DNA from: an uncultured Bacteroidales bacterium
Lineage (GTDB): Bacteria > Bacteroidota > Bacteroidia > Bacteroidales > FEN-979
DNA: 64,000 bases
Direction: 5' to 3'
Assembly (NCBI GenBank): GCA_903945175.1
Contig: CAJAUM010000022.1
Span: 62,001 to 126,000, forward strand
Notes under the pieces: generated by a model
The model's database searches: none
What the model saw: the letters and a program-made list of their open reading frames with translations, nothing else
Told to the model about the DNA's origin: nothing
Made by a program: the position numbers and the translations under genes
Shown here: positions 1 to 64,000 of the stretch, in pieces
How positions within the stretch are numbered: the first letter of the stretch is position 1
How the letters are laid out: each line of letters opens with the position of its first letter

Positions 1-57
1 GAAATCCATGCAGCCGACAGTGCGAGGTAATCCATCAGATGCCACGGTGGGCCGGCG
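1..57. other. Left-edge fragment downstream of sufS, unassigned
   Basis: Only 57 bases are present beyond the sufS stop. More than one frame is open on the minus strand, for example from an ATG at 35 running off the edge, and one plus-strand frame closes at 30. I cannot choose between the start of another gene of the suf operon and the end of a convergent gene. Confidence 0.2.
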
Positions 58-1278
58 TCATGCAAACATCTGTTTGACTTTCAGGATGGCTTCCGCCAGC
101 CGGTCGATCTCTTCGAAGGTATTATAGAAAGAGAAGGATGCCCTCACCGTTCCGGGGATTCCCAGGAATTCAATCAGGGGCTGGGCACAATGGTGTCCGG
201 TGCGAACTGCGATCCCCATTTTATCAATGATCATCCCGGCATCGTACGGATGAATATCTCCGATGAGAAAGGAGATGACGCTGGCTTTTTGAGGTGAGGT
301 TCCAAAGAATTTCATTCCTTCGATTCCGGACAGTTTTTCGGTGGCATATTTCAGCAAGTCATCCTCGCAGGCTGCAATGTTCGACATTCCCAGTGCGGTA
401 AGGTAAGCCACAGCTGCCCGAAGTCCCATCACTCCTTCCACGTTCGGGGTGCCTGCCTCAAACTTGAATGGCAATTCGTTAAAGGTGGTATGATCAAGAT
501 ACACATCTTTGATCATTTCTCCGCCAAGCTGATAGGGAGGCAACTCCTCAAGGTATTTCTCTTTACCGTACAAAACGCCCGTTCCCATTGGGGCGTACAT
601 CTTATGACCTGAAAAACAGTAAAAATCACAATCGAGCTCCTGCATATCGACCGGAATATGTGACACGCCCTGCGCTCCATCCAGCAATACAGGAATGTTA
701 TGCAGGTGAGCATATTCAATGATCTCCTTAACCGGATTGATCGTTCCCAAAACATTGGAAACATGCGTTAGGGTGATCAGCCTGGTCTTTTCATTCACCA
801 TGTTTTTCAACTCCTGAAGATTCAGCTCTCCCTGATCATCGATGCCCACAATCCGCAATCGGGCTTTCCGTTCAAGGCACATCTGCTGCCAGGGAACAAA
901 ATTGGAGTGGTGTTCCATGATGGTGGTAATCACTTCATCCCCATCCGCAATGTAACGTTTACCAAAAGAAGAGGCAACGAGGTTCAGCGATTCAGTGGCG
1001 CCTTTGGTGAAGATAATCTCATGGGTGTTCCTTGCATTGATAAACTGGCGGATCTCCTTCCGGGCCTCTTCGTACGCCTCGGTGGCCTTCACGCTGAGGT
1101 AATGCACACCGCGATGGATGTTGCAGTTGTCATGCTCATAATATTGACGGATGGCATCAATGACCTGCCTCGGTTTCTGGGTCGATGCAGCATTGTCAAA
1201 ATAGACCAGGGGCTTCTTGTAAATCTGCTGGTGCAGGATGGGAAAATCAGCTCTTATCTGTTCGATGTTAAAAATCAT
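58..1278 (-). CDS. sufS: SufS-type cysteine desulfurase
   Basis: PLP-dependent class V aminotransferase fold enzyme that takes sulfur from L-cysteine and passes it as persulfide to the SufBCD scaffold. It is 406 residues, normal for group II desulfurases. The PLP lysine is K226 in the FSGHKMYAP motif, and the persulfide cysteine is C364 in RTGHHCAQP. The N-terminal DFPIL...VYFDNAASTQKP block is typical of SufS. The ATG at 1278 gives the usual SufS N-terminus. It is the last visible gene of the sufB-C-D operon, 31 bp after the MutS-like gene. A SufE or SufU partner is not visible and may lie beyond the left edge. The assignment is secure; the sulfur acceptor is inferred. Confidence 0.95.
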   Translation of the reverse strand: MIFNIEQIRADFPILHQQIYKKPLVYFDNAASTQKPRQVIDAIRQYYEHDNCNIHRGVHYLSVKATEAYEEARKEIRQFINARNTHEIIFTKGATESLNLVASSFGKRYIADGDEVITTIMEHHSNFVPWQQMCLERKARLRIVGIDDQGELNLQELKNMVNEKTRLITLTHVSNVLGTINPVKEIIEYAHLHNIPVLLDGAQGVSHIPVDMQELDCDFYCFSGHKMYAPMGTGVLYGKEKYLEELPPYQLGGEMIKDVYLDHTTFNELPFKFEAGTPNVEGVMGLRAAVAYLTALGMSNIAACEDDLLKYATEKLSGIEGMKFFGTSPQKASVISFLIGDIHPYDAGMIIDKMGIAVRTGHHCAQPLIEFLGIPGTVRASFSFYNTFEEIDRLAEAILKVKQMFA

Positions 1279-1309
1279 GGATCGGGATTAAAATACAAAA
1301 ATAGTAAAG

Positions 1310-3127
1310 TTACAGGTGATGGGGTTCATCCAGAATAATCCCCATGTTTTTCATCAGGAAGGATGCATTCAGGTTGCGGCACACCCCCGTTGAAAGCTTG
1401 TAATCGATCTCCATCCGCTCGCCGGTGATGTGAATCTCAAAACAGAGGTTCCGGATATTTTCAGGATAATGGGTTATCAGTTCGCCAAGCGCCAGGTCAT
1501 GGGTTGCAAACAGTCCTGCAAGTTTGTATTTCATCAGTTGCCTGATCAGGGCGATCGACCCGGTTTGCTTGTCTGATGAATTGGTCCCCTTCAGGATCTC
1601 ATCAAGCAGGATCAGTTTCTGGCGCCCGGTTTCAAGTTCGGAAATGATCTTTTTCAGCCGCTTAAGCTCTGCATAAAAGTATGATTCACGCTTTGTAAGC
1701 GAGTCATTGGTGCGGATGCTGCTGTGGATTTCGATGGGATAAAAGGTGAGCCTGGATGCAACAACAGGCGCGCCCATCATGGCCAGCAGAAGGTTTGTGC
1801 CAATGGTCCGTAAGAAGGTGCTCTTTCCCGACATGTTGGCACCGGTAATGATGCGAAACTGGTTCCAGCCGGAAATTTCTATGTCGTTCGTGACACAAGC
1901 ATCAAACGGGATCAACGGATGGCCTATTTTTTCGGCAACGAACTGAAAGCTGTCCGTGACCGGTTCGGGGTAAATGTACTTCGGGTTATTGAAGGCAAAG
2001 GTTCCAAGGCTCGACAGGGCTTCAAATTCAGCCAGTACGTTGAACCAATCTGGAACCATGGTACGATAAGTCAGCCGCCATTGCTCCACTGCGATCAACA
2101 CATGGATGTTGAACATGAAAAGTCCGTTCATGATCACCGAAACCAGGATATTGAGGTTTGAATCCATCATATTCAACAGCTTCGACAGCCGTTTGATCAG
2201 GCGGGCAGGCATCCCCTGCGATTCGCATTTAAGCTGGCCGTGCAATTTTTTATTGAACGGAGCATTGAAGGTATTTTCCTCGATCAATGAAAGAGCCAGG
2301 GCATATTTTCCCAAAATGTCAACCTGAGAAGTAACCTGCTGATGAACCGACAGGGTTTTCCGTCCGTAACCAAAAACAATCAGCAGCTGTAGAATTACCA
2401 TGATAACCGGAAGCTGGTATGGCAGGATTCCGGCGCCTGACAAGATCATTGAACACAACGTAAGGACCGGAAGAAAAAACGATACAAATTTCAAGGGCTT
2501 GATCCATAGGATTCCTTCATTGCCGTTCAGCCATCCGGAAAGTGCGGCCAGATCGCGGCGGGAGGTCTCCTGATCTAGAAAAATCAGCTGGAGTCGCTGC
2601 CTGAATTCAATATTGGCAGCAAGTTCTTCAATTGCCTTCTGGCGTTCCAGTATTTCATCCCTGTATTGAAAGGCATTGTTGAAATAATCGGCAAGCCTTT
2701 CTTTCCCAAAAATGGTCGATGTCCGGTTTATATACTGGAACAATGATCCAATACCAAAAATATCAAGGTCATGGGTATAGGGATGATCCTCGTTTACAAA
2801 TTCATTTCCGGGATCCAATGTGGCATAATTACCATGCAATACCTCTATTTCCTGGGTGTTGATCCTTATCCGTTTTTTCAGATGAAGTAGCTTCATTTTC
2901 AAACGGTTGTCATACCATCCCGCAAACAGGAAACCCGTGAATGCCAATACGGAAACGGCCACAAAAAGCGCCCCGGGAAACTTGACAGCATAAAAGATGG
3001 AAAAACCCGTAGTGATAAACAGGAGCAGCCTCAGCCAGGGCATCCGGCGGAGTGGTTTTCCCAACTGATCAACTCCGGAAGAGAATTCACCAATGCGCTT
3101 CTGATAATTTAAAAGAGGGGTACTCAT
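1310..3127 (-). CDS. Membrane-anchored MutS-family ATPase
   Basis: 605-residue protein with a C-terminal MutS domain V-type ATPase: Walker A at residues 429-437 (GANMSGKST), a Walker B region followed by DEILKGTNSSDK, and a later THD motif. The mismatch-binding domain of MutS is absent and there is no Smr nuclease tail. Instead the N-terminal part has two hydrophobic segments (about 33-70) and another pair near 212-255, suggesting membrane association. Such MutS-like proteins are common in Bacteroidota and their role is not established; classical mismatch repair is unlikely. The ATG at 3127 overlaps the sufD stop by four bases (ATGA), so it is translationally coupled within the suf operon, and sufS follows 31 bp downstream. 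Confidence 0.85.
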   Translation of the reverse strand: MSTPLLNYQKRIGEFSSGVDQLGKPLRRMPWLRLLLFITTGFSIFYAVKFPGALFVAVSVLAFTGFLFAGWYDNRLKMKLLHLKKRIRINTQEIEVLHGNYATLDPGNEFVNEDHPYTHDLDIFGIGSLFQYINRTSTIFGKERLADYFNNAFQYRDEILERQKAIEELAANIEFRQRLQLIFLDQETSRRDLAALSGWLNGNEGILWIKPLKFVSFFLPVLTLCSMILSGAGILPYQLPVIMVILQLLIVFGYGRKTLSVHQQVTSQVDILGKYALALSLIEENTFNAPFNKKLHGQLKCESQGMPARLIKRLSKLLNMMDSNLNILVSVIMNGLFMFNIHVLIAVEQWRLTYRTMVPDWFNVLAEFEALSSLGTFAFNNPKYIYPEPVTDSFQFVAEKIGHPLIPFDACVTNDIEISGWNQFRIITGANMSGKSTFLRTIGTNLLLAMMGAPVVASRLTFYPIEIHSSIRTNDSLTKRESYFYAELKRLKKIISELETGRQKLILLDEILKGTNSSDKQTGSIALIRQLMKYKLAGLFATHDLALGELITHYPENIRNLCFEIHITGERMEIDYKLSTGVCRNLNASFLMKNMGIILDEPHHL

Positions 3128-4539
3128 GCAAGGATTTTGCTCATGTCTATCTGAAACTCAACCGGATGTTCCGGGGAACTGCAGTGTAAAACACATTGCT
3201 CACATATCTGCAGCTCTCCCTGCAACCGTTTTTTGACCATGTCTTCAATGCGCTGGCGCAATTGCGGGATGGCTATTTTACTTACGATTTCATCGGCAAA
3301 GGCAAACATAAGCAACATACGGGCGGTATCCTCGCCGATGCCGCGCTGCCGCATATAGAACATCGATTCCGTATCAAGCTGGCCGGTGGTTGATCCATGT
3401 GAACATTTCACATCATCATTGTAGATCTCCAGAAAGGGTTTTGAATTGACGCGGGCGGTATCGGTGAGCAAAATATTCTTGTTCGTCTGACGGGCATCCG
3501 TTTTGACAGCATCGCGGCGAACCAGCACATGGCCGTTGAATATGGCATGGGCATGTTCATCGAGAATCCCTTTGAACATTTCATGACTGGTGCAACCAGG
3601 ATGAGCATGGTCAACAAATACCTGATTATCAACATGCTGCCTGCCGTCCATGAGATAGATCCCATAAATATTGGCATTGCCGTGCGGACCATTAAACAGC
3701 AGTCGGATATTGTTCCTCAGCATTCCTCCGTTCAGTGAAATATAATGCGACTCAAGATTTGCCGCCTCTTCCAGCCTGAAATAGACCGAACTGACCAGTG
3801 TGCTTTCGTTGTTCAGATTCTGGAGTTTGTAATGATCAAGCACGCCGTGTGCCCCCACGTGAACCTCCGTAACAATGTTGGAAAAACTGGCCTGGTGATT
3901 ATATGAATCATCGCAATGGACCAGCGATAGTTTTGCATTGGCCCCCACCACAATCAGGTTTCGCGGCTGAAGGAAAAGGTTCTCCCCGTGATGGATTACA
4001 TTGATCAGTTGAACCGGTCTAGGGCTTTTAACATGATCGGGCACATAAATGAACACCCCGTCCTGGGCAAAAGCGGTATTCAGGGCGGTCAATCCTTCGG
4101 CCATATCATCGGCCATGGTACCATAATATTTTTCAATGAGTTGCGGATAGGTTTTCCGTGCTTCGGCCAGGCTGCCCATGATGATGCCATTTCCAAGCTT
4201 CATCAGGGGCACATCTTTCGAAACGTACCAGCCGTTCAGTTGACCGATTACCGCGGTGTCGAGGTGCGGAATGTTGCAGCGGAACACCTTCTGGATATCC
4301 ATCTCTTTCATCGGATGCAAATGATAATCATATCCGCGTGCCAAACATTCTTCCAGGTCGGTGAGGCTCCAGGATTCCAGGCTGGTATCGGGAAATCCAA
4401 GTTCAACGAAGGAGGCGAAGGCCTTGTCGCGTTTAACCGCAAGGAATTTGGTGTCATTCCTGACCAGCAACTTTCTGTTCTTTTCGAAAAGACCAATCAG
4501 TCGTGCCTTTGAAATGATCTCGTTATGTTCAGTCTGCAT
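3124..4539 (-). CDS. sufD: SufD, Fe-S cluster assembly scaffold subunit
   Basis: 471-residue member of the SufB/SufD beta-helix family. It partners SufB and the SufC ATPase to build Fe-S clusters in the cytoplasm. The C-terminal half shows the conserved pattern with HVDNQVFVDHAHPGCTSHEMFKG and KTDARQTNKNILL segments and the late CSHGSTTGQLD motif. I place the start at the ATG at 4539, which shares one base with the sufC stop (TGATG). A strong Shine-Dalgarno AGGAGG (minus strand, about 4544-4549) sits just upstream inside sufC. An in-frame GTG one codon earlier is a less likely start. Length fits the family. Confidence 0.93.
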   Translation of the reverse strand: MQTEHNEIISKARLIGLFEKNRKLLVRNDTKFLAVKRDKAFASFVELGFPDTSLESWSLTDLEECLARGYDYHLHPMKEMDIQKVFRCNIPHLDTAVIGQLNGWYVSKDVPLMKLGNGIIMGSLAEARKTYPQLIEKYYGTMADDMAEGLTALNTAFAQDGVFIYVPDHVKSPRPVQLINVIHHGENLFLQPRNLIVVGANAKLSLVHCDDSYNHQASFSNIVTEVHVGAHGVLDHYKLQNLNNESTLVSSVYFRLEEAANLESHYISLNGGMLRNNIRLLFNGPHGNANIYGIYLMDGRQHVDNQVFVDHAHPGCTSHEMFKGILDEHAHAIFNGHVLVRRDAVKTDARQTNKNILLTDTARVNSKPFLEIYNDDVKCSHGSTTGQLDTESMFYMRQRGIGEDTARMLLMFAFADEIVSKIAIPQLRQRIEDMVKKRLQGELQICEQCVLHCSSPEHPVEFQIDMSKILA

Positions 4540-5294
4540 CACGCCTCCTGTTCCTTTTTAATCCAGTCATACCCCTTTTCTTCCAGCTCGATCGCCAGCT
4601 CTTTACTACCCGATTTTACGATCTTCCCTTCGAACAGCACATGAACAAAATCGGGAACGATGTAATCGAGCAGGCGCTGGTAATGGGTGATCACAACGAA
4701 CGCGTTGTCGGGGCGGCGCAGCTTATTTACGCCATTGGCCACGATACGCAAGGCATCGATGTCGAGCCCCGAATCGGTTTCATCCAGGATTGCCAGCATA
4801 GGTTCCAGCATGGCCATCTGGAAAATCTCATTCTTTTTCTTTTCACCTCCTGAAAACCCTTCGTTAACTGAGCGGTTGGTAAGGTTTGATGTTATTTCGA
4901 CCAACCGCTTCTTTTCCTCCATTAACCGAAGAAAATCACCCCCCGGCAAAGGATCAAGCCCTTTGAATTTGCGTATTTCATTCACAGCCGTGCGCAGGAA
5001 GTTTGTAATGCTCACCCCCGGAATTTCCACAGGGTACTGAAATCCGAGGAATATGCCTTCCCGGGCACGGTCCTCAATGGATAGGGCCTCCAGATTTTTG
5101 CCTTTGTAAAGGATTTCTCCGGCGGTGACATCAAAGACCTCCCTTCCTGCAATGACCGATGCAAGCGTACTTTTTCCGGTTCCGTTGGGACCCATGATGG
5201 CATGCACCTCGCCTTTGTTCACCTCAAGATTGACACCCCTGAGAATTTCTTTGCCGTTGATGCCGGCATGCAGGTTTTTAATTTGTAACAACAT
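4539..5294 (-). CDS. sufC: SufC, Fe-S assembly ABC-type ATPase
   Basis: 251-residue soluble ABC ATPase that energises the SufBCD scaffold. It has Walker [10 protein letters not shown] (about residues 36-44), the SufC-typical signature [10 protein letters not shown], and Walker [17 protein letters not shown]. Length and motifs are normal for SufC. It is separated from sufB by 110 bp holding a heptamer tandem repeat, but lies on the same strand and directly precedes sufD, so co-transcription is expected. Confidence 0.96.
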
Positions 5295-5350
5295 ACTTTT
5301 TCAACTCAATATTCAAAATTATCTGTTTCCTGAACAACACGTAACATTCT

Positions 5351-5399
5351 TCATTGGTCATTGGTCATTGGTCATTGGTCATTGGTCATTGGTCATTGG
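5351..5399. repeat. Seven-copy 7-bp tandem repeat (TCATTGG)n
   Basis: Seven perfect copies of TCATTGG, 49 bp, between sufC and the sufB stop. On the sufB sense (minus) strand the unit reads TGACCAA. The array starts 5 nt past the sufB stop. The same unit recurs behind fumC at 50334-50368 in the matching sense orientation. Confidence 0.97.
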
Positions 5400-5404
5400 T
5401 TTGC

Positions 5405-6853
5405 CTACCCCACGCTTCCCTCCAGGCTGATCGACAACAGTTTCTGGGCCTCCACGGCAAACTCCATGGGCAGCTGCTTTAAAACCTCTTTTGCATATCC
5501 GTTTACAATGAGCCCGATGGCGCTTTCGGCCGAAATACCCCGCTGCTGACAATAAAAAAGCTGATCTTCCGAAATTTTCGAGGTGGTTGCCTCATGCTCC
5601 ACGATCGACGATTTGTTATCAACCTGGATGTAAGGCCAGGTATGGGCCCCGCACCTGGAGCCGAGAAGCAGTGAATCACATTGGCTGTAATTACGCGAAT
5701 TGACTGCGTTTTTTGAAATGCGGACCTGTCCCCGGTAGGAGTTGTTGCTCTTCCCGGCCGAAATTCCCTTGGAGATGATCGTACTCCGGGTATTCTTGCC
5801 CAGGTGAATCATTTTTGTTCCTGTATCGGCTTGCTGATGGTGGTTTGTCACGGCAACAGAATAAAATTCTCCCACCGAATTATCTCCCATCAGGATGCAA
5901 CTCGGATACTTCCAGGTTATGGCCGATCCTGTTTCCACCTGCGTCCAGCTGATCTTCGAATTGCTTCCCTTGCAGATTCCGCGTTTGGTGACGAAGTTAT
6001 AGATTCCTCCCAGCCCGTTCTTATCGCCCGGATACCAATTCTGAACGGTTGAATATTTCACCTCAGCATCCTTCATGGCCACAATCTCAACAATGGCGGC
6101 ATGCAGCTGATTTTCATCGCGCTGGGGGGCTGTGCATCCCTCCATATAGCTGACATAGGCTCCCTCTTCGGCTACGATAAGGGTACGTTCAAACTGCCCG
6201 GTATTGGCAGCATTGATACGAAAATAGGTTGATAATTCCATGGGGCAGCGAACACCTTTCGGAATAAAACAAAAGGAGCCATCACTGAACACGGCGGAAT
6301 TAAGTGCTGCAAAATAGTTGTCGGTGTAAGGAACCACCGATCCCATGTATTGTTTCACCAGGTCAGGATGATTCTGAACTGCCTCGCTGAAGGAGCAGAA
6401 AATGATACCGTGTTTTGATAACGTATCGGAGAAGGTGGTTTTGACTGAAACACTGTCAATCACCGCGTCAACGGCCACCCCCGACAGTTTTTTCTGTTCA
6501 TCGAGCGAAATTCCAAGCTTGGTGAAAGTGGCCAGCAATTCAGGATCAACCTCATCGAGACTTGACAGTTCCCTCTTTCTCTTTGGCGCTGCATAAAAGA
6601 TAATATCCTGAAAGTTGATCGGTTCAATGTCCAGGTGAGCCCATTTGGGCATGGCCATGGTAAGCCAATGGCGATATGCTTTCAAACGGAATTCGAGCAA
6701 GAACTCAGGCTCGTTCTTTTTATTGGAAATATAGCGGATGGTGTCTTCAGAAAGCCCTGTGGGGGCATATTCCATGTCGATATCTGTGAAAAAGCCATAC
6801 TTGTAATCGCCCTGCGTAACTTCATCAAGTATCTTGTTTGCTTCGGATTCCAT
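5405..6853 (-). CDS. sufB: SufB, Fe-S cluster assembly scaffold subunit
   Basis: 482-residue SufB, the main scaffold of the SufBC2D complex. Recognisable blocks are the N-terminal [20 protein letters not shown] region, the central [17 protein letters not shown] block, [16 protein letters not shown], and the C-terminal [20 protein letters not shown]. Conserved cysteines occur in the central and C-terminal beta-helix region (for example the [15 protein letters not shown] segment). It is the first gene of the suf operon. The ATG at 6853 lies about 60 bp downstream of a TATCTTTG -7 box, with a 14-bp palindrome between. Confidence 0.97.
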
Positions 6854-6896
6854 CGATTAGCTTTTTATAATAAATCGTATCATGTTTTTACCTGTA

Positions 6897-6910
6897 TGTA
6901 AGGTCTTACA
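6897..6910. promoter_or_regulatory. Palindrome near the suf transcription start (candidate operator)
   Basis: TGTAAG-GT-CTTACA, two perfect 6-bp arms around a 2-bp centre. It lies just downstream of the predicted transcription start of the sufB operon, where a bound repressor would block initiation. The regulator is unknown. Confidence 0.4.
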
Positions 6911-6920
6911 AATCGACAAG

Positions 6921-6928
6921 CAAAGATA
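6921..6928 (-). promoter_or_regulatory. Predicted -7 box of the suf operon promoter
   Basis: On the minus strand this reads TATCTTTG, a perfect match to the Bacteroidota TAnnTTTG -7 element. No clear -33 TTTG is visible at the expected spacing. It predicts a leader of roughly 60 nt before sufB. Confidence 0.5.
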
Positions 6929-6969
6929 CAATAATTTAAGTATTGGAATGCCTGATTCGATATTTAGCT

Positions 6970-7003
6970 TTTGTAATTAATTTCAGGAATTTTTATAATT
7001 TCG
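6970..7003 (+). promoter_or_regulatory. Possible promoter of the sigma-54 regulator gene
   Basis: TTTG at 6970-6973 and TAATTTCG at 6996-7003, separated by 22 bp. This resembles the Bacteroidota -33/-7 pair with one mismatch in the -7 box. The gene starts at 7042. Confidence 0.3.
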
Positions 7004-7041
7004 TATGTTCAAACTGAATATGATTTTATCGTAAAAAATCA

Positions 7042-8430
7042 ATGAATCAAAACGCCCTTTCAATCATAATTCTTGATGACGATATGTCAATTTCGGCGGC
7101 TTTGAGACATTTTTTATCTGAATACCTTCATCATCATGCCATCTCTTTCGGTCGTCCATCCGAAGCCCTGGCGTCCATAAAACTTTCGGTGCCCGATATC
7201 CTTATCTGCGACCTTGATCTTCCAGAGACTGATGGCATTTCGTTTATAAAGATGATAAAGGAATTACCCGGGAAACAACCAGAGATCATCATTATTACGG
7301 GATATGGGGAGAAATTGAATGCCATCCAATGCCTCAGGCTTGGTGCCATTGATTTTTTAGAAAAGCCCTTCCCTCTCGAGGTTTTGAAGGCCAGTGTGGA
7401 CCGGGCAGCCAAATTCATCGATGCAAAAGGCAAACAATCAGAAAAACAGCAGGTGGCCAGGGATACGGTCAAAGTAACGGATAAGCATGAAACAGAGATA
7501 GTTGGAAAGAGTAAAGCGATGGAAAAAATCCAGCTATTGATCGAAAAAATTGCTAAAACAAATGATACTTCTGTTCTGATTACAGGAGAAACAGGAACAG
7601 GGAAAGAGGTAATTGCCCGGCATATTCATAGATTAAGCCACCGGAAATCCCACCATTTTTATGCGAAAAACTGTGCTGCTGTTCCGGAACAACTTTTTGA
7701 AAGTGAATTTTTCGGGCATGTCAGGGGCTCATTCACCAACGCAATCAATGACCATAAAGGGTGGTTTGAGATGGCCCAGAACAGCACATTATTACTTGAC
7801 GAAATCAGCATGCTGCCTATGTCGATGCAGCCAAAACTCCTGCGTGTTCTCGAAGAAAAAAACCTGAATAAGGTCGGAAGTTCAAAGAATATTCCCCTGA
7901 ATGTACGTGTAATTACTGCCTCCAATACTGACCTTCAGGGTTTATGCGTTGAAAACACATTCAGAACGGATCTCTATTACCGCCTGAATATTTTCGCCAT
8001 CCATATTCCCCCTCTGCGCGATCGGAAGGAGGATATTCCCCTCCTTTTTGACCATTTTACCAGCCAGGCGGCCCAGCTGCATCACAAGGACCCTGTAAGG
8101 ATCCAGCGGCAGGCTATGAATATGCTGATTGAATATCCATTCCCGGGAAATGTCCGCGAATTAAAAAACATAGCCGAACGGATCGTTATCCTGAACGATG
8201 AACCCCGGATAACCGTCAAAACATTGGAATCAGTCTTATTTCCGGGCAACCGGCTTGATCATCGCCCTGTAGCAGCGAACCACGGTATCGCACGTCAGGA
8301 AGCTGACCTCATCGTCGACGCCTTGAGACAATCAGAGAACGTCATTGCCAGAGCAGCCAGGTTACTACACATTACGGATCAATCATTACTTAGAAGAATA
8401 AAGAAATTTGGGATTACAATCCCTGGCTAA
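7042..8430 (+). CDS. Sigma-54-dependent response regulator (NtrC type)
   Basis: 462 residues: receiver domain (about 5-125, phospho-acceptor D57 in CDLDLP), AAA+ sigma-54 activator domain (about 152-385) with Walker A GETGTGKE at 182-189 and Walker B LLLDEIS at about 250-256, and a C-terminal Fis-type helix-turn-helix (about 415-460, ending in DQSLLRRIKKFGI). The loop that contacts sigma-54, normally GAFTGA, reads GSFTNA at 229-234, a degenerate form. It is the first gene of a signalling cassette; a kinase gene follows after 149 bp containing a sigma-54-like promoter and an upstream dyad, its likely target. The signal is unknown. Confidence 0.92.
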   Translation: MNQNALSIIILDDDMSISAALRHFLSEYLHHHAISFGRPSEALASIKLSVPDILICDLDLPETDGISFIKMIKELPGKQPEIIIITGYGEKLNAIQCLRLGAIDFLEKPFPLEVLKASVDRAAKFIDAKGKQSEKQQVARDTVKVTDKHETEIVGKSKAMEKIQLLIEKIAKTNDTSVLITGETGTGKEVIARHIHRLSHRKSHHFYAKNCAAVPEQLFESEFFGHVRGSFTNAINDHKGWFEMAQNSTLLLDEISMLPMSMQPKLLRVLEEKNLNKVGSSKNIPLNVRVITASNTDLQGLCVENTFRTDLYYRLNIFAIHIPPLRDRKEDIPLLFDHFTSQAAQLHHKDPVRIQRQAMNMLIEYPFPGNVRELKNIAERIVILNDEPRITVKTLESVLFPGNRLDHRPVAANHGIARQEADLIVDALRQSENVIARAARLLHITDQSLLRRIKKFGITIPG

Positions 8431-8433
8431 CAC

Positions 8434-8474
8434 ATCTTCCGGATTCGTAATTAATTCTTACGATTATGGAAGAT
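8434..8474. promoter_or_regulatory. Imperfect 17-bp dyad, candidate enhancer site for the sigma-54 regulator
   Basis: Outer arms ATCTTCC (8434-8440) and GGAAGAT (8468-8474), inner arms CGTAA (8446-8450) and TTACG (8458-8462), 7-bp centre; 14 of 17 positions pair. It begins 3 bp after the regulator's stop and its centre is about 108 bp upstream of the predicted sigma-54 start site, a normal enhancer distance. There is no T-tract, so a terminator is less likely. Confidence 0.45.
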
Positions 8475-8535
8475 TATCGTTTAAAACTGGACTTGTTCTA
8501 TACATATTTATTTGATTATCATTTCTTTATATTTA

Positions 8536-8551
8536 TGGCATGTTTTTTGTA
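8536..8551 (+). promoter_or_regulatory. Sigma-54 -24/-12-like promoter before the PAS/GAF kinase
   Basis: TGGCATGTTTTTTGTA: the GG and the second G are spaced exactly as in the TGGCAC-N5-TTGCA consensus, with C-to-T changes at the end of the -24 block and at the -12 GC. The predicted start is near 8562, 18 nt before the ATG at 8580. Confidence 0.45.
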
Positions 8552-8579
8552 AATGAGAAACTTTAAATTTTTTTAATTC

Positions 8580-11500
8580 ATGCACGTCAGCCCCTCCATC
8601 GATAATGTCCTGATCAAAGCACTCAACAGTTTTGATGATTACGTTTTTCTTCTTGACGAGCAGGGGATTATTATTTTTGCAAATATCGCATCAGAAAAAA
8701 AACTTGGTTATACACAGGAGGAGTTTTCAGGGATGAATGTCCTTGATGTTCATCCGGTCGATCAGCGAACTCAGGCAGGCATTATTGTGCAGAACATGCT
8801 TGCAGGAACTGAATCTGTATGCCCGATCCCGTTGATTACCAAATCAGGGGAAAAGGTCCCTGTTGAAACCAAGGTATCGTTCCTTGATCTGAATGAAAAA
8901 AAATATATTCTCGGTATTTCAAGAGATATCTCAAGATGGATAAACTCCAATCATCAACTGTTTCAGTCGGAAGAAAAATTCAAAAAATCGTTTGAGTTAA
9001 GTTCCCGGATGATGGCCATCAGTGATCTCCATACCGGAGAGTATATCGATGTAAATGAACAATTTACGATGACAACTGGTTTTGAACGCCATGAGGTCAT
9101 TGGAAAGTCATCAACCGACCTGAATCTATTTAAAAATCCATCAAGGACATATCTGATTGATGAACTAAAGAAGGGGAAACCTGTCAGGGGAGAAGAATTT
9201 GAGATTTATCTCTCCAGAAAAGATCAAACCATTCTCTGTTTATTTGATGCGATCATCTTCGAATCAGATAACCACACATACCTGATCACTGTTGCAGAAG
9301 ATATCACCGAAAAGAAGAAAAACGAACTGGCCCTTGCAACCAGTCAGAAACAGCTAAGCCAGGTCCTTGACGGGGCAAATGATGGGTTTTGGGATTGGAA
9401 TATTCAGACGGGAGAGGTCGAATTCAGTTCGCGATGGGCGGAAATGATCGGGTACAAACTCAATGAACTCGAGCATACTGTAAAATTTTGGGAAGACATC
9501 ATCCATCCGGATGACAAAACATTTGTTTTTGCCGAAATTGCGAAGCATCTGGAGGGCAAAACCAAACGATATCAATCGGAACACAGGGTAAAAGCGAAGG
9601 ATGGCACATGGGTATGGATACTCGACCGCGGTAAAATCGTTGAATTTGACCAAGCGAAGCAGCCCCTGAGGATGGTCGGGACCCACTCAGATATCACGGA
9701 AAAAAAGCTTGCTGAGGAAAAATTACTCTACCGGGAATCATTCGAGAAGCTTATAAACGAGGTTGCCACGACCATGATCAACATTCCCTTGCCCGGGATT
9801 GATGATCAGGTTGAAGTTCTACTTGAAAAAACAGGCAAGTTCATCGGGGTCGACCGGGCTTATGTGTTTTTAATGGATGCATCTGAAACAGAGATATCTA
9901 ACTCCCATGAATGGTGCAAAGAGGATATTACTCCACAAAAAGAAAATCTGCAAAACATTCCCGTTTCAATGATGCCCTGGTGGATGAATAGGATTTCAGA
10001 GGATCAATCGATCAACATTGAAGATGTAGATAAAATGCCTACTGAAGCCTCTGTCGAAAAGGAGATATTGCAAGCCCAGGAAATCAAGTCGTTGATCGTG
10101 GTGCCATTGATGAACAAACAAAGGGTGATTGGCTTTGTCGGATTTGATGCCGTAACGGAATACAGAAAGTGGGATAGTGACACTGAATTGTTGCTGAGGA
10201 GCGCGGTTATTCCTATTACCAATGCCCTCCAGAGAAAGGAGAGCGAATCGGCCATTGAAAATTATAAAAATCATCTGCAGTCGCTCATTAAAGAGCGCAC
10301 AAGTGAGCTTGAAGCCAGTTATAAAGCATTGAATGACTCCCTTGGCAAACTGGCAAAACAAAATGATGAGCTTGTCAAGTTCAAAACCATTGCAGACAAA
10401 GCAAATTATCCCATATTGCTTTTATCATCCGATGGATTGGTCATCTATTCAAACAAGATGATTTCTCAAATGGCGGCTTGTCCCGAGCAACAACTTTCAA
10501 AATGTAATTTCATTGAGGAGTTCGTTGATCATGAGGGTCCGAATTACAACAAATTTTCGCAATTCATTAAGCGCCGGTCCGATATATCTTCCCTTGAAAT
10601 CACGATCGTAAACAGGCATGGGAAAAAAACTCCCGCATTGGCAAATGCCTCTGCCATCTTTGATAAAGGAGGATTCCTTATGTTTTTCGTAGTATCATTT
10701 ACTGATCTTACTGAGCGTAAAAAAGGAGAGCAGGAGCTTAAGGTATTGTGGCAGGCTGCCGACCATTCAGCAAGCGGAATTATGATAACCGACAATGACA
10801 ACAAAATCTTATACATCAATCAGCAGTATGCACTAACCTGCGGTTACACTTTCAAAGAGCTGTTGGGGAAAACTCCCAAGATGCTAAGGTCATTCAAGCA
10901 TACCGAGGAATTCTATCATCAGCTCTCTCAAAGCATTAAATCGGGCGTGACGTGGAAGGGAAGGATTATAAACAAAAAGAAAGATGGCACCGATTACACT
11001 GAAGATGATGTGATTTCTCCGGTACGGAACGCCGATGGTAAAATCACCAATTTCATTGCAATCACCAGAGATGTCACCCATGAATTGCGACGTGAGCAGG
11101 AGATCCAGCAATCAGAAAAACTCCGTTCGCTCGGGACCCTGGCCGGAGGTATCGCCCATGATTTTAACAACATTTTGCAAATTGTGCAGGTATATACCGA
11201 GCTGATTGAATTCCAGGAGAAAAAGAACACCCAGATACATGACAGCATCAAGGAAATTATACGGGCATGTACCAGAGGGAAAAGCATGGTGAATAACATT
11301 CTTACATACAGCCGGCAGGGTCCGAATGAGATGGCTCCTTATAGTTTTGATTTTCTGGTGAAGGAAATTATCAATATTGCCAGGCCGATCTATCCAAGTT
11401 CTGTTGAAATTCTGAAAAACATTGAACCTACCGGCACCGTATATTGCGACCCGGTACAAATTCAACAGATCATCTTTAATCTTTTCAACAACTCGATTGA

Positions 11501-11813
11501 TGCGATGAACGGGAAAGGCACCATAACTGTCAATTTGCGAAAACTTGAGAATCCTGAAAAGGGATCGGAACAAGATGTGTTAATGCAGATCATCGACAAT
11601 GGAAAAGGCATGAAAAAAGAGGTGCTCGACCGCGTGTTCGATCCCTTTTTTACAACAAAAAACGTTGGTGAAGGCACAGGCTTAGGGCTCTCGACTGTTT
11701 TTGGCATCGTAAAAAAACACAACGCAAAGATCAAGATTGAGTCCCAACCAGGGAAAGGCACAAGGATTGATATTTTATTTTCAAGTAACCAAAATACAAC
11801 CTCAAAAGCGTAA
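8580..11813 (+). CDS. Multi-PAS/GAF sensor histidine kinase
   Basis: 1077-residue kinase without transmembrane segments, so a cytoplasmic sensor. By eye: PAS (about 6-120), PAS (128-245), PAS_3-type with PAC (255-385), GAF (about 390-560), coiled linker, PAS (615-720), PAS with PAC (728-850), HisKA with H860 in GGIAHDFNNIL, and HATPase_c (about 955-1070) with DNGKGM and GTGLGLSTVFG. The AHDFNN form of the phospho-histidine box is typical of NtrB/HPK4-like kinases that pair with sigma-54 regulators, which fits the upstream NtrC-type gene. A stand-alone receiver follows 4 bp downstream. Ligands of the PAS and GAF domains cannot be told. Confidence 0.93.
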   Translation: MHVSPSIDNVLIKALNSFDDYVFLLDEQGIIIFANIASEKKLGYTQEEFSGMNVLDVHPVDQRTQAGIIVQNMLAGTESVCPIPLITKSGEKVPVETKVSFLDLNEKKYILGISRDISRWINSNHQLFQSEEKFKKSFELSSRMMAISDLHTGEYIDVNEQFTMTTGFERHEVIGKSSTDLNLFKNPSRTYLIDELKKGKPVRGEEFEIYLSRKDQTILCLFDAIIFESDNHTYLITVAEDITEKKKNELALATSQKQLSQVLDGANDGFWDWNIQTGEVEFSSRWAEMIGYKLNELEHTVKFWEDIIHPDDKTFVFAEIAKHLEGKTKRYQSEHRVKAKDGTWVWILDRGKIVEFDQAKQPLRMVGTHSDITEKKLAEEKLLYRESFEKLINEVATTMINIPLPGIDDQVEVLLEKTGKFIGVDRAYVFLMDASETEISNSHEWCKEDITPQKENLQNIPVSMMPWWMNRISEDQSINIEDVDKMPTEASVEKEILQAQEIKSLIVVPLMNKQRVIGFVGFDAVTEYRKWDSDTELLLRSAVIPITNALQRKESESAIENYKNHLQSLIKERTSELEASYKALNDSLGKLAKQNDELVKFKTIADKANYPILLLSSDGLVIYSNKMISQMAACPEQQLSKCNFIEEFVDHEGPNYNKFSQFIKRRSDISSLEITIVNRHGKKTPALANASAIFDKGGFLMFFVVSFTDLTERKKGEQELKVLWQAADHSASGIMITDNDNKILYINQQYALTCGYTFKELLGKTPKMLRSFKHTEEFYHQLSQSIKSGVTWKGRIINKKKDGTDYTEDDVISPVRNADGKITNFIAITRDVTHELRREQEIQQSEKLRSLGTLAGGIAHDFNNILQIVQVYTELIEFQEKKNTQIHDSIKEIIRACTRGKSMVNNILTYSRQGPNEMAPYSFDFLVKEIINIARPIYPSSVEILKNIEPTGTVYCDPVQIQQIIFNLFNNSIDAMNGKGTITVNLRKLENPEKGSEQDVLMQIIDNGKGMKKEVLDRVFDPFFTTKNVGEGTGLGLSTVFGIVKKHNAKIKIESQPGKGTRIDILFSSNQNTTSKA

Positions 11814-11817
11814 ACCT

Positions 11818-12204
11818 ATGAAAAAAATTCTGTTTGTCGATGATGAAAAAGCTTTTCGTGATGCATCGCGGAAGCTACTCGAAGGTGCAGGCTATATCGT
11901 AGATACTGCGATGGACGGAGTGGATGCAGAATCCTTTCTGGAAAACAATGTGTATGATTTCATCATTACCGACATTGTGATGCCGCGTAAAGAGGGAATT
12001 GAACTCATCCTCTACATAAAACAAAACAATATACAATCCAAAATCATTGCCATTTCCGGCGGGGGCAGGGCAACAGCTTATGAATACCTGACCATGGCAA
12101 AGGCCTTCAAGGCCGATGCCATTCTCTCAAAACCCTACTCGTTTTCCGAGTTGATATCTACACTAAAACGGTTATCATCAGATAGTCCAAATCCTGAAAG
12201 TTAA
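11818..12204 (+). CDS. Stand-alone receiver domain protein (CheY-like)
   Basis: 128 residues made only of a receiver domain, phospho-acceptor D52 in TDIVMP, acidic pocket DDE near residues 8-10, conserved lysine in SKPYSF. I use the ATG at 11818, four bases after the kinase stop, rather than longer starts inside the kinase gene, because MKKILFVDDE is the normal receiver N-terminus. With no output domain it probably serves as a phosphate shuttle or sink between the kinases on either side. Confidence 0.9.
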   Translation: MKKILFVDDEKAFRDASRKLLEGAGYIVDTAMDGVDAESFLENNVYDFIITDIVMPRKEGIELILYIKQNNIQSKIIAISGGGRATAYEYLTMAKAFKADAILSKPYSFSELISTLKRLSSDSPNPES

Positions 12205-12229
12205 TCGGATAGAGGCAAAAACAATTATA

Positions 12230-14350
12230 ATGACAAACCATAAGGGTAACGATAACCACAAGATACCATCTACGCTCAAAGAGGTTGAGGAGCTGGTGAA
12301 TAAAGCCGGGATTAAAGTTCCGGAAATGAATACCATTACCGAAGCCAGGCAGGTATATTATCAGCTATTGGTGGCACAAATGGAGTTGACTTTGAAGCAT
12401 GATGCGCTCAGGCGATCGATGGAAGAACGCGAAATCTCACAGAAACGCTATCGTGATCTATTTGATTTCGGCCCGCTGGGATACCTTTTCCTGAATGAAA
12501 AGGGAATTATCGTTGAGGCCAATCAGACTGCCGGAAGCATGCTTGGCATCTCAAAAAATTCTCTGATAAAAGAGCAGTTCGAACGTTTTATTGTACACGA
12601 GGACATCGCCATTTTTCGCAATCATCTTAAAAGCAGATTTGAATCAAGCGCTCCGCAAATTTACATGATCAGTCTTATACGCAATCATGGCACGCCTTTA
12701 CGGGCAAGGTTGGAAATCGCCGCGATACACGAGGCCGATAAAGCTCCCGGTTACCGTATCAGCATCAGCGGAATCCCGGACCAAAAATGGGCGGAAGAGC
12801 GCGTGCATAAGCATAAAGAACAGGTTGCGCAGAATCTCAAAAAGAGTGAAGAACGTTTTAGTCAAATCACCGAACTGAGCCGCGAGGTGGTTTGGGAAGT
12901 TGACCCCGTGGGGCTGTATACCTATGTTAGCCCGGTATCCATTGCTGTTTACGGGTATTCACCGGAAAACATGGTTGGAAAAATGCATTTTTATGACCTC
13001 CATCCCGAAGAGACCCGTGAATCAATAAAGAGAGAAGCGTTGAAGCTGTTCGAAAAAAAGGAAAATTTTCATGATTTTGTAAATAATATCCTAACACCTG
13101 AAGGAAAAATCGTTTGGATTTCAACGAATGGCATTCCCATTCTGGACGAATTTGGAAATTATTCCGGGTACCGTGGCTCTGACGCAGATATTACTGAAAG
13201 GGTGCTCATGGAGAGAGAACTTGTAACTTCAAAAGAAAAAGCCGAAGCCAGCGACCGTCTCAAAACGGCCTTTATGCAAAATATTTCACATGAAGTGCGA
13301 ACACCGCTCAATGGAATTATCGGGTTTAGCAATTTGATGGCGGAAAACAACGTCACCCAGGAGGAGAAACAAGAGTATGCCCTTTTGTTAAAAACTTCAA
13401 GCGACAGGCTGCTTCGGACTATCACCGATTACATGGATATCTCATTGCTGGCCTCCGGATCTCATGCGCCACATATCAAAGAGCTGGATATCAAACCGAT
13501 TCTGGAAATTATATTAAAAAAATATGAAAGGGTTTGCCAAATTCATCATCATTCAATTCAACTTTCGATACCTGACGCTCCCCATGATATCAAGTTAAAA
13601 ACGGATAGGGATTTTCTTGATAAAATTTTTTCTGCTTTGCTGGATAATGCTGTCAAATTCACCAAAAACGGCTCCATCACGATGGGGTACTTTGTTGATT
13701 TAAAACAGATCGAATTTTTTGTTAAAGACACGGGAGTTGGTATCAGTCCCGACGCGATGGAACATATTTTCAATCCCTTTATGCAGGAAGACCTGAATAG
13801 TTCGCGGAAATTTGAAGGAAGTGGATTGGGCCTGACCATTGCCGATGGGCTTATAAAACTGCTGGGTGGAACGATCCGGCTAGAATCAGAGAAAGGAGTA
13901 GGAACAACAGTCAGGTTCACCTTTCCATATGAACCCGGTGCATACGCACAAATTGTTCCTGTGATGTTTGATCATAAGCATGATGCCTCTAAATTGCCGG
14001 TGGTCCTTATTGCAGAAGATGAGTACATAAGCAGTCATTTTATGCAAGTTATCGTGAAGGGGCATGCCTCCAAAACCTATTTTGCTTACAATGGTAAAGA
14101 GGCTGTGGATCTCTGCCGCGACCATCCTGAAATATCCTTGATCCTGATGGATATAAAGATGCCGGTTATGGATGGTTATGCAGCTGCCAGGAACATACGG
14201 TCCTTCCGGCCGGAGTTGCCGATTATCGCACTTACCGCCTTTGCCATGAGCAATGATAAACAAAAAGCGTTGGATGAAGGCTTTAATGATTTTCTTACCA
14301 AGCCGGTGACCCAGGAAGAGGTGATCAATATTGTCAAAAAATATGGATAA
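12230..14350 (+). CDS. Hybrid histidine kinase with PAS domains and receiver
   Basis: 706 residues. A short helical N-terminus (about 10-65), PAS (about 70-180), a second PAS with PAC (about 205-330), HisKA with H354 in NISHEVRTPLNG, HATPase_c (about 455-570) with VKDTGVGI and GSGLGLTIADG, and a C-terminal receiver (about 585-705) with D641 in LMDIKMPVMDG. No transmembrane segment. It is the last gene of the 7042-14350 cassette, 25 bp after the receiver gene. There is no DNA-binding domain, so its phosphate must leave through an HPt protein or the neighbouring regulator; that link is inference. Confidence 0.93.
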   Translation: MTNHKGNDNHKIPSTLKEVEELVNKAGIKVPEMNTITEARQVYYQLLVAQMELTLKHDALRRSMEEREISQKRYRDLFDFGPLGYLFLNEKGIIVEANQTAGSMLGISKNSLIKEQFERFIVHEDIAIFRNHLKSRFESSAPQIYMISLIRNHGTPLRARLEIAAIHEADKAPGYRISISGIPDQKWAEERVHKHKEQVAQNLKKSEERFSQITELSREVVWEVDPVGLYTYVSPVSIAVYGYSPENMVGKMHFYDLHPEETRESIKREALKLFEKKENFHDFVNNILTPEGKIVWISTNGIPILDEFGNYSGYRGSDADITERVLMERELVTSKEKAEASDRLKTAFMQNISHEVRTPLNGIIGFSNLMAENNVTQEEKQEYALLLKTSSDRLLRTITDYMDISLLASGSHAPHIKELDIKPILEIILKKYERVCQIHHHSIQLSIPDAPHDIKLKTDRDFLDKIFSALLDNAVKFTKNGSITMGYFVDLKQIEFFVKDTGVGISPDAMEHIFNPFMQEDLNSSRKFEGSGLGLTIADGLIKLLGGTIRLESEKGVGTTVRFTFPYEPGAYAQIVPVMFDHKHDASKLPVVLIAEDEYISSHFMQVIVKGHASKTYFAYNGKEAVDLCRDHPEISLILMDIKMPVMDGYAAARNIRSFRPELPIIALTAFAMSNDKQKALDEGFNDFLTKPVTQEEVINIVKKYG

Positions 14351-14456
14351 TTAATTTTTCCGTACAAATCCTTCCGGACTGGATAATCTCATTGAATTGT
14401 ATTAATTTAGCGCCCAGGAAATCACAATCGATTTCTTTTTTAAACAATTGATAATC

Positions 14457-14801
14457 ATGGATATAACGGGAAGAATCCTCAAACTGTTGCCCCTGCAGTC
14501 TGGCGCCGGGAAAAACGGAACCTGGAAAAAGCAGGAGTTTATTCTGGAAACAACCGCCCAAATCCCCCGCAAAATTTGTTTCTCACTTTGGGGAGATAAA
14601 ATTGACCAGTTTAAACTGGCCGAGGGCGACGATGCCGAAGTATCCTTCGATCTTGAAAGCCGGGAGTTCAATAACCGGTGGTACACTGAAGCCAAAGCAT
14701 GGAAGATTGTCAAAAAGAGCGCCGGTCAATCGGTTCCATCAGAACAGGAGCCGCTTCCCGGCTACTATGAGATGCCTTCAGGAGATGGAATGCCATTTTA
14801 A
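14457..14801 (+). CDS. DUF3127 small protein with SSB-like C-terminal tip
   Basis: 114 residues. It begins MDITGRILKLLP and contains the conserved LWGDKIDQF and SREFNNRWYT segments of the DUF3127 family, a Bacteroidota family thought to be OB-fold-like. The last residues are GDGMPF, resembling the acidic-then-PF tail that SSB uses to recruit repair proteins. I start at the ATG at 14457; a TTG three codons earlier is in frame but unnecessary. The function is unknown; nucleic-acid binding is inference from fold and tail. Confidence 0.8.
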   Translation: MDITGRILKLLPLQSGAGKNGTWKKQEFILETTAQIPRKICFSLWGDKIDQFKLAEGDDAEVSFDLESREFNNRWYTEAKAWKIVKKSAGQSVPSEQEPLPGYYEMPSGDGMPF

Positions 14802-14841
14802 CAAGCAGTAAACCAATTGAATTAACTTAATTCCAAACGTT

Positions 14842-14943
14842 ATGTCAAAAGGAAAAGATCAAAAAAAAGAGGTCAAAAAAGAGCCTACCAAATCACTGAA
14901 GGAAAAAAGGCTGGAAAAAAAGGAAAAGAAGGCCAAAAAGTAG
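14842..14943 (+). CDS. 33-residue lysine-rich small protein
   Basis: Short open frame from ATG 14842 to TAG 14943. It encodes 33 residues of which 15 are lysine and one arginine, with glutamates interspersed and a KEKRLEKKEKKAKK end. Composition suggests a nucleic-acid- or ribosome-associated peptide or a single charged helix. No Shine-Dalgarno is evident, as is common in Bacteroidota. It fills the gap between the DUF3127 gene and thiL, all on one strand. I recall similar tiny basic proteins in relatives but cannot verify this. Confidence 0.55.
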   Translation: MSKGKDQKKEVKKEPTKSLKEKRLEKKEKKAKK

Positions 14944-14954
14944 CGTAGCCTTCA

Positions 14955-16022
14955 ATGTACGAAAAAAAAGATAACCGCTCCGCCGACAACCAACCAAAGC
15001 TGACCTCTTTAACCGAGCTCGGGGAGTTTGGACTGATTGACCGGCTCACAAAAAACGTAAAATATCACCATCCTGAGACATTGATGGGTATTGGTGATGA
15101 CGCGGCCGTGATCGAGGCAGGAGACAAGGTCATCCTGTTTTCTACCGACTTATTGGTTGAAGGGATTCATTTTGACCTGACCTACATGCCCTTTAAACAT
15201 CTGGGTTATAAGGCGGCCGTGGTCAACATCTCTGATATTGCAGCCATGAACGGCGTTCCAAAGCAAATGACTGTTTCGTTGGCTGTGTCCAGCCGGTTTT
15301 CGGCCGAAGCGCTGGATGAACTTTACGCGGGCGTCGTGATGGCTTGTGAAAAATACAAGGTCGACCTGGTTGGTGGCGACACCAGCTCGAATGTCAAGGG
15401 GCTGATGATCTCCGTTTCCATCTTAGGAGAGGCTAAAAAAGAGGAGGTCACCTACCGCAGCGGCGCCAGATCCGGCGATCTGCTTTGCGTTACAGGCGAC
15501 CTGGGCAGTGCCTATATCGGACTGTTCATACTTGAACGCGAGAAATCTGTATTCAAGGTTGATCCCAACATGCAGCCGGAACTCTCCGGATTCGATTACC
15601 AGATTGGGCGACAGTTGAGACCTGAGGCCCGAACCGATGTCCGCAATCTCCTCATTGGGATCGGGGTGAAACCAACATCCATGATTGATATTTCCGACGG
15701 ATTGGCTTCGGAGATACTCCATCTTTGCAAACAATCAGGTGTTGGTTGCAAACTTTTCGAAGGAAAAATCCCAATTGACGAATATACGAAGGAGCTCGCA
15801 AAGGAATATAAAATCATCCCGAGTGTAGCAGCCCTGAGCGGTGGGGAAGATTATGAACTTTTGTTCACTGTAAAACAGGAAGATTACGAAAAAATAAAGG
15901 ACATTGTGGGAATTACCATCATCGGCCATATGACCGCCGCATCCGAGGGAAAACTGATGATCACCCCCGATGGAAAGGCCATCCCGATTACCGCTCAGGG
16001 ATGGGATGGAATGCGGAAGTGA
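14955..16022 (+). CDS. thiL: Thiamine-monophosphate kinase
   Basis: 355 residues of the PurM/ThiL ATP-binding fold. It phosphorylates thiamine monophosphate to the diphosphate cofactor. Visible motifs are GIGDDAAVI near residue 46, STDLLVEGIHFDL, VNISDIAAMNG, the GGDTSS motif, IDISDGLASEILH and SGGEDYELLFT, all characteristic of ThiL. It starts 11 bp after the 33-residue gene. The TGA stop is itself the first TGA of a heptamer repeat at 16020-16040. Confidence 0.95.
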   Translation: MYEKKDNRSADNQPKLTSLTELGEFGLIDRLTKNVKYHHPETLMGIGDDAAVIEAGDKVILFSTDLLVEGIHFDLTYMPFKHLGYKAAVVNISDIAAMNGVPKQMTVSLAVSSRFSAEALDELYAGVVMACEKYKVDLVGGDTSSNVKGLMISVSILGEAKKEEVTYRSGARSGDLLCVTGDLGSAYIGLFILEREKSVFKVDPNMQPELSGFDYQIGRQLRPEARTDVRNLLIGIGVKPTSMIDISDGLASEILHLCKQSGVGCKLFEGKIPIDEYTKELAKEYKIIPSVAALSGGEDYELLFTVKQEDYEKIKDIVGITIIGHMTAASEGKLMITPDGKAIPITAQGWDGMRK

Positions 16023-16040
16023 CGAATGACGCGTGACGCG
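16020..16040. repeat. Three-copy heptamer repeat starting in the thiL stop
   Basis: TGACGAA then two copies of TGACGCG, in the thiL sense direction. The first TGA is the thiL stop; the next two TGAs fall in the +1 and +2 frames. It fills the gap between thiL and the convergent threonine aldolase gene. Confidence 0.85.
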
Positions 16041-16043
16041 TTT

Positions 16044-17057
16044 TCAGATTTTTTTCAGGACAAGTTCTGTTTTCTGAAGCATTTCATCGGTAAAATCAAG
16101 ATGTGAAACAAAACGCACGGTTTGCGGGTCCATCTGCAGGGCATGGATATTATGATCCCTTAACACCGCAAGAAATTCATTTGCCCCATCCTTTTCCCGG
16201 AGTCTGAAAATCACAATATTTGTTTCAACCGGGATCACCATCTCAACAAAGGACAATTTTGACAAGACATTACCAAGATATCTGGCCCGTTCATTATCCA
16301 TTTTAAGCCGGTCGATGTTGTTGGTCAGGGCATAGATGCCGGCAGCAGCAAGGTATCCGGCCTGACGCATGCCGCCACCAAATGCTTTCCGAACCCTGCG
16401 TGCCTGTCTGATAAATTGTTTGTTCCCCATCAGCAACGAACCAGTGGGAGCGCCAAGTCCTTTCGAAAGGCAGACCGAAACCGAGTCGAACAATCTTCCA
16501 TAGGCATCCGGTTTCTCACCCGTTTCAACAAGTGCATTGAATAAACGCGCACCATCCAGGTGAAACTTCAATCCATGTTTCCTGCATACATTTGAAATGG
16601 AAACCAATTCGTCATATTTGTACAGCGTGCCACCGCCCTTGTTCATCGAGTTTTCGACTTCAACCAGGGATGTCACCGGCCTGTGAACATCATCGGGATT
16701 GATGTGACGTTCGACCTCCCCGGCGGTAATGAGTCCGCGCGGACCATCGAGCAAACACACCGACGCTCCTGAGTTGCGCATGATGGCGCCGCCTTCATAA
16801 TAGTAAATGTGTGCATATTTATGGCAGATCACCTCATCACCAGGCCTTGTGTGCACATTGATGGCTATCTGGTTGGTCATGGTGCCCGATGGGCAGAAGA
16901 GGGCCGCCTCCATGCCAAACATCTCTGAGGCCATCTTTTCCAAGGCATTTACGGTCGGATCATCGCCAAAAACATCATCCCCGACCTGTGCTGTAAACAT
17001 GGCTTCGAGCATCGCTTTGGTCGGGCGGGTCACCGTATCACTTCTTAAATCGATCAT
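16044..17057 (-). CDS. Low-specificity threonine aldolase (GntG family)
   Basis: 337-residue PLP enzyme of fold type I that cleaves L-threonine or L-allo-threonine to glycine and acetaldehyde. The N-terminus MIDLRSDTVTRPT is diagnostic. The PLP lysine is K199 in CLSKGLGAPTGS, and the HLDGARLFNA motif holds the cofactor aspartate. I chose the ATG at 17057 over a start 28 codons upstream because the longer version adds a sequence unlike the family. It is convergent with thiL and stands alone on the minus strand. Confidence 0.93.
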   Translation of the reverse strand: MIDLRSDTVTRPTKAMLEAMFTAQVGDDVFGDDPTVNALEKMASEMFGMEAALFCPSGTMTNQIAINVHTRPGDEVICHKYAHIYYYEGGAIMRNSGASVCLLDGPRGLITAGEVERHINPDDVHRPVTSLVEVENSMNKGGGTLYKYDELVSISNVCRKHGLKFHLDGARLFNALVETGEKPDAYGRLFDSVSVCLSKGLGAPTGSLLMGNKQFIRQARRVRKAFGGGMRQAGYLAAAGIYALTNNIDRLKMDNERARYLGNVLSKLSFVEMVIPVETNIVIFRLREKDGANEFLAVLRDHNIHALQMDPQTVRFVSHLDFTDEMLQKTELVLKKI

Positions 17058-17232
17058 TGCTAAAATTGTTTTGAAACAACCACAATTTACGGGCAATGGT
17101 GTGCGCGCGCTGGCTGGTAGCCGTGGTGTTGTTTTTCTCAAAGGTCGGAAAAAAATGAGTACATCCGGAACAGAATATACATTATGAATACCATAAGTTT
17201 TGTAATTTTACTGTAACCCTTCACTTTCCCCT

Positions 17233-18453
17233 ATGAAAAAGTTCCTTGTCCTCATTTCATGTTTTCTGGCAACGCTGTTTGTTTCAGGTCAGTCATTGCC
17301 CGATCAGTCTGATCCTGACACCAACCAAATGCATTTGAATGAGATCTTGAACAAATGGCACCGCGATGCAGCCGCTGGCAACCACGCAGCCTACATGGGC
17401 GCCATGGGCGGTAACGGGGTATTCATTGGCACCGATCCAACTGAGTATTGGACAACTGCTGAATTTAGTTCCTGGAGCAAGCCCTTCTTTGAAAAAAAAC
17501 GAACCTGGAATTTCAGGGCGATCAGCCGGAATATCTTCATTGGAGATGATGGTACGGTAGCCTGGTTTGATGAATTGCTGGAAACGCAAATGGGAATTTG
17601 CCGGGGTTCAGGGGTACTTCAAAAGAGGGATGGAACATGGAAAATTGAACAGTATGTGCTTTCAGCCTCCATTCCCAATGACATCATGAAACAGGTTACA
17701 GCCATGAAATCGGGCAACGATTCAAGCCTGATCCTGAAGGGCATTTTTGACAAATACGGCATGACCGGAACCATCCTGATCTTCGACCCGCTATCAGGCC
17801 GGTCATTCGGATATAATCCCGCCAGGTGGGACAGCGGCTACCTGCCTGCTTCCACCTTCAAGATACCGAATACCCTCATCGGAATGGAGACCGGTGTGAT
17901 AAAACCAAACCATGTATTCAAATGGAAGGGGGAGGAACGAAGACTTCCTCAATGGAAACAGGATTTAAAGCTGCGCGATGCCTTCCAGGTTTCATGCGTT
18001 CCCTGTTACCAGGAGGTGGCCCGAAAGATCGGGCCGGCCAGGATGAAATCATCTCTCGAAAAAATAAATTATCCGGGAATGGATGTTCGGCCTGAGAACA
18101 TCGACCGGTTCTGGCTGGAGGGGAATTCTCGGATTACGCCCCGCCAACAGGTTGATTTTTTAAAGCGGCTTTTTGAGGAAAACCTTCCATTGAAAAGTTC
18201 GGTTATGAAGGAGATGAAATCCATCATGATGCAGGAAACCACCCCGGAATATGCCCTGAGCGGCAAAACCGGGTGGGCCATCCGGAACGGCAATAATTAT
18301 GGGTGGTTTGTGGGGTGGATCGAGGCGAAAGGGAAAGTTTATTTCATCGCAACCCTTGTGGAGCCAAAAAGCCAGGATAAGGTTGATGATTTTGCCCTGG
18401 CGAGAAAGACGGTGACGATGGAGGTGCTGAAATATTTGGGAATTCTGGAATAA
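17233..18453 (+). CDS. NTF2-like domain fused to class D beta-lactamase domain
   Basis: 406 residues with an N-terminal signal peptide (about 1-20), an NTF2/SnoaL-like domain (about 28-152, WHRDAAAGNHAAYMGAMG...GSGVLQKRDGTWKIEQYVLS) and a C-terminal class D serine beta-lactamase domain (about 160-405). The active-site motif is STFK with S207 and K210, the second motif SCV starts at S254, the WLEGN segment replaces the usual YGN region, and KTG is at 345-347. The serine hydrolase residues are intact, so it may act on penicillins or be a sensor-like penicillin-binding protein. The NTF2-like fusion is unusual. The protein is likely periplasmic. Confidence 0.85.
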   Translation: MKKFLVLISCFLATLFVSGQSLPDQSDPDTNQMHLNEILNKWHRDAAAGNHAAYMGAMGGNGVFIGTDPTEYWTTAEFSSWSKPFFEKKRTWNFRAISRNIFIGDDGTVAWFDELLETQMGICRGSGVLQKRDGTWKIEQYVLSASIPNDIMKQVTAMKSGNDSSLILKGIFDKYGMTGTILIFDPLSGRSFGYNPARWDSGYLPASTFKIPNTLIGMETGVIKPNHVFKWKGEERRLPQWKQDLKLRDAFQVSCVPCYQEVARKIGPARMKSSLEKINYPGMDVRPENIDRFWLEGNSRITPRQQVDFLKRLFEENLPLKSSVMKEMKSIMMQETTPEYALSGKTGWAIRNGNNYGWFVGWIEAKGKVYFIATLVEPKSQDKVDDFALARKTVTMEVLKYLGILE

Positions 18454-18503
18454 ACGACCAACGTGGGCCTGTAAACACTTTTGCGTCACATGAAATTGAA
18501 ACG

Positions 18504-18520
18504 TGTGTCTAAGCGACACA
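18504..18520. other. Short hairpin in the beta-lactamase/res gap
   Basis: TGTGTC and GACACA arms with a 5-nt loop. No T-tract follows, so it is a weak terminator candidate or a binding site. Confidence 0.25.
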
Positions 18521-18575
18521 TGAATATTTCTGATAAAATTATCGGGAACAATCTTAATAATGAATGGTATTTGCT

Positions 18576-18583
18576 TAGATTTG
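18576..18583 (+). promoter_or_regulatory. Predicted -7 box of the res gene
   Basis: TAGATTTG matches TAnnTTTG. It lies 28 bp before the ATG at 18612. No -33 element is clear at the normal spacing. Confidence 0.4.
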
Positions 18584-18611
18584 TTGGGTAAATGTCATAA
18601 TTATTAACTCC

Positions 18612-21600
18612 ATGGATTCAGATAATCCGATCCTGAACAGCCCATACCTTGAACCTTCATTGCACTACGCCACGGACAAGGATGGTTCTTTGAATTACAG
18701 CGATATCCGCAAGGGCCGAAGGATCTTCACAACAGATATTCAGGTCATACCTACGCGGCAGGGGCCTCAAAAAGAAATTTTCGAGGTAAATGATTTTTCG
18801 GACGAATATCAGGATCATCTGATTAATCTTTGCAGAAAAGAGGTCGGCAAATGGCGGGCTGACCTTTATCCCGGCACTACCCGGGTTTCGAAGGAGTTGC
18901 TTACTTTCTGGTTCAGCAACCCGGAACGACATGCTCAAATGAAGCTGTTTTTCGCTCAGCAGGAAGCTGTTGAAACCGCCATCTGGCTGAATGAGGTGGC
19001 CGAAAAATCAAATGCCGGTCAGCATATTCTCAACATCCTGCAGTCGGGGCAACATTCTGTTAGCAATGACAAAAATGATTGTCTTCCGCGCATTGCATTT
19101 AAAATGGCAACAGGCACTGGCAAAACCGTCGTGATGGGATGTTTGGTCCTGTATCATTATTTTAACCGCCAGGAATACCGCGGAGATACCCGGTTTGCCG
19201 ACTATTTCCTGATCATTGCCCCCGGGATCACCATCAAAGACAGGCTCAGCGTGCTGTTTGTCGATACCACGCACAAGGTGAGGAATGAAATTGAAGATTA
19301 TTACCGTATTCGCGGATTGGTTCCGTTACATCTCGAACCCCGGCTCGAAAATCTGAATGCCAGGCTGGTCATCACCAATTACCATAGGTTTGAGCCCAAG
19401 ACCCTGCAAGGGAATAAACGAAGTCCATTTGACGGGAAGGTAGATCTGGAAGGGAAAAAACTGGCAACAGGGAATACCGAAGATTTTTCACTGGTGGTTA
19501 AAAGGGCGCTTGGGAAATTCAAAGCCGGAAGCCGGTTGCTCATCCTCAACGACGAAGCCCATCACTGTTATCTGCCGAAATCGCAGGGGAAAACTTCCGA
19601 TAACGAGGAAAGCGATGAGAATGCCCGTGCGGCCGTATGGTTTACAGGCCTCCGCGAAATGTCGGCAAAATTCAAACTGCAGAAGATATATGATCTCTCA
19701 GCAACTCCATATTATCTCCAGGGATCAGGATACCCTGCGTACAGCCTTTTTCCCTGGGCCGTTTCGGATTTCGGATTGATCGAAGCCATTGAATCTGGTC
19801 TGGTGAAGATCCCTTTCATCCCTGACAGCGATACAACCCAGGAGTTGAAGGGTCCGGTATTGCGAAACCTCTATGAGCATGTCAAAGATCAGTTGCCCCG
19901 GAAAGGTCAGAAAAAGAAGAAGTCGGAAGCGGCAGCCGAAGGAACCAAATTAAAGGAGCAGCCACCAAAATTGCCCCCAATGGTGAAAATTGCGCTAGAT
20001 CAATTTTACAACCATTATGAAACTTACGCAGAGGGTCAGCGAAAAATTCAGGAAGAAAAATTAAACCTGTTTTCCACCCCTCCCGTATTCATCGTGGTTT
20101 GCAACAACACTTCGGTTTCGAAGGAGATGTACAAATACATCGCCGGGTATGAGTATGAAGATGAAAACGGAGATTTGATCACAGTCACCGGGGTGAAGGA
20201 TATTTTCAGCAATTACGATTTTACCACAAAGAAGCTGCTGCGGAAACCGCCTACCCTGCTCATCGACAGCGATGCCCTGGAGAACAGCGACCAGGTGAAC
20301 GACGATTTCAGGAAGATATTCTCCTCTGAAATCGCCGAATTCAAACGCGATTATGTGCGTATTCACGGGCAGGGCAGCGCGGAACGGATCACCGATGCCG
20401 AAATCCTGCGCGAGGTGGTCAATACGGTGGGGAAACCCGGAAAGTTAGGCGCCCACATCCGGTGTGTGGTTTCGGTATCCATGCTCACCGAGGGCTGGGA
20501 TGCCAATACCGTGACGCACATCATGGGATTGCGCGCATTCGGATCACAGCTGCTATGCGAACAGGTGGCCGGGCGGGCTTTGCGCAGGATGAATTACAAC
20601 CTCCAGGGATATGATAAATCGGGAAATCCGACAAGCGATAAAAAGAGGATTGTGACTGAAAAATTCCCACCGGAATATGCCCATATCATCGGGATCCCAT
20701 TTAAAATGTTTAAAGGCGGGGAAACTGTAACACCGTTGCCCCCGGAGGATCTGGTTCATATCAAAGCCCTGCCCGAACGACAGGCACAATTTGAGATCAC
20801 CTTTCCCAATGTGACCGGTTACCGGATTGAAAATGGCGACGATGATATAACCTTTGACTTTTCAGCCTTAGAGAATTATGAGATCAGAGGCGATCTGATG
20901 CCGTATAAAACAAAACTGGCCAGCGCTTTTTCATCTCAGGAAATTGAAATTGAAATCCAGAGTGTCCTCGAAAAACGCGACCAGGAGATCATTTTTAAGC
21001 TCACCCGCGATCTTATCAATCGCCATTTTTCGGATGACGACCACAACCCGAAATTCCAGCGCTTCGGAAAGCTGAAAAAGGCAGTTGAAACATGGTATCA
21101 CACAAAAATAATCCTGCTCAACATTGCCGGTGACCAGTATAAGAGGCTCATCTGGTTTGAAGATGAAAAAACGGTGGCCGACCACATCGCCCGGGGAATC
21201 AATACCTGGAAAAATACCATCGAATATATCCGCCCGGTATTCAACTATTACAACAGGTTTGGCAGCACCAAATATGTGAACGGCAATACATCAAAAGAGA
21301 TCTATCCCACCACACGAAGTCATGTGAACTATGTGGTGGCCGACACCGAAAGCTGGGAACAGATCGCGGCCAAAACACTTGAGGAAATTCCTGCAGTTGA
21401 TAGCTATGTGAAAAACGCCTTTTTGGGTTTTCAGATCCCCTATGTAAAAGATGGCGCCGGAAAGCTCTATTTTCCCGATTTCATCGCCCGGTGTAAAGGA
21501 AAAAACGGAACCGTGAAAAACCTGATCATCGAGATTACCGGCATGAACAAGGACAAGGAGGAGAAACGCTGGTATGTCGAAAACCGCTGGCTCCCGGCGG

Positions 21601-21710
21601 TAAACGCAGTGCGTGAAAAGTATGAATATCCGGAATGGCATTTCATCGAAATTGCCAACGACATCAGGAATATTAAAAATCAGTTGATTGAAAAGATGGC
21701 GGGGATGTAA
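18612..21710 (+). CDS. Type III-like restriction enzyme Res subunit (SF2 helicase-nuclease)
   Basis: 1032 residues. SF2 helicase core with motif I ATGTGKT at 166-172, motif II with D314 in LNDEAHH, motif III LSATPYY, and motif [14 protein letters not shown]-terminal PD-(D/E)xK-like region has D956 in YFPDFIA and E974 in IIEITG; the third catalytic position is threonine rather than the usual lysine. This layout matches DEAD/DEAH Res subunits that cut DNA when the partner methylase has not protected its sites. The matching DNA methyltransferase is at 22554-25172, with an NYN-domain gene between them. Order res-NYN-mod differs from the classical mod-res. Confidence 0.88.
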
Positions 21711-21718
21711 AAAAAGAA

Positions 21719-21740
21719 ACGGCAGGGTTGCCCTTGCCGT
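21719..21740 (+). terminator. Hairpin after res
   Basis: Arms ACGGCAGGG and CCCTTGCCGT pair with one bulge around a 3-nt loop, starting 9 bp after the res stop. No clear T-tract follows, so termination is uncertain; it may instead separate res from the NYN gene. Confidence 0.4.
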
Positions 21741-21772
21741 CGACCCGGAGATGCTATCGCCGGGGGGGTTAA

Positions 21773-21785
21773 TGGTGCAAAGATA
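21773..21785. repeat. 13-bp direct repeat, left copy, flanking the NYN gene
   Basis: TGGTGCAAAGATA, identical to 22491-22503. The two copies bracket the NYN gene. It contains CAAAGATA, which on the minus strand is the -7 box TATCTTTG. Confidence 0.8.
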
Positions 21786-21821
21786 ATAATAAAAAAGGTG
21801 TTGTCAAGTATTTTATTAAAA

Positions 21822-22433
21822 ATGGAAAGAACAATAGTTTATGTCGATGGATTTAACCTATACTTCGGGTTAAGATCCCAAAAGTGGAAACGATACTACT
21901 GGCTGAACCTTCATAAACTTTCTCAAAGTCTTCTAAAACCCACTCAGCAATTAATAAAAACAAAATACTTTACTGCACAAATTTCAAAACCTGAGGATAA
22001 AAGGATTAGGCAAAGAACCTTCATTGAGGCACTTGGCACACTTCCTGATCTGGAAATTTTCTTTGGTAAATTTTATTCCTCTGCGATGAAATGCTGGAAC
22101 TGTGGATATGTTATTACCAGATCAAATGAGAAAATGACCGATGTAAATATTGCAGTTCAAATGCTAAATGATGCATATCTGAATGCTTTTGATACGGCAA
22201 TTTTGATTTCTGCTGACAGCGATCTGACGGAAGCATTAAACATGATTAAAAGCGGATTCCCTGACAAGAGATTGATTGCTGCTTTTCCACCGAATCGTTT
22301 TTCAGTTGAACTCAGTAAAATCGCTCATGGTTATTTCTCTATTGGAAGGAAAAAATTTGCTGAAAGTGTCTTTCCTGACACGATTGTCAAACCCGATGGA
22401 TTTGAACTTAAAATTCCGGATAAATGGAAATAA
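21822..22433 (+). CDS. NYN-domain (PIN-like) protein, probable RNase
   Basis: 203 residues of the NYN/LabA-like PIN superfamily. The acidic metal-binding residues are visible: D9 in VYVDGFNLY, D107 in KMTDVNIAV, and D132 and D134 in ISADSDL. A CWNC pair at 91-94 may bind zinc. NYN proteins are typically RNases. I start at the ATG at 21822, since MERTIVYVDGFN is the normal N-terminus. It sits between res and mod on the same strand, is much more AT-rich than both (32-38% GC in two hand-counted 60-bp blocks), and is bracketed by 13-bp direct repeats. A defence role alongside the restriction system is inference. Confidence 0.85.
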   Translation: MERTIVYVDGFNLYFGLRSQKWKRYYWLNLHKLSQSLLKPTQQLIKTKYFTAQISKPEDKRIRQRTFIEALGTLPDLEIFFGKFYSSAMKCWNCGYVITRSNEKMTDVNIAVQMLNDAYLNAFDTAILISADSDLTEALNMIKSGFPDKRLIAAFPPNRFSVELSKIAHGYFSIGRKKFAESVFPDTIVKPDGFELKIPDKWK

Positions 22434-22437
22434 AAAC

Positions 22438-22451
22438 CCCCGTTTCCGGGG
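22438..22451 (+). terminator. GC-rich hairpin after the NYN gene
   Basis: CCCCG and CGGGG arms with a TTTC loop, 4 bp after the NYN stop. There is no T-run after it. Confidence 0.35.
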
Positions 22452-22490
22452 TCAAGGGCCATCCAGCCCTCCACCTCCGCATCAGCGGAT

Positions 22491-22503
22491 TGGTGCAAAG
22501 ATA
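22491..22503. repeat. 13-bp direct repeat, right copy, flanking the NYN gene
   Basis: TGGTGCAAAGATA, the exact match of 21773-21785, 51 bp before the mod ATG. Confidence 0.8.
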
Positions 22504-22553
22504 CATCAAAAACATTGAATTGAATCCGTTACCAAAAAAAATATCCACATCCC

Positions 22554-25172
22554 ATGGTTAAAAAGATCGACTCCCTCAAACATCCGGCCGACACCCGCGC
22601 ACACATCCCCAGCCACGAAGAGGCGGGCTATGAAGATGAGAATAAAAAAGTGAAGGAGGGAACGAAAGTACTTGAAACACCGAAAAATCCGGTGGTGCAC
22701 CGTGGCCAGGATCCCGAACTCTTCTGGCTGAACAAATACGACAACGACGACCGCGAAGAGCTGCTCCGCGTCGATATCCGCAGTCTTTACCGGCATGAAC
22801 ACATCGCCCCGGAAACGTTGATTAAGAACCTCTATAAGGTAACCGAGGAAAAAAGTCCGCAGCTCGACATGTTCAGCGTAAACGAACTTTTCGGCAATGC
22901 ACTAGAAAAAGATGAACTGGATAAAGTAAGTGAATATTACCACCACCAGGATGGCTGGACCAACCGCCTCATCCAGGGCGACAGCCTGATCACCATGGGC
23001 AGCCTCTTGGAACGCGAAGGGATGGCCGGCCAGGTGCAGATGATCTATTTCGATCCGCCCTACGGCATCAAATATGGCAGCAACTGGCAGATCAAACTTA
23101 ACAACCGCGATGTGAAAGACGGCAGCGACGAGGCCCTCACCGGCGAACCCGAACAGATTAAAGCCTTCCGCGACACCTGGGAGCTGGGTATCCACTCCTA
23201 CCTGTCGTACATGCGCGACCGCCTGCTCATCGCCCGCGAACTGCTCACCGAGAGCGGCTCCTGCTTTGTTCAGATCAGCGACGAAAATGTGCACCTCCTC
23301 CGCAGTGTGATGGATGAGGTGTTTGGGAGTGAGAATTTCATTGCATTAATTCCTTTTAGAAAGAAAACAATGCCTTTTGGAACAAATTTCATTGAACAAA
23401 TGGCAGACTTTGTCTTGTGGTATGGAAAGAACAAATTTACCAGTGACGGCAAACCACAAACAAAATACAGAAAATTAACTCGTCCATCTAATATTGAAGG
23501 GGAATTTCATCATTGTTGGTATGAATTACCAAATGGAAAAAGATTTCGAATGACGAAGGAACAAATTGATAAGCATTATTTGCTCCCACAAGAAGCTAGA
23601 GTTTATCGATTGAAATCGCTTGAACCATCAGGAAAAATGGATTCAGGTATGTTTGATTTTGAGTTTGAAGGTAAAAAATATATTCACCCTAAGAATGGTT
23701 ATGGAACCAATATAAAGGGGATGCTAAAACTTAAAGAGAAAAATCGGCTGCAACCTGAGGGTAATCGACTCACTTTTATTATGTATGCTGATGAAAGTCA
23801 ATCTGCTAACCTAACTGCTCCTTGGAATGACACCGTTGGTGCCGATGATAAACAATATATCGTTCAGACTAATACCGAAGTCCTGAAACGCTGCCTTCTT
23901 ATGACCACCGACCCCGGCGACCTGGTGTTAGACCCGACCTGCGGCAGTGGCACCACGGCCTATGTGGCGGAGCAGTTTGGCCGGCGGTGGATCACCATCG
24001 ACACCAGCCGCATCGCCATCAACATCGCCAAGCAGCGCATCATGACGGCGGTGTTTCCTTACTACAAACTGTACGATGAAACGAAGGGCGACATCCGGCA
24101 GGGGTTTGTTTACAAGACCGTACCGCACATCACCCTGAAATCCCTGGCCAACGACGAGCCGGCACAGGAGGAGACCCTTTACGACCAGCCGTTCACCGAT
24201 AAAAGCGTATTGAGAGTAAGTGGTCCGTTTACGGTAGAAACGCTGCAGAATTTTGAACCGGTGAGTCCATCGGAGCTGGAGGAGGAGACCCTGGTCACCG
24301 AAGAGGTAGGCGAATGGGAGGAGAAGATCAAACAGCACCTGCTATCGACCGGCATCAAGAACGGCCGCAAGGATGAACGCGTCGATTTTACCCGCGTGGA
24401 GCTGTTAGCTGATGCCTGGCTCCATGCCGAAGGCTTTTACCACACGGCCAAAGGCGAACACAAAGCCTATTTTCACATCGGTCCTCGGTTTGGCACGGTG
24501 AGCAAAGAGGCGGTGAACAAAGCCATCGTGGCCTGCCGGCAGCGGGGCGATGCCAACTGGATGGTCATCCTGGGGTTCAGCTTCGAAAGCGATATCCAGG
24601 GCGGGGAGCAAACCACCAGTCTCGGTTCATTTGAAGTCACCAAAGCCAAAATTCATGATGATTTGCTGCAAGAAGGATTGAAGAAGAAACCGGCCAAATC
24701 GGCGGCATCGTTCGTAACCATCGGAGAACCGGATGTGGCAGTGAACATCGAGGAACGAACTGTAAATAATGAAAAGAAAAAGTTCGTATCTGTCTCTATT
24801 GAAGGGTTGGATATCTATGATCCGATCAAGGATGTGGTAATGCCCCGGAATATCCACGAAATCGCCTACTGGATGTTAGACGACGATTACGATGGCAGCA
24901 ATTTCGTGGTCAAACAGCTCTTTTTCTGCGGCGGCGATAAAACCGAATTCGATAAATGGCGCCGCGGGCTATTCGATCTGAGCGAATCACGCAACAGACG
25001 AAAGAAGGAGTTGCAAGACACGCTGAAAATCGAAATCGATGAGGAGGCATTTGAACGGTTGTATGGTCATACTTCGCATCCTGTTGAGATGAAGAAAAAG
25101 GGGCAGAAAATGGCGGTACGCATTGTTTCGCTCTACGGAGAAGAAACCACAAAAGTAATTTCGCCATCCTAG
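22554..25172 (+). CDS. Type III-like (beta-class) adenine DNA methyltransferase Mod
   Basis: 872 residues. Catalytic motif IV DPPY starts at D167, and the AdoMet motif I region DPTCGSGTT starts at D460. The order IV, target-recognition region, I defines the beta class used by type III Mod subunits; DPPY predicts N6-adenine methylation. About 290 residues lie between the motifs. The segment coding residues 257-442 is AT-rich while both flanks are GC-rich, as if the recognition domain had been swapped. The long C-terminal part (about 500-872) lacks motifs I recognise and may contact Res. The ATG at 22554 begins [13 protein letters not shown]. It forms a unit with res and the NYN gene. Confidence 0.9.
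23325..23880. other. AT-rich island inside mod (target-recognition segment)
   Basis: By hand count, 23221-23280 is 38/60 GC, 23341-23400 is 16/60, 23821-23880 is 25/60 and 23941-24000 is 41/60. The frame stays open throughout. The island coincides with the region between methyltransferase motifs IV and I. Confidence 0.8.
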
Positions 25173-25198
25173 TAATACCATCTAAAATCGTTCAGTTT

Positions 25199-25243
25199 TT
25201 TACATTTTGTCGTCAAATTTTGCCATCCTGTCTAAAATGTAAA
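25199..25243. promoter_or_regulatory. 10-bp inverted repeat upstream of the TonB receptor
   Basis: Perfect arms TTTACATTTT (25199-25208) and AAAATGTAAA (25234-25243) with a 25-nt spacer, ending 19 bp before the predicted -7 box. It could be an operator for the receptor or a weak end-of-transcript structure after mod. Confidence 0.4.
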
Positions 25244-25262
25244 GGCACAGTGGTGAAATCTG

Positions 25263-25270
25263 TAACTTTG
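25263..25270 (+). promoter_or_regulatory. Predicted -7 box of the TonB receptor gene
   Basis: TAACTTTG, a perfect TAnnTTTG match 26 bp before the ATG at 25297. No obvious -33 TTTG. Confidence 0.5.
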
Positions 25271-25296
25271 TACCTCTCTGTTTTTTCTATTATTCT

Positions 25297-27717
25297 ATGA
25301 TGAATCATATCCTTTCTCTTACGCTGATCCTAAGCTGTATCTCATTTTCACTATTTTCACAGAATAAAAATCCAGGCGCAGTTTCGGGGCGTGTGATGGA
25401 TCTGCAAACCAACAGTCCGGTCGAATATGCCAATATCGTGCTTCGCGATACCATCAACCACATGATGGTCGGCGGGATGGTATCGGACAGTTCCGGAAAC
25501 TTCAAGTTGAAAGATGTGCCATTGGGCACCTATTATATTGAATACAGTTTTATCGGTTATGAAAAGCAACGCTCCAAAACATTTGTCCTTACCCGCAAAC
25601 ATACCAAGAGCGATCTGGGGGTATTGACCCTCTCCTCCACCGCCATCAACATGAAGGAGGTGACCGTTACGGCCGAGCGCAGCATGATGATCAACAAAAT
25701 CGACCGGAAGGTATTCAATGTGCAGAAAGATATCCAGGCACAAACCGGAACTGTGACCGATATGCTGCAGACCATTCCTTCCATCTCGGTAGATATTGAC
25801 GGGAATATCAGCCTCCGGGGATCAGGGAATGTGACCATTCTGATCAACGGCCGCCCGTCGGTGATGACCGGTGCGGCAAACCTGGAACAGATGCCTGCCT
25901 CCCTCGTCGAAAAAATTGAGGTCATTACCAATCCATCGGCCAAATACCGCCCTGACGGCACCGGCGGCATTATAAACATCATCCTGAAAAAAGAGCGGAA
26001 AGCCGGCGTCAACGCCATTCTCGGGGCCAATGCCGGCAATAACAGCCGTTTTAATACCAACCTTCAGCTCAACTACAATACCGGCCAAATAAATCTGTTC
26101 GGAAGTTATGGCTACAGGCAGGACTACCGATTCCGAAGCGGTGATCTTTCTTCGCAAACCATTGACACCATTACAAACCAGTCAACCTACCTGGAACAAA
26201 CTTCTTCGGGAAGCTCGCGGTCCCTTTCGCACCTGGCGCAATTGGGATCTGATTGGAGCATGGGAAAAAGGGATGTGGCAGGCATTTCAGGTACCTATAA
26301 CTTCCGTGAGAATAAGCGTTCCAATACGGATGAGAATCTTTACAAGGACAATGCCCAACAACCCGATGAGCAATATAGGCGCACACTGAACGGGACGGAG
26401 GGCGAACAAAGCGCCGGCATCACCGCATTCTACGAACATGTGTTCAACCGGGAAGATGAACACCTCTTCAGGGCCGATTTTGAATATCAGCAGGAGACAG
26501 AGAAGGAAGATGATTATTGGACCAACGATTACACACTCCCGCCTTATCCCCAGGGGCAGGATCACACCACCGGAAAAAACGGGAACCAGGAATTTAACCT
26601 CTCGGCCAATTATTCCCGACCCCTATGGAAAAATGCAAGCTTTGAAGGAGGTTATCAGCAGATCGTGGAGATCAGCGACCAGAACCAGGTGGTCGATCAC
26701 TGGGATCCGGAATCGGGGAGATGGTACAACGATAGCATTGCCAGCAATCATTTCAAATCAAACCAAACGGTGTATGCGCTCTACGGCACCTTGACCGGCA
26801 CCTGGAACAAATTCACCATCATGGCCGGTTTACGCGCTGAGGAGACCACTGTAAATTTAAATTTCATCACCCTCGATACCGCCATCAACAGCAACTACTT
26901 TGCGCTCTACCCAACCGTTCACCTGGCCCTGGCATCCGGAAAAAATGAATGGCAACTGAATTACAGCCGCCGCGTTAACCGTCCGGATGGGGAAGATATG
27001 AACCCTGTTCCCGAATACCGTGATCCGCGAAATATTTATGTGGGGAACCCCAACCTGAAGCCTGAAGACATTCATTCACTCGAATTTGGCTATGCCTTCA
27101 GGCCTGAAAACTTCATCATCATTCCTACCCTCTTCTACCGATACAAGATCAATGGTTTTACAAGGGTCACCACCAGTTTGAACGACTCTGTTCTTCTGAC
27201 AACCATGGAGAATATGGCCAAAGACCAGTCGGCCGGCCTTGATCTCAGCGGGAGCTGGCAGGCGGGCAAGATCATGAATCTCAACTTCAGCGCATCGGGA
27301 TTCTACAGCGTGATTGATGCCTCCAACATCGGATATGGCAGCAACAAATCCACCTTCTCCTGGAACGCCAAGGTGAATGCCTCGTTCAACATCACAAAAA
27401 CCACCCTCCTCCAGGTTTTCGGACAGTACCGCTCTGAAGTCCTTACACCGCAAGGGAACCGACTGCCTACGTGGGTGGTAAACCTGGGCTTCAGACAGGA
27501 TTTCTGGAAGAAACGGATCTCCCTGATTGCTACCATTTCTGACCTTTTCAACTCACAGACTTACAGGGCCACGGTGAACACGCCTGTCCTGATTCAGGAA
27601 TCGACGCGCCGACGCGACGCACGCGTGATTTATGCCGGATTTGTTTTCAATTTCGGCACCAACGGGAAAAAGCAGAAGGAGGCGAATTTCGAGTTCGACA
27701 ACGGAATGGACCGGTAG
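25297..27717 (+). CDS. TonB-dependent outer-membrane receptor with CarboxypepD-reg domain
   Basis: 806 residues. Signal peptide (about 1-22), a carboxypeptidase-regulatory-like beta-sandwich (about 28-115, GAVSGRVMDLQTNSPVEYANI), a plug domain (about 130-225 with NVTILINGRPS and IEVITNPSAKYRPDGTGGI), and a C-terminal beta-barrel (about 230-790) of the outer-membrane beta-barrel family. Expected to import a large or scarce ligand through the outer membrane with TonB energy. There is no SusD partner nearby, so it is probably not a Sus polysaccharide system. Substrate unknown. Two adjacent ATGs (25297, 25300) are possible starts. Confidence 0.9.
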   Translation: MMNHILSLTLILSCISFSLFSQNKNPGAVSGRVMDLQTNSPVEYANIVLRDTINHMMVGGMVSDSSGNFKLKDVPLGTYYIEYSFIGYEKQRSKTFVLTRKHTKSDLGVLTLSSTAINMKEVTVTAERSMMINKIDRKVFNVQKDIQAQTGTVTDMLQTIPSISVDIDGNISLRGSGNVTILINGRPSVMTGAANLEQMPASLVEKIEVITNPSAKYRPDGTGGIINIILKKERKAGVNAILGANAGNNSRFNTNLQLNYNTGQINLFGSYGYRQDYRFRSGDLSSQTIDTITNQSTYLEQTSSGSSRSLSHLAQLGSDWSMGKRDVAGISGTYNFRENKRSNTDENLYKDNAQQPDEQYRRTLNGTEGEQSAGITAFYEHVFNREDEHLFRADFEYQQETEKEDDYWTNDYTLPPYPQGQDHTTGKNGNQEFNLSANYSRPLWKNASFEGGYQQIVEISDQNQVVDHWDPESGRWYNDSIASNHFKSNQTVYALYGTLTGTWNKFTIMAGLRAEETTVNLNFITLDTAINSNYFALYPTVHLALASGKNEWQLNYSRRVNRPDGEDMNPVPEYRDPRNIYVGNPNLKPEDIHSLEFGYAFRPENFIIIPTLFYRYKINGFTRVTTSLNDSVLLTTMENMAKDQSAGLDLSGSWQAGKIMNLNFSASGFYSVIDASNIGYGSNKSTFSWNAKVNASFNITKTTLLQVFGQYRSEVLTPQGNRLPTWVVNLGFRQDFWKKRISLIATISDLFNSQTYRATVNTPVLIQESTRRRDARVIYAGFVFNFGTNGKKQKEANFEFDNGMDR

Positions 27718-27737
27718 CGGATAAGGGAAAATTCAGA

Positions 27738-27745
27738 TATCTTTG
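27738..27745 (+). promoter_or_regulatory. Predicted -7 box of uvrC
   Basis: TATCTTTG, a perfect match, 23 bp before the GTG start of uvrC. Confidence 0.5.
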
Positions 27746-27768
27746 CCGGGAATATTCGGTTCAAAAAA

Positions 27769-29592
27769 GTGGTCAATTCTCTGAATAAATATTTTTCACA
27801 TCTCGAATCCATTGTGCGGAACCTTCCTCACAAACCCGGTGTGTATCAATATTTCGATGACAAGAACAAAATCATCTATGTTGGCAAAGCAAAGAACCTG
27901 AAGAAACGGGTGAGCTCCTACTTTGCCAAGATCAACTCCATCAGCGGCAAGGTTCAGATGCTGGTACGAAAAATTGCTGATATAAAGTACATTGTCGTTG
28001 AGACAGAACAGGATGCCCTGCTGCTTGAAAACAACCTGATCAAAAAGTACCAGCCGCATTACAATGTGGCACTGAAGGATGATAAAACCTTTCCCTGGAT
28101 CTGCATAAAAAACGAGCCATTTCCGCGCATTTTCCCCACACGGCATGTGATCCGTGACGGATCGGCCTATTTCGGCCCCTATGCCAATGTGCGGCTCATG
28201 CATACCCTGTTGGAGCTGAGCCGACAACTGTATCCCCTGCGCAACTGCTCGCTGCTCCTCACAGACAAAAACATTCAGGCAAAAAAATTCAAAGTCTGCC
28301 TTGAATTCCATATCGGGAACTGCAAAGGACCCTGCGAAAGCCATCAAACCGCCGAAGATTACAACAATTCAATCGCAGCGATCAAAGAGATCATCAAGGG
28401 CAACATCACCACTGTTGCAAAACAGCTGAGGGAACTCATGATGCATTATGCTGACATCCAGGAATTTGAAAAGGCACATTTTGTGAAGGAGAAGCTGGCG
28501 CTGCTCGACAAATACCAGAGCAAATCCACCGTGGTGAGTCCGTCGATAAACAATGTGGATGTGTTTTCAATTATTGCATCAGGATCGCATGCCTATGTTA
28601 ATTTTATGAAGGTGATGAATGGCGCCATCATTCAGGTTCACACCATTGAGATGATCAAAAAGCTGGATGAAAGCCCTGAGGAGCTATTGGAGATTGCCAT
28701 AACTGAAATCAGACAACGGTTTGAAAGTGTATCTCCTGAAATCATACTGCCTTTTTTGGTGGATTTTAACATACCCGGGATTATTTTTACCGTCCCAAAG
28801 ATCGGGGATAAAAAGAAGTTGCTGGAGCTCTCTGAACGCAATGTAAAGTATTACCAGCTGGAACGGGAAAAACAGAAAGAGCTCGTGGACCCGGAGCACA
28901 AATCGCGTCGCATACTCGACACCATGATGAAGGACCTGCGCATGACTGAATTACCGGCGCATATCGAGTGTTTCGACAATTCGAACATCCAGGGCGACAG
29001 TCCTGTGGCAGCCATGGTATGTTTTAAAAACGCCAGGCCCGACAAAAGCGAGTACCGCCATTTCAACATTAAAACGGTGGAAGGCCCCAATGATTTTGCC
29101 TCGATGGAGGAGATCATTTTCCGCAGGTATAAACGCCTGATGGACGAGAAGAAGCCATTGCCCCAGCTGATCATTGTTGATGGCGGAAAGGGTCAGTTGA
29201 GCGCAGCGCTTAAAAGCCTTCATGCCATTGGCCTTGCAGGAAAAATGACCATCATTGGAATTGCAAAAAAACTGGAGGAGATCTATTATCCCAATGATTC
29301 GCTGCCGATGTACCTGGATAAAAAATCGGAAACGCTCAGGATTATTCAGCAGATGCGCGACGAGGCACACAGGTTTGGCATCACCCATCACCGGCGCCGC
29401 CGTGAAAAGGCAGCCATGTCGCCCCAACTCATGGAAATCGCAGGCATTGGCCCCAACATCAATCAGAAGCTGCTATGGAAATTCAAATCAGTGAAAAATA
29501 TCAAACTGGCTTCACTGGAAGATTTGCAGGCGGTTATCGGAAAGGCAAAAGGCAAATTGGTCCATGCCTATTTCAATACCCTTCCGCAGTAA
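27769..29592 (+). CDS. uvrC: UvrC, excinuclease ABC subunit C
   Basis: 607 residues. It makes the two incisions around DNA lesions in nucleotide excision repair. N-terminal GIY-YIG nuclease (about 16-95, PGVYQYF...IIYVGKAKNLKKR), a cysteine-bearing segment CLEFHIGNCKGPCE, a UVR region (about 205-240), the RNase H-like C-terminal nuclease (ECFDNSNIQGDSPVAAMV and IIVDGGKGQLSAAL), and a helix-hairpin-helix end (about 548-600). The start appears to be GTG at 27769, since no ATG precedes the conserved PGVYQYF and a -7 box ends 23 bp upstream. It converges with gcvH, whose stop is 5 bp away. Confidence 0.95.
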   Translation: MVNSLNKYFSHLESIVRNLPHKPGVYQYFDDKNKIIYVGKAKNLKKRVSSYFAKINSISGKVQMLVRKIADIKYIVVETEQDALLLENNLIKKYQPHYNVALKDDKTFPWICIKNEPFPRIFPTRHVIRDGSAYFGPYANVRLMHTLLELSRQLYPLRNCSLLLTDKNIQAKKFKVCLEFHIGNCKGPCESHQTAEDYNNSIAAIKEIIKGNITTVAKQLRELMMHYADIQEFEKAHFVKEKLALLDKYQSKSTVVSPSINNVDVFSIIASGSHAYVNFMKVMNGAIIQVHTIEMIKKLDESPEELLEIAITEIRQRFESVSPEIILPFLVDFNIPGIIFTVPKIGDKKKLLELSERNVKYYQLEREKQKELVDPEHKSRRILDTMMKDLRMTELPAHIECFDNSNIQGDSPVAAMVCFKNARPDKSEYRHFNIKTVEGPNDFASMEEIIFRRYKRLMDEKKPLPQLIIVDGGKGQLSAALKSLHAIGLAGKMTIIGIAKKLEEIYYPNDSLPMYLDKKSETLRIIQQMRDEAHRFGITHHRRRREKAAMSPQLMEIAGIGPNINQKLLWKFKSVKNIKLASLEDLQAVIGKAKGKLVHAYFNTLPQ

Positions 29593-29597
29593 AGAGA

Positions 29598-29978
29598 TCA
29601 GGCTCCGATCAATGCCTGGTACTGCGCTGCATCCAGTAAGTCGACGATTTCGCCTGCATCAGAAAGCCTGATCTTGACGACCCATCCTTTTTCATACGGG
29701 TCCTGGTTGATTACTTCGGGTTTTGTGGTGAGATCCTCGTTGAATTCAAGAATTTCTCCGGAAACAGGCATAAACATGTCCGAAACAGTCTTTACAGCCT
29801 CGATGGTGCCAAAGGATTCATGCTTTCCAAGGATTTCACCAACGGTTTCCACCTCCACAAAGACAATATCACCCAATTCATGCTGGGCAAAATCGGTAAT
29901 GCCGATCAGCGCGTGGTCACCTTCAACTTTCAGCCATTCATGATCTTTGGTGTACTTTAGATTTGCAGGAACGTTCAT
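29598..29978 (-). CDS. gcvH: Glycine cleavage system H protein
   Basis: 126-residue lipoyl carrier of the glycine cleavage complex. It shuttles the aminomethyl group between the P, T and L proteins. The lipoylated lysine is K63 in [11 protein letters not shown]. The ATG at 29978 gives [15 protein letters not shown], the normal start; a longer in-frame start adds 20 residues and lies upstream of the predicted promoter. It is downstream of sprA on the same strand, a neighbourhood (ruvA, sprA, gcvH) I recall as conserved in Bacteroidota, although a separate -7 box suggests its own transcript. Confidence 0.96.
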
Positions 29979-30001
29979 AGTAATTGAGTTTAATGTTTTT
30001 T

Positions 30002-30009
30002 CAAAAATA
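30002..30009 (-). promoter_or_regulatory. Predicted -7 box of gcvH
   Basis: Minus strand TATTTTTG, a perfect TAnnTTTG match, 23 bp before the gcvH ATG. Confidence 0.5.
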
Positions 30010-30062
30010 CATCTTTTTTGAAAAATACCGGCAGTCAAACCAAATTATAATGACAAAATGAT

Positions 30063-33000
30063 CTATTGCGAGAGGGTAAACCGCAAAGCGATCCCTCCTT
30101 TGGTATTGGAGGTGCGGTACTGATTGGAAACATACGGGGTGTTGATGATTTTATCAAAATAGAACCGCACATTAAAACGGGCGCTCAGATTGTAATCGGC
30201 TGAAAAGTTGAGTGAAAGAACCTGCTGTCCGACGGAAATCTGGTTCACCTCCTGATCAACCCGGCGCAAAACGGTCTTATTCTTGCGGATGGAAAAGTCA
30301 AGCTTGAGGTTCAGGTCGCTGCTGGTCTTCATCTTCTTACCCCCACCCAGCAAACCTGACAGATTGAAACGGATTCCCTTTAAACGGTAACCCATACCAA
30401 TGATGAATTCATTGCTTGTAATTTCTGTGAGCTGGTTATTGGCAAAGCTGAATGACAAGTTCCTTGCACGCCGCAATTCAACACTGGCCAGAAGGCTGTT
30501 GATAAAGCCCAGGTCGACTTTAATCAAAGGATTGAATTGTTCAGTAAGCGATACAACCGTCATTTGCGCCTGGGGAATAAAATTTCCGGCATCATCGTAC
30601 ACCACGGGCATCCCGTTTTGCTCGCCATACCGGATATTCGAATTAAAACTTCCCACGCTGTAGGTGGAAAGATAGGCATGGGTCAGTGTCAGGGTGCGCA
30701 ACCATGTCTTGAATATCTTCATTTTAGCAAAGCCATCATAGGTCACGCGCCAATTGGGAAGGGGAATAGTGGGGAAGGCGGTAAGTTTAATTTTCGACGG
30801 ATCCTTGCCTGAATAGGCCGCCAGGAAAGACGAAACGAGCACCTCCTGATTTGTGGGTCCATACCCGGCAGGAAAGCCTGTAGAATCGTTTATTGTCTTG
30901 GAATTCGGATTTTCGGCAGCATAGCGCATGGCAATTTGCATCCGGTATTGTTTCATGGTTTCAAAAACTGCTGACTTCCCAAACTCATCCTCCTTATCAA
31001 AAGATGTTCCGATCATGATGTATGACATGGAGAAACTCCCCTGGTCCAGCGGGGAATAAGATTTGAATACGCCAGAGGTATTCGCCTTATAATACTCCTG
31101 ATGGGTTTTTGCGTATTGCCTGTTTGCAACAATTTCGATACGCAAATCTTTGATCGGTTCAATACTGACGGTAATATTCAGATTTTCATTGAATTTATTT
31201 ATATATGGATTATTCAGCATCGTATCTGCCGTAATCCAGTCATTCTGGGTAGCTTTGGAACGAATATCAGCCTGGTCGCCAAACACGAAGCCAAGACCGG
31301 GAGCATTCGAATTCCAGTTGTTGCCCAGGGCGATGGGTTCCGGTTTAAAACCAGGTAACAGGGTTCCGGTTCCCTGTGTATAGGAAAATCGTGCAGTCCG
31401 CACTCCCATAAGGAAGCGGACGGTCCCCTCCAAAAGAATCTTGCCAATGTCTGGTCCTGTTTTTTCAATCTTCAGGCTGTCTTTCTTTGAAAGGCTTTTT
31501 TCTTTTGAAACTTTGGGCACAGGAGGCGGGGTATTCCTTGAATTTGCTGTGGTACTCTGGTTTATTCTCTTCAGGTAGGGCACTTTATTGTACAGTGCCA
31601 CCAGGTTTAATCCGCCATTGAGGGACTTTTGCGCTGCATTTTCAATGGTATTCCCATACTGAGACTGGATGGAGAGCGGAGATGCATTCCACCGATAGGT
31701 AGACTGATAACCTGCAGTGACCGTGATAAAGTCGAGATAAGGAATTTTCGCAATCGGCACATCCCAGGTGACGTTAAAAGCCTGGTTATAATTGTTCATC
31801 GTTCCCAATGAGAAAATTTCACTCCACACCTGATCGCGGTTGGAACGGTCAATCTGGCCCGGGGGCTCATTGATAAAGGCATTGGTATTGGCTACCAGGC
31901 TTATTCTCAACGATTTTGAAAAATCGTATTTCAAATCATAGGTTCGGGTCCAGTCCCATCGCTTGATGTAGAAGGTTTCCATCGGCACGATGGCACGGCT
32001 CTTATTCCTGAACTTGCGCTGCTCGAACTCACGATTCATATCAGTCCTGAACGCAAATGATTTGGGGAGGTAATAAAAATTGAAATCCTTGATCAATGCG
32101 AATGCCTTGGAACGGTTTAGGGCTGACACCCGCTGAAATGGAATGACATTTTTAGGCTGGGCAGAAAAAGTATAGCCCAGGCCACCTGAATAACGCTTCT
32201 TCAGGTCATATTCGATGTCGACATCACGGTGATATATTTCAGAATAGGCATAACTGATGTTGAAGTTCTCAATGTCGTAAATCCGCGGTTTTTTGTTGCC
32301 AGTACGATCCTTCCTGACATTCATCAGGTTAAAGTTCTTTCGTTGCGTATAACCCTGTGTAAGTTGTTTGATAGAATCTTTCTGTTCCTTGGTGTCAAAC
32401 GCATTGAGAACATCTTTCAAATAGAGGTCGGGATTCAACGGATCGTATAACGGACTATTCTGCTGCATGGAATAATCGAAGTGCATTGGAATCCGGATTC
32501 CTGATTTGGCCGGGAAAAACTTTCCAAGTTCAAGATCGGTATCAAATCCGAAGGTCAGGATTGATTCCATCTGACGTTGGGTTTGTTTTTGTTCAAGTGT
32601 TCCGAAACCCGCACTGCTGTATGCCCCTGTCAGCTGAATGCGCCCAAGGTCAGCCAGCTCCACGGCAACTCTTGCAGTCGCAGCCCATCCACCCTGTTTG
32701 TTGAAGTCGGAAAGCCGTAATTCATCCACCCAGATTTCGGCACATTTTGCCTGGCCATCGTCATCGGGAGACTGTGAACTCTTCTTTGGGTTCCTGATCC
32801 CGATCATGATCGCCCTGACATCACTGATGGTCGGAGATCCGACGATGGTGATTTTATTTTTACCATCATATTCCGAGTAGGGCGTTGCCGCTGTTAACTC
32901 CATTCCCTTGTCACGCATGGCCAACAGGCGGTTGTATTTCACCTGTACCAACCGCTCAAGTTCAATATCAAAGGCGTTGCTTTCGGGCCATATGGCATCG

Positions 33001-36000
33001 GGATTATCACTTCTGGTTCCCCAGGGCGTAAAACTAAGCGGAATTTCATATTCGTAAAAGTTACCTGTGAAGTCCGAACCGATGCGCATCACAATGGTAA
33101 GGTCACCGGTTTTAAGGTTTTGCGAACGGATGGATTGTTCGGCATGAACAAACATCTTCAGTCGCTTAAACTGGCGAAAGTCAAATTCCGTCGTCTTATA
33201 TGAAGCGCGGGCATCTCCGTCCACCAGATTGCATACCTTAAATGACATGGATTGTTCATTCAGTTTTTGCATGTTGGTAGATCCCCAGTTGGTTTCACGC
33301 TCAATTCCCGGAGGCATTACATAAGGGATCGGCTGCTTGCTTCCATTTTCTTCAAGGCTCACCGTGGCAATGTCAAACTGGGTCTGGTTCTGATAATCAT
33401 CGGGAATATATTCACCCGGCGAAAGCAGGCTATAGGTATATCTGCGCCATTCACCGCGGGTGAGTTCGAGGGTGGCAAACCGACAAACGACCTGTCGCTT
33501 AAAATTTTTGAAAAACATACGCATGAAGCGGATCGAGTTAAAATCATTGATGTTCCCGATCACTTTATCCGGTGTACGAATGGGAATTTTAAACTGATAC
33601 CAGTTTACGGCCCCGCGCGTTCCGTCAGCCAAAGGAATATCAGTTGCCCGATACACATTGGTGATGTAGTTCATCCCGGGTTTCATCTGATCAGGATTCA
33701 ATTGAACCACATACTGATAGTAGCGTTCTGATTCACTCAGGGTATTGTCTTTATTGATATCCTCCACGTTTGGAAGGGTGGTTGCAATGGTTGGATAACT
33801 TTCAGGTGATTGTTCTGTGGTTGGACTGTTTCCGTCAGGCCCGTTGTACTTCTTGTAGCGATTCAGAATGTTACTGTAAATCGTATCGTTGTCATAATCC
33901 GTTCCCCTGAAATAATGGAAATTATCTGCAGAGGGATCTGTCGCAGCATTTTTAAACGCTGCGGAACTTTGTCCAAAGGCGCTTCCAACCTTGGCCACAT
34001 AGGTCGTATCAAAAAAGGAGCGCTCATCTAAATCGCGCAGGCCGTCATATCCAATATCCTGGAACGGGCGGGAAGGCGGATTGTTATCGAATGCATCCAC
34101 CAGTGCCTGGAGTTGCGGCACACGGCCCCACATGGTTGTATCCACCCCGGAAACTACTTCACTGGTTGGCAGGCCGTTTTCATAACTTTTGCGCCCATCA
34201 CGCAAAATATCCTCAGAAATATCGCCCAGGTTGAAATACAACTGACCGGAATTTGTAGGATCGTCAGCAAAAGGGTCCATCATCCAGAACTCGATATACT
34301 GGATGTTGGTAGCTTCGAAGTCGGTCGACTCAATTTTTCGCATCACCCCTCCCCAGCGGGTTGTAGGAAAGGCAAGTGATCCGTCATTATTCAACCCGTT
34401 GGAAAAACCGGAGGGCAACACATCATAATTATAGGGTCCCCGTTCCGACGGGTAATAGGCCATATTCAGCACCGCCATGTTCACCGGTACACCGTTGAGG
34501 GGTTGCTTATTCGGAAATATTTCGGTTTCCCACACCTGGCGAACATATTGCTTTGATAAATCCTTGTTGGAAACATTGGGTGGGATCAGGCTGGTATTCT
34601 TATCGTAAAACAACGGGTCAACTACATACCACGCCAATTTGGCACGGTTAAATCCATACTTCAGCTTTGTGTCGTTGGCAGCTTCGGGAAACATGGCTTT
34701 GGTGGTCTGTCCCTGCGGGGTGCTGGCCATAAACCAGGTTCCGATGTTCTTCAAATCAATCGTCGACTTTGCTCCTTCAAAATCATCAATATAGGTTGTT
34801 CCTGCTTTACCTATGGCCTTTGAATGGCCAGGGATGAAATGGGCGAATTCGGCATCAATCGCAATGGACGACGGGGCCTTGGTTGTAATGAGCGGCAACG
34901 CATCGATAAAGCGGGTAATCAGTCTTGACTGGGTACGATAGGTGAGACTCAACCCCCAGATGGTATTCGACATGGGCTCATCCCCGTAATTCACCTTCTG
35001 GGTGAGGGGCCGTTCGTTCAGGTTTAATACGGTACCCCCGATAACGAAATCCTTGTTGATTTTGTATTCGATGTGTGCTCCCATCAACCGCTTGGTTTGA
35101 ACATTGAACATCTCATTGCTCTCAAGGGATACGTTGATGGGTGTTCCCGAAGCAAGAATTCCTTCATTGATGATACGAACGCGTCCCAGGGTGTAATCAA
35201 CCGTAAAATCTATATTTTCCTGCAACTGGATCCCTCCGGCTGTTACCCTCACAGAACCGACCGGAACATTCAAGGCATTGAGAGAAATTTCTCCTCCTGC
35301 CGTAGATTTGTAAAAACCATCCAGGACAAATTTATTTTTATCGGGGTACTGCTTTGCCATGGTCTTCGTCATGGTATATAAGGAATCGAAACAATATTTG
35401 TCAGCCAGGGCCCAGGATCCTTTCGGATCATTTGGATCATAAATCGAGTCCCTGAGATCGTTGCCGAAGGGTTCAAGTACGGAGAAGAAAATCCGGCCAT
35501 TCGAGGCCTGGATGGTTCCACCCTGTGTTGCGGCCTGGTCAATGAAATCGAACATTCCATCGGACGGAGGATTGAACTGTTGGTTCAGGTTATCGAAATT
35601 CAGAACCCGCAACAGGGGAACCCCTTTGATGCGGCTCTCGGTGATATAAGCAGTGGGAACACCATTGGCATTGCCCGAATAGAGGATGTTCACCGTAAAG
35701 TCGTTTGACTGAAGCTGATATGACCCCAACGCATATACGTTTTTCATCATCAGGTTCCAGGTAGGAATTCTTGTATTGAGGGCGGTGCTTTTCAACAATT
35801 TCACAATTAGACTCTTGGGAGAGGTTATACCCTGATCAGAAAATTCTCCGACCTGGCGGACGGTGGTATCTCCCACCACCTGGTATTGGTATGCTACCGC
35901 AAGCGTTTGATCGCTGTTTAGCGCTGTGTTCAGTGAGATAAAACCCAGTTTAGGGTTAAAGGTGAACTCCGTGGGCAAGAGTTTGCGGGCGCTTTCAACC

Positions 36001-37322
36001 TTTTCAAAATCCTCTCCCGAAATCATATAGAACGGAAAACCCTTAAGGTAACCGGAAACAGTATTGATATTGCGAACCTTTGCCGTATCCGCCGGCGAGG
36101 GCATGATTTTCTGGAAAAGGTCATTCGAATTGTTGGAAGGGAACTTTCGCGTGGAATCACCAGTGAACAACCTCGTATTGTAAGGCTTGTACTCTCCAAT
36201 GTCCATAAAAGCCACGATATTCCTGTTCTCCGTTACGGCTGCGCCAATATTTGTAACCCAAACCTCAATCTTGAGGATATTCACATTCGAGGTGACAACA
36301 GGTAGTTTTTTCAGCGAAGCCTTGTAGGTGTTGCGAAAATTCTGCGCCAGGAAGAAGTGCTTGTTCTCCTCATATTCATCCGCCCGCAACCTGAATTTGG
36401 TGGTTTGGGCATTCCCCTGCACCGTGATATTTTTTGTCTCGCTTTTTTGTTGAGAATAGAGCGCTGTCACTGTAACACGGCCAAACCGCAACTTGGTCTT
36501 GATACCGAAGAGGCTTTCGGTACCCCTGATCAGTGAAGTATTTAGCGGCAGGCTGACATCCCCCGCTTCAATCAGCTGGATGATATCATCCTCCTTCCCT
36601 TCGTACTTCAGCTTCATTTTATTCTCGAAATCGAAGGTGGCCTCTGTGTTGTAATTGACTTTAAACTCAATTTTATCGCCGATTTTAGCAATAACATTCA
36701 TCTGAATCTGTTCGTCAAAGTCGAAGTTGGTCTGCCGGCGCTGGCGTGTATTCAGCATGGGGTCGTCACGGCGGTTGGATACGATCCCGAACATGATTTC
36801 AGCGGATCCCTGAGGCCTGATATCCACGGTATTGTTGCCAAAAATCGTTTCAAAAACTTTTCCGGGAATAATGATTTTGGGAATGATTCCCTTGGCATTG
36901 TCCATGCTTGCTACCTCTGACCGTTCTTTCCAATACTGGTTGATCATTGCTTGCAGATCCTGGTTCTGGAACTCATCAAAAGAGAGGGTCGTTGGTATCC
37001 GGTAGGTCGTCTCGCCAATTTTGTAAGAATAATAATACTGGCGGGTGATGGGATCGTAGTCAACCTCGGTTTTCAGATTCGAAGGGTTCTTGAGATAGAG
37101 GTGGTGCTCCTGGCCTGAGCCCGGCATCACATTCTCTTCATTGAAGGGATAGCGCAATGGAACCGAATCACCCTTGTTCAGGCTGTCGGGGGCAAAAGAG
37201 ATACGCTGGCTGAGTCCAAAATTACCAAGCGTTTCGCCGGAAACAACCGGGATACGAATAGCAACCAGGACGGCCAGGCAGATAAGACAGTATAAAATGC
37301 GTTTCTTCACTAAACTCTGCAA
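30063..37322 (-). CDS. sprA: SprA/Sov, type IX secretion outer-membrane translocon
   Basis: 2419 residues with an N-terminal signal sequence (about 1-29). SprA is the very large beta-barrel that forms the protein-conducting channel of the type IX secretion system and is needed for gliding in gliding species. Size, the repeated N-terminal SprA domains (KIGDKIEFKVNYNTEATFDFENK region; GTTYIDDFEGAKSTIDL), many beta-strand-rich segments and a C-terminus ending in an aromatic strand (GGIALRFTLSQ) fit the family. It starts 27 bp after ruvA on the same strand. No other T9SS core gene and no obvious T9SS C-terminal sorting domain occurs in this window. Confidence 0.95.
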   Translation of the reverse strand: MQSLVKKRILYCLICLAVLVAIRIPVVSGETLGNFGLSQRISFAPDSLNKGDSVPLRYPFNEENVMPGSGQEHHLYLKNPSNLKTEVDYDPITRQYYYSYKIGETTYRIPTTLSFDEFQNQDLQAMINQYWKERSEVASMDNAKGIIPKIIIPGKVFETIFGNNTVDIRPQGSAEIMFGIVSNRRDDPMLNTRQRRQTNFDFDEQIQMNVIAKIGDKIEFKVNYNTEATFDFENKMKLKYEGKEDDIIQLIEAGDVSLPLNTSLIRGTESLFGIKTKLRFGRVTVTALYSQQKSETKNITVQGNAQTTKFRLRADEYEENKHFFLAQNFRNTYKASLKKLPVVTSNVNILKIEVWVTNIGAAVTENRNIVAFMDIGEYKPYNTRLFTGDSTRKFPSNNSNDLFQKIMPSPADTAKVRNINTVSGYLKGFPFYMISGEDFEKVESARKLLPTEFTFNPKLGFISLNTALNSDQTLAVAYQYQVVGDTTVRQVGEFSDQGITSPKSLIVKLLKSTALNTRIPTWNLMMKNVYALGSYQLQSNDFTVNILYSGNANGVPTAYITESRIKGVPLLRVLNFDNLNQQFNPPSDGMFDFIDQAATQGGTIQASNGRIFFSVLEPFGNDLRDSIYDPNDPKGSWALADKYCFDSLYTMTKTMAKQYPDKNKFVLDGFYKSTAGGEISLNALNVPVGSVRVTAGGIQLQENIDFTVDYTLGRVRIINEGILASGTPINVSLESNEMFNVQTKRLMGAHIEYKINKDFVIGGTVLNLNERPLTQKVNYGDEPMSNTIWGLSLTYRTQSRLITRFIDALPLITTKAPSSIAIDAEFAHFIPGHSKAIGKAGTTYIDDFEGAKSTIDLKNIGTWFMASTPQGQTTKAMFPEAANDTKLKYGFNRAKLAWYVVDPLFYDKNTSLIPPNVSNKDLSKQYVRQVWETEIFPNKQPLNGVPVNMAVLNMAYYPSERGPYNYDVLPSGFSNGLNNDGSLAFPTTRWGGVMRKIESTDFEATNIQYIEFWMMDPFADDPTNSGQLYFNLGDISEDILRDGRKSYENGLPTSEVVSGVDTTMWGRVPQLQALVDAFDNNPPSRPFQDIGYDGLRDLDERSFFDTTYVAKVGSAFGQSSAAFKNAATDPSADNFHYFRGTDYDNDTIYSNILNRYKKYNGPDGNSPTTEQSPESYPTIATTLPNVEDINKDNTLSESERYYQYVVQLNPDQMKPGMNYITNVYRATDIPLADGTRGAVNWYQFKIPIRTPDKVIGNINDFNSIRFMRMFFKNFKRQVVCRFATLELTRGEWRRYTYSLLSPGEYIPDDYQNQTQFDIATVSLEENGSKQPIPYVMPPGIERETNWGSTNMQKLNEQSMSFKVCNLVDGDARASYKTTEFDFRQFKRLKMFVHAEQSIRSQNLKTGDLTIVMRIGSDFTGNFYEYEIPLSFTPWGTRSDNPDAIWPESNAFDIELERLVQVKYNRLLAMRDKGMELTAATPYSEYDGKNKITIVGSPTISDVRAIMIGIRNPKKSSQSPDDDGQAKCAEIWVDELRLSDFNKQGGWAATARVAVELADLGRIQLTGAYSSAGFGTLEQKQTQRQMESILTFGFDTDLELGKFFPAKSGIRIPMHFDYSMQQNSPLYDPLNPDLYLKDVLNAFDTKEQKDSIKQLTQGYTQRKNFNLMNVRKDRTGNKKPRIYDIENFNISYAYSEIYHRDVDIEYDLKKRYSGGLGYTFSAQPKNVIPFQRVSALNRSKAFALIKDFNFYYLPKSFAFRTDMNREFEQRKFRNKSRAIVPMETFYIKRWDWTRTYDLKYDFSKSLRISLVANTNAFINEPPGQIDRSNRDQVWSEIFSLGTMNNYNQAFNVTWDVPIAKIPYLDFITVTAGYQSTYRWNASPLSIQSQYGNTIENAAQKSLNGGLNLVALYNKVPYLKRINQSTTANSRNTPPPVPKVSKEKSLSKKDSLKIEKTGPDIGKILLEGTVRFLMGVRTARFSYTQGTGTLLPGFKPEPIALGNNWNSNAPGLGFVFGDQADIRSKATQNDWITADTMLNNPYINKFNENLNITVSIEPIKDLRIEIVANRQYAKTHQEYYKANTSGVFKSYSPLDQGSFSMSYIMIGTSFDKEDEFGKSAVFETMKQYRMQIAMRYAAENPNSKTINDSTGFPAGYGPTNQEVLVSSFLAAYSGKDPSKIKLTAFPTIPLPNWRVTYDGFAKMKIFKTWLRTLTLTHAYLSTYSVGSFNSNIRYGEQNGMPVVYDDAGNFIPQAQMTVVSLTEQFNPLIKVDLGFINSLLASVELRRARNLSFSFANNQLTEITSNEFIIGMGYRLKGIRFNLSGLLGGGKKMKTSSDLNLKLDFSIRKNKTVLRRVDQEVNQISVGQQVLSLNFSADYNLSARFNVRFYFDKIINTPYVSNQYRTSNTKGGIALRFTLSQ

Positions 37323-37349
37323 GGTGAATTAAACTCCGGAACCTGAACG

Positions 37350-37934
37350 CTACAATACCTTGAGGGCGTGTTTGATCAGCTGTTCCACTGTCAAGCCTGT
37401 TCCTTCCGTTTCGATGATTTTGTTCAATGCTTTTTCAGCAAGCATCTTTGGGAAGCCCAGAATGATCAATCCAGATAACGCTTCTTCCTTCTTTGTATTG
37501 TGCAGAAATCTGGATTTTTCATAGGGAATAAGCTCTCTGGGAACCTTATCTTTCAAGTCGATGATAATGCGTTGTGCAGTTTTTGCCCCGATGCCCTTTA
37601 TGCGCTGAAGTTGGGGGGCATCTCCACCTGCAATGGCTGCGATGACCTCTGCCGGTGAAAGGGATGATAAAATAATCCTGGCTGTATTGACACCTACCCC
37701 CGAAACACTGATAAGCTGACGGAACAGTTCGCGTTCAGAAAGTTCGGCAAAACCGTACAGCAACATGTCATCCTCACGAACCACCAAATGGGTGTAAAGG
37801 GTGCATTTTTCATCTTCCCTGAGAAGGGAGTAGGTATGAATGGAAATATTCAGCAGGTATCCGATACCATTGACATCAACGACCGCATAGGCAGGGTTTT
37901 TCTCAACCAGCCTTCCTTGGATATATTCGTACAT
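37350..37934 (-). CDS. ruvA: RuvA, Holliday junction branch-migration subunit
   Basis: 194 residues. RuvA binds four-way junctions and loads the RuvB motor. Domain I OB-fold (about 1-62, MYEYIQGRLVEKNPAYAVVDVNGIGYLL), domain II with two helix-hairpin-helix motifs (LISVSGVGVNTARIIL and LQRIKGIGAKTAQRIIIDL), and domain III (about 147-194) for RuvB contact. Normal length. It leads directly into sprA. Confidence 0.96.
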   Translation of the reverse strand: MYEYIQGRLVEKNPAYAVVDVNGIGYLLNISIHTYSLLREDEKCTLYTHLVVREDDMLLYGFAELSERELFRQLISVSGVGVNTARIILSSLSPAEVIAAIAGGDAPQLQRIKGIGAKTAQRIIIDLKDKVPRELIPYEKSRFLHNTKKEEALSGLIILGFPKMLAEKALNKIIETEGTGLTVEQLIKHALKVL

Positions 37935-37983
37935 GTGCGCAGTAGCTAAAAATAAACCAATACCGGTTTGCCCGGAAAAAGTG

Positions 37984-37991
37984 CAAAGGTA
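37984..37991 (-). promoter_or_regulatory. Predicted -7 box of the ruvA-sprA operon
   Basis: Minus strand TACCTTTG, a perfect match, 49 bp upstream of the ruvA ATG and 14 bp past the stop of the preceding gene. Confidence 0.45.
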
Positions 37992-38005
37992 AAAAATCCA
38001 CCGAC

Positions 38006-39424
38006 TTATTGTATGAGTTTATTCTCCCGCAGGGATGCTTCGATCTCCCTGAGTGTAATGGGTTTCGATAATATTTTCTTCTCCCGGTCAAGAAGAAAAA
38101 TGGTCGGGGTTGCATAGATGTTAAAATCATCGGCCGATTTGCCTGCAAAGCCCTTCAGATCAGAAACATTGATCCAGTTCAGCTTCTGATCACGGATAAA
38201 GGAACTCCAGGCAGTACGGCTGGTGTCGATTGAAACAGCGAGCACCTCAAACCGCCTGGGCGTTTGCTTATCGTAAAGCTCCTTCAGTCGGGGCATCATG
38301 GCTGTGCAGTGCGGACATTGGGTTGACCAGAAAACAACCAGGGTGAATTCAGCATTGATCAAGGATAATTTAACCTGTTTCCCCTTATTGTCAGGAATTA
38401 CCAGGTCGGGAGAGATCTTCCCGACCGCAATCTTTTTGAAGGTTTCAAGCTTTTTCTGCAATGCTGTCTTTCGCTGTTGGTCTTCACATGCAAAGGGATC
38501 CTGAAAATTATCGGCGATGTAAGTAATCACCTCGTCGAGGTGATACTTGTCAAATCCACCAACAAGATAATCGAGCCAATATTTGAATATCTCGGCATTG
38601 ACTGAAGCCGCGCTGAGCATGACGGTGACCGCTTTAATAAATTCAGCTTCAAGTTGTTTCTGGGCAAGCCTGTTGTTGCTGTACAATGACAAATAGGAGA
38701 TCGCCTTGTTTGCAAACGCCATGCTGCGCAACAGGGCCGTATCATTGAAATCAACCTTGTCGAAATAATGCTGCTTCAGGAAGGTGACACGCTCCTCTTT
38801 ATTCATTTCGGACGACAGATATGGAGGCTGGTATACCTTTGCCACACGCACTGCATACGAATTGGGATACAACTTTACCAACGAATCGAGATACTGCTGC
38901 TGCCGGCGCTGGATGGCATCAAATTCAACGGTTACAGAGGAGTAAAACGAATCTCTTACCGGGTAATAATCAACAAGGGGCATGAGCAACTGCAACTTCG
39001 ACTGGTTGGTCCGGTCGAGTCTCGAAAAGGCAAGATTTATTTGATTTTCTCGTGATGAGATAAACCTCAGGCTATCTTCCGGATTTGAGAAGGTCGTGAT
39101 AAACTGAACATCTTCCTTGTTCCACACCAGGTCGACAAAGGCCTCTTTGCCCCATTTTACACGGTACATGCCGGAAAGCCGGCCAGCCATGGAAAACCTT
39201 AAATGACCAACGGAATCGCAGTGGGTCGAATCAAGGAATGTCAATTTTTCTCCATACATACTCGACAGGAATACCTTGCTCCCGTTGCCTTTCTGGATTG
39301 TGCCGTCAAAAACGCCCTGGGCAGGCAACATCCATGAATTCAGAATGAAAAACAGCAGGGGAAATATACGCCGGATACAACCATACCGAACCGAACGTGC
39401 GAAATGAAGGAACACTTTACTCAT
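38006..39424 (-). CDS. TlpA-like thioredoxin-fold protein with long N-terminal domain
   Basis: 472 residues. A secretion signal with an extended basic start (hydrophobic core about 20-35), a large helical middle region of unknown type (about 40-320) and a C-terminal TlpA/AhpC-like thioredoxin domain (about 325-470) with active site CPHC in FWSTQCPHCTAMMP and the cis-proline region ATPTIFLLD. Likely a periplasmic or envelope thiol-disulfide protein. I use the ATG at 39424; a GTG one codon earlier is in frame. It follows a second TlpA gene, with an 8-bp tandem repeat forming the gap and ending just before this start. Confidence 0.85.
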   Translation of the reverse strand: MSKVFLHFARSVRYGCIRRIFPLLFFILNSWMLPAQGVFDGTIQKGNGSKVFLSSMYGEKLTFLDSTHCDSVGHLRFSMAGRLSGMYRVKWGKEAFVDLVWNKEDVQFITTFSNPEDSLRFISSRENQINLAFSRLDRTNQSKLQLLMPLVDYYPVRDSFYSSVTVEFDAIQRRQQQYLDSLVKLYPNSYAVRVAKVYQPPYLSSEMNKEERVTFLKQHYFDKVDFNDTALLRSMAFANKAISYLSLYSNNRLAQKQLEAEFIKAVTVMLSAASVNAEIFKYWLDYLVGGFDKYHLDEVITYIADNFQDPFACEDQQRKTALQKKLETFKKIAVGKISPDLVIPDNKGKQVKLSLINAEFTLVVFWSTQCPHCTAMMPRLKELYDKQTPRRFEVLAVSIDTSRTAWSSFIRDQKLNWINVSDLKGFAGKSADDFNIYATPTIFLLDREKKILSKPITLREIEASLRENKLIQ

Positions 39425-39426
39425 CA

Positions 39427-39458
39427 CCCTGTTACCCTGTTACCCTGTTACCCTGTTA
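39427..39458. repeat. Four-copy 8-bp tandem repeat between two tlpA-like genes
   Basis: CCCTGTTA four times; on the coding strand TAACAGGG. The first TAA is the stop codon of the upstream gene (39456-39458) and later TAAs fall in the other two frames. The last unit supplies AGGG just before the next gene's ATG at 39424. Confidence 0.95.
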
Positions 39459-40592
39459 CTTTATTACTTTCTTCGCAGCCTTTTTTTCAGGAGCCACCGG
39501 GCCTAAGATCTCTTCAAGCTTTTTTATCAGATCCTCCCCACGCAGGTTGCGGCCAACGATTTTTTGATCTTTATCGAGCAGTACATTGGCTGGGATGGAG
39601 TTGACGCCATAGAGCTTTCCGGCAGCATTGGCCCACCCTTTCAGATCTGATACCTGGGGCCAGGTAAGTTTATCATCCCTTACCGCCTTGAGCCATTTCT
39701 CCCGGTGCTGATCAAAAGAACAGCCAAGCACATCGAAACCTTTCTTTTGGAATAACTGGTATGCTTTTACTACGTTGGGATTCTCCGCGCGGCATGGGCT
39801 GCACCAGGAGGCCCAGAAATCAACCAGCAACACCTTCCCCTTCAGGGTTGACAGGGTTACAGGCTTTCCGGTACTGTCATTCATGGTAAAATCAGGCGCG
39901 ATCTGACCAATTTCAACACGGTTCAGAATTTCAATGCGTTTCTTAAGCACCTGGACATATTGGGAACCGTTCAGGCTGGTATCCATGGCGGCCACAAGTT
40001 CTTTCAGATCAGCGAGCTCAAATTGCCAGCTGTTACGAACAACGAGGTACGGAGAAACCACAGTCTTATTATTTGCTTTGGCAAAATCCTGAAGCTGCTT
40101 CTTCATCTCCTTATCCAACTCATTTGAAATGGAATCGGTCCGTTTCATGCTTGCCGTATCGTTGGTCTCCTTGGCTTTTTTCCATTCCATGTAAACCACC
40201 TCCATCTTTTCATTTATGGTCTCATTCAGTGTCAGGTATTGCTGGTATATATCATGGGAAGCAGATCCTGCAATGGTTGATTTATCGATACTGTCAACAT
40301 AAATCTGAACCTTGATCTTAGCATTTTCGATAAACACGGGAAGCATAATTTGTTTTTCCTCCATGACGATGTGCCACATTTCAGGAATAGCTGCTGCTCC
40401 TTTAAATGAAAATTCCCCTTGATCAATTTTGGATGAATCAACTTTAACCCATTGATCCACATCGAATTTTTGAAGATAGATCATACCGGAATCGGCTCCG
40501 GTAATATGTCCGCTGATGGCAAATCGGTCTTTATTGCCTGTGCAGGATGCGAGGATAACCCCGATAACAAGGATTAGAATATATTTTTTCAT
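39456..40592 (-). CDS. DUF4369/TlpA disulfide-reductase lipoprotein
   Basis: 378 residues. A lipoprotein signal with lipobox LASC (cysteine about residue 17), a DUF4369-type N-terminal beta domain (about 22-110, ISGHITGADSGMIYLQKF), a helical linker with many charged residues, and a C-terminal thioredoxin domain (about 230-365) with active site CSPC in DFWASWCSPCRAENP. Such envelope lipoproteins reduce or isomerise disulfides. The ATG at 40592 has a strong AGGAGG Shine-Dalgarno 6 bases upstream, which decides against a start 10 codons earlier. It ends in a low-complexity lysine-rich tail. Confidence 0.9.
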   Translation of the reverse strand: MKKYILILVIGVILASCTGNKDRFAISGHITGADSGMIYLQKFDVDQWVKVDSSKIDQGEFSFKGAAAIPEMWHIVMEEKQIMLPVFIENAKIKVQIYVDSIDKSTIAGSASHDIYQQYLTLNETINEKMEVVYMEWKKAKETNDTASMKRTDSISNELDKEMKKQLQDFAKANNKTVVSPYLVVRNSWQFELADLKELVAAMDTSLNGSQYVQVLKKRIEILNRVEIGQIAPDFTMNDSTGKPVTLSTLKGKVLLVDFWASWCSPCRAENPNVVKAYQLFQKKGFDVLGCSFDQHREKWLKAVRDDKLTWPQVSDLKGWANAAGKLYGVNSIPANVLLDKDQKIVGRNLRGEDLIKKLEEILGPVAPEKKAAKKVIK

Positions 40593-40621
40593 TTGTGTTC
40601 CTCCTAATTGGTTTATGGCCA

Positions 40622-40629
40622 CAAAAGTA
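40622..40629 (-). promoter_or_regulatory. Predicted -7 box of the tlpA pair
   Basis: Minus strand TACTTTTG, a perfect TAnnTTTG match 29 bp before the ATG. A possible TTTG lies 15 bp further upstream, a little closer than usual. It is back-to-back with the promoter of the GH38 gene. Confidence 0.5.
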
Positions 40630-40635
40630 CGGCTT

Positions 40636-40665
40636 TTTGCGAAACAAAATAAATCGCTAATTTTA
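40636..40665 (+). promoter_or_regulatory. Predicted -33/-7 promoter of the GH38 gene
   Basis: TTTG at 40636-40639 and TAATTTTA at 40658-40665 with an 18-bp spacer, one mismatch in the -7 box. The ATG is at 40685. Confidence 0.5.
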
Positions 40666-40684
40666 CAAGGAAAATCCAGCCATT

Positions 40685-43600
40685 ATGAAGTATGTCCTTT
40701 CCCTTACCGGGATGCTCCTGTTATCACTGACAATCAACCTTGCCCATGCCCAGTCCGAAGCAGGCAAAATTCCGGCCCCTAAATATAATTTATCGATTGA
40801 TCCGGTTCTCTATACCGTTGGATATGCGCATCTCGATACAGAATGGCGTTGGGATTATGAGGCGACCATAAACGAATGCATTAAAAATACGCTTGATGAG
40901 AATTTTCAGCGCCTGGAGAAATACAAGCCCTATGTTTTCACCTTCTCAGGAGCACGGCGGTACAAAATGATGAAGGAATACTATCCGGAAAAATATGAAA
41001 GAGTAAAAAAATATATTGCCCAGGGGCGCTGGTTCGTGGGTGGTTCTTCCGTGGATGAATGCGATGCCAACGTGCCCTCCCCCGAATCGGTCATCCGCCA
41101 GGTGTTGTATGGAAATGGTTACTTCCGCAGTGAATTTGGCAAAGAAAGTGTCGATTTCCTGCTCCCCGACTGTTTTGGATTTCAGGCACATCTTCCCTCT
41201 GTTTTAGCCCATGCAGGATTGAAAGGATTTTCCACGCAAAAACTTTCATGGGGCTCTGCGGCAGGGATCCCCTTCAATATCGGGAATTGGATTGGCCCAG
41301 ATGGAAAAGGCGTGGTTGCAGCATTGAATGCCACAAGTTATACCAGCGACATTAAGAAAAGACTTGATACCTCCAGCTACTGGGTAAACAGGGTAATGGA
41401 AAATGGAAAAAAATATGGTGTTTTTGCCGATTACCGCTATTATGGTGTTGGTGATGAAGGCGGTGCCCCGCGGGAAGAAGATGTTAAAAATGCTGTTGAA
41501 AGCCTGAACCATCCTGATCAGAAAATAAAGGTCTATCTCTCCTCTTCCGACCAGCTTTTCCGGGACCTTACGGAGGAGCAAAAAAAACAGCTTCCCTCCT
41601 ACAGCGGAGATCTGCTGCTGACGGAGCATTCGTCAGGGTCTCTCACGTCACAATCGTACATGAAACGCTGGAACCGTAAAAACGAACAGCTTGCCCTTGC
41701 AGCTGAATCCATGGCTGTAATGGCCGACTGGCTTGGCGGGCTCAAATACCCCCAGCGTTCGCTCAATGAAGCCTGGTGGTTGGTTCTCGGCAGCCAGATG
41801 CACGACATCGTGCCAGGTACCAGTCTTCCGAAAGCTTATGAATATGCCTGGAATGATGAGATTTTAGCCCTGAATAAATTTTCAGCCTGTCTTGAAAGTT
41901 CTGCCGGCGCCGTTATCCGGGCCATGGACACACAGGGTAAAGGGGTGACCCTTGTGGTATATAATCCCCTGGCCATTGCCCGAAAAGATGTCGTTGAGGC
42001 GGAAATTCTGTACGGAGAAGAGACACCAAAAGCGGTAAAAGTATTTGATGGGACAAACGTGGAGATTCCATCTCAGATCATCCTTACATCAAAAAACAGC
42101 TTACGGATCCTATTCTCCGCCTCTGTTCCCTCGCTCGGATTGGCCGTATTTGATGTTCAGCCGGTAAAGGACCCCGCAGCTTACAGAACAGCACTTGCTG
42201 CCTCAAATAAAACCCTGGATAATGAATTCCTGAAGGTAACGGTCGATTCGGATGGAAATATTTCAAGCATCATTGATAAAAAACTGGGGAAGGAGCTCCT
42301 TTCTGCTCCGTCACGGCTCGAATTTCAGAAGGAACATCCTGAATTCTGGCCTGCCTGGAATATGGACTGGAAAGACCGCAGAAATCCGCCCGTCGAATAC
42401 GTAAAAGGTCCGGCCAATATCACTTTGCTCGAAAATGGTCCGGTGCGGGCCACTTTGAAAATAGAACGGAATGCCAGAAATTCGAATTTTACACAGTATA
42501 TCCAGCTTGCTGCAGGAAAGGAAAACCTGATCGTAAAAAACACAATCTCCTGGCAATCACGCGGGGTCAGTCTTAAAGTCTCCTTCCCGCTCACAGCCTC
42601 CAACACAGAGGCAACCTATAACCTCGGATTGGGAACGGAATTGCGGGCAAATAACCATGAAAAAAAATACGAAGTCCCCTCCCGCGAATGGTTCGACCTT
42701 ACAGATAAGTCTGGTTCTTTCGGCGTAACAATCGTTGAGGATTGTAAATTCGGATCCGACAAGCCAAACGATAAAACATTGCGGCTGACCATGCTTTTCA
42801 CTCCGTCTGCCAATTTTTATCACGATCAGGCCACGCAGGACTGGGGAATACATGAAATTACCTACGGAATATACAGCCACAAAGGTGATTGGCGGACAGG
42901 TTTATCGGAATGGCAGGGCCGAAGCCTGAATCAGCCTCTCAGAGTTTTCCAGGCTTCTCAGCACCGGGGAACGCTTGGGAAAAGTTTTTCATTTGCCAGG
43001 GTTTCTGCTCCCCAGGTTGATATCCGCTCCATAAAAAAAGCCGAAAACGGCAAGGAGATGATCATCCGTCTCCAGGAATTGATTGAAAAGGATATTCAGA
43101 ATGTCGAAATAACCTTGCCGGCCAAGATTATTAAAGCATGGGAGGTCGACGGGCAGGAGAGGCTGATCGGCGAAGCTATCCTGAAAAACGGGAAACTGCT
43201 GGTTGACATGAAGCAATTTGCCCTTCGCAGTTTTGCGCTTCAGCTTGATCCTCCGGCAGATAAGCTCCCTGAGCCGGCATCTGTCGAACTCCCGCTGCCT
43301 TTTGATGAGGACGGGATAAGCGGAGAAAAAAACAAGAAAAACGGGCGCTTCGATGATCGTGGTCTCAGCATCCCTGCTGAGTTGCTGCCCGAGTCAATAA
43401 CAGTCGATGGCATTCAGTTCAACTTCGGCCCCAAAGCCGATGGAAAGAACAACCTGCTCGCCTGTAAAGGACAAAAGATCACCCTGCCGAAAACCGGGAA
43501 CTTTAATCATGTCTATATCCTGGCCGCCGCGCTCAGTGATACCTCCGGGACATTTAAGGTTGGAAATCTGAAAACACCGCTCCGGATCCAAAAATATGAT

Positions 43601-44536
43601 GGAAACATCGGTCAGTTTGATAACCGGCAATGGGACAAAAAAGGACGAATCACTGGTTTGGAAAAGGGATATATCAAACGCAATGAAGTGGCATGGTCTT
43701 CAACCCACCTGCACAAGGATACCCTCAACATCCCATATCAGTATGCCTATATTTTCAAATATGCCCTGGAAGCCTCGCCTGTCAGCGGAACCCTTCAGCT
43801 TCCTGAAAATGATGCCATTAAAATCTTCGCCATCTCCGTTGCCGACAATCCTTCAGATCAGATTCGCCCCGCTTGGCCGCTGTATGATGATTTCACCGAC
43901 CGGAAAGGGATGGCCTTGAAACTGCCGAAAAGTTACGTCGATGACAAGATGACCCCTGCTGCACTTTTTGCTGTGACCCGTAAAAAGAATCTTTCCGATC
44001 TTCCGGCCCGTCTTACCATGAAAGATTATGGCGACATCCACCAACCCAACGGGGTTACAGTGACCTATCACTTCAGTGGGGCCGATACCACCATGAAGGG
44101 GTCAATCCGAAACGGAATGAATGTGTCTGCCATCAATGATGGCATGTATGAGTTGCTGCCTGGCGATTCGCTCAACGACAAATGGTCGGAAAGTGGGGAA
44201 GGGCGCATCCTGATGGACCTGCAGAAGGAGATTGAACTTGACAGCATACATCTTTTCACGACCCAGGATACAAAGCGGGGCCCCCAGTCATTTTCGCTTT
44301 GGGGCGCTTCAGGCGATAAAAGCCCATCCACAAGCGGCGATCCCAAAGCTGCGGGATGGAGTTATATCCTGCTTGCCTCGCCCGAAGATATCTGGGGAAA
44401 CAGCAAAGCCCTTTACACCATTATTCCTCTGAAGGATAAATCGAAACAGTTCCGCTACCTCCTCTGGGTAAGTGAAGATTCTCCTCATGGGCCCTACTAC
44501 TTCAGGGAAGTGGATGTATTTGAAAAACAAAAATAG
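40685..44536 (+). CDS. Glycoside hydrolase family 38 alpha-mannosidase
   Basis: 1283 residues with a signal peptide (about 1-23). The N-terminal GH38 catalytic domain shows the metal-binding HLDTEWRW motif (about residue 49) and the likely nucleophile D162 in LLPDCFGFQAH. The alpha-mannosidase middle domain follows (EHSSGSLTSQSYMKRWNRKNE), then the GH38 C-terminal beta domains (about 490-850). About 400 further residues at the C-terminus form beta-rich modules I cannot name, making it longer than a typical GH38. Predicted to release alpha-linked mannose from glycans in the periplasm or outside. An AraC regulator follows after 23 bp. Confidence 0.92.
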   Translation: MKYVLSLTGMLLLSLTINLAHAQSEAGKIPAPKYNLSIDPVLYTVGYAHLDTEWRWDYEATINECIKNTLDENFQRLEKYKPYVFTFSGARRYKMMKEYYPEKYERVKKYIAQGRWFVGGSSVDECDANVPSPESVIRQVLYGNGYFRSEFGKESVDFLLPDCFGFQAHLPSVLAHAGLKGFSTQKLSWGSAAGIPFNIGNWIGPDGKGVVAALNATSYTSDIKKRLDTSSYWVNRVMENGKKYGVFADYRYYGVGDEGGAPREEDVKNAVESLNHPDQKIKVYLSSSDQLFRDLTEEQKKQLPSYSGDLLLTEHSSGSLTSQSYMKRWNRKNEQLALAAESMAVMADWLGGLKYPQRSLNEAWWLVLGSQMHDIVPGTSLPKAYEYAWNDEILALNKFSACLESSAGAVIRAMDTQGKGVTLVVYNPLAIARKDVVEAEILYGEETPKAVKVFDGTNVEIPSQIILTSKNSLRILFSASVPSLGLAVFDVQPVKDPAAYRTALAASNKTLDNEFLKVTVDSDGNISSIIDKKLGKELLSAPSRLEFQKEHPEFWPAWNMDWKDRRNPPVEYVKGPANITLLENGPVRATLKIERNARNSNFTQYIQLAAGKENLIVKNTISWQSRGVSLKVSFPLTASNTEATYNLGLGTELRANNHEKKYEVPSREWFDLTDKSGSFGVTIVEDCKFGSDKPNDKTLRLTMLFTPSANFYHDQATQDWGIHEITYGIYSHKGDWRTGLSEWQGRSLNQPLRVFQASQHRGTLGKSFSFARVSAPQVDIRSIKKAENGKEMIIRLQELIEKDIQNVEITLPAKIIKAWEVDGQERLIGEAILKNGKLLVDMKQFALRSFALQLDPPADKLPEPASVELPLPFDEDGISGEKNKKNGRFDDRGLSIPAELLPESITVDGIQFNFGPKADGKNNLLACKGQKITLPKTGNFNHVYILAAALSDTSGTFKVGNLKTPLRIQKYDGNIGQFDNRQWDKKGRITGLEKGYIKRNEVAWSSTHLHKDTLNIPYQYAYIFKYALEASPVSGTLQLPENDAIKIFAISVADNPSDQIRPAWPLYDDFTDRKGMALKLPKSYVDDKMTPAALFAVTRKKNLSDLPARLTMKDYGDIHQPNGVTVTYHFSGADTTMKGSIRNGMNVSAINDGMYELLPGDSLNDKWSESGEGRILMDLQKEIELDSIHLFTTQDTKRGPQSFSLWGASGDKSPSTSGDPKAAGWSYILLASPEDIWGNSKALYTIIPLKDKSKQFRYLLWVSEDSPHGPYYFREVDVFEKQK

Positions 44537-44559
44537 CACAAACTTATCGGAAAACATCG

Positions 44560-45381
44560 ATGGAGAAGCCGTTCGATATGTTTGTCATTACAGAAGAGGT
44601 GGTTGATGAAATCCGCAGTCATCCGACAAAACCACACCGCCATGTATACGAGGAGTTACTCATCATCACCCGGGGAAATCCATCGCATTTCATCGACTTT
44701 TTTGAGGAGACACTATGCGCCCCGGTAGTAATCTACGTTGCCCACAGCAAGGTTCATGAATTCATGCCCGACAAGGAGACGCGCGGCTGGTGCATTCGCT
44801 ACCGCAACGATTTTATCCGGGAGAGTAATTTTCACTTTTATTCAAATTATCTCGACCAAATCAACTTCACCTTCGACCCGGCTGACTGCAGGCAAAAGAT
44901 CGGGATTCTGTGCGAACTGATCCTTTCTGAATACCAGGAGAATCCAGGCAGTCCCGATATATACCGCCACCTTTTTTCGGCGCTGCTTGCGAAACTGGAG
45001 GCAGAAGGGAAACACCATCTTCCTGATGAGAAGGAGTCCCGCACACCCGTACACATAGCATTCCGGAATTTCCTGCAAATACTTGAAGACAATTTTAAGC
45101 GACCGCTTGGCGTTGGATTTTATGCCGAAAAAATGAATACTTCGGTTCGGAATTTAAACCTGGTTTGCCAAAAAGCTTTTGGAAAAAGCGTTTCTGAGAT
45201 CATTGAAACACGAAAACTGATCGAAGCACGGCGGCTGTTGCTCAACTCCCCGATGAATGTATCAGAGATCGGATATGCGCTCGGATACAGCGAAAAATCA
45301 TATTTCACACGGGTTTTCAGTAAAAAAACCGGACTCACCCCTACCGATTTCCGAGCTGCCATGCAGCCCACCCCTTCCTAA
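44560..45381 (+). CDS. AraC-family transcriptional regulator
   Basis: 273 residues. N-terminal cupin-like ligand domain (about 15-160, HPTKPHRHVYEELLIITRG) and a C-terminal double helix-turn-helix (about 175-270) with the family pattern FGKSVSEIIETRKLIEARRLL, NVSEIGYALGYSEKSYFTRVFSK and GLTPTDFR. It follows the GH38 gene closely on the same strand, so it may sense a sugar or a GH38 product, but the cupin domain is not diagnostic. Confidence 0.92.
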   Translation: MEKPFDMFVITEEVVDEIRSHPTKPHRHVYEELLIITRGNPSHFIDFFEETLCAPVVIYVAHSKVHEFMPDKETRGWCIRYRNDFIRESNFHFYSNYLDQINFTFDPADCRQKIGILCELILSEYQENPGSPDIYRHLFSALLAKLEAEGKHHLPDEKESRTPVHIAFRNFLQILEDNFKRPLGVGFYAEKMNTSVRNLNLVCQKAFGKSVSEIIETRKLIEARRLLLNSPMNVSEIGYALGYSEKSYFTRVFSKKTGLTPTDFRAAMQPTPS

Positions 45382-45469
45382 AAGTACCACCCTTTTTCCG
45401 TTTTGTATTACCTCCCCCATCTCTGGATGTTGCATTTTTGCACCATCAATCGACCAACCAGCATAATCC

Positions 45470-46288
45470 ATGAACCTGAAAGAATTTGAAAAATCGACCG
45501 GATCTGCCGCCAACACTGATTTGATGCCGGTTCTTTTCGTAGGTCATGGCAGCCCGATGAATGCAATCGAACAAAATGAATTCACCGCCGGATGGCATTC
45601 CATGGTGGAATCAATCACAATACCCCGCGCCATACTTTGTATCTCAGCTCACTGGGAAACAGACGGAACCTTGGTCACCGCCATGCCTCAGCCACGCACG
45701 ATCCATGACTTCTTCGGATTCCCTGATCAACTTTTCAGGGTACAATACCCGGCGCCCGGAAGTTTGCAGACCGCTTTTGAAACCCGCGACGAAGTACATT
45801 CTGTCGATATGAGACTTGATCAAACCTGGGGCCTGGATCATGGATGCTGGAGCGTTCTAAGGCATATGTTCCCGGATGCAACCATCCCTGTGGTTCAGCT
45901 CAGCCTCAATTACAACCTCTCCCCTGCTGCCCACTTCAACCTGGCAACGGAACTCTCCCGCCTGCGACGCAAAGGCATTCTGGTGATCGGCAGCGGCAAC
46001 ATGGTGCACAACCTCCGCATGATAAACTGGCACAGCCCCGATGGCGGAGACGAATGGGCCACGGCTGCCAATGAAATATTAAAGAAGCTGATCCGGGAGG
46101 GCAACCATAAAAAACTGGTTGATTATACCTTGCTTGGCAAGGAAGTTCAGCTCGCAGTTCCCACTCCGGAGCATTACCTGCCCTTACTTTATGTTCTGGC
46201 AATGCAGGAAAACAATGAACAGATTTCGTTTTTTAACGACAAAGCTGTATTCGGCTCAATATCAATGACTTCAATCAAAATCAATTAA
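45470..46288 (+). CDS. Extradiol dioxygenase, 4,5-DOPA dioxygenase-like (YgiD/LigB family)
   Basis: 272 residues of the class III extradiol ring-cleavage superfamily. The metal ligands are suggested by the histidines in FVGHGSPMNAI, CISAHWET and the later WGLDHGCWSVL block, and an SGNMVHNLR motif is present. Bacterial members open catechol-type rings in vitro; the natural substrate is unknown. It begins a plus-strand run with yceI, recX and prfB. Confidence 0.88.
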   Translation: MNLKEFEKSTGSAANTDLMPVLFVGHGSPMNAIEQNEFTAGWHSMVESITIPRAILCISAHWETDGTLVTAMPQPRTIHDFFGFPDQLFRVQYPAPGSLQTAFETRDEVHSVDMRLDQTWGLDHGCWSVLRHMFPDATIPVVQLSLNYNLSPAAHFNLATELSRLRRKGILVIGSGNMVHNLRMINWHSPDGGDEWATAANEILKKLIREGNHKKLVDYTLLGKEVQLAVPTPEHYLPLLYVLAMQENNEQISFFNDKAVFGSISMTSIKIN

Positions 46289-46312
46289 ATCAATAACCTA
46301 AATTAAAATCCT

Positions 46313-46909
46313 ATGAAACGTGAAATTAAATTTTTAATCGCGATGGTAATCGGAATGATGATCATCAGCAAAAGTGAAGCTCAGACCAAATGGACACTTG
46401 ACAACGCACACACAGGTGTTAAATTTACCGTAACACATCTTGTCATTTCAGAAATAGAAGGAGCTTTTAAATCCTTTACAGGTTCGATGACCGCCACAAA
46501 ACCTGATTTTTCTGATGCCCAGATCGACTTCTCCGTTGATATCGCCAGCATCAATACCGACAATGAAATGCGTGATACCCATTTGAAAGCGGATGATTTT
46601 TTCAATGCTGAAAAATTTCCCAAGATGATCTTTAAAAGCATTTCCATGAATAAACTCTCCGGCAATAAATACGAACTGACAGGCAATCTGACGATTCGCG
46701 ATGTCACCAAAAAGGTGAAGTTTGCTGTGACCTATGGTGGAACCGTGAAGGACCCATGGGGCAACGTCAAAGCAGGATTTAAAGCAACTGCAACCATCAA
46801 TCGCCTGGAATATGGCCTGAAATGGAATACTGTTACCGAAGCTGGCGGAGCAGTTGTAGGTTCGGATGTAACCATCATCATCAATGCAGAATTTGCTCAG
46901 GCAAAATAA
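46313..46909 (+). CDS. YceI-family periplasmic lipid-binding-like protein
   Basis: 198 residues with a signal peptide (about 1-23, cut near SEAQ). The YceI lipocalin-like barrel has TKWTLDNAHTGVKFTVTHLVISEIEGAF, the TDNEMRDTHLKADDFFNAEKFP block and GNLTIRDVTKKV. Family members bind isoprenoid-type lipids in the periplasm. The gene is 24 bp behind the dioxygenase gene. Confidence 0.93.
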   Translation: MKREIKFLIAMVIGMMIISKSEAQTKWTLDNAHTGVKFTVTHLVISEIEGAFKSFTGSMTATKPDFSDAQIDFSVDIASINTDNEMRDTHLKADDFFNAEKFPKMIFKSISMNKLSGNKYELTGNLTIRDVTKKVKFAVTYGGTVKDPWGNVKAGFKATATINRLEYGLKWNTVTEAGGAVVGSDVTIIINAEFAQAK

Positions 46910-46948
46910 CAGGACCCACTAATTTCATCCGTGTTAAAGAATCAGGCC

Positions 46949-47437
46949 ATGCAACAATCAGGAATGGACGGTTTTTCAAACAATGATCCTGCTGAAATCT
47001 ATGAAAGGATATGCCGCTACTGTGCTTACCAGGAGCGGTGTACCTTTGATGCAGCGCAGAAGCTGGGCGAATGGAAGGTGCCGGCAGGTAAGGCCGGCCT
47101 GGTCATTAAAAGGCTAAAGACAGATGGGTATATAGATGATGACCGGTTTGCACGACTTTTTGTCCGTAGTAAATTCCGAAACAACAAATGGGGCCGGGTT
47201 AAACTGGGTTACGAGCTGAGAGGTCGCAAAATACCTGAAAAAATAATCAGTGAAGCGCTGAAGGAGATCAGCGACGAAAATTACAGGCAAACCATCCGGA
47301 ATTTGATTCTCAAAAAAAAGTCTGAAATAAAACCGGGAAAAAACTTGACCATACGCGAAAAAATTATCACTTTTGTAATTGGCAAAGGATTTGAATTTGA
47401 CCTGGCTGCTGAAGTACTAAAAGAACTTAAACTCTGA
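46949..47437 (+). CDS. recX: RecX-family regulator of RecA
   Basis: 162 residues of three-helix repeats. RecX binds RecA filaments and limits recombinase activity. Motifs seen: ICRYCAYQERCTFDAAQKL, DGYIDDDRFARLFVRSKFRNNKWG and KIPEKIISEALKEI. I use the ATG at 46949; a GTG six codons upstream is also in frame. Its stop is one base away from the prfB ATG, so the two are coupled. Confidence 0.9.
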   Translation: MQQSGMDGFSNNDPAEIYERICRYCAYQERCTFDAAQKLGEWKVPAGKAGLVIKRLKTDGYIDDDRFARLFVRSKFRNNKWGRVKLGYELRGRKIPEKIISEALKEISDENYRQTIRNLILKKKSEIKPGKNLTIREKIITFVIGKGFEFDLAAEVLKELKL

Positions 47438-47438
47438 C

Positions 47439-48528
47439 ATGATAGCACAAGACCAACTGAAAGACCTTAAGACAAGGCTCGACGTCTTGAGGAGGTACCT
47501 TTGACATCGAAAGGAAACTTACCCAGATAGCTGAAGAAGAAAAACTGTCGCAGGCCCCCGATTTCTGGAACAATCCCAAAGCTGCGGAATTGGCCCTGCG
47601 TGCCATCCGTGATAAAAAACTCTGGACAGATGCATTTTTAAAGGCTGTTTCGAGTCATGATGACCTGATGGTCATGTGGGATTTTCACATCCAGGGTGAA
47701 GGGACCGATGAGGAAGTTGAAGAACATTACAAAGAGACCCTGGAGCTCATCGAAGAATTGGAATTCCGAAACATGCTGAGTGGCGAGGAGGACAAATTGG
47801 GCGCCATTGTGCAGATCAATTCTGGAGCAGGAGGTACCGAAAGCCAGGACTGGGCGCAAATGCTCATGCGCATGTATATACGGTACGGCGAGCGGAGCCG
47901 GTACAAAATCACAGAGGTGGACTTTCAGGAGGGGGATGTGGCCGGAATCAAATCGGTTACCATCGAATTTGACGGCGATTATGCTTATGGATACCTCAAG
48001 GGCGAAAATGGCGTGCACCGGCTGGTGCGCCTTTCACCCTTCGATTCCAACCACAAGCGTCATACTTCCTTTGCCTCCGTCTATGTTTATCCAATTATCA
48101 ATGATGACATCGTGATCGACATCAACCCGGCCGAAATCAGCTGGGACACCTTCCGGAGCAGTGGTCCCGGCGGGCAAAATGTCAACAAAGTGGAGACGGC
48201 CGTTCGTTTGAAACACGAACCTTCAGGCATTGTCATCGAGTGTCAGGAAACCCGTTCACAAGGTCAAAACCGTGAGAAAGCTTTGAAACTGTTGAAGTCA
48301 CAATTATACGAAATCGAACTCCGCAAACAACGGGAGAAGATCGCTGTAATCGAAAGCGGGAAGAAAAAGATCGAGTGGGGTAGTCAGATCCGCAGTTATG
48401 TGCTGCATCCTTACAAAATGGTGAAGGACCTGCGTACGGGCCAGGAAACATCGGATACCCAGGCCGTGCTCGATGGCGACCTTACCGCCTTTATTAAATC
48501 ATATTTGATGGAATATGGAAATGCATGA
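47439..48528 (+). CDS. prfB: Peptide chain release factor 2, with programmed +1 frameshift
   Basis: RF2 recognises UGA and UAA stops. The first 21 codons from ATG 47439 end in an in-frame TGA at 47502-47504. A +1 shift at CTT-TGA-C continues from GAC at 47503 to 48528, giving 362 residues in total, normal for RF2. The stop-recognition tripeptide SPF is in [12 protein letters not shown], and GGQ for peptide release is at residues 244-246. The frameshift lets low RF2 levels raise RF2 synthesis. It follows recX by one base, and an ArsC-like gene lies 11 bp downstream. Confidence 0.97.
47490..47505 (+). promoter_or_regulatory. RF2 autoregulatory frameshift site
   Basis: Internal Shine-Dalgarno AGGAGG at 47490-47495, a 3-nt spacer, the slip codon CTT at 47499-47501 and TGA-C at 47502-47505. 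Spacing equals that of the classical E. coli prfB site. Confidence 0.95.
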
Positions 48529-48538
48529 AATCGTAAAT

Positions 48539-48883
48539 ATGTTTACAATCTATCATAACCCACAGTGCAAAAAGTCCCGTGCGGGGTTGCAATTTCTCCA
48601 GGCATCAGGTAAAGAATTTAACGTGGTTGAATACCTGAAGCATCCATTGACAGAGAAGGAGATGGAAACATTGCTTATAAAGTTGAATAAAAAACCGGCA
48701 GAACTGATACGTATGCAGGAGGCCTATTTCAAACAAAACCTCAGAGGGAAACATTTTGAAGATCATGAATGGGTGAAGATCATCCTCCAGAATCCGAAGC
48801 TCCTCCAGCGCCCGATCGTAGAAAGCAAATACAAGGCGGTGGTTGGCGACCCGGTTGAAAACATTGAATCCTTGTTAAAATAA
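48539..48883 (+). CDS. ArsC/YffB-like thioredoxin-fold protein
   Basis: 114 residues of the ArsC family. The N-terminal HNPQCKKSRAGLQFL contains the reactive cysteine position, and the LQRPIVESKYKAVVGDP block is the substrate-loop region of arsenate-reductase-like proteins. It could be an arsenate reductase or a Spx/YffB relative; no other ars gene is near, so the role is open. I start at the ATG at 48539, 11 bp after the prfB stop, because MFTIYHNPQC is the family start; an upstream start would overlap prfB. Confidence 0.85.
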   Translation: MFTIYHNPQCKKSRAGLQFLQASGKEFNVVEYLKHPLTEKEMETLLIKLNKKPAELIRMQEAYFKQNLRGKHFEDHEWVKIILQNPKLLQRPIVESKYKAVVGDPVENIESLLK

Positions 48884-48934
48884 TATCCGGGACTGACCTC
48901 CTTCATTCCGTCATCAACGTAAAACCACATACAC

Positions 48935-50332
48935 ATGAAAACACGCATCGAAAAAGACACCATGGGCCCCATCGAGGTTGCCATGGACAAGTACTGGGGA
49001 GCCCAAACCCAGCGTTCGCTCACCAATTTCAAGATCGGAGAACCCGGTTCAATGCCAAAAGAGGTGATCCTTGGTATGGCGGTGCTTAAAAAAGCGGCGG
49101 CCATGGTAAATACCGACCTGGGTGTGCTCTCTGCCGAGAAAATGGATCTGATTGTGAAGGTGTGCGATGAGATCCTGGCTGGAAAACTGGATGATCAATT
49201 CCCACTCGTAATCTGGCAAACCGGTTCAGGAACCCAAACAAACATGAACCTCAACGAGGTGATTGCCAACCGGGCCCATGTACTGAACGGAGGTGAGCTG
49301 GGTGGAGAGGGAAAGACTGTGATTCACCCCAATGATGACGTGAATAAGTCACAATCTTCAAACGACACCTTCCCTGCAGCCATGAGCATTGCTGCCTACA
49401 AGATGGTCACCGGCACAACCATTCCCGGAGTCGAATTGCTGAAAGAAACGCTTGCAAAGAAATCTGAAGAATTCAGGGAAATCGTAAAAACCGGCAGGAC
49501 GCACCTGATGGACGCCACACCGCTTACCCTTGGTCAGGAATTTTCAGGTTATGTTTCCCAACTCGCACACGGGCTGAAAGCCCTTCAAAACACCCTCCTC
49601 CATCTCTCGGAACTTGCGCTTGGAGGAACGGCTGTAGGTACCGGACTCAATGCGCCCAAAGGCTATGATGTGCTGGTGGCCAGGAAAATTGCTGAACTGA
49701 CCGGGCTGCCTTTCATCACCGCCGACAACAAATTTGAATCGTTATCGGCACATGATGCCATGGTTGAAACATCGGGAGCGCTGAAAACACTTGCTGTCAG
49801 CCTGATGCATATAGCCTCCAACATCAGGTTGCTGGCTTCCGGCCCACGTTGCGGCATCGGGGAACTCATGCTTCCCGAAAATGAACCTGGCTCAAGTATT
49901 ATGCCCGGGAAGGTGAATCCGACCCAGCCTGAAGCCATGACCATGGTTTGTGCGCAGGTTTTGGGCAACGATGTGGCCATCAACATCGGCGGTATCAGCG
50001 GCCATTTCCAGCTCAATGTTTTCAAGCCCCTGCTGATCTCCAACCTGCTGATGTCGGCAAGGTTATTAGGCGATGCCTGCGTTTCATTCAACGACAACTG
50101 CGCCCTCGGCATTGAACCGAACATGGCGGCCATCAATAAAAATCTGGAAAATTCCCTGATGCTGGTTACGGCGCTGAATCCGCATATCGGCTATGATAAT
50201 TCTGCCAAAATAGCCAAGAAAGCACACAAGGAGCACAAAACCCTGCGAGAAGCTACCCTTGAACTCGGATTGCTAACCGATGAAGAGTTCACCCGCATCG
50301 TAGATCCGAAGAAGATGACGGGACCGAAGTGA
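48935..50332 (+). CDS. fumC: Class II fumarate hydratase
   Basis: 465 residues. Hydrates fumarate to L-malate in the TCA cycle without an Fe-S cluster. Motifs are the N-terminal [19 protein letters not shown], the [14 protein letters not shown] block, [16 protein letters not shown], and the signature [13 protein letters not shown] with the catalytic serine loop. Length and start are normal. The TGA stop is followed after one base by the heptamer tandem repeat shared with the sufB 3' end. Confidence 0.97.
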
Positions 50333-50333
50333 A

Positions 50334-50368
50334 TGACCAATGACCAATGACCAATGACCAATGACCAA
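50334..50368. repeat. Five-copy 7-bp tandem repeat (TGACCAA)n after fumC
   Basis: Five perfect copies of TGACCAA, then a degraded TGACAAG. It is the same unit as the repeat at 5351-5399, and in the same orientation relative to its upstream gene. Confidence 0.97.
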
Positions 50369-50413
50369 TGACAAGTGATTGAGGAATTTACGAATTAACT
50401 ATACGATTTCTTC

Positions 50414-50457
50414 GTCACGCGTCACGTGTCACCTGTCACGCCTTTTTTCGTCACGTG
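50414..50457. repeat. GTCACnn heptamer repeat at the 3' end of the GT39 gene
   Basis: GTCACGC, GTCACGT, GTCACCT and GTCACGC at 50414-50441, a short T-rich break, then GTCACGT overlapping the stop codon TCA (minus strand TGA) at 50451-50453. On the gene's sense strand the units read as TGAC plus three bases, the same heptamer type as behind thiL. Confidence 0.85.
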
Positions 50458-52241
50458 TCCCGATAGTTGTCTCCCTGCTGCATAATCCGGTTCGTGTCAG
50501 GCAGGACAATCTTCACTTTTGATTCCTGATACAATTTTGCAGCCTCTTCCCGGATCAGTTCATCGAGCGAGACTTTCCGCTTGACCGATCGCCTTTCAAG
50601 GATATCAAGGAACTGTCGGTCTGACCGGATTTGGTTCAGGAAATAGGTAAGTGTATCCGATTTTTCTGTACTCTTCTGTGCCGCGTACTTATCCTGGCTG
50701 AAGATCATTTCCTGCTTCAGGTCAACCATCCTGAAAACAAATGCTTTGCGAACAGTATCCCTGCCACGGGTAATAAACAGGGTGTCGGAAGGAAGGATCA
50801 TCTCAAACAAACCTCCGTATAACGCTACCGGATCTTCATAATCATCGCTCAATGCAATAAAGTAGGCATCGCTGCCTTTTTTCAGATTGCCACGCAATTG
50901 ATTAATCCAATAGTATTTATGAATTCGCTCCAGCTCTCCTATGGCATACACGGGCGTCTTGCCATTTTGACCTAAATAGTAATCAAAATTGGCGGCAGGA
51001 AACCAGCGGAATGTTAAAATGGGCGCCCCTTTATCAATGAGGAAATGTTCCTCATCCCATTTCACCATCAATTTAAACTTATTTCCAAGTTGCCTCCACC
51101 CATACATATCGAGCGAAACATCGTCAATTTTCATTCGCTGAAGCGGGATCCAGCCATACCTGATCTGGCCGACCCCGGTAACAGCGACCGCAAGCAAAAA
51201 GGCCAGGGATAACGTTATCGGCCAGGGAACCAGTCGCAACTTCGATGCATTTTTACCGGGTTCTGACAGCCAGGCCGCAGCAATGAGGATCAGACCCAGG
51301 TAACCTGGTCCGGTCCAATGTGGCAGTGTACTCCGGAAGAGCGAAAAGGAAAGAAAAACCAGTATCAGTGGAATACTGCACCATAAAAGAATGCGCCGGT
51401 AAGTAATTTCCAGGAACTGCTTGCTTCGAAAAAGTGCAATCAGCGCCGCTATAATGATCACGACGTTCACCGGGTTATTATAAAAAAACTGGCCGGCCAT
51501 TTCGGTCAGAAAATATTGTGGCTGGAATCCGGATTCGGTAATTCCTACCCTGCTTTCATGAAATGTAAAACTGATGTAGTCATTTTCAATATTCCAGAAA
51601 ACAACGGGAAGAAACATAAGAACAGAAATGATAAAGGCGCCATAGGTCTCTTTAGCCAGGAACCATCTCCTGTTATAAAGCAAAAGAAACATGAAGGTCC
51701 CTGCAATCAGGAAAACTGAATGGTACTTCGACAAGAGCGCCAATCCGGCTGTAACCCCGGCAAAAAACATATAATTTTTGCTTTCGGCCGTGGGATCCTG
51801 GTCAGGCAGGGACTTCAGTAAACAATAAAGGGTAACCAGCCAGAAAAAGACCTGCGGGGTATCGGGTAGAATAAAGATCCCGCTGAGGATAAATCCATAA
51901 AAGGAGGCCGTGAATAACAAGGCAGCATACAAACCTGTGAGTGGATTTTTTATCTGGCAGCCAATTAAAAAAATCATTCCGGTGCTCAAGGTGCCGAGCA
52001 CCACCGAAGCCAAACGCAAAAAGAATTCACTGTCAAGGTATAGATTCAGTGAAAAAAACTGGATTGCAAGTCCGACCATGGGAGGATGGTCGAAATGGCT
52101 GAGGGCCGGAAATTTCGCATAGGTCCAGTAATAAACCTCATCATTGCCCAATTCAATAAAACCGGCAATAAAACCCCTCACCACCGCTGATAAAACAAGC
52201 AGGATGATCAAAGACCGGTAAATTTGTTGGTTTGATGGCAT
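50451..52241 (-). CDS. GT39/ArnT-like membrane glycosyltransferase
   Basis: 596 residues with about ten to twelve hydrophobic segments through residue 360 and a soluble C-terminal part. The N-terminal NDEVYYWTYAKFPALSHFDHPPMVGL block is the acidic and DHPP signature of polyprenyl-phosphate-sugar-dependent GT39/PMT-type enzymes such as ArnT. It likely transfers a sugar from a lipid carrier onto lipid or protein at the outer face of the inner membrane. I use the ATG at 52241 (MPSNQQIYRS); a start 8 codons earlier would lie almost on the predicted promoter. The last codons lie inside the heptamer repeat. Confidence 0.87.
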   Translation of the reverse strand: MPSNQQIYRSLIILLVLSAVVRGFIAGFIELGNDEVYYWTYAKFPALSHFDHPPMVGLAIQFFSLNLYLDSEFFLRLASVVLGTLSTGMIFLIGCQIKNPLTGLYAALLFTASFYGFILSGIFILPDTPQVFFWLVTLYCLLKSLPDQDPTAESKNYMFFAGVTAGLALLSKYHSVFLIAGTFMFLLLYNRRWFLAKETYGAFIISVLMFLPVVFWNIENDYISFTFHESRVGITESGFQPQYFLTEMAGQFFYNNPVNVVIIIAALIALFRSKQFLEITYRRILLWCSIPLILVFLSFSLFRSTLPHWTGPGYLGLILIAAAWLSEPGKNASKLRLVPWPITLSLAFLLAVAVTGVGQIRYGWIPLQRMKIDDVSLDMYGWRQLGNKFKLMVKWDEEHFLIDKGAPILTFRWFPAANFDYYLGQNGKTPVYAIGELERIHKYYWINQLRGNLKKGSDAYFIALSDDYEDPVALYGGLFEMILPSDTLFITRGRDTVRKAFVFRMVDLKQEMIFSQDKYAAQKSTEKSDTLTYFLNQIRSDRQFLDILERRSVKRKVSLDELIREEAAKLYQESKVKIVLPDTNRIMQQGDNYRDT

Positions 52242-52262
52242 TGAATGAATCCTTTCCTGCAG

Positions 52263-52270
52263 CAAAGGTA
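52263..52270 (-). promoter_or_regulatory. Predicted -7 box of the GT39 gene
   Basis: Minus strand TACCTTTG, a perfect match between the mntH stop and the GT39 start, predicting a leader of roughly 15-20 nt. Confidence 0.4.
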
Positions 52271-52276
52271 TGGATT

Positions 52277-53539
52277 TTAAAAGAAGTTGACGAGCAATTT
52301 TAGATTGAGAAGAACCACGGTAATGCCCACCACGAGAAGCAAGATCTTCGTAGCTTTGGTATTCACATATTTCCCCATGACCTTTTTCGATGATGTAAGG
52401 TAAATCTGGAGGAAAATGGTAAATGGCAGCTGAATGCTGAGAACCATTTGAGATATGATCAATCCCTGGTATGGATTCCGGATAAGGAAAATGATCAGCA
52501 CGGCGATTACCAGTGAAATCAGAACCCCCAATCGTGAGTGGCTGTCACGGATATCGTAAGGCTCCCCAAATAGACCGGCAAAGATGCTGCCCCCGGCCAT
52601 GCCGGAGGTTATGGTCGAGGCGATCCCTGCAAGAAGCAGGGCTACCCCAAATACAACAGCCGCATTGTTTCCCAGGAGTGGCTTAAGGATATCCGCAGCC
52701 TGTTGCAATTCATTCACCTGGATGTGATTTGTAAAAAACGAAGTAGCGGCCAGGAGGATGATGGCGCTGTTAATGGCCCAGCCAATCACCATGGAAAAAA
52801 GGGTATCAAAAAATTCGTAATCCAGCTGGCGTTTGATCACCTTTTCGTCTTCCAGGTTCCATTGCCGGCTTTGGATTATTTCAGAATGGAGAAACAGGTT
52901 ATGCGGCATGACCACGGCACCCAGAATACTCATGACGATGATGATCGATCCCTGCGGAACGCTTGGTTTAACCCAACCTATTCCTGCCTCGATCCAGTTT
53001 ACATCAACCAGTGTCAATTCATATAAAAAGGATAACCCGATGACAGATACAAAAGCGATGATGAATTTTTCGATTTTATGATAGGAATTGGTAAAGAGCA
53101 TGATGATCACAAAGATGAAGGCCATGATCGCACCTGCCGGGATCGGAATGTCAAACAGCATGTCAAGCGCGACAGCACCACCCATGATCTCAGCAAGGGA
53201 TGTAGAAATCGAAGCGCCCATGGCTGTTATCAGTACCGTTCGGGATATCCACTTTGGGGTATGCTTATTTGCCGCCTCGGAAAGGCATAACCCGGTGGCT
53301 ATACCGAGATGGGCCACATTGTGCTGCAGGATGATCAGCATCACGGTCGATAGGGTGACCACCCATAACAGCGTATAACCAAACTCCGAGCCGGCAGCAA
53401 TGTTCGATGCCCAGTTACCGGGATCGATAAAGCCAACCGTGACCAGCAATCCCGGCCCTATGTACTTTAAAATATCAAGTCCTCCGAAACGGGGTTTATG
53501 GTCTCTCCTGCGAAGATCTTTAATAAAATCACGAAACAT
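52277..53539 (-). CDS. mntH: Nramp-family Mn2+/Fe2+ transporter
   Basis: 420 residues, about eleven transmembrane helices. The Nramp metal-site motif DPGNW is in TM1 (GFIDPGNWASNIAAGS) and the TM6 motif MPHNLFLHSE is present. It imports divalent Mn or Fe with protons. The ATG at 53539 gives a short cytoplasmic N-terminus with positive charges. It is divergent from a small lipoprotein gene; their promoters would overlap. No Fur or MntR box is recognisable by eye. Confidence 0.92.
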   Translation of the reverse strand: MFRDFIKDLRRRDHKPRFGGLDILKYIGPGLLVTVGFIDPGNWASNIAAGSEFGYTLLWVVTLSTVMLIILQHNVAHLGIATGLCLSEAANKHTPKWISRTVLITAMGASISTSLAEIMGGAVALDMLFDIPIPAGAIMAFIFVIIMLFTNSYHKIEKFIIAFVSVIGLSFLYELTLVDVNWIEAGIGWVKPSVPQGSIIIVMSILGAVVMPHNLFLHSEIIQSRQWNLEDEKVIKRQLDYEFFDTLFSMVIGWAINSAIILLAATSFFTNHIQVNELQQAADILKPLLGNNAAVVFGVALLLAGIASTITSGMAGGSIFAGLFGEPYDIRDSHSRLGVLISLVIAVLIIFLIRNPYQGLIISQMVLSIQLPFTIFLQIYLTSSKKVMGKYVNTKATKILLLVVGITVVLLNLKLLVNFF

Positions 53540-53588
53540 ACGCCATCAGAATTCAGGTGCGTAAAAATAGAAAAAAAAGATAGATTAC

Positions 53589-53619
53589 TTGACAAAGCCT
53601 TACAATTTACCTATCTTGC
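53589..53619 (+). promoter_or_regulatory. Possible promoter of the small lipoprotein gene
   Basis: TTG at 53589-53591 and TATCTTGC at 53612-53619 with a 20-bp spacer; the -7 box has two mismatches to TAnnTTTG. The ATG is at 53641. Confidence 0.3.
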
Positions 53620-53640
53620 ATCCTCAAAAAAAACAACGCT

Positions 53641-54192
53641 ATGAAAACACGACTTATCTTTTTCGTTCTGGCTATTGGCCTGATACCGTTAGTATTAACA
53701 ACGTCATGCAGCAAAATAAAAGAATTGACTGCTGTACCTGTAACCTATCAACTTCCACGCACCAACTTCCTGTATACCCCCAGTAAGGTGAAATCAGGCG
53801 AGGAAATTTTGTACTCCGCATTTGTCCGTATCAATATTGACAGTTTGCTAAGCGCCTATGGGCTTTCAAGCGGTGCTGTTGAGAATCCAGCATTTACACA
53901 GTTTTCCATCAGCATCGATTTACCTGCCGAAGCCAACTTTGGTTGGATGACGTCGGTTCGTGCCATCGTGTCCGACAATGCCAGTTTTGTACCCGAAGTT
54001 CCGATGGGCAGTGCAGTCAATAACGGGGGAACCGGAAGGACGGTGATCTTAACCGTAAATAACAGCAACATCCCTTTTGGGAATAATGGTTTTTATATCC
54101 AAATTCTCGCAACCTTAAATGGAGCGGTTCCATACCAGTGGATTGGGATGTACTTTATCGGCACCTTGAAATTGACACTGCAGCCAATCTAA
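53641..54192 (+). CDS. Small lipoprotein of unknown function
   Basis: 183 residues. A signal peptide with lipobox LTTSC (cysteine about residue 23) predicts a lipid-anchored envelope protein. The rest is rich in predicted beta-strands, including FTQFSISIDLPAEANFGWM, a TVILTVNNSNIPFGNNGF segment and a final GTLKLTLQPI strand. No family is recognised. It converges with the CDF gene, whose stop is 18 bp away. Confidence 0.75.
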   Translation: MKTRLIFFVLAIGLIPLVLTTSCSKIKELTAVPVTYQLPRTNFLYTPSKVKSGEEILYSAFVRINIDSLLSAYGLSSGAVENPAFTQFSISIDLPAEANFGWMTSVRAIVSDNASFVPEVPMGSAVNNGGTGRTVILTVNNSNIPFGNNGFYIQILATLNGAVPYQWIGMYFIGTLKLTLQPI

Positions 54193-54210
54193 GAAAATCG
54201 TAACGGGGTT

Positions 54211-55095
54211 TTATTCGTTTTCAGCCTGATGCTTGTCCGGTTCAATATGCACATGGACGAATGACCTGGGAATGGCTTCGATGATTTGCTTTTCTACCTG
54301 GTGCGAAATTTCATGCGCCTTTTCAAGCGGAAGTCCGGGTTCGACATGAATGGTCACCTCCACGAAATTTTCAGCGCCGGCCGTACGTACTTTCAGGTCG
54401 TGATACCGAAGGATTCCCTGCGCCTTCTTCAATTCCTCTTCAAGCTGCGATACCAGCGCGGCCGGACTGCGGTCAAGCAACACATCGATGGCCCGCTTGC
54501 CAAGTTTGTATGAAACGCCCAGAACAATGATCGCTACCCCCAGTGCGGCAACAGAGTCGGCAAAATAAAATTCAAAATGAGCCAGTATCAATCCAAGCAA
54601 TACTACCGCCGAGCTCCAGATGTCTGTTGAAAAGTGAAGCGCATCCGCTTCCAGCGCCTGGCTGTTGTACTTGCGCGCTACACGGTAAAGGGCCCGCGAC
54701 CGGAGCACATCAACGACAATAGAAGTTATCACCACGACATAACTGAAAATATTGACCTCAATGTGGGTGTTTCCCGAAACCAGCCTGCTAATTGCCTCAT
54801 AGATAATCCAGGCACAGGTGATCAGCAATAAAAAAGTTTCGACCAAGGCCGAAAAATTCTCAATTTTACCATGGCCATAAGGATGGTTTTGATCGGGAGG
54901 CCGATCTGAAATTCTGACCGAGAACCAGGTGATGATTGCCGCAACCAGGTCAAGTCCTGAATGAAGCGCCTCGGAAAGCAAACCCAAACTTCCTGTCATC
55001 AATCCGACCACAAGTTTAAAACCGGTGAGAAAAAACGCCGCGAAAACTGAAACCCCCGCAACCTGCCTTTTTTCCTTTTCCATTTTACTGTTCAT
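54211..55095 (-). CDS. Cation diffusion facilitator (CzcD/FieF-like) metal efflux protein
   Basis: 294 residues. Six transmembrane helices (about residues 10-205), the TM2 region SEALHSGLDLVAA, the HPYGHGKIENF motif between TM2 and TM3, and a TM5 metal pair in LEADALHFSTDIWSS. The cytoplasmic C-terminal domain (about 215-290) ends in a histidine-containing FVHVHIEPDKHQ segment. It exports Zn, Fe or related ions against protons. It starts 2 bp after the cytochrome b561-like gene stop, so the two form an operon. Confidence 0.93.
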   Translation of the reverse strand: MNSKMEKEKRQVAGVSVFAAFFLTGFKLVVGLMTGSLGLLSEALHSGLDLVAAIITWFSVRISDRPPDQNHPYGHGKIENFSALVETFLLLITCAWIIYEAISRLVSGNTHIEVNIFSYVVVITSIVVDVLRSRALYRVARKYNSQALEADALHFSTDIWSSAVVLLGLILAHFEFYFADSVAALGVAIIVLGVSYKLGKRAIDVLLDRSPAALVSQLEEELKKAQGILRYHDLKVRTAGAENFVEVTIHVEPGLPLEKAHEISHQVEKQIIEAIPRSFVHVHIEPDKHQAENE

Positions 55096-55097
55096 CG

Positions 55098-55811
55098 CTA
55101 GTCCTCCTCATCTTCAATTGTACCAACTTGTTCTGTTGACTCCTTCTCTCCGGCCGGTAATGGCTGGTAACATCGCACATATATAAGCATAAGCAGCGAA
55201 AAGGCAAACCAGATCGCAGAAAATATCTTCTGGGGTTGAGAAAGCTTTGCCTCAACCGCATCCATTTTTTTGTATCCGGAAAAGATAGAGAAGATTGTGC
55301 CATTTTTCGGGTGCAAAATCGTATCAGCCAAAATTCCGGTGAGATGTACCCCAACCAGTATCAGGAAAAGATGAACCACCACCTCATGGAAATCTTCGAT
55401 TATTTCGGCATTGCTCCCGGCATTAAACCGTAATCCAAACAGGCCGGTTTCACCGGATGCGACTAGGTACATGCCTGAGAGGGCCGAAACAAGCGCAGTG
55501 AGAATGATTGCAAGCATGATGAGTGAAGCAAGCGAATTGTGCCCCGGATGGTTTTCTTTGCTCTGTTTCATGTTGGTGATAAACAACCTGATCGCTGCAG
55601 GGGTAATGGGGAAATCGCGGAAACGGGCATACTTTGGACCTGTGAAACCCTGAATAATGCGAAAAATGATAATCATTCCGATGAATACACCAAGGGCCGC
55701 GTGCCAGCTCAGGTATTCTTCCTCCCCTCCGAGGATAAAAGCCAAGGTAAATGATATGGCAAGCATCCAGTGAAATAAACGAGTCGGTAGCGTCCAGATA
55801 AATGTTTTCAT
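55098..55811 (-). CDS. Cytochrome b561-like membrane protein
   Basis: 237 residues with about five hydrophobic segments. Candidate haem-ligand histidines are in RLFHWMLAI, LSWHAALG and the EDFHEVVVHLFLILVGVHL segment. It resembles the cytochrome b/b6-type b561 domain that passes electrons across the membrane, often to dehydrogenases or thiol systems. I use the ATG at 55811 (MKTFIWTLPTRLFHWM); a start 12 codons upstream would include the predicted -7 box. It is coupled to the CDF gene. Confidence 0.88.
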   Translation of the reverse strand: MKTFIWTLPTRLFHWMLAISFTLAFILGGEEEYLSWHAALGVFIGMIIIFRIIQGFTGPKYARFRDFPITPAAIRLFITNMKQSKENHPGHNSLASLIMLAIILTALVSALSGMYLVASGETGLFGLRFNAGSNAEIIEDFHEVVVHLFLILVGVHLTGILADTILHPKNGTIFSIFSGYKKMDAVEAKLSQPQKIFSAIWFAFSLLMLIYVRCYQPLPAGEKESTEQVGTIEDEED

Positions 55812-55816
55812 GGGTA

Positions 55817-55824
55817 CAAATGTA
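55817..55824 (-). promoter_or_regulatory. Predicted -7 box of the b561-CDF operon, very close to the ATG
   Basis: Minus strand TACATTTG, a perfect match. It ends only 5 bp before the ATG at 55811, so the transcript would be nearly leaderless. Confidence 0.4.
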
Positions 55825-55926
55825 GTTTTTTTTGTAACCCACTGCAACAGCGTTAACTTACATTCCCCTCCATCCGGTTCCTATTCCTTACAAATAAAAA
55901 AAATGTACAATCGTGTATAATTCCGC

Positions 55927-55934
55927 TAACTTTA
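55927..55934 (+). promoter_or_regulatory. Possible -7 box of the propeller kinase gene
   Basis: TAACTTTA, one mismatch to TAnnTTTG, 16 bp before the ATG at 55951. Confidence 0.3.
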
Positions 55935-55950
55935 CATTTTAAATTCTCAC

Positions 55951-58900
55951 ATGGTCAGCAGATCAGTGGTAGCCCTTATGAAACACTGGCGGGTCCTTAT
56001 CGTTTTCATGATGTTTTCTGCCCTGAATTCAAGGGCGCAGCAATTTTTCTTTACCAATTACCCGATTGAAAAAGGACTCTCGCAAAGCGTGGTCAATTGT
56101 ATATACCAGGATTCCAGAGGATATATCTGGGTTGGGACACAGAATGGGCTGAATCGCTTTAACGGGTATAATTTTGAGATCTATTCATACGACCCGGCTG
56201 ATTCTGCATCCCTTTCCAACAGCTGGATATACTCAATTGATGAAGATAAGCAGGGAAACTTGTGGATAGGAACAAAAGGGGGACTTAACCAATGGCTGTG
56301 CAAGGAAAAAAGGTTCAGGCGGCTGAAATATTCAACCGCTTACACCCATGATGTGACCGATTATCCTTATGATGCCCGGGTGGCCAGGAACGGCTGCATT
56401 CTGATCAACACCCCTCCTGTGCTTTCAATATATGACCCTAAAAACAATTCGTTCAGCCATTATACCAGCATGCTCCCCTATGATGGTTCAGTAAAGGACA
56501 ACAGGATACCACTACTCGAAGACCATGATGGATTAATATGGATTGGTTCTGCCAGGGGACTGACCTGCTTCAATCCCCTTACCAGGGAGTTCAGCTATTT
56601 TATACACCATCCCGGCAAATCCAACACGATCAGCGACAATAACATCACCGCATTGTATGAAGATGCTGATGGATACATCTGGGTTGGTACCACCTCCGGG
56701 CTGAACCGTATTGACAAGAGGGACAACACGGTAAAAATGTTTTTCAGCGATGCCCGCGAACTCCATTCTTTGAGCAACAATTTTATCCGCGCCATTGCAG
56801 GGGACACAGCAGGTTTTCTGTGGATCGGGACCGAAGGTGGCGGGCTGAACAGAGCCTCCCGCTCAGAAGATGGCAAACTGCTGGTGGAATCGTTCAACAG
56901 CGAACATAACGGACTCGGCCACAACATCATTCTCGCATTGATGGTTGACAAATCGCACAATCTTTGGATCGGCACCCTGCAGGGGTTAAGCAAAACCGAC
57001 CTGAAACCGCGCAAATTTCACCTTTACCGCAGGGATGACACGCCATTTTCAACCGACTTGCTCGGGAATGTGATCGCCTCTATTTATAAGGATCCTAACG
57101 GCCTTATCTGGGTTGGCAACTGGGGGCAGGGGCTCAATATCATTAACCGGAAAACCGGACAGGTCGACCATTTTTCTACAAGCCATTGGGCTAAAAATCA
57201 CATAACCAACGATTTCGTCCATGTAATCTTTGCCGATTCCAGGAAAAACATATGGATCGGCACCCGGGATGGCATCAGCATTTTTGACAGAACCAAACAA
57301 AGTTTTATCCGGTTTGATGAATTCTTCAGGAAAGACAAACTGCCCGATTTTCGGGGTGTACGGGTTTATTCCATCATCCAGGGGAGGGATAATAGTTTTT
57401 GGATTGGCACCCAAAACGGGTTGTACCGGGTCAACATGGACCGTTCGTCGACGGAGCTATTCAGGGAGGAGGCCGCTGGCAATCATCGAATCAGCGGGAA
57501 CCTGGTCTATTCATTGATTGAGGACCGCGATGGCCTTATCTGGATTGCAACACTCAGCGGACTGGACGTTTATGATCCGAAAACGGGAAAAATGAGGCAC
57601 TATCAAAAGGGCACCAATCCAAACTCACTTTGCGATAATTTCGTAATTGCGCTATGCGAGGACCACCACGGGGATATTTGGATCGGCACCGGATCTTACC
57701 TCAATCGGTTCGTGAAGCATGATTCATCCTTCATCTATTATGCAAAGGAAAACGGGCTGCCCAATAACCGGATTTTCGAAATCATTGAAGATAACCGGAA
57801 AAATCTCTGGGTTTCAACTGGCGGAGGCCTTTGCCGCCTCGACAGCGCGACAAACCAGTTTAGGACCTATTCCGTGGAAGAGGGTTTGCAAAGTATGGAA
57901 TTCAACCTCCGCGCCTGCAACAAGAGCTCCGACGGGGAGATCTTCTTTGGGGGGATGAATGGTTTTAATTCGTTTTACCCCGATTCACTCAAAGATAACC
58001 CCTTCATCCCTGAAATCGTTTTCACCTCCTTTTATAAGACCACCAAAACGGAGAGGGAGTATTTCGATGTGGAAAACAACAAGGAGGTCGTGTTAAATTA
58101 CAACGACTACAACTTTACCGTTGAATTTGCCGCGCTGGAGTTCACCAACCCTGAGAAAAATCGCTACGCATATATGCTTGAGGGAGTCTCAGGCGACTGG
58201 ATAGAAACCGGGAACCGCCGCTTCGTGCCTTTTTCAAACCTGCCTCCCGGCGAGTACATCTTTAAAATCAAGGGATCCAATAACGATGGGGTCTGGAACG
58301 TTTCGGGACCCAGCCTGAAGATAATCATAAAACCGCCCTGGTGGCGCAGCGCATGGGCCTGGACCGCCTACCTGGTCTTGCTGGCCGGTGCCATCATGAT
58401 TTATATCAGGATACGCGAACGCAAACTTGTTCGTGAACGGGACACCCTGGAACAGAAGGTTCACCTCCGTACGCTGCAGATTGAAGAGCAGAACACACAG
58501 ATCATGGAGAAAAACGAAGAGCTGAGCAAACTGAACAGCGCATTAACGGAATTGAATGCAACCAGAGATAAATTCTTCTCCATTATCGCCCATGATCTGC
58601 GCAATCCGTTCAATACCATCCTTGGCCTGTGTGAAATGCTGCTTGGAAACATGGACAAATCGGAGCCGGAAAAAATCAGGAAATCGGTTTCTGACATCCG
58701 CGACACCTCAAAACACACCTTCGACCTTCTTCAGAACTTGCTGATATGGGCAAGGTCTCAAACCGGAGCGCTCGATTTCCAGCCAATACAATTTGATCTT
58801 TCTGAGCGGATTTTTGAAAATATTGATATAGTAAAAAGCCAGGCAGAGAAAAAAAATATTGAGCTGACCAACACCTTATCAGATCCGATCATGGTAACCG

Positions 58901-59235
58901 GCGATACACGCATGATCGACACTGTTTTACGAAACCTCCTGACCAATGCCATTAAGTTCACACGACAACAAGGCCTGATCACTGTTTCAGCACAGGAAAA
59001 GGAGGGGCATGTTGAAGTAATGGTAACGGATACAGGCACCGGCATCGCCCCGGAAAACATACAAAGAATCTTTCTCCTCGATAATAAATACACCCGGAAA
59101 GGCACGGAAAAGGAGGGAGGTTCTGGCCTCGGACTAATCCTGTGCCGGGAATTTGTTGAAAAGCACGGGGGAACCATCGGGGTGGAGAGTGAACCGGGGA
59201 AAGGCAGTACCTTCATTTTTACCATTCCTAGATAA
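55951..59235 (+). CDS. Reg_prop/Y_Y_Y sensor histidine kinase without output domain
   Basis: 1094 residues. Signal peptide (to about residue 30), then a periplasmic two-component propeller (about 31-690) built of repeats such as SRGYIWVGTQNGLNRF and GNLWIGTKGGLNQW. A Y_Y_Y domain follows (about 725-790, NRYAYMLEGVSGDW), a transmembrane helix (about 798-818), a coiled linker, HisKA with H881 in IIAHDLRNPFN, and HATPase_c ending near the C-terminus (GSGLGLILCREFV). Hybrid sensors of this class usually end in a receiver plus AraC DNA-binding domain; both are absent here, so a separate regulator must receive the phosphate. Ligand unknown; many relatives sense glycans. Confidence 0.93.
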   Translation: MVSRSVVALMKHWRVLIVFMMFSALNSRAQQFFFTNYPIEKGLSQSVVNCIYQDSRGYIWVGTQNGLNRFNGYNFEIYSYDPADSASLSNSWIYSIDEDKQGNLWIGTKGGLNQWLCKEKRFRRLKYSTAYTHDVTDYPYDARVARNGCILINTPPVLSIYDPKNNSFSHYTSMLPYDGSVKDNRIPLLEDHDGLIWIGSARGLTCFNPLTREFSYFIHHPGKSNTISDNNITALYEDADGYIWVGTTSGLNRIDKRDNTVKMFFSDARELHSLSNNFIRAIAGDTAGFLWIGTEGGGLNRASRSEDGKLLVESFNSEHNGLGHNIILALMVDKSHNLWIGTLQGLSKTDLKPRKFHLYRRDDTPFSTDLLGNVIASIYKDPNGLIWVGNWGQGLNIINRKTGQVDHFSTSHWAKNHITNDFVHVIFADSRKNIWIGTRDGISIFDRTKQSFIRFDEFFRKDKLPDFRGVRVYSIIQGRDNSFWIGTQNGLYRVNMDRSSTELFREEAAGNHRISGNLVYSLIEDRDGLIWIATLSGLDVYDPKTGKMRHYQKGTNPNSLCDNFVIALCEDHHGDIWIGTGSYLNRFVKHDSSFIYYAKENGLPNNRIFEIIEDNRKNLWVSTGGGLCRLDSATNQFRTYSVEEGLQSMEFNLRACNKSSDGEIFFGGMNGFNSFYPDSLKDNPFIPEIVFTSFYKTTKTEREYFDVENNKEVVLNYNDYNFTVEFAALEFTNPEKNRYAYMLEGVSGDWIETGNRRFVPFSNLPPGEYIFKIKGSNNDGVWNVSGPSLKIIIKPPWWRSAWAWTAYLVLLAGAIMIYIRIRERKLVRERDTLEQKVHLRTLQIEEQNTQIMEKNEELSKLNSALTELNATRDKFFSIIAHDLRNPFNTILGLCEMLLGNMDKSEPEKIRKSVSDIRDTSKHTFDLLQNLLIWARSQTGALDFQPIQFDLSERIFENIDIVKSQAEKKNIELTNTLSDPIMVTGDTRMIDTVLRNLLTNAIKFTRQQGLITVSAQEKEGHVEVMVTDTGTGIAPENIQRIFLLDNKYTRKGTEKEGGSGLGLILCREFVEKHGGTIGVESEPGKGSTFIFTIPR

Positions 59236-59267
59236 CCCTGGACCATATATGCAAAAACAAACCGGCC

Positions 59268-60716
59268 ATGAATAGATCCCACCGCTTATTTCTCACATCT
59301 GCTTTTTTTCTGTTCTCAACCCTTGCTTATACCCAGGGATCTTCAGATCAGAAACAGACCGAGATCATTATCCTGCACACAAACGACATGCATGCCAAAA
59401 TCGACAATATGGCTAAACTGGCTTACCTGGCCGACAGCCTGCGCAGTCTCCACCCCTGTGTTTTTTTGGTAGCCGCAGGGGATAATTTTACAGGGAACCC
59501 CGTGGTCGACATGATCCCGGATAAGGGATATCCGATGATCGACCTGATGAACCGATGCGGGTTCGATGTGAGCGCCCTCGGAAACCATGAATTCGACATG
59601 GGCCAGAACTTTCTCAATAAACGACTCGAACAGGCGCACTTTCCTTTTATCAGCTGCAACGTCGATGTCTCAGAAGCTGAAGTCCACCCGCTAAAACCCT
59701 ATTTGCTCCTCACCACAAAAAACGGAATTTCCCTGGCGCTTCTTGGAATCATTCAGCTTGATGAAAACGGATTGCCCAGTTCCCATCCATCGAAAATGAC
59801 AGGGATCAAATTTACCGATGGATTGCGAAAAGCCCGTGAATTTGCATGGCTCAAAGAGCGTTATGGAATCCTCGTTGGCTTATCGCACCTGGGGGTTGAA
59901 GATGATGTGCGCCTTGCCGATTCCATGCCACAGTTCGATATGATCATTGGCGGTCATTCGCATACGCTGCTCGAAAAACCTTTAATGGAAAATGGGGTCA
60001 TGATTGTTCAGGCGGGCTCAGGCCTGAAATACATTGGTAAGACGACTTTACTGGTCGAAAACGGTCACGTGATCAACCGCCTCGATGAAGTGATCCCGGC
60101 TTCAATCCTGAAAAAGGAAAATCAGGAGGTCAGGAAACTCATTGATCAATACAACGACAATAAAGCCTTCAGCAAGGTAATCGGTGTCGCAGAAAAACCA
60201 ATGTCGGGTCCGGAGGAGCTCGGCAGCCTGATGACCGATGCACTTACCAGTCAACTCAAGGTTGATTTCGCTTTTCAGAACAAGGGAGGCATCCGCTCAT
60301 ACGAACTGGCCGAAGGAGACATTACCCTGAAGGATTTGTACAAGCTCGATCCGTTCAACAACCAGGTGGTGGTGTTTAAAATGAATGCCGCAGAGCTACA
60401 ATCATTGATATGCTATGGCTATACATTGGAGAAAGATATTGATCTCCAGGTTTCAGGCATGACCTATATTGTGACTGACAATGGCAAGAATCAATGTGCA
60501 GGCGTTGTGATGGTTGATAAATCAGGAAATCCACTGGATTCGGCTAAAGAATATACCGTGGCCATGAACAATTACATGGCTGTGACCTATAAATTCGATC
60601 ACCGGGATCAGGGTACAACATCGCCCCTTACTACTGCCGAAGCGCTGATAAACTACCTTAACCTTGTTAAAAAGGTAAATTACAGCGGTGTGAAACGGGC
60701 CAGTGTTGTAAGATGA
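59268..60716 (+). CDS. Secreted 5'-nucleotidase / UshA-like metallophosphoesterase
   Basis: 482 residues with a signal peptide (about 1-25). The N-terminal calcineurin-like metallophosphoesterase domain (about 32-275) has ILHTNDMHAKI, AAGDNFTGNPV, LGNHEFDMG and GGHSHTLL metal-site motifs. The C-terminal 5'-nucleotidase domain (about 305-470) has LTSQLKVDFAFQNKGGIRS and KLDPFNNQVVVF. It likely hydrolyses nucleotides in the periplasm to nucleoside and phosphate. It lies 32 bp after the propeller kinase gene, and an alkaline phosphatase is at the right edge, suggesting a phosphate-scavenging neighbourhood. Confidence 0.92.
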   Translation: MNRSHRLFLTSAFFLFSTLAYTQGSSDQKQTEIIILHTNDMHAKIDNMAKLAYLADSLRSLHPCVFLVAAGDNFTGNPVVDMIPDKGYPMIDLMNRCGFDVSALGNHEFDMGQNFLNKRLEQAHFPFISCNVDVSEAEVHPLKPYLLLTTKNGISLALLGIIQLDENGLPSSHPSKMTGIKFTDGLRKAREFAWLKERYGILVGLSHLGVEDDVRLADSMPQFDMIIGGHSHTLLEKPLMENGVMIVQAGSGLKYIGKTTLLVENGHVINRLDEVIPASILKKENQEVRKLIDQYNDNKAFSKVIGVAEKPMSGPEELGSLMTDALTSQLKVDFAFQNKGGIRSYELAEGDITLKDLYKLDPFNNQVVVFKMNAAELQSLICYGYTLEKDIDLQVSGMTYIVTDNGKNQCAGVVMVDKSGNPLDSAKEYTVAMNNYMAVTYKFDHRDQGTTSPLTTAEALINYLNLVKKVNYSGVKRASVVR

Positions 60717-60763
60717 TAACCATATAATCCCTCAGCGTTGCAGCCAATATTTTGAAAAATGTG

Positions 60764-60771
60764 TACTTTTA
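60764..60771 (+). promoter_or_regulatory. Possible -7 box of the GlcG-like gene
   Basis: TACTTTTA, one mismatch to TAnnTTTG, predicting a leader of about 60 nt. A TTG lies 23 bp upstream. Confidence 0.3.
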
Positions 60772-60831
60772 CCTCATCAGCCGGCTCCGGAGATCTTTTG
60801 CCCCGGAAACCGAAATAAAAATGCAGATCAA

Positions 60832-61248
60832 ATGGAAGATTTTATCAAACGATCCATCAGCCTTTCAGATGCAGAACGCATGGTACAGGCAGCCATTGCG
60901 AAAGCGAAGGAATTGGGCATGTTCATCACCATAACCATCGTTGATGAAAGCGGGATTCCGAAATTATACGCCCGAATGGATCATGCCCCGCTGCTGGCGG
61001 TGGATGCATCGAGAAAAAAAGCGATCACCGCAGTAAGTTACGGCTTGCCAACCGGCGAATCCTGGTTCAATTTTATAAAGGATGATCCCATCCTTAGGGA
61101 AGGAGTGCACGATTTCCACGATTTCATGCTGATGGGTGGTGGAATGCCTGTTGTTTCAGATGGCCATGTGATCGGAGCCATCGGCGTAAGCGGAGGACAT
61201 TATTCGAAAGACCAGGAATGCGCCCTTGCAGCGCTGGATATACTTTAA
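60832..61248 (+). CDS. GlcG/HbpS-family protein
   Basis: 138 residues of the GlcG/HbpS alpha-beta fold: ISLSDAERMVQAAIAKAKEL, ITIVDESGIPKLYARMD, AVDASRKKAITAVS, GGGMPVVSDGHVIGAIGVSGG. Relatives bind haem or cobalamin-type ligands or accompany diol-metabolism genes; its ligand is unknown. There is no signal peptide, so it is cytoplasmic. It ends 9 bp before a hybrid kinase gene, which suggests it could be an accessory sensor for that kinase, as HbpS is for SenS in Streptomyces; this is inference. Confidence 0.88.
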   Translation: MEDFIKRSISLSDAERMVQAAIAKAKELGMFITITIVDESGIPKLYARMDHAPLLAVDASRKKAITAVSYGLPTGESWFNFIKDDPILREGVHDFHDFMLMGGGMPVVSDGHVIGAIGVSGGHYSKDQECALAALDIL

Positions 61249-61257
61249 AAGTAAATC

Positions 61258-63762
61258 ATGATAAAGATCAATAATCATCTGGAGGTTCTTAAAAAACTCA
61301 ACCGCTTCTCACAAAGTGTTGCCAGGATAACGACCATCGAAGAACTTGCCTCAGGGGTGAGTAAGGTGATGGACGACCTGTTCAAAATTGAATCTTCTGG
61401 CCTTTACCTCTATGATTTCCAGGAAAAGAAACTCAAGCTGCTGATCGCCAAAAGTTTTACGGATGAAGAACGGACCGAAGCAGAGCACACGGCAATGGAC
61501 AGGCACCCGGGCTATGTGTTTAAAACCGGGAAAATTCTCAATATCCCGGATACCGAAAATGACCCTGAACGGCTAACAAGTTCATCCGCACGGAGTTTCG
61601 AGGTCCGGTCGAGGCTCTTTGTCCCGGTGCTCAACGGAACCCAGCCAGTAGGTGCATTTGGCATCGTCAGTTCACAGAAAAACAGTTTCACTGAAGTACA
61701 TGAAATTATTCTCTCCTTTATCTGCAATATTGCTGGCGGAACCTATTCAAGGATCCTGAGCAATGCAGTCCAAAGACAAGCACATGAGCACCTGGCCGCC
61801 ATTACAGTCAGACTTGAAACCCTCATTAAAAACCTTCAATCAGGGATTCTCGTTGAAGACCAGGATAGGAATATCGCGCTGATCAACAAACAATTTTGCG
61901 ATATGTTTATGATCCCTGTTGAGCCGGATTTGCTTCTTGGTTCTGACTGTTCCAATTCCGCCCAGCAATCAAAAGGCATGTTTTTGGATCCCGATCGTTT
62001 TGTAAGCCGCATCGACGAAATACTTCGTGACAAAAAACCTGTGACCGGGGAGGAAATTGAACTGGCCAGCGGGTTGATTTTTGAGCGCGATTATATTCCC
62101 ATTTTCATGGAAGGAAAGTTCCTTGGAAATCTTTGGCAATACAGGGATATCACTGCCCGCGTATCGATTGAGAAGGAACTTCGGAAAGCCATGGCAGATG
62201 CCCAGTCTGCCAATTTGGCTAAAAGCAGTTTCCTTGCAAATATGAGCCACGAAATTCGCACGCCCCTCAATGCTGTGATCGGACTCTCACGATTGATGCG
62301 GGATACCCAGCTTAATGCTGAACAGCAGATCCTCAACGACAAGTTATTGATGTCCGGTGGAAATCTTCTCAGTCTCATCAACGAGATCCTCGATTTTTCG
62401 AAGATTGAGGCCGGCAAAGTGGATCTTGAAAATATCCCCTTCGACATAAAATCTGTCCTCGATAAGGTATACAGTTTCTTGTCACACGCTGCCGAAGAAA
62501 AAACCATCGACATCACAGCCTCCATGGATTTCCCTTTTAAAAAGGCTGTACTTGGTGATCCCGGCCGCCTGCAACAGGTACTTACAAACCTGGTAAACAA
62601 TGCCATAAAATTCACATCCGATGGAAGTGTTGACCTATCCTGTTCACTTTTAAAAAAGTCATCCAAAAAAGCGTCGTTCCTCTTTTCAGTTTCTGATACC
62701 GGTATCGGAATCGGAAACGAAAATTTAAAAACAATTTTCGAAAAATTTAAACAGGAGGATGAAAGCGTTACGCGCGTTTATGGTGGAACCGGACTCGGAC
62801 TGGCCATCAGCCGACAGCTTGTTGGACTCATGGGTGGTGAGCTGGAGGTTGAAAGCGAGAAAGGAAAAGGAAGCAGATTTTTCTTTTCCCTGGAATTTGA
62901 CACCACCGATGCGGCCTTCCTCCGCGATGCCCATCGTAAAATCGCCATAGACCCGGAAGTTCTCAGGGGTAAAAGCATCCTCGTAGTCGAAGATAATAAA
63001 ATCAACCAGTTCATCGTTCGTTCGATCCTGGAAAAGTGGAATATATTGGTTGATATTGCCTCCAATGGAGGAGAGGCCATCGAAATACTGAAGCAAAAAA
63101 GTTACAATCTCATCCTGATGGACATGCAGATGCCAGTCATGGATGGATGCAGAGCCACGAGGGTAATCAGGAATGTTTTACAGATTACTACGCCTGTAAT
63201 TGCACTTACTGCGTATGCAACCAAGGATGCCATTGCGCAGGCCATGGATTCCGGCATGGATGGATATATGACCAAACCATTTGAAGAAGAGACCCTTTTT
63301 AGCCAACTTTTATCCACTTTTGGCATCCCTCCGCAGTACATTTCCAATGCGGAACCTGTTTCGAACGTAGTGCCTTCCCAGGTGGTTTTTCAGAAACTGC
63401 AGTATGATATGACCACCCTGATCAAACTGCTCGGAGAAGACCAAGCCGCGATCATCGATACAATCGAACATTTCGTTGAGCTGACGCCTGAATACGCCGT
63501 CGGACTCTATTTAGCCTATGAGCAGCATGACATGGAAGAGCTGGCGAAGGCTGCACACAAGATCAAATCGAGTATGGAGATCCTCGCATCAGCTCCCCTC
63601 CGGTCTAAAATTAAACTGATCTATGAATTTGCCAGAAACAAGGAAAACCTGGATAAATTGCCTGAGCTTATCGGCTACCTCAAGGACAATATTCCTGTTT
63701 TATTGCTTCAGCTCGAAGAGAAATCCTCCGAATTGAAAAAAGAATTTTCGAAAACTATTTGA
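61258..63762 (+). CDS. Hybrid histidine kinase with GAF, PAS, receiver and HPt domains
   Basis: 834 residues, no transmembrane helix. GAF (about 15-165), PAS-like (about 185-300), HisKA with H331 in NMSHEIRTPLNAVIG, HATPase_c (about 430-550, SDTGIGIGN and GTGLGLAISRQL), receiver (about 570-690) with D622 in LMDMQMPVMDG, and a C-terminal HPt domain (about 715-820) with H767 in AAHKIKSSMEILA. It therefore carries a full internal phosphorelay His-Asp-His and should pass phosphate to an external receiver protein. It follows the GlcG-like gene by 9 bp. Its 3' end overlaps the convergent alkaline phosphatase gene by 8 bp. Confidence 0.94.
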   Translation: MIKINNHLEVLKKLNRFSQSVARITTIEELASGVSKVMDDLFKIESSGLYLYDFQEKKLKLLIAKSFTDEERTEAEHTAMDRHPGYVFKTGKILNIPDTENDPERLTSSSARSFEVRSRLFVPVLNGTQPVGAFGIVSSQKNSFTEVHEIILSFICNIAGGTYSRILSNAVQRQAHEHLAAITVRLETLIKNLQSGILVEDQDRNIALINKQFCDMFMIPVEPDLLLGSDCSNSAQQSKGMFLDPDRFVSRIDEILRDKKPVTGEEIELASGLIFERDYIPIFMEGKFLGNLWQYRDITARVSIEKELRKAMADAQSANLAKSSFLANMSHEIRTPLNAVIGLSRLMRDTQLNAEQQILNDKLLMSGGNLLSLINEILDFSKIEAGKVDLENIPFDIKSVLDKVYSFLSHAAEEKTIDITASMDFPFKKAVLGDPGRLQQVLTNLVNNAIKFTSDGSVDLSCSLLKKSSKKASFLFSVSDTGIGIGNENLKTIFEKFKQEDESVTRVYGGTGLGLAISRQLVGLMGGELEVESEKGKGSRFFFSLEFDTTDAAFLRDAHRKIAIDPEVLRGKSILVVEDNKINQFIVRSILEKWNILVDIASNGGEAIEILKQKSYNLILMDMQMPVMDGCRATRVIRNVLQITTPVIALTAYATKDAIAQAMDSGMDGYMTKPFEEETLFSQLLSTFGIPPQYISNAEPVSNVVPSQVVFQKLQYDMTTLIKLLGEDQAAIIDTIEHFVELTPEYAVGLYLAYEQHDMEELAKAAHKIKSSMEILASAPLRSKIKLIYEFARNKENLDKLPELIGYLKDNIPVLLLQLEEKSSELKKEFSKTI

Positions 63763-64000
63763 ACCAGAGCAGCTGAATGAGTTGTGCAACTTCCGAATTC
63801 TGAAGGAAGGGGCCACGTAAACTGTCACGTTCATCGGCAAAATTTCTGTAAAGTCCGCTTCCTGCCCCTTTTGCATAAAATGGAATCAGTGAATTTGAAT
63901 GATTGTCTGAATTGAACTTCATGCCAGGCAGCCTCCCTTTTCCATTGTCTGACAGTGGCATAAATGGTTTTTCACCCCAAAGAAAACCAGTCTCATGATC
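63755..64000 (-). CDS. Alkaline phosphatase, C-terminal fragment (runs off right edge)
   Basis: The minus-strand frame is open from the window edge to a TAG at 63755, giving the last 81 residues of a longer protein. The first residues DHETGFLWGE carry the zinc-ligand D-H pair of alkaline phosphatases, and the later HSNSLIPFYAKG matches the C-terminal zinc histidine block. The PFLQNSEVAQLI tail matches the usual DNTEI position. Probably a secreted phosphomonoesterase. An internal ATG at 63961 is not the start. It converges on and overlaps the hybrid kinase gene. Confidence 0.85.
   Translation of the reverse strand, partial: DHETGFLWGEKPFMPLSDNGKGRLPGMKFNSDNHSNSLIPFYAKGAGSGLYRNFADERDSLRGPFLQNSEVAQLIQLLWFK

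Follow-up and report, generated by a model that had tools for sequence, protein, structure and literature searches.

Tandem heptamer and octamer arrays behind genes of a Bacteroidales bacterium resemble the arms of hairpin elements that carry IVP genes

Introduction

The Pfam family PF05635, a four-helix bundle, is that of the 23S rRNA intervening-sequence protein (IVP, or S23p). In Coxiella burnetii the 23S rRNA intervening sequence (IVS) is bounded by terminal inverted repeats, which pair into a stem, and encloses an IVP gene; tandem heptamers at its 5' end vary in number between strains, and the same source describes IVP/S23p proteins as being without known function and lists one, XCC0516 (2gsc), in Xanthomonas campestris (PMC4990558).

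Dispersed heptamer arrays occur in several bacterial groups and are without an accepted origin in the account drawn on here (PMC4692102). According to it, GGGAATC in Xanthomonas and GGGGA(C/T)T in Nostoc are intergenic, mostly lie near the stop when behind genes on the coding strand and further off on the other strand, are few between divergent genes and, in Xanthomonas, also form inverted pairs. Stop-bearing heptamers, TAACTGA, are likewise scattered through a Beggiatoaceae genome, where they were given a regulatory reading (PMC4679880).

Results

Repeat arrays behind genes in the window

The 64,000-nucleotide stretch of an uncultured Bacteroidales genome analysed here (the window) had been annotated initially as carrying five stop-anchored tandem repeats. 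All five were recovered by a re-scan and by TRF, which delimits them below, and the proposed gene identities agree with Pfam.

4539..5294, minus strand: 251-aa suf-operon ORF downstream of sufB, an ABC ATPase (PF00005); sufC by position, in our own reading
5351..5400, minus strand: TGACCAA x7.1, 7-bp array (TRF TCATTGG x7.1) separating sufB from the next suf gene
5405..6853, minus strand: sufB, SufBD core, 482 aa (Pfam)
14955..16022, plus strand: thiL-like gene (AIRS, Pfam), its TGA stop within the first repeat unit
16019..16041, plus strand: TGACGAA/TGACGCG x3.3, 7-bp array (TRF GTGACGC x3.3) behind thiL
39426..39459, minus strand: TAACAGGG x4.2, 8-bp array (TRF ACCCTGTT x4.2), the tlpA-like stop in its first unit
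39456..40592, minus strand: TlpA-like gene, AhpC/TSA + DUF4369 (Pfam)
48935..50332, plus strand: fumC, Lyase_1 + FumaraseC_C (Pfam)
50332..50372, plus strand: TGACCAA x5.9, 7-bp array (TRF AATGACC x5.9) behind fumC, left-hand and inward-facing
50413..50441, minus strand: TGACGCG/ACG/AGG x4.1, 7-bp array (TRF CGTCACG x4.1), right-hand and inward-facing
50451..50457, minus strand: lone CGTGACG unit with the GT39/PMT stop
50451-52241, minus strand: GT39/PMT gene (PMT_2, Pfam)

That every array abuts a stop codon, as first proposed, is true of thiL and the tlpA-like gene, whose stops fall in the first unit. The fumC stop (50330-50332) adjoins its array and is not itself an in-phase unit, whereas the other two are offset: the sufB stop (TAG, 5405-5407) lies 4 nt ahead of its array, and the GT39/PMT stop (50451-50453) sits in the lone unit, 9 nt from the array. 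The stops do cycle through the three frames, an arithmetic consequence of 7- and 8-bp periods.

The array at 50413..50441 and the fumC array form an inverted pair whose two members differ in their units. The predicted RNA fold of this gap, the site of the sole inverted pair in the window, was no better than shuffles (z 0.30), which discounts a stable hairpin there and counts against deriving the pair from hairpin elements. A known RNA family was also discarded, the window having no Rfam match at gathering score, as was a phage origin of the sufB gap, which had no match among phage records at megablast sensitivity. The idea of a Rho site, suggested by evenly spaced YC dinucleotides, was set aside too.

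Arrays of period 7 and 8 are abundant in the genome

A genome-wide unit search, suggested by the initial annotation, found TGACNNNTGACNNNTGAC 277 + 315 times in the 4.41 Mb genome and the reversed pattern 34 + 0 times. We then applied a simple period scan, with gene models from a home-made codon-usage ORF caller, to 22 contigs (1.10 of 4.41 Mb, ~25% of the genome; about 120 arrays). Period 7 gave 68 arrays and period 8 gave 33, against 16 for the remaining ten periods of the 3 to 14 range combined, and dinucleotide-shuffled gaps gave none; the arrays are not a product of chance. Eight of the contigs (C9, C10, C13, C15, C21, C22, C25 and C31; 489 kb) were chosen for repeats seen in them or for holding the window, the other 14 (610 kb, hereafter blind) by number and length regardless of repeats. 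Because of this choice array density in the sample is inflated (77 arrays of period 7 or 8 in the chosen contigs vs 24 in the blind ones); the preference for these periods is not, since the blind contigs gave 18 arrays of period 7, six of period 8 and ten of all other periods.

Akin to the Xanthomonas and Nostoc heptamers, these are dispersed gap arrays of 7-bp units at many loci, near stops when in coding-strand orientation. They differ in that 8-bp units are common too and in that the Xanthomonas and Nostoc units are G-rich; the parts of PMC4692102 used here state no link to IVP genes.

IVP genes are bracketed by inverted arrays

New here is the finding that PF05635 genes are bracketed by inverted arrays of 7/8-mers. 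A full element consists of a left 7/8-bp tandem array, a PF05635 gene and a right array that is inverted, with complementary units. Scoring inverted matches over 250 nt on each side (threshold >=20), we found such flanks at 22 of 34 IVP ORFs in a first set, vs 7 of 1161 other genes. In an enlarged set of 59 loci (62 ORFs minus 3 duplicates), mostly from the same order as the window genome, 43 passed, or 40/56 without three tiles picked for an array; the 1161 controls predate this enlargement, and the loci are the strongest profile matches plus 20 stretches picked by genome, not a random sample. Direct-orientation matches were seen at only 6/59 IVP loci and at 11 controls. Outside the order, 5/29 IVP loci passed, and none of 37 controls. 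Among tiles from other taxa chosen for TGACCAA arrays, 3/114 had an IVP-family ORF, and therefore IVP genes and TGACCAA arrays are not generally adjacent.

Like the 23S rRNA IVS, then, the full elements combine a PF05635 gene, above cut-off, with stem-forming terminal inverted repeats and tandem heptamers. Unlike it, they lie outside rRNA (an Rfam scan of 57 IVP loci found no rRNA and one tRNA), their arms are themselves the heptamer or octamer arrays, and genomes of the window's family have 1-22 PF05635 matches each, gene-less arrays being far commoner. Arm polarity is not uniform, one locus (L336) being reversed. A Pfam scan found no transposase domain in the IVP proteins examined.

The window's own genome has seven PF05635 matches, one of them short, none on the window's contig; the window arrays thus stand without an IVP gene, and seven matches are few beside the roughly 120 arrays found in ~25% of the genome, a disproportion that speaks against deriving the arrays from IVP elements. 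Five of the six scored loci pass the flank test, although in one (C144) inverted and direct scores are nearly equal (26 vs 25.5). The RNA of another, C15, has a predicted fold of -271.6 kcal/mol vs -211 +/- 8 for 20 shuffles (z -7.6).

Elements usually lie directly behind the stop of a co-directional gene. The left arm starts <=15 nt from the upstream stop in 24/31 cases and before its end in 12/31, and the upstream gene is on the IVP strand in 42/50 loci with a called gene (nine more being undetermined), some of these genes possibly being ORFs that run into the array. Elements also occur inside operons, between the flavoprotein and iron-sulfur genes of succinate dehydrogenase/fumarate reductase (neighbours confirmed by Pfam at one site) and between sufB and the next suf gene. 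At the former site the arms pair with their own partner in 6/7 loci (scores 23 to 31.5), two of which have units unlike the others. In two genomes of the order (G079 and G066) a PF05635 gene directly follows sufB; behind thiL, one relative (G010) has a full element and its sister G006, judged by eye, a short gene-less hairpin.

Arrays share units with IVP arms in the same genome

Of the 177 arrays located away from IVP genes, 83 match an IVP arm of the genome they come from, vs 87 of 1062 foreign comparisons (Fisher 5e-33), a pooled figure dominated by the window's genome because 110 of these arrays, and more arms than any other genome has, come from it; relatives were covered by short stretches, with one draft genome per species. 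In the window's genome itself 59/110 arrays match, mainly through TGACCAA (25) and GGTRACAR (24), and in its blind contigs 14/29 do, vs 0 to 8/29 for the arms of six other genomes. In G006, by contrast, none of 18 arrays matches that genome's two IVP arms.

Within the window, the sufB, fumC and tlpA-like units are those of the arms of two IVP loci in the same genome (G000). The sufB array matches the inverted arms that flank the IVP-family gene at G000:C110:152934, the fumC array has the unit of these arms, and the tlpA-like array matches the arms of element G000:C15 (19) and an IVP arm of G003 (26.5). The other two of the five arrays have no match among own-genome arms, which weighs against deriving them from such elements: thiL reaches 11.5 there (threshold 17) and is best matched by an IVP arm of G013 (18), and the GT39 array matches arms of G008 and G013.

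Gap arrays of six species face inward more often than outward (60 vs 17). In the window's genome this bias is weak in blind contigs (9:5) and strong in repeat-chosen ones (40:11).

Sense orientation is a property of arrays that touch the stop

The initial annotation held that the arrays carry TGA or TAA on the sense strand of the upstream gene. Setting aside arrays at contig edges, those between divergent genes (for the sense test) and those without a clear TRAC strand, we found this for arrays touching the stop (sense 24 vs antisense 2 in the 25% sample), but not elsewhere: the ratio was 13:6 at 3-15 nt, 3:2 at 15-40 nt and 6:6 beyond, pooled 22:14 (p 0.24). The blind contigs gave 5:1 for arrays touching the stop and 5:3 elsewhere, in small numbers.

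Neutral repeats had been expected to orient freely. When arrays were placed at random around 660 array-free gene ends, however, those touching the stop were 84% sense for insertions from -30 to +60, 73% from -9 and 55% from 0, since an ORF stops at a sense array but reads on through an antisense one. In this model, geometry would account for the whole sense bias only if arrays can also insert into the final codons. The -30 to +60 version, though compatible with the observed 24/26 (p 0.18), predicts many read-through antisense arrays near gene ends, whereas in the sample none of the 17 antisense arrays within genes comes closer than 131 nt to the 3' end; the versions without last-codon insertions stay below observation (55-73%).

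In the sufB-sufC gap, 17 of 19 congeners have a 7-9-mer array with varying units, and in five of these 17 (G001, G003, G005, G013 and G015) the arrays detected carry no sense stop.

Discussion

In light of the paired arms and the shared units, the arrays are probably the arms of IVS-like hairpin elements, or their gene-less leftovers and relatives, and the window arrays are best read as gene-less derivatives of such elements at gene 3' ends. As RNA, an element could form a long, imperfect stem closing a loop that contains the IVP gene, and RNase III may cleave this stem, as it does in 23S rRNA; gene-less arrays would derive from full elements. The site behind a stop would be where such insertions are tolerated, and this tolerance, together with ORF geometry, would give the arrays their sense, stop-anchored look. 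Of the two ideas raised initially, a 3'-end element that arises from the stop codon finds more support than a translational fail-safe, given how close to stops IVP left arms begin.

We think it unlikely, yet worth serious weight, that the arrays are ordinary heptamer and octamer SSRs produced by replication slippage in unconstrained gaps, with a stop-anchored look due to ORF geometry and with IVP genes as coincidental neighbours or passengers. Heptamer SSRs are reported to be over-represented in bacteria, for which polymerase-footprint slippage has been proposed (a 2007 study, as cited in PMC4692102); periods 7 and 8 dominate here, units differ between species in the same gap, and random placement yields much of the sense excess at stops. 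Slippage alone, however, gives no reason to expect complementary, inverted arms around a single gene family, units common to arrays and same-genome IVP arms, or the inward orientation of gap arrays.

REPIN/RAYT systems consist of gene-less inverted pairs scattered in gaps and a few gene-bearing relatives, and the IVP genes and arrays may work in like manner. It is a doubtful, if attractive, extension of the hairpin-element reading that both form one propagating system with a RAYT/REPIN-like layout. The few gene-bearing hairpins would supply a four-helix-bundle protein acting on the hairpins of arrays in the form of either RNA or single-stranded DNA, and arrays lacking the gene would spread in trans to gene 3' ends, each genome amplifying its own units, with the 7/8-bp period mirroring protein-nucleic acid geometry. 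The sharing of units is compatible with such dispersal by the protein of full elements; the arms differ from REPINs in being tandem rather than single palindromes, and the IVP proteins in having no transposase domain in the scan. Were it true, the same process would have produced the heptamer repeats of Cyanobacteria, Xanthomonas and Beggiatoaceae.

An explanation along the lines of the TAACTGA repeats and their regulatory reading seems very improbable: these repeats are reported from Beggiatoaceae, Cyanobacteria and a few Bacteroidetes, but in the main genome described most lie just before start codons (PMC4679880), whereas here many are at stops and units vary across species in the same gap. 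That stops in all frames guard against read-through or frameshift, despite the sense orientation of arrays in contact with stops, is hardly credible, since orientation is not significantly biased away from the stop, not all orthologous sufB gaps with arrays keep a sense stop, and one extra in-frame stop would be enough, making many copies unneeded.

The arrays thus have the look of fragments from dispersed hairpin elements and not of a safety device for stop signals. The statistical link between IVP genes and arrays at gene 3' ends, with paired inverted arms, offers a common testable frame for both, that of hairpin elements which segment messenger RNAs or move. In a survey of CRISPR-linked proteins (PMC10910872) a figure legend mentions the IVP family; such arrays may be why repeat-based scans could catch it. 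PF05635 is also described as resembling Avd of diversity-generating retroelements (PMC10053308), and bAvd appears as a weak second Pfam hit, below cut-off, in two of the IVP proteins scanned here.

Genome-wide occurrence of short-period arrays

All five tandem arrays of the window (behind sufB, thiL, a tlpA-like gene, fumC and a GT39 gene) were present where the initial annotation had placed them, and the identities of the genes upstream were upheld by Pfam. The five account for only a minor share of what occurs throughout the genome: in the window's own genome, a 4.41 Mb draft in 155 contigs in which the window spans C22:62001–126000, the TGACNNNTGACNNNTGAC pattern gave 277+315 matches, compared to 34+0 for the control read backwards, and the GGTRACARGGTRACARGGTRAC pattern gave 154+158 matches compared to 0. 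Within 1.10 Mb of this genome we counted 68 arrays of period 7, 33 of period 8 and 16 in total for ten other periods within 3–14; the corresponding numbers were 18, 6 and 10 in 14 contigs sampled regardless of repeats (‘blind’ contigs), and 22, 12 and 2 (one of period 6, one of period 9) for gap arrays of five further congeneric species. Shuffled gaps yielded no arrays. Among four order-level samples (60–80 kb), one genome (G066) held 14 period-7 and 3 period-14 arrays and the other three none.

Very long TGACTGA/TGACCGA and GACGGAC/GACAGAC arrays (up to ∼390 bp) occupy positions 1–2300 and 6193–6485 of contig C31 of the own genome, where the called coding density is low, and three copies of CGTGATGCGTGACGCGTGACGCGTGAC at an exact spacing of 36 bp lie within a called ORF (C9:3936–4036). 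Not all relatives in the family favour TGACNNN: in G020, G021 and G028, among others, more matches were obtained with the letter-reversed control CAGTNNN. A scan of other taxa with TGACCAA arrays (4.7 units) returned at least 114 tiles among the matches listed (L237–L350), from many Cyanobacteria and also Mucilaginibacter, Pedobacter, Planctomycetota, Verrucomicrobia, KSB1, Desulfobacteraceae and others.

Orientation relative to the stop codon

The initial annotation had proposed, as one possibility, that the sense-strand stops of the arrays act as a translational fail-safe. When TRAC-bearing arrays were counted in the own-genome sample, 24 of the 26 touching a stop were indeed in sense, as were 13/19 at 3–15 nt, 3/5 at 15–40 nt and 6/12 beyond 40 nt, whereas 17 of 22 within called genes were antisense. 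Pooled, arrays away from the stop showed no significant preference (sense 22/36, p 0.24), and the fail-safe was not upheld; blind contigs alone gave 5/6 in sense on contact and 5/8 elsewhere. Placing the observed arrays at random around 660 gene ends without arrays made 84%, 78%, 73%, 62% and 55% of touching arrays sense for insertion ranges from −30, −15, −9, −3 and 0, respectively, and ∼50% of those behind a gene without contact. In light of the distance-binned counts and of this model, the bias is carried by stop contact and not by a genome-wide sense rule.

Arrays from six species faced inward within their gap in 60/77 cases (p 9e-7), including 29/42 of those without contact to a gene end (p 0.02); for arrays nearest a start codon the count was 13/19 (p 0.17). 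In the own genome, the proportion was 9/14 in blind contigs and 40/51 in contigs chosen for repeats. Where two arrays shared a gap, seven pairs pointed inward (one being an element on contig C15, described below), two outward and five in parallel.

Intervening-sequence protein genes between inverted arms

Most probably, these arrays are members of a family of hairpin elements that resemble intervening sequences (IVS) and sit at the 3′ ends of genes; most copies, again most probably, carry no gene. Two sister species (92.6–96.8% identity over five main aligned blocks) were compared: behind thiL, G010 has a ∼500-bp insertion consisting of octamers, an ORF and inverted octamers, and G006 has, by eye, a short hairpin without a gene. 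The ORF (G010:C96:19365–19682) is a member of PF05635 (S23p), the 23S rRNA intervening-sequence protein (IVP) family, which was found in 83 of 100 relatives searched (1–22 matches per genome in the bacterial family) and in none of 14 control genomes.

Comparing the 250 nt on either side of a gene (cut-off 20), we found inverted similarity at 22/34 IVP ORFs versus 7/1161 other genes, and direct similarity at 2/34 and 11/1161, respectively. With further loci from the PF05635 list the IVP figures became 43/59 inverted and 6/59 direct, or 40/56 inverted without three tiles chosen for holding an array, the ORFs of which score above the Pfam cut-off. Five of six scored loci of the own genome pass, as do 5/29 outside the order compared to 0/37 controls (p 0.013). 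The periods of the arms are mostly 7, 8 or 14, and the best partner of a left arm was its own right arm in 33/59 loci, with 73% of own pairs scoring ≥20 versus 2.8% of mixed pairs. No rRNA was found within 57 fetched IVP loci. The gene upstream was co-directional in 42/50 loci where one was called, and the left array began ≤15 nt from its stop in 24/31 loci with a placeable left array; an array opening at a sense-strand stop is thus also the left-arm layout of an IVP element.

Arrays >400 bp from any IVP ORF were compared with such arms. Matches to arms of the same genome were seen for 83/177 arrays, compared to 87/1062 comparisons with foreign arms (Fisher 5e-33); the own genome contributed 110 of the 177, of which 59 match. 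In blind contigs, 14/29 arrays matched own arms, and 0, 8, 5, 1, 1 and 0 matched the arms of six other genomes. Of the window arrays, TGACCAA behind sufB and fumC matches the arms that flank C110:152934, a divergent member of PF05635 scoring 55 bits (cut-off 33.8), TAACAGGG behind the tlpA-like gene matches those of the IVP element on C15, and the thiL and GT39 arrays match arms in relatives only. We infer that the window arrays derive from such IVS-like hairpin elements, which may also move or be processed.

Conserved sites

One long gene precedes an IVP locus in seven genomes, drawn from the genus, the family and the order; in G010 it encodes a fumarate reductase/succinate dehydrogenase flavoprotein, and the next gene an iron-sulfur protein. 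In six (the exception being G061), the coding end is AAATAG, the TAG opening the first repeat unit (TAGGGAT, TAGCGAT, TAGGCAT or TAGCCAT), and the arms pair with their own partner at scores of 23–31.5. Units are alike in G010, G006, G031 and G024, which cross-pair with each other's arms (19.5–26.5); those of G000 (the own genome) and G025 differ and pair with arms of other loci at ≤19.5. This co-change of arms may reflect selection for the stem or a template-switching copy of one arm from the other.

SufB is present, with an identical end position, in all 19 genomes of the genus, and 17 carry at least one array of 7–9-mers within 150 nt behind it. The units include TGACCAA, ATTTACG, ATGTGATG, CTACTAT, AATGGAC and the 9-mer CAATGCAGG, some species pairs having the same one; unit sets seem to differ between species. 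Several congeners also have 9-bp units (CAATGCAGG and CATTATTTG) downstream of the tlpA-like gene. The fumC gap holds an array in 5/19 congeners, the first being of sense TGAC/TAAC type in each, and a degenerate one (by eye) in a sixth, G001. At order level, 57 genomes had a sufB match; of the 29 gaps inspected among them, one contained an array of octamers and another an array of 10-mers, and in both genomes (G079 and G066) a PF05635 gene lies directly behind sufB. The suf operon of G066 (C4:147034–151640) contains two PF05635 genes, the other directly behind a second, SufB-like match that we read as sufD.

Relation to described repeats

Akin to the arrays described here, dispersed heptamers lie near stops on the coding strand in Xanthomonas and Nostoc, according to a study that also cites the idea of slippage at the polymerase footprint (PMC4692102); TAACTGA repeats are treated as possibly regulatory in another (PMC4679880). 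The Coxiella burnetii IVS is described, in PMC4990558, as having terminal inverted repeats, an S23p ORF, excision by RNase III and tandem heptamers of variable copy number among strains. Other studies note a resemblance of PF05635 to Avd (PMC10053308) and name the IVP family in a figure legend of a CRISPR survey (PMC10910872). Among the papers listed in our searches of titles, abstract openings and partial texts, with subscription journals thinly covered, none linked intergenic heptamer arrays to IVP genes, which is weak support for the novelty of that link.

A different gene was seen in a similar setting on contig C29 of G013.

L222:12036–12416, minus strand: PD-(D/E)XK nuclease gene (PF13366) flanked by repeats resembling CGCAGATTTGCGCGGATTAAAGCG in inverted orientation, with an inverted-similarity score of 40

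This family is often called GxxExxY. IVP may therefore not be the only gene type in such elements.
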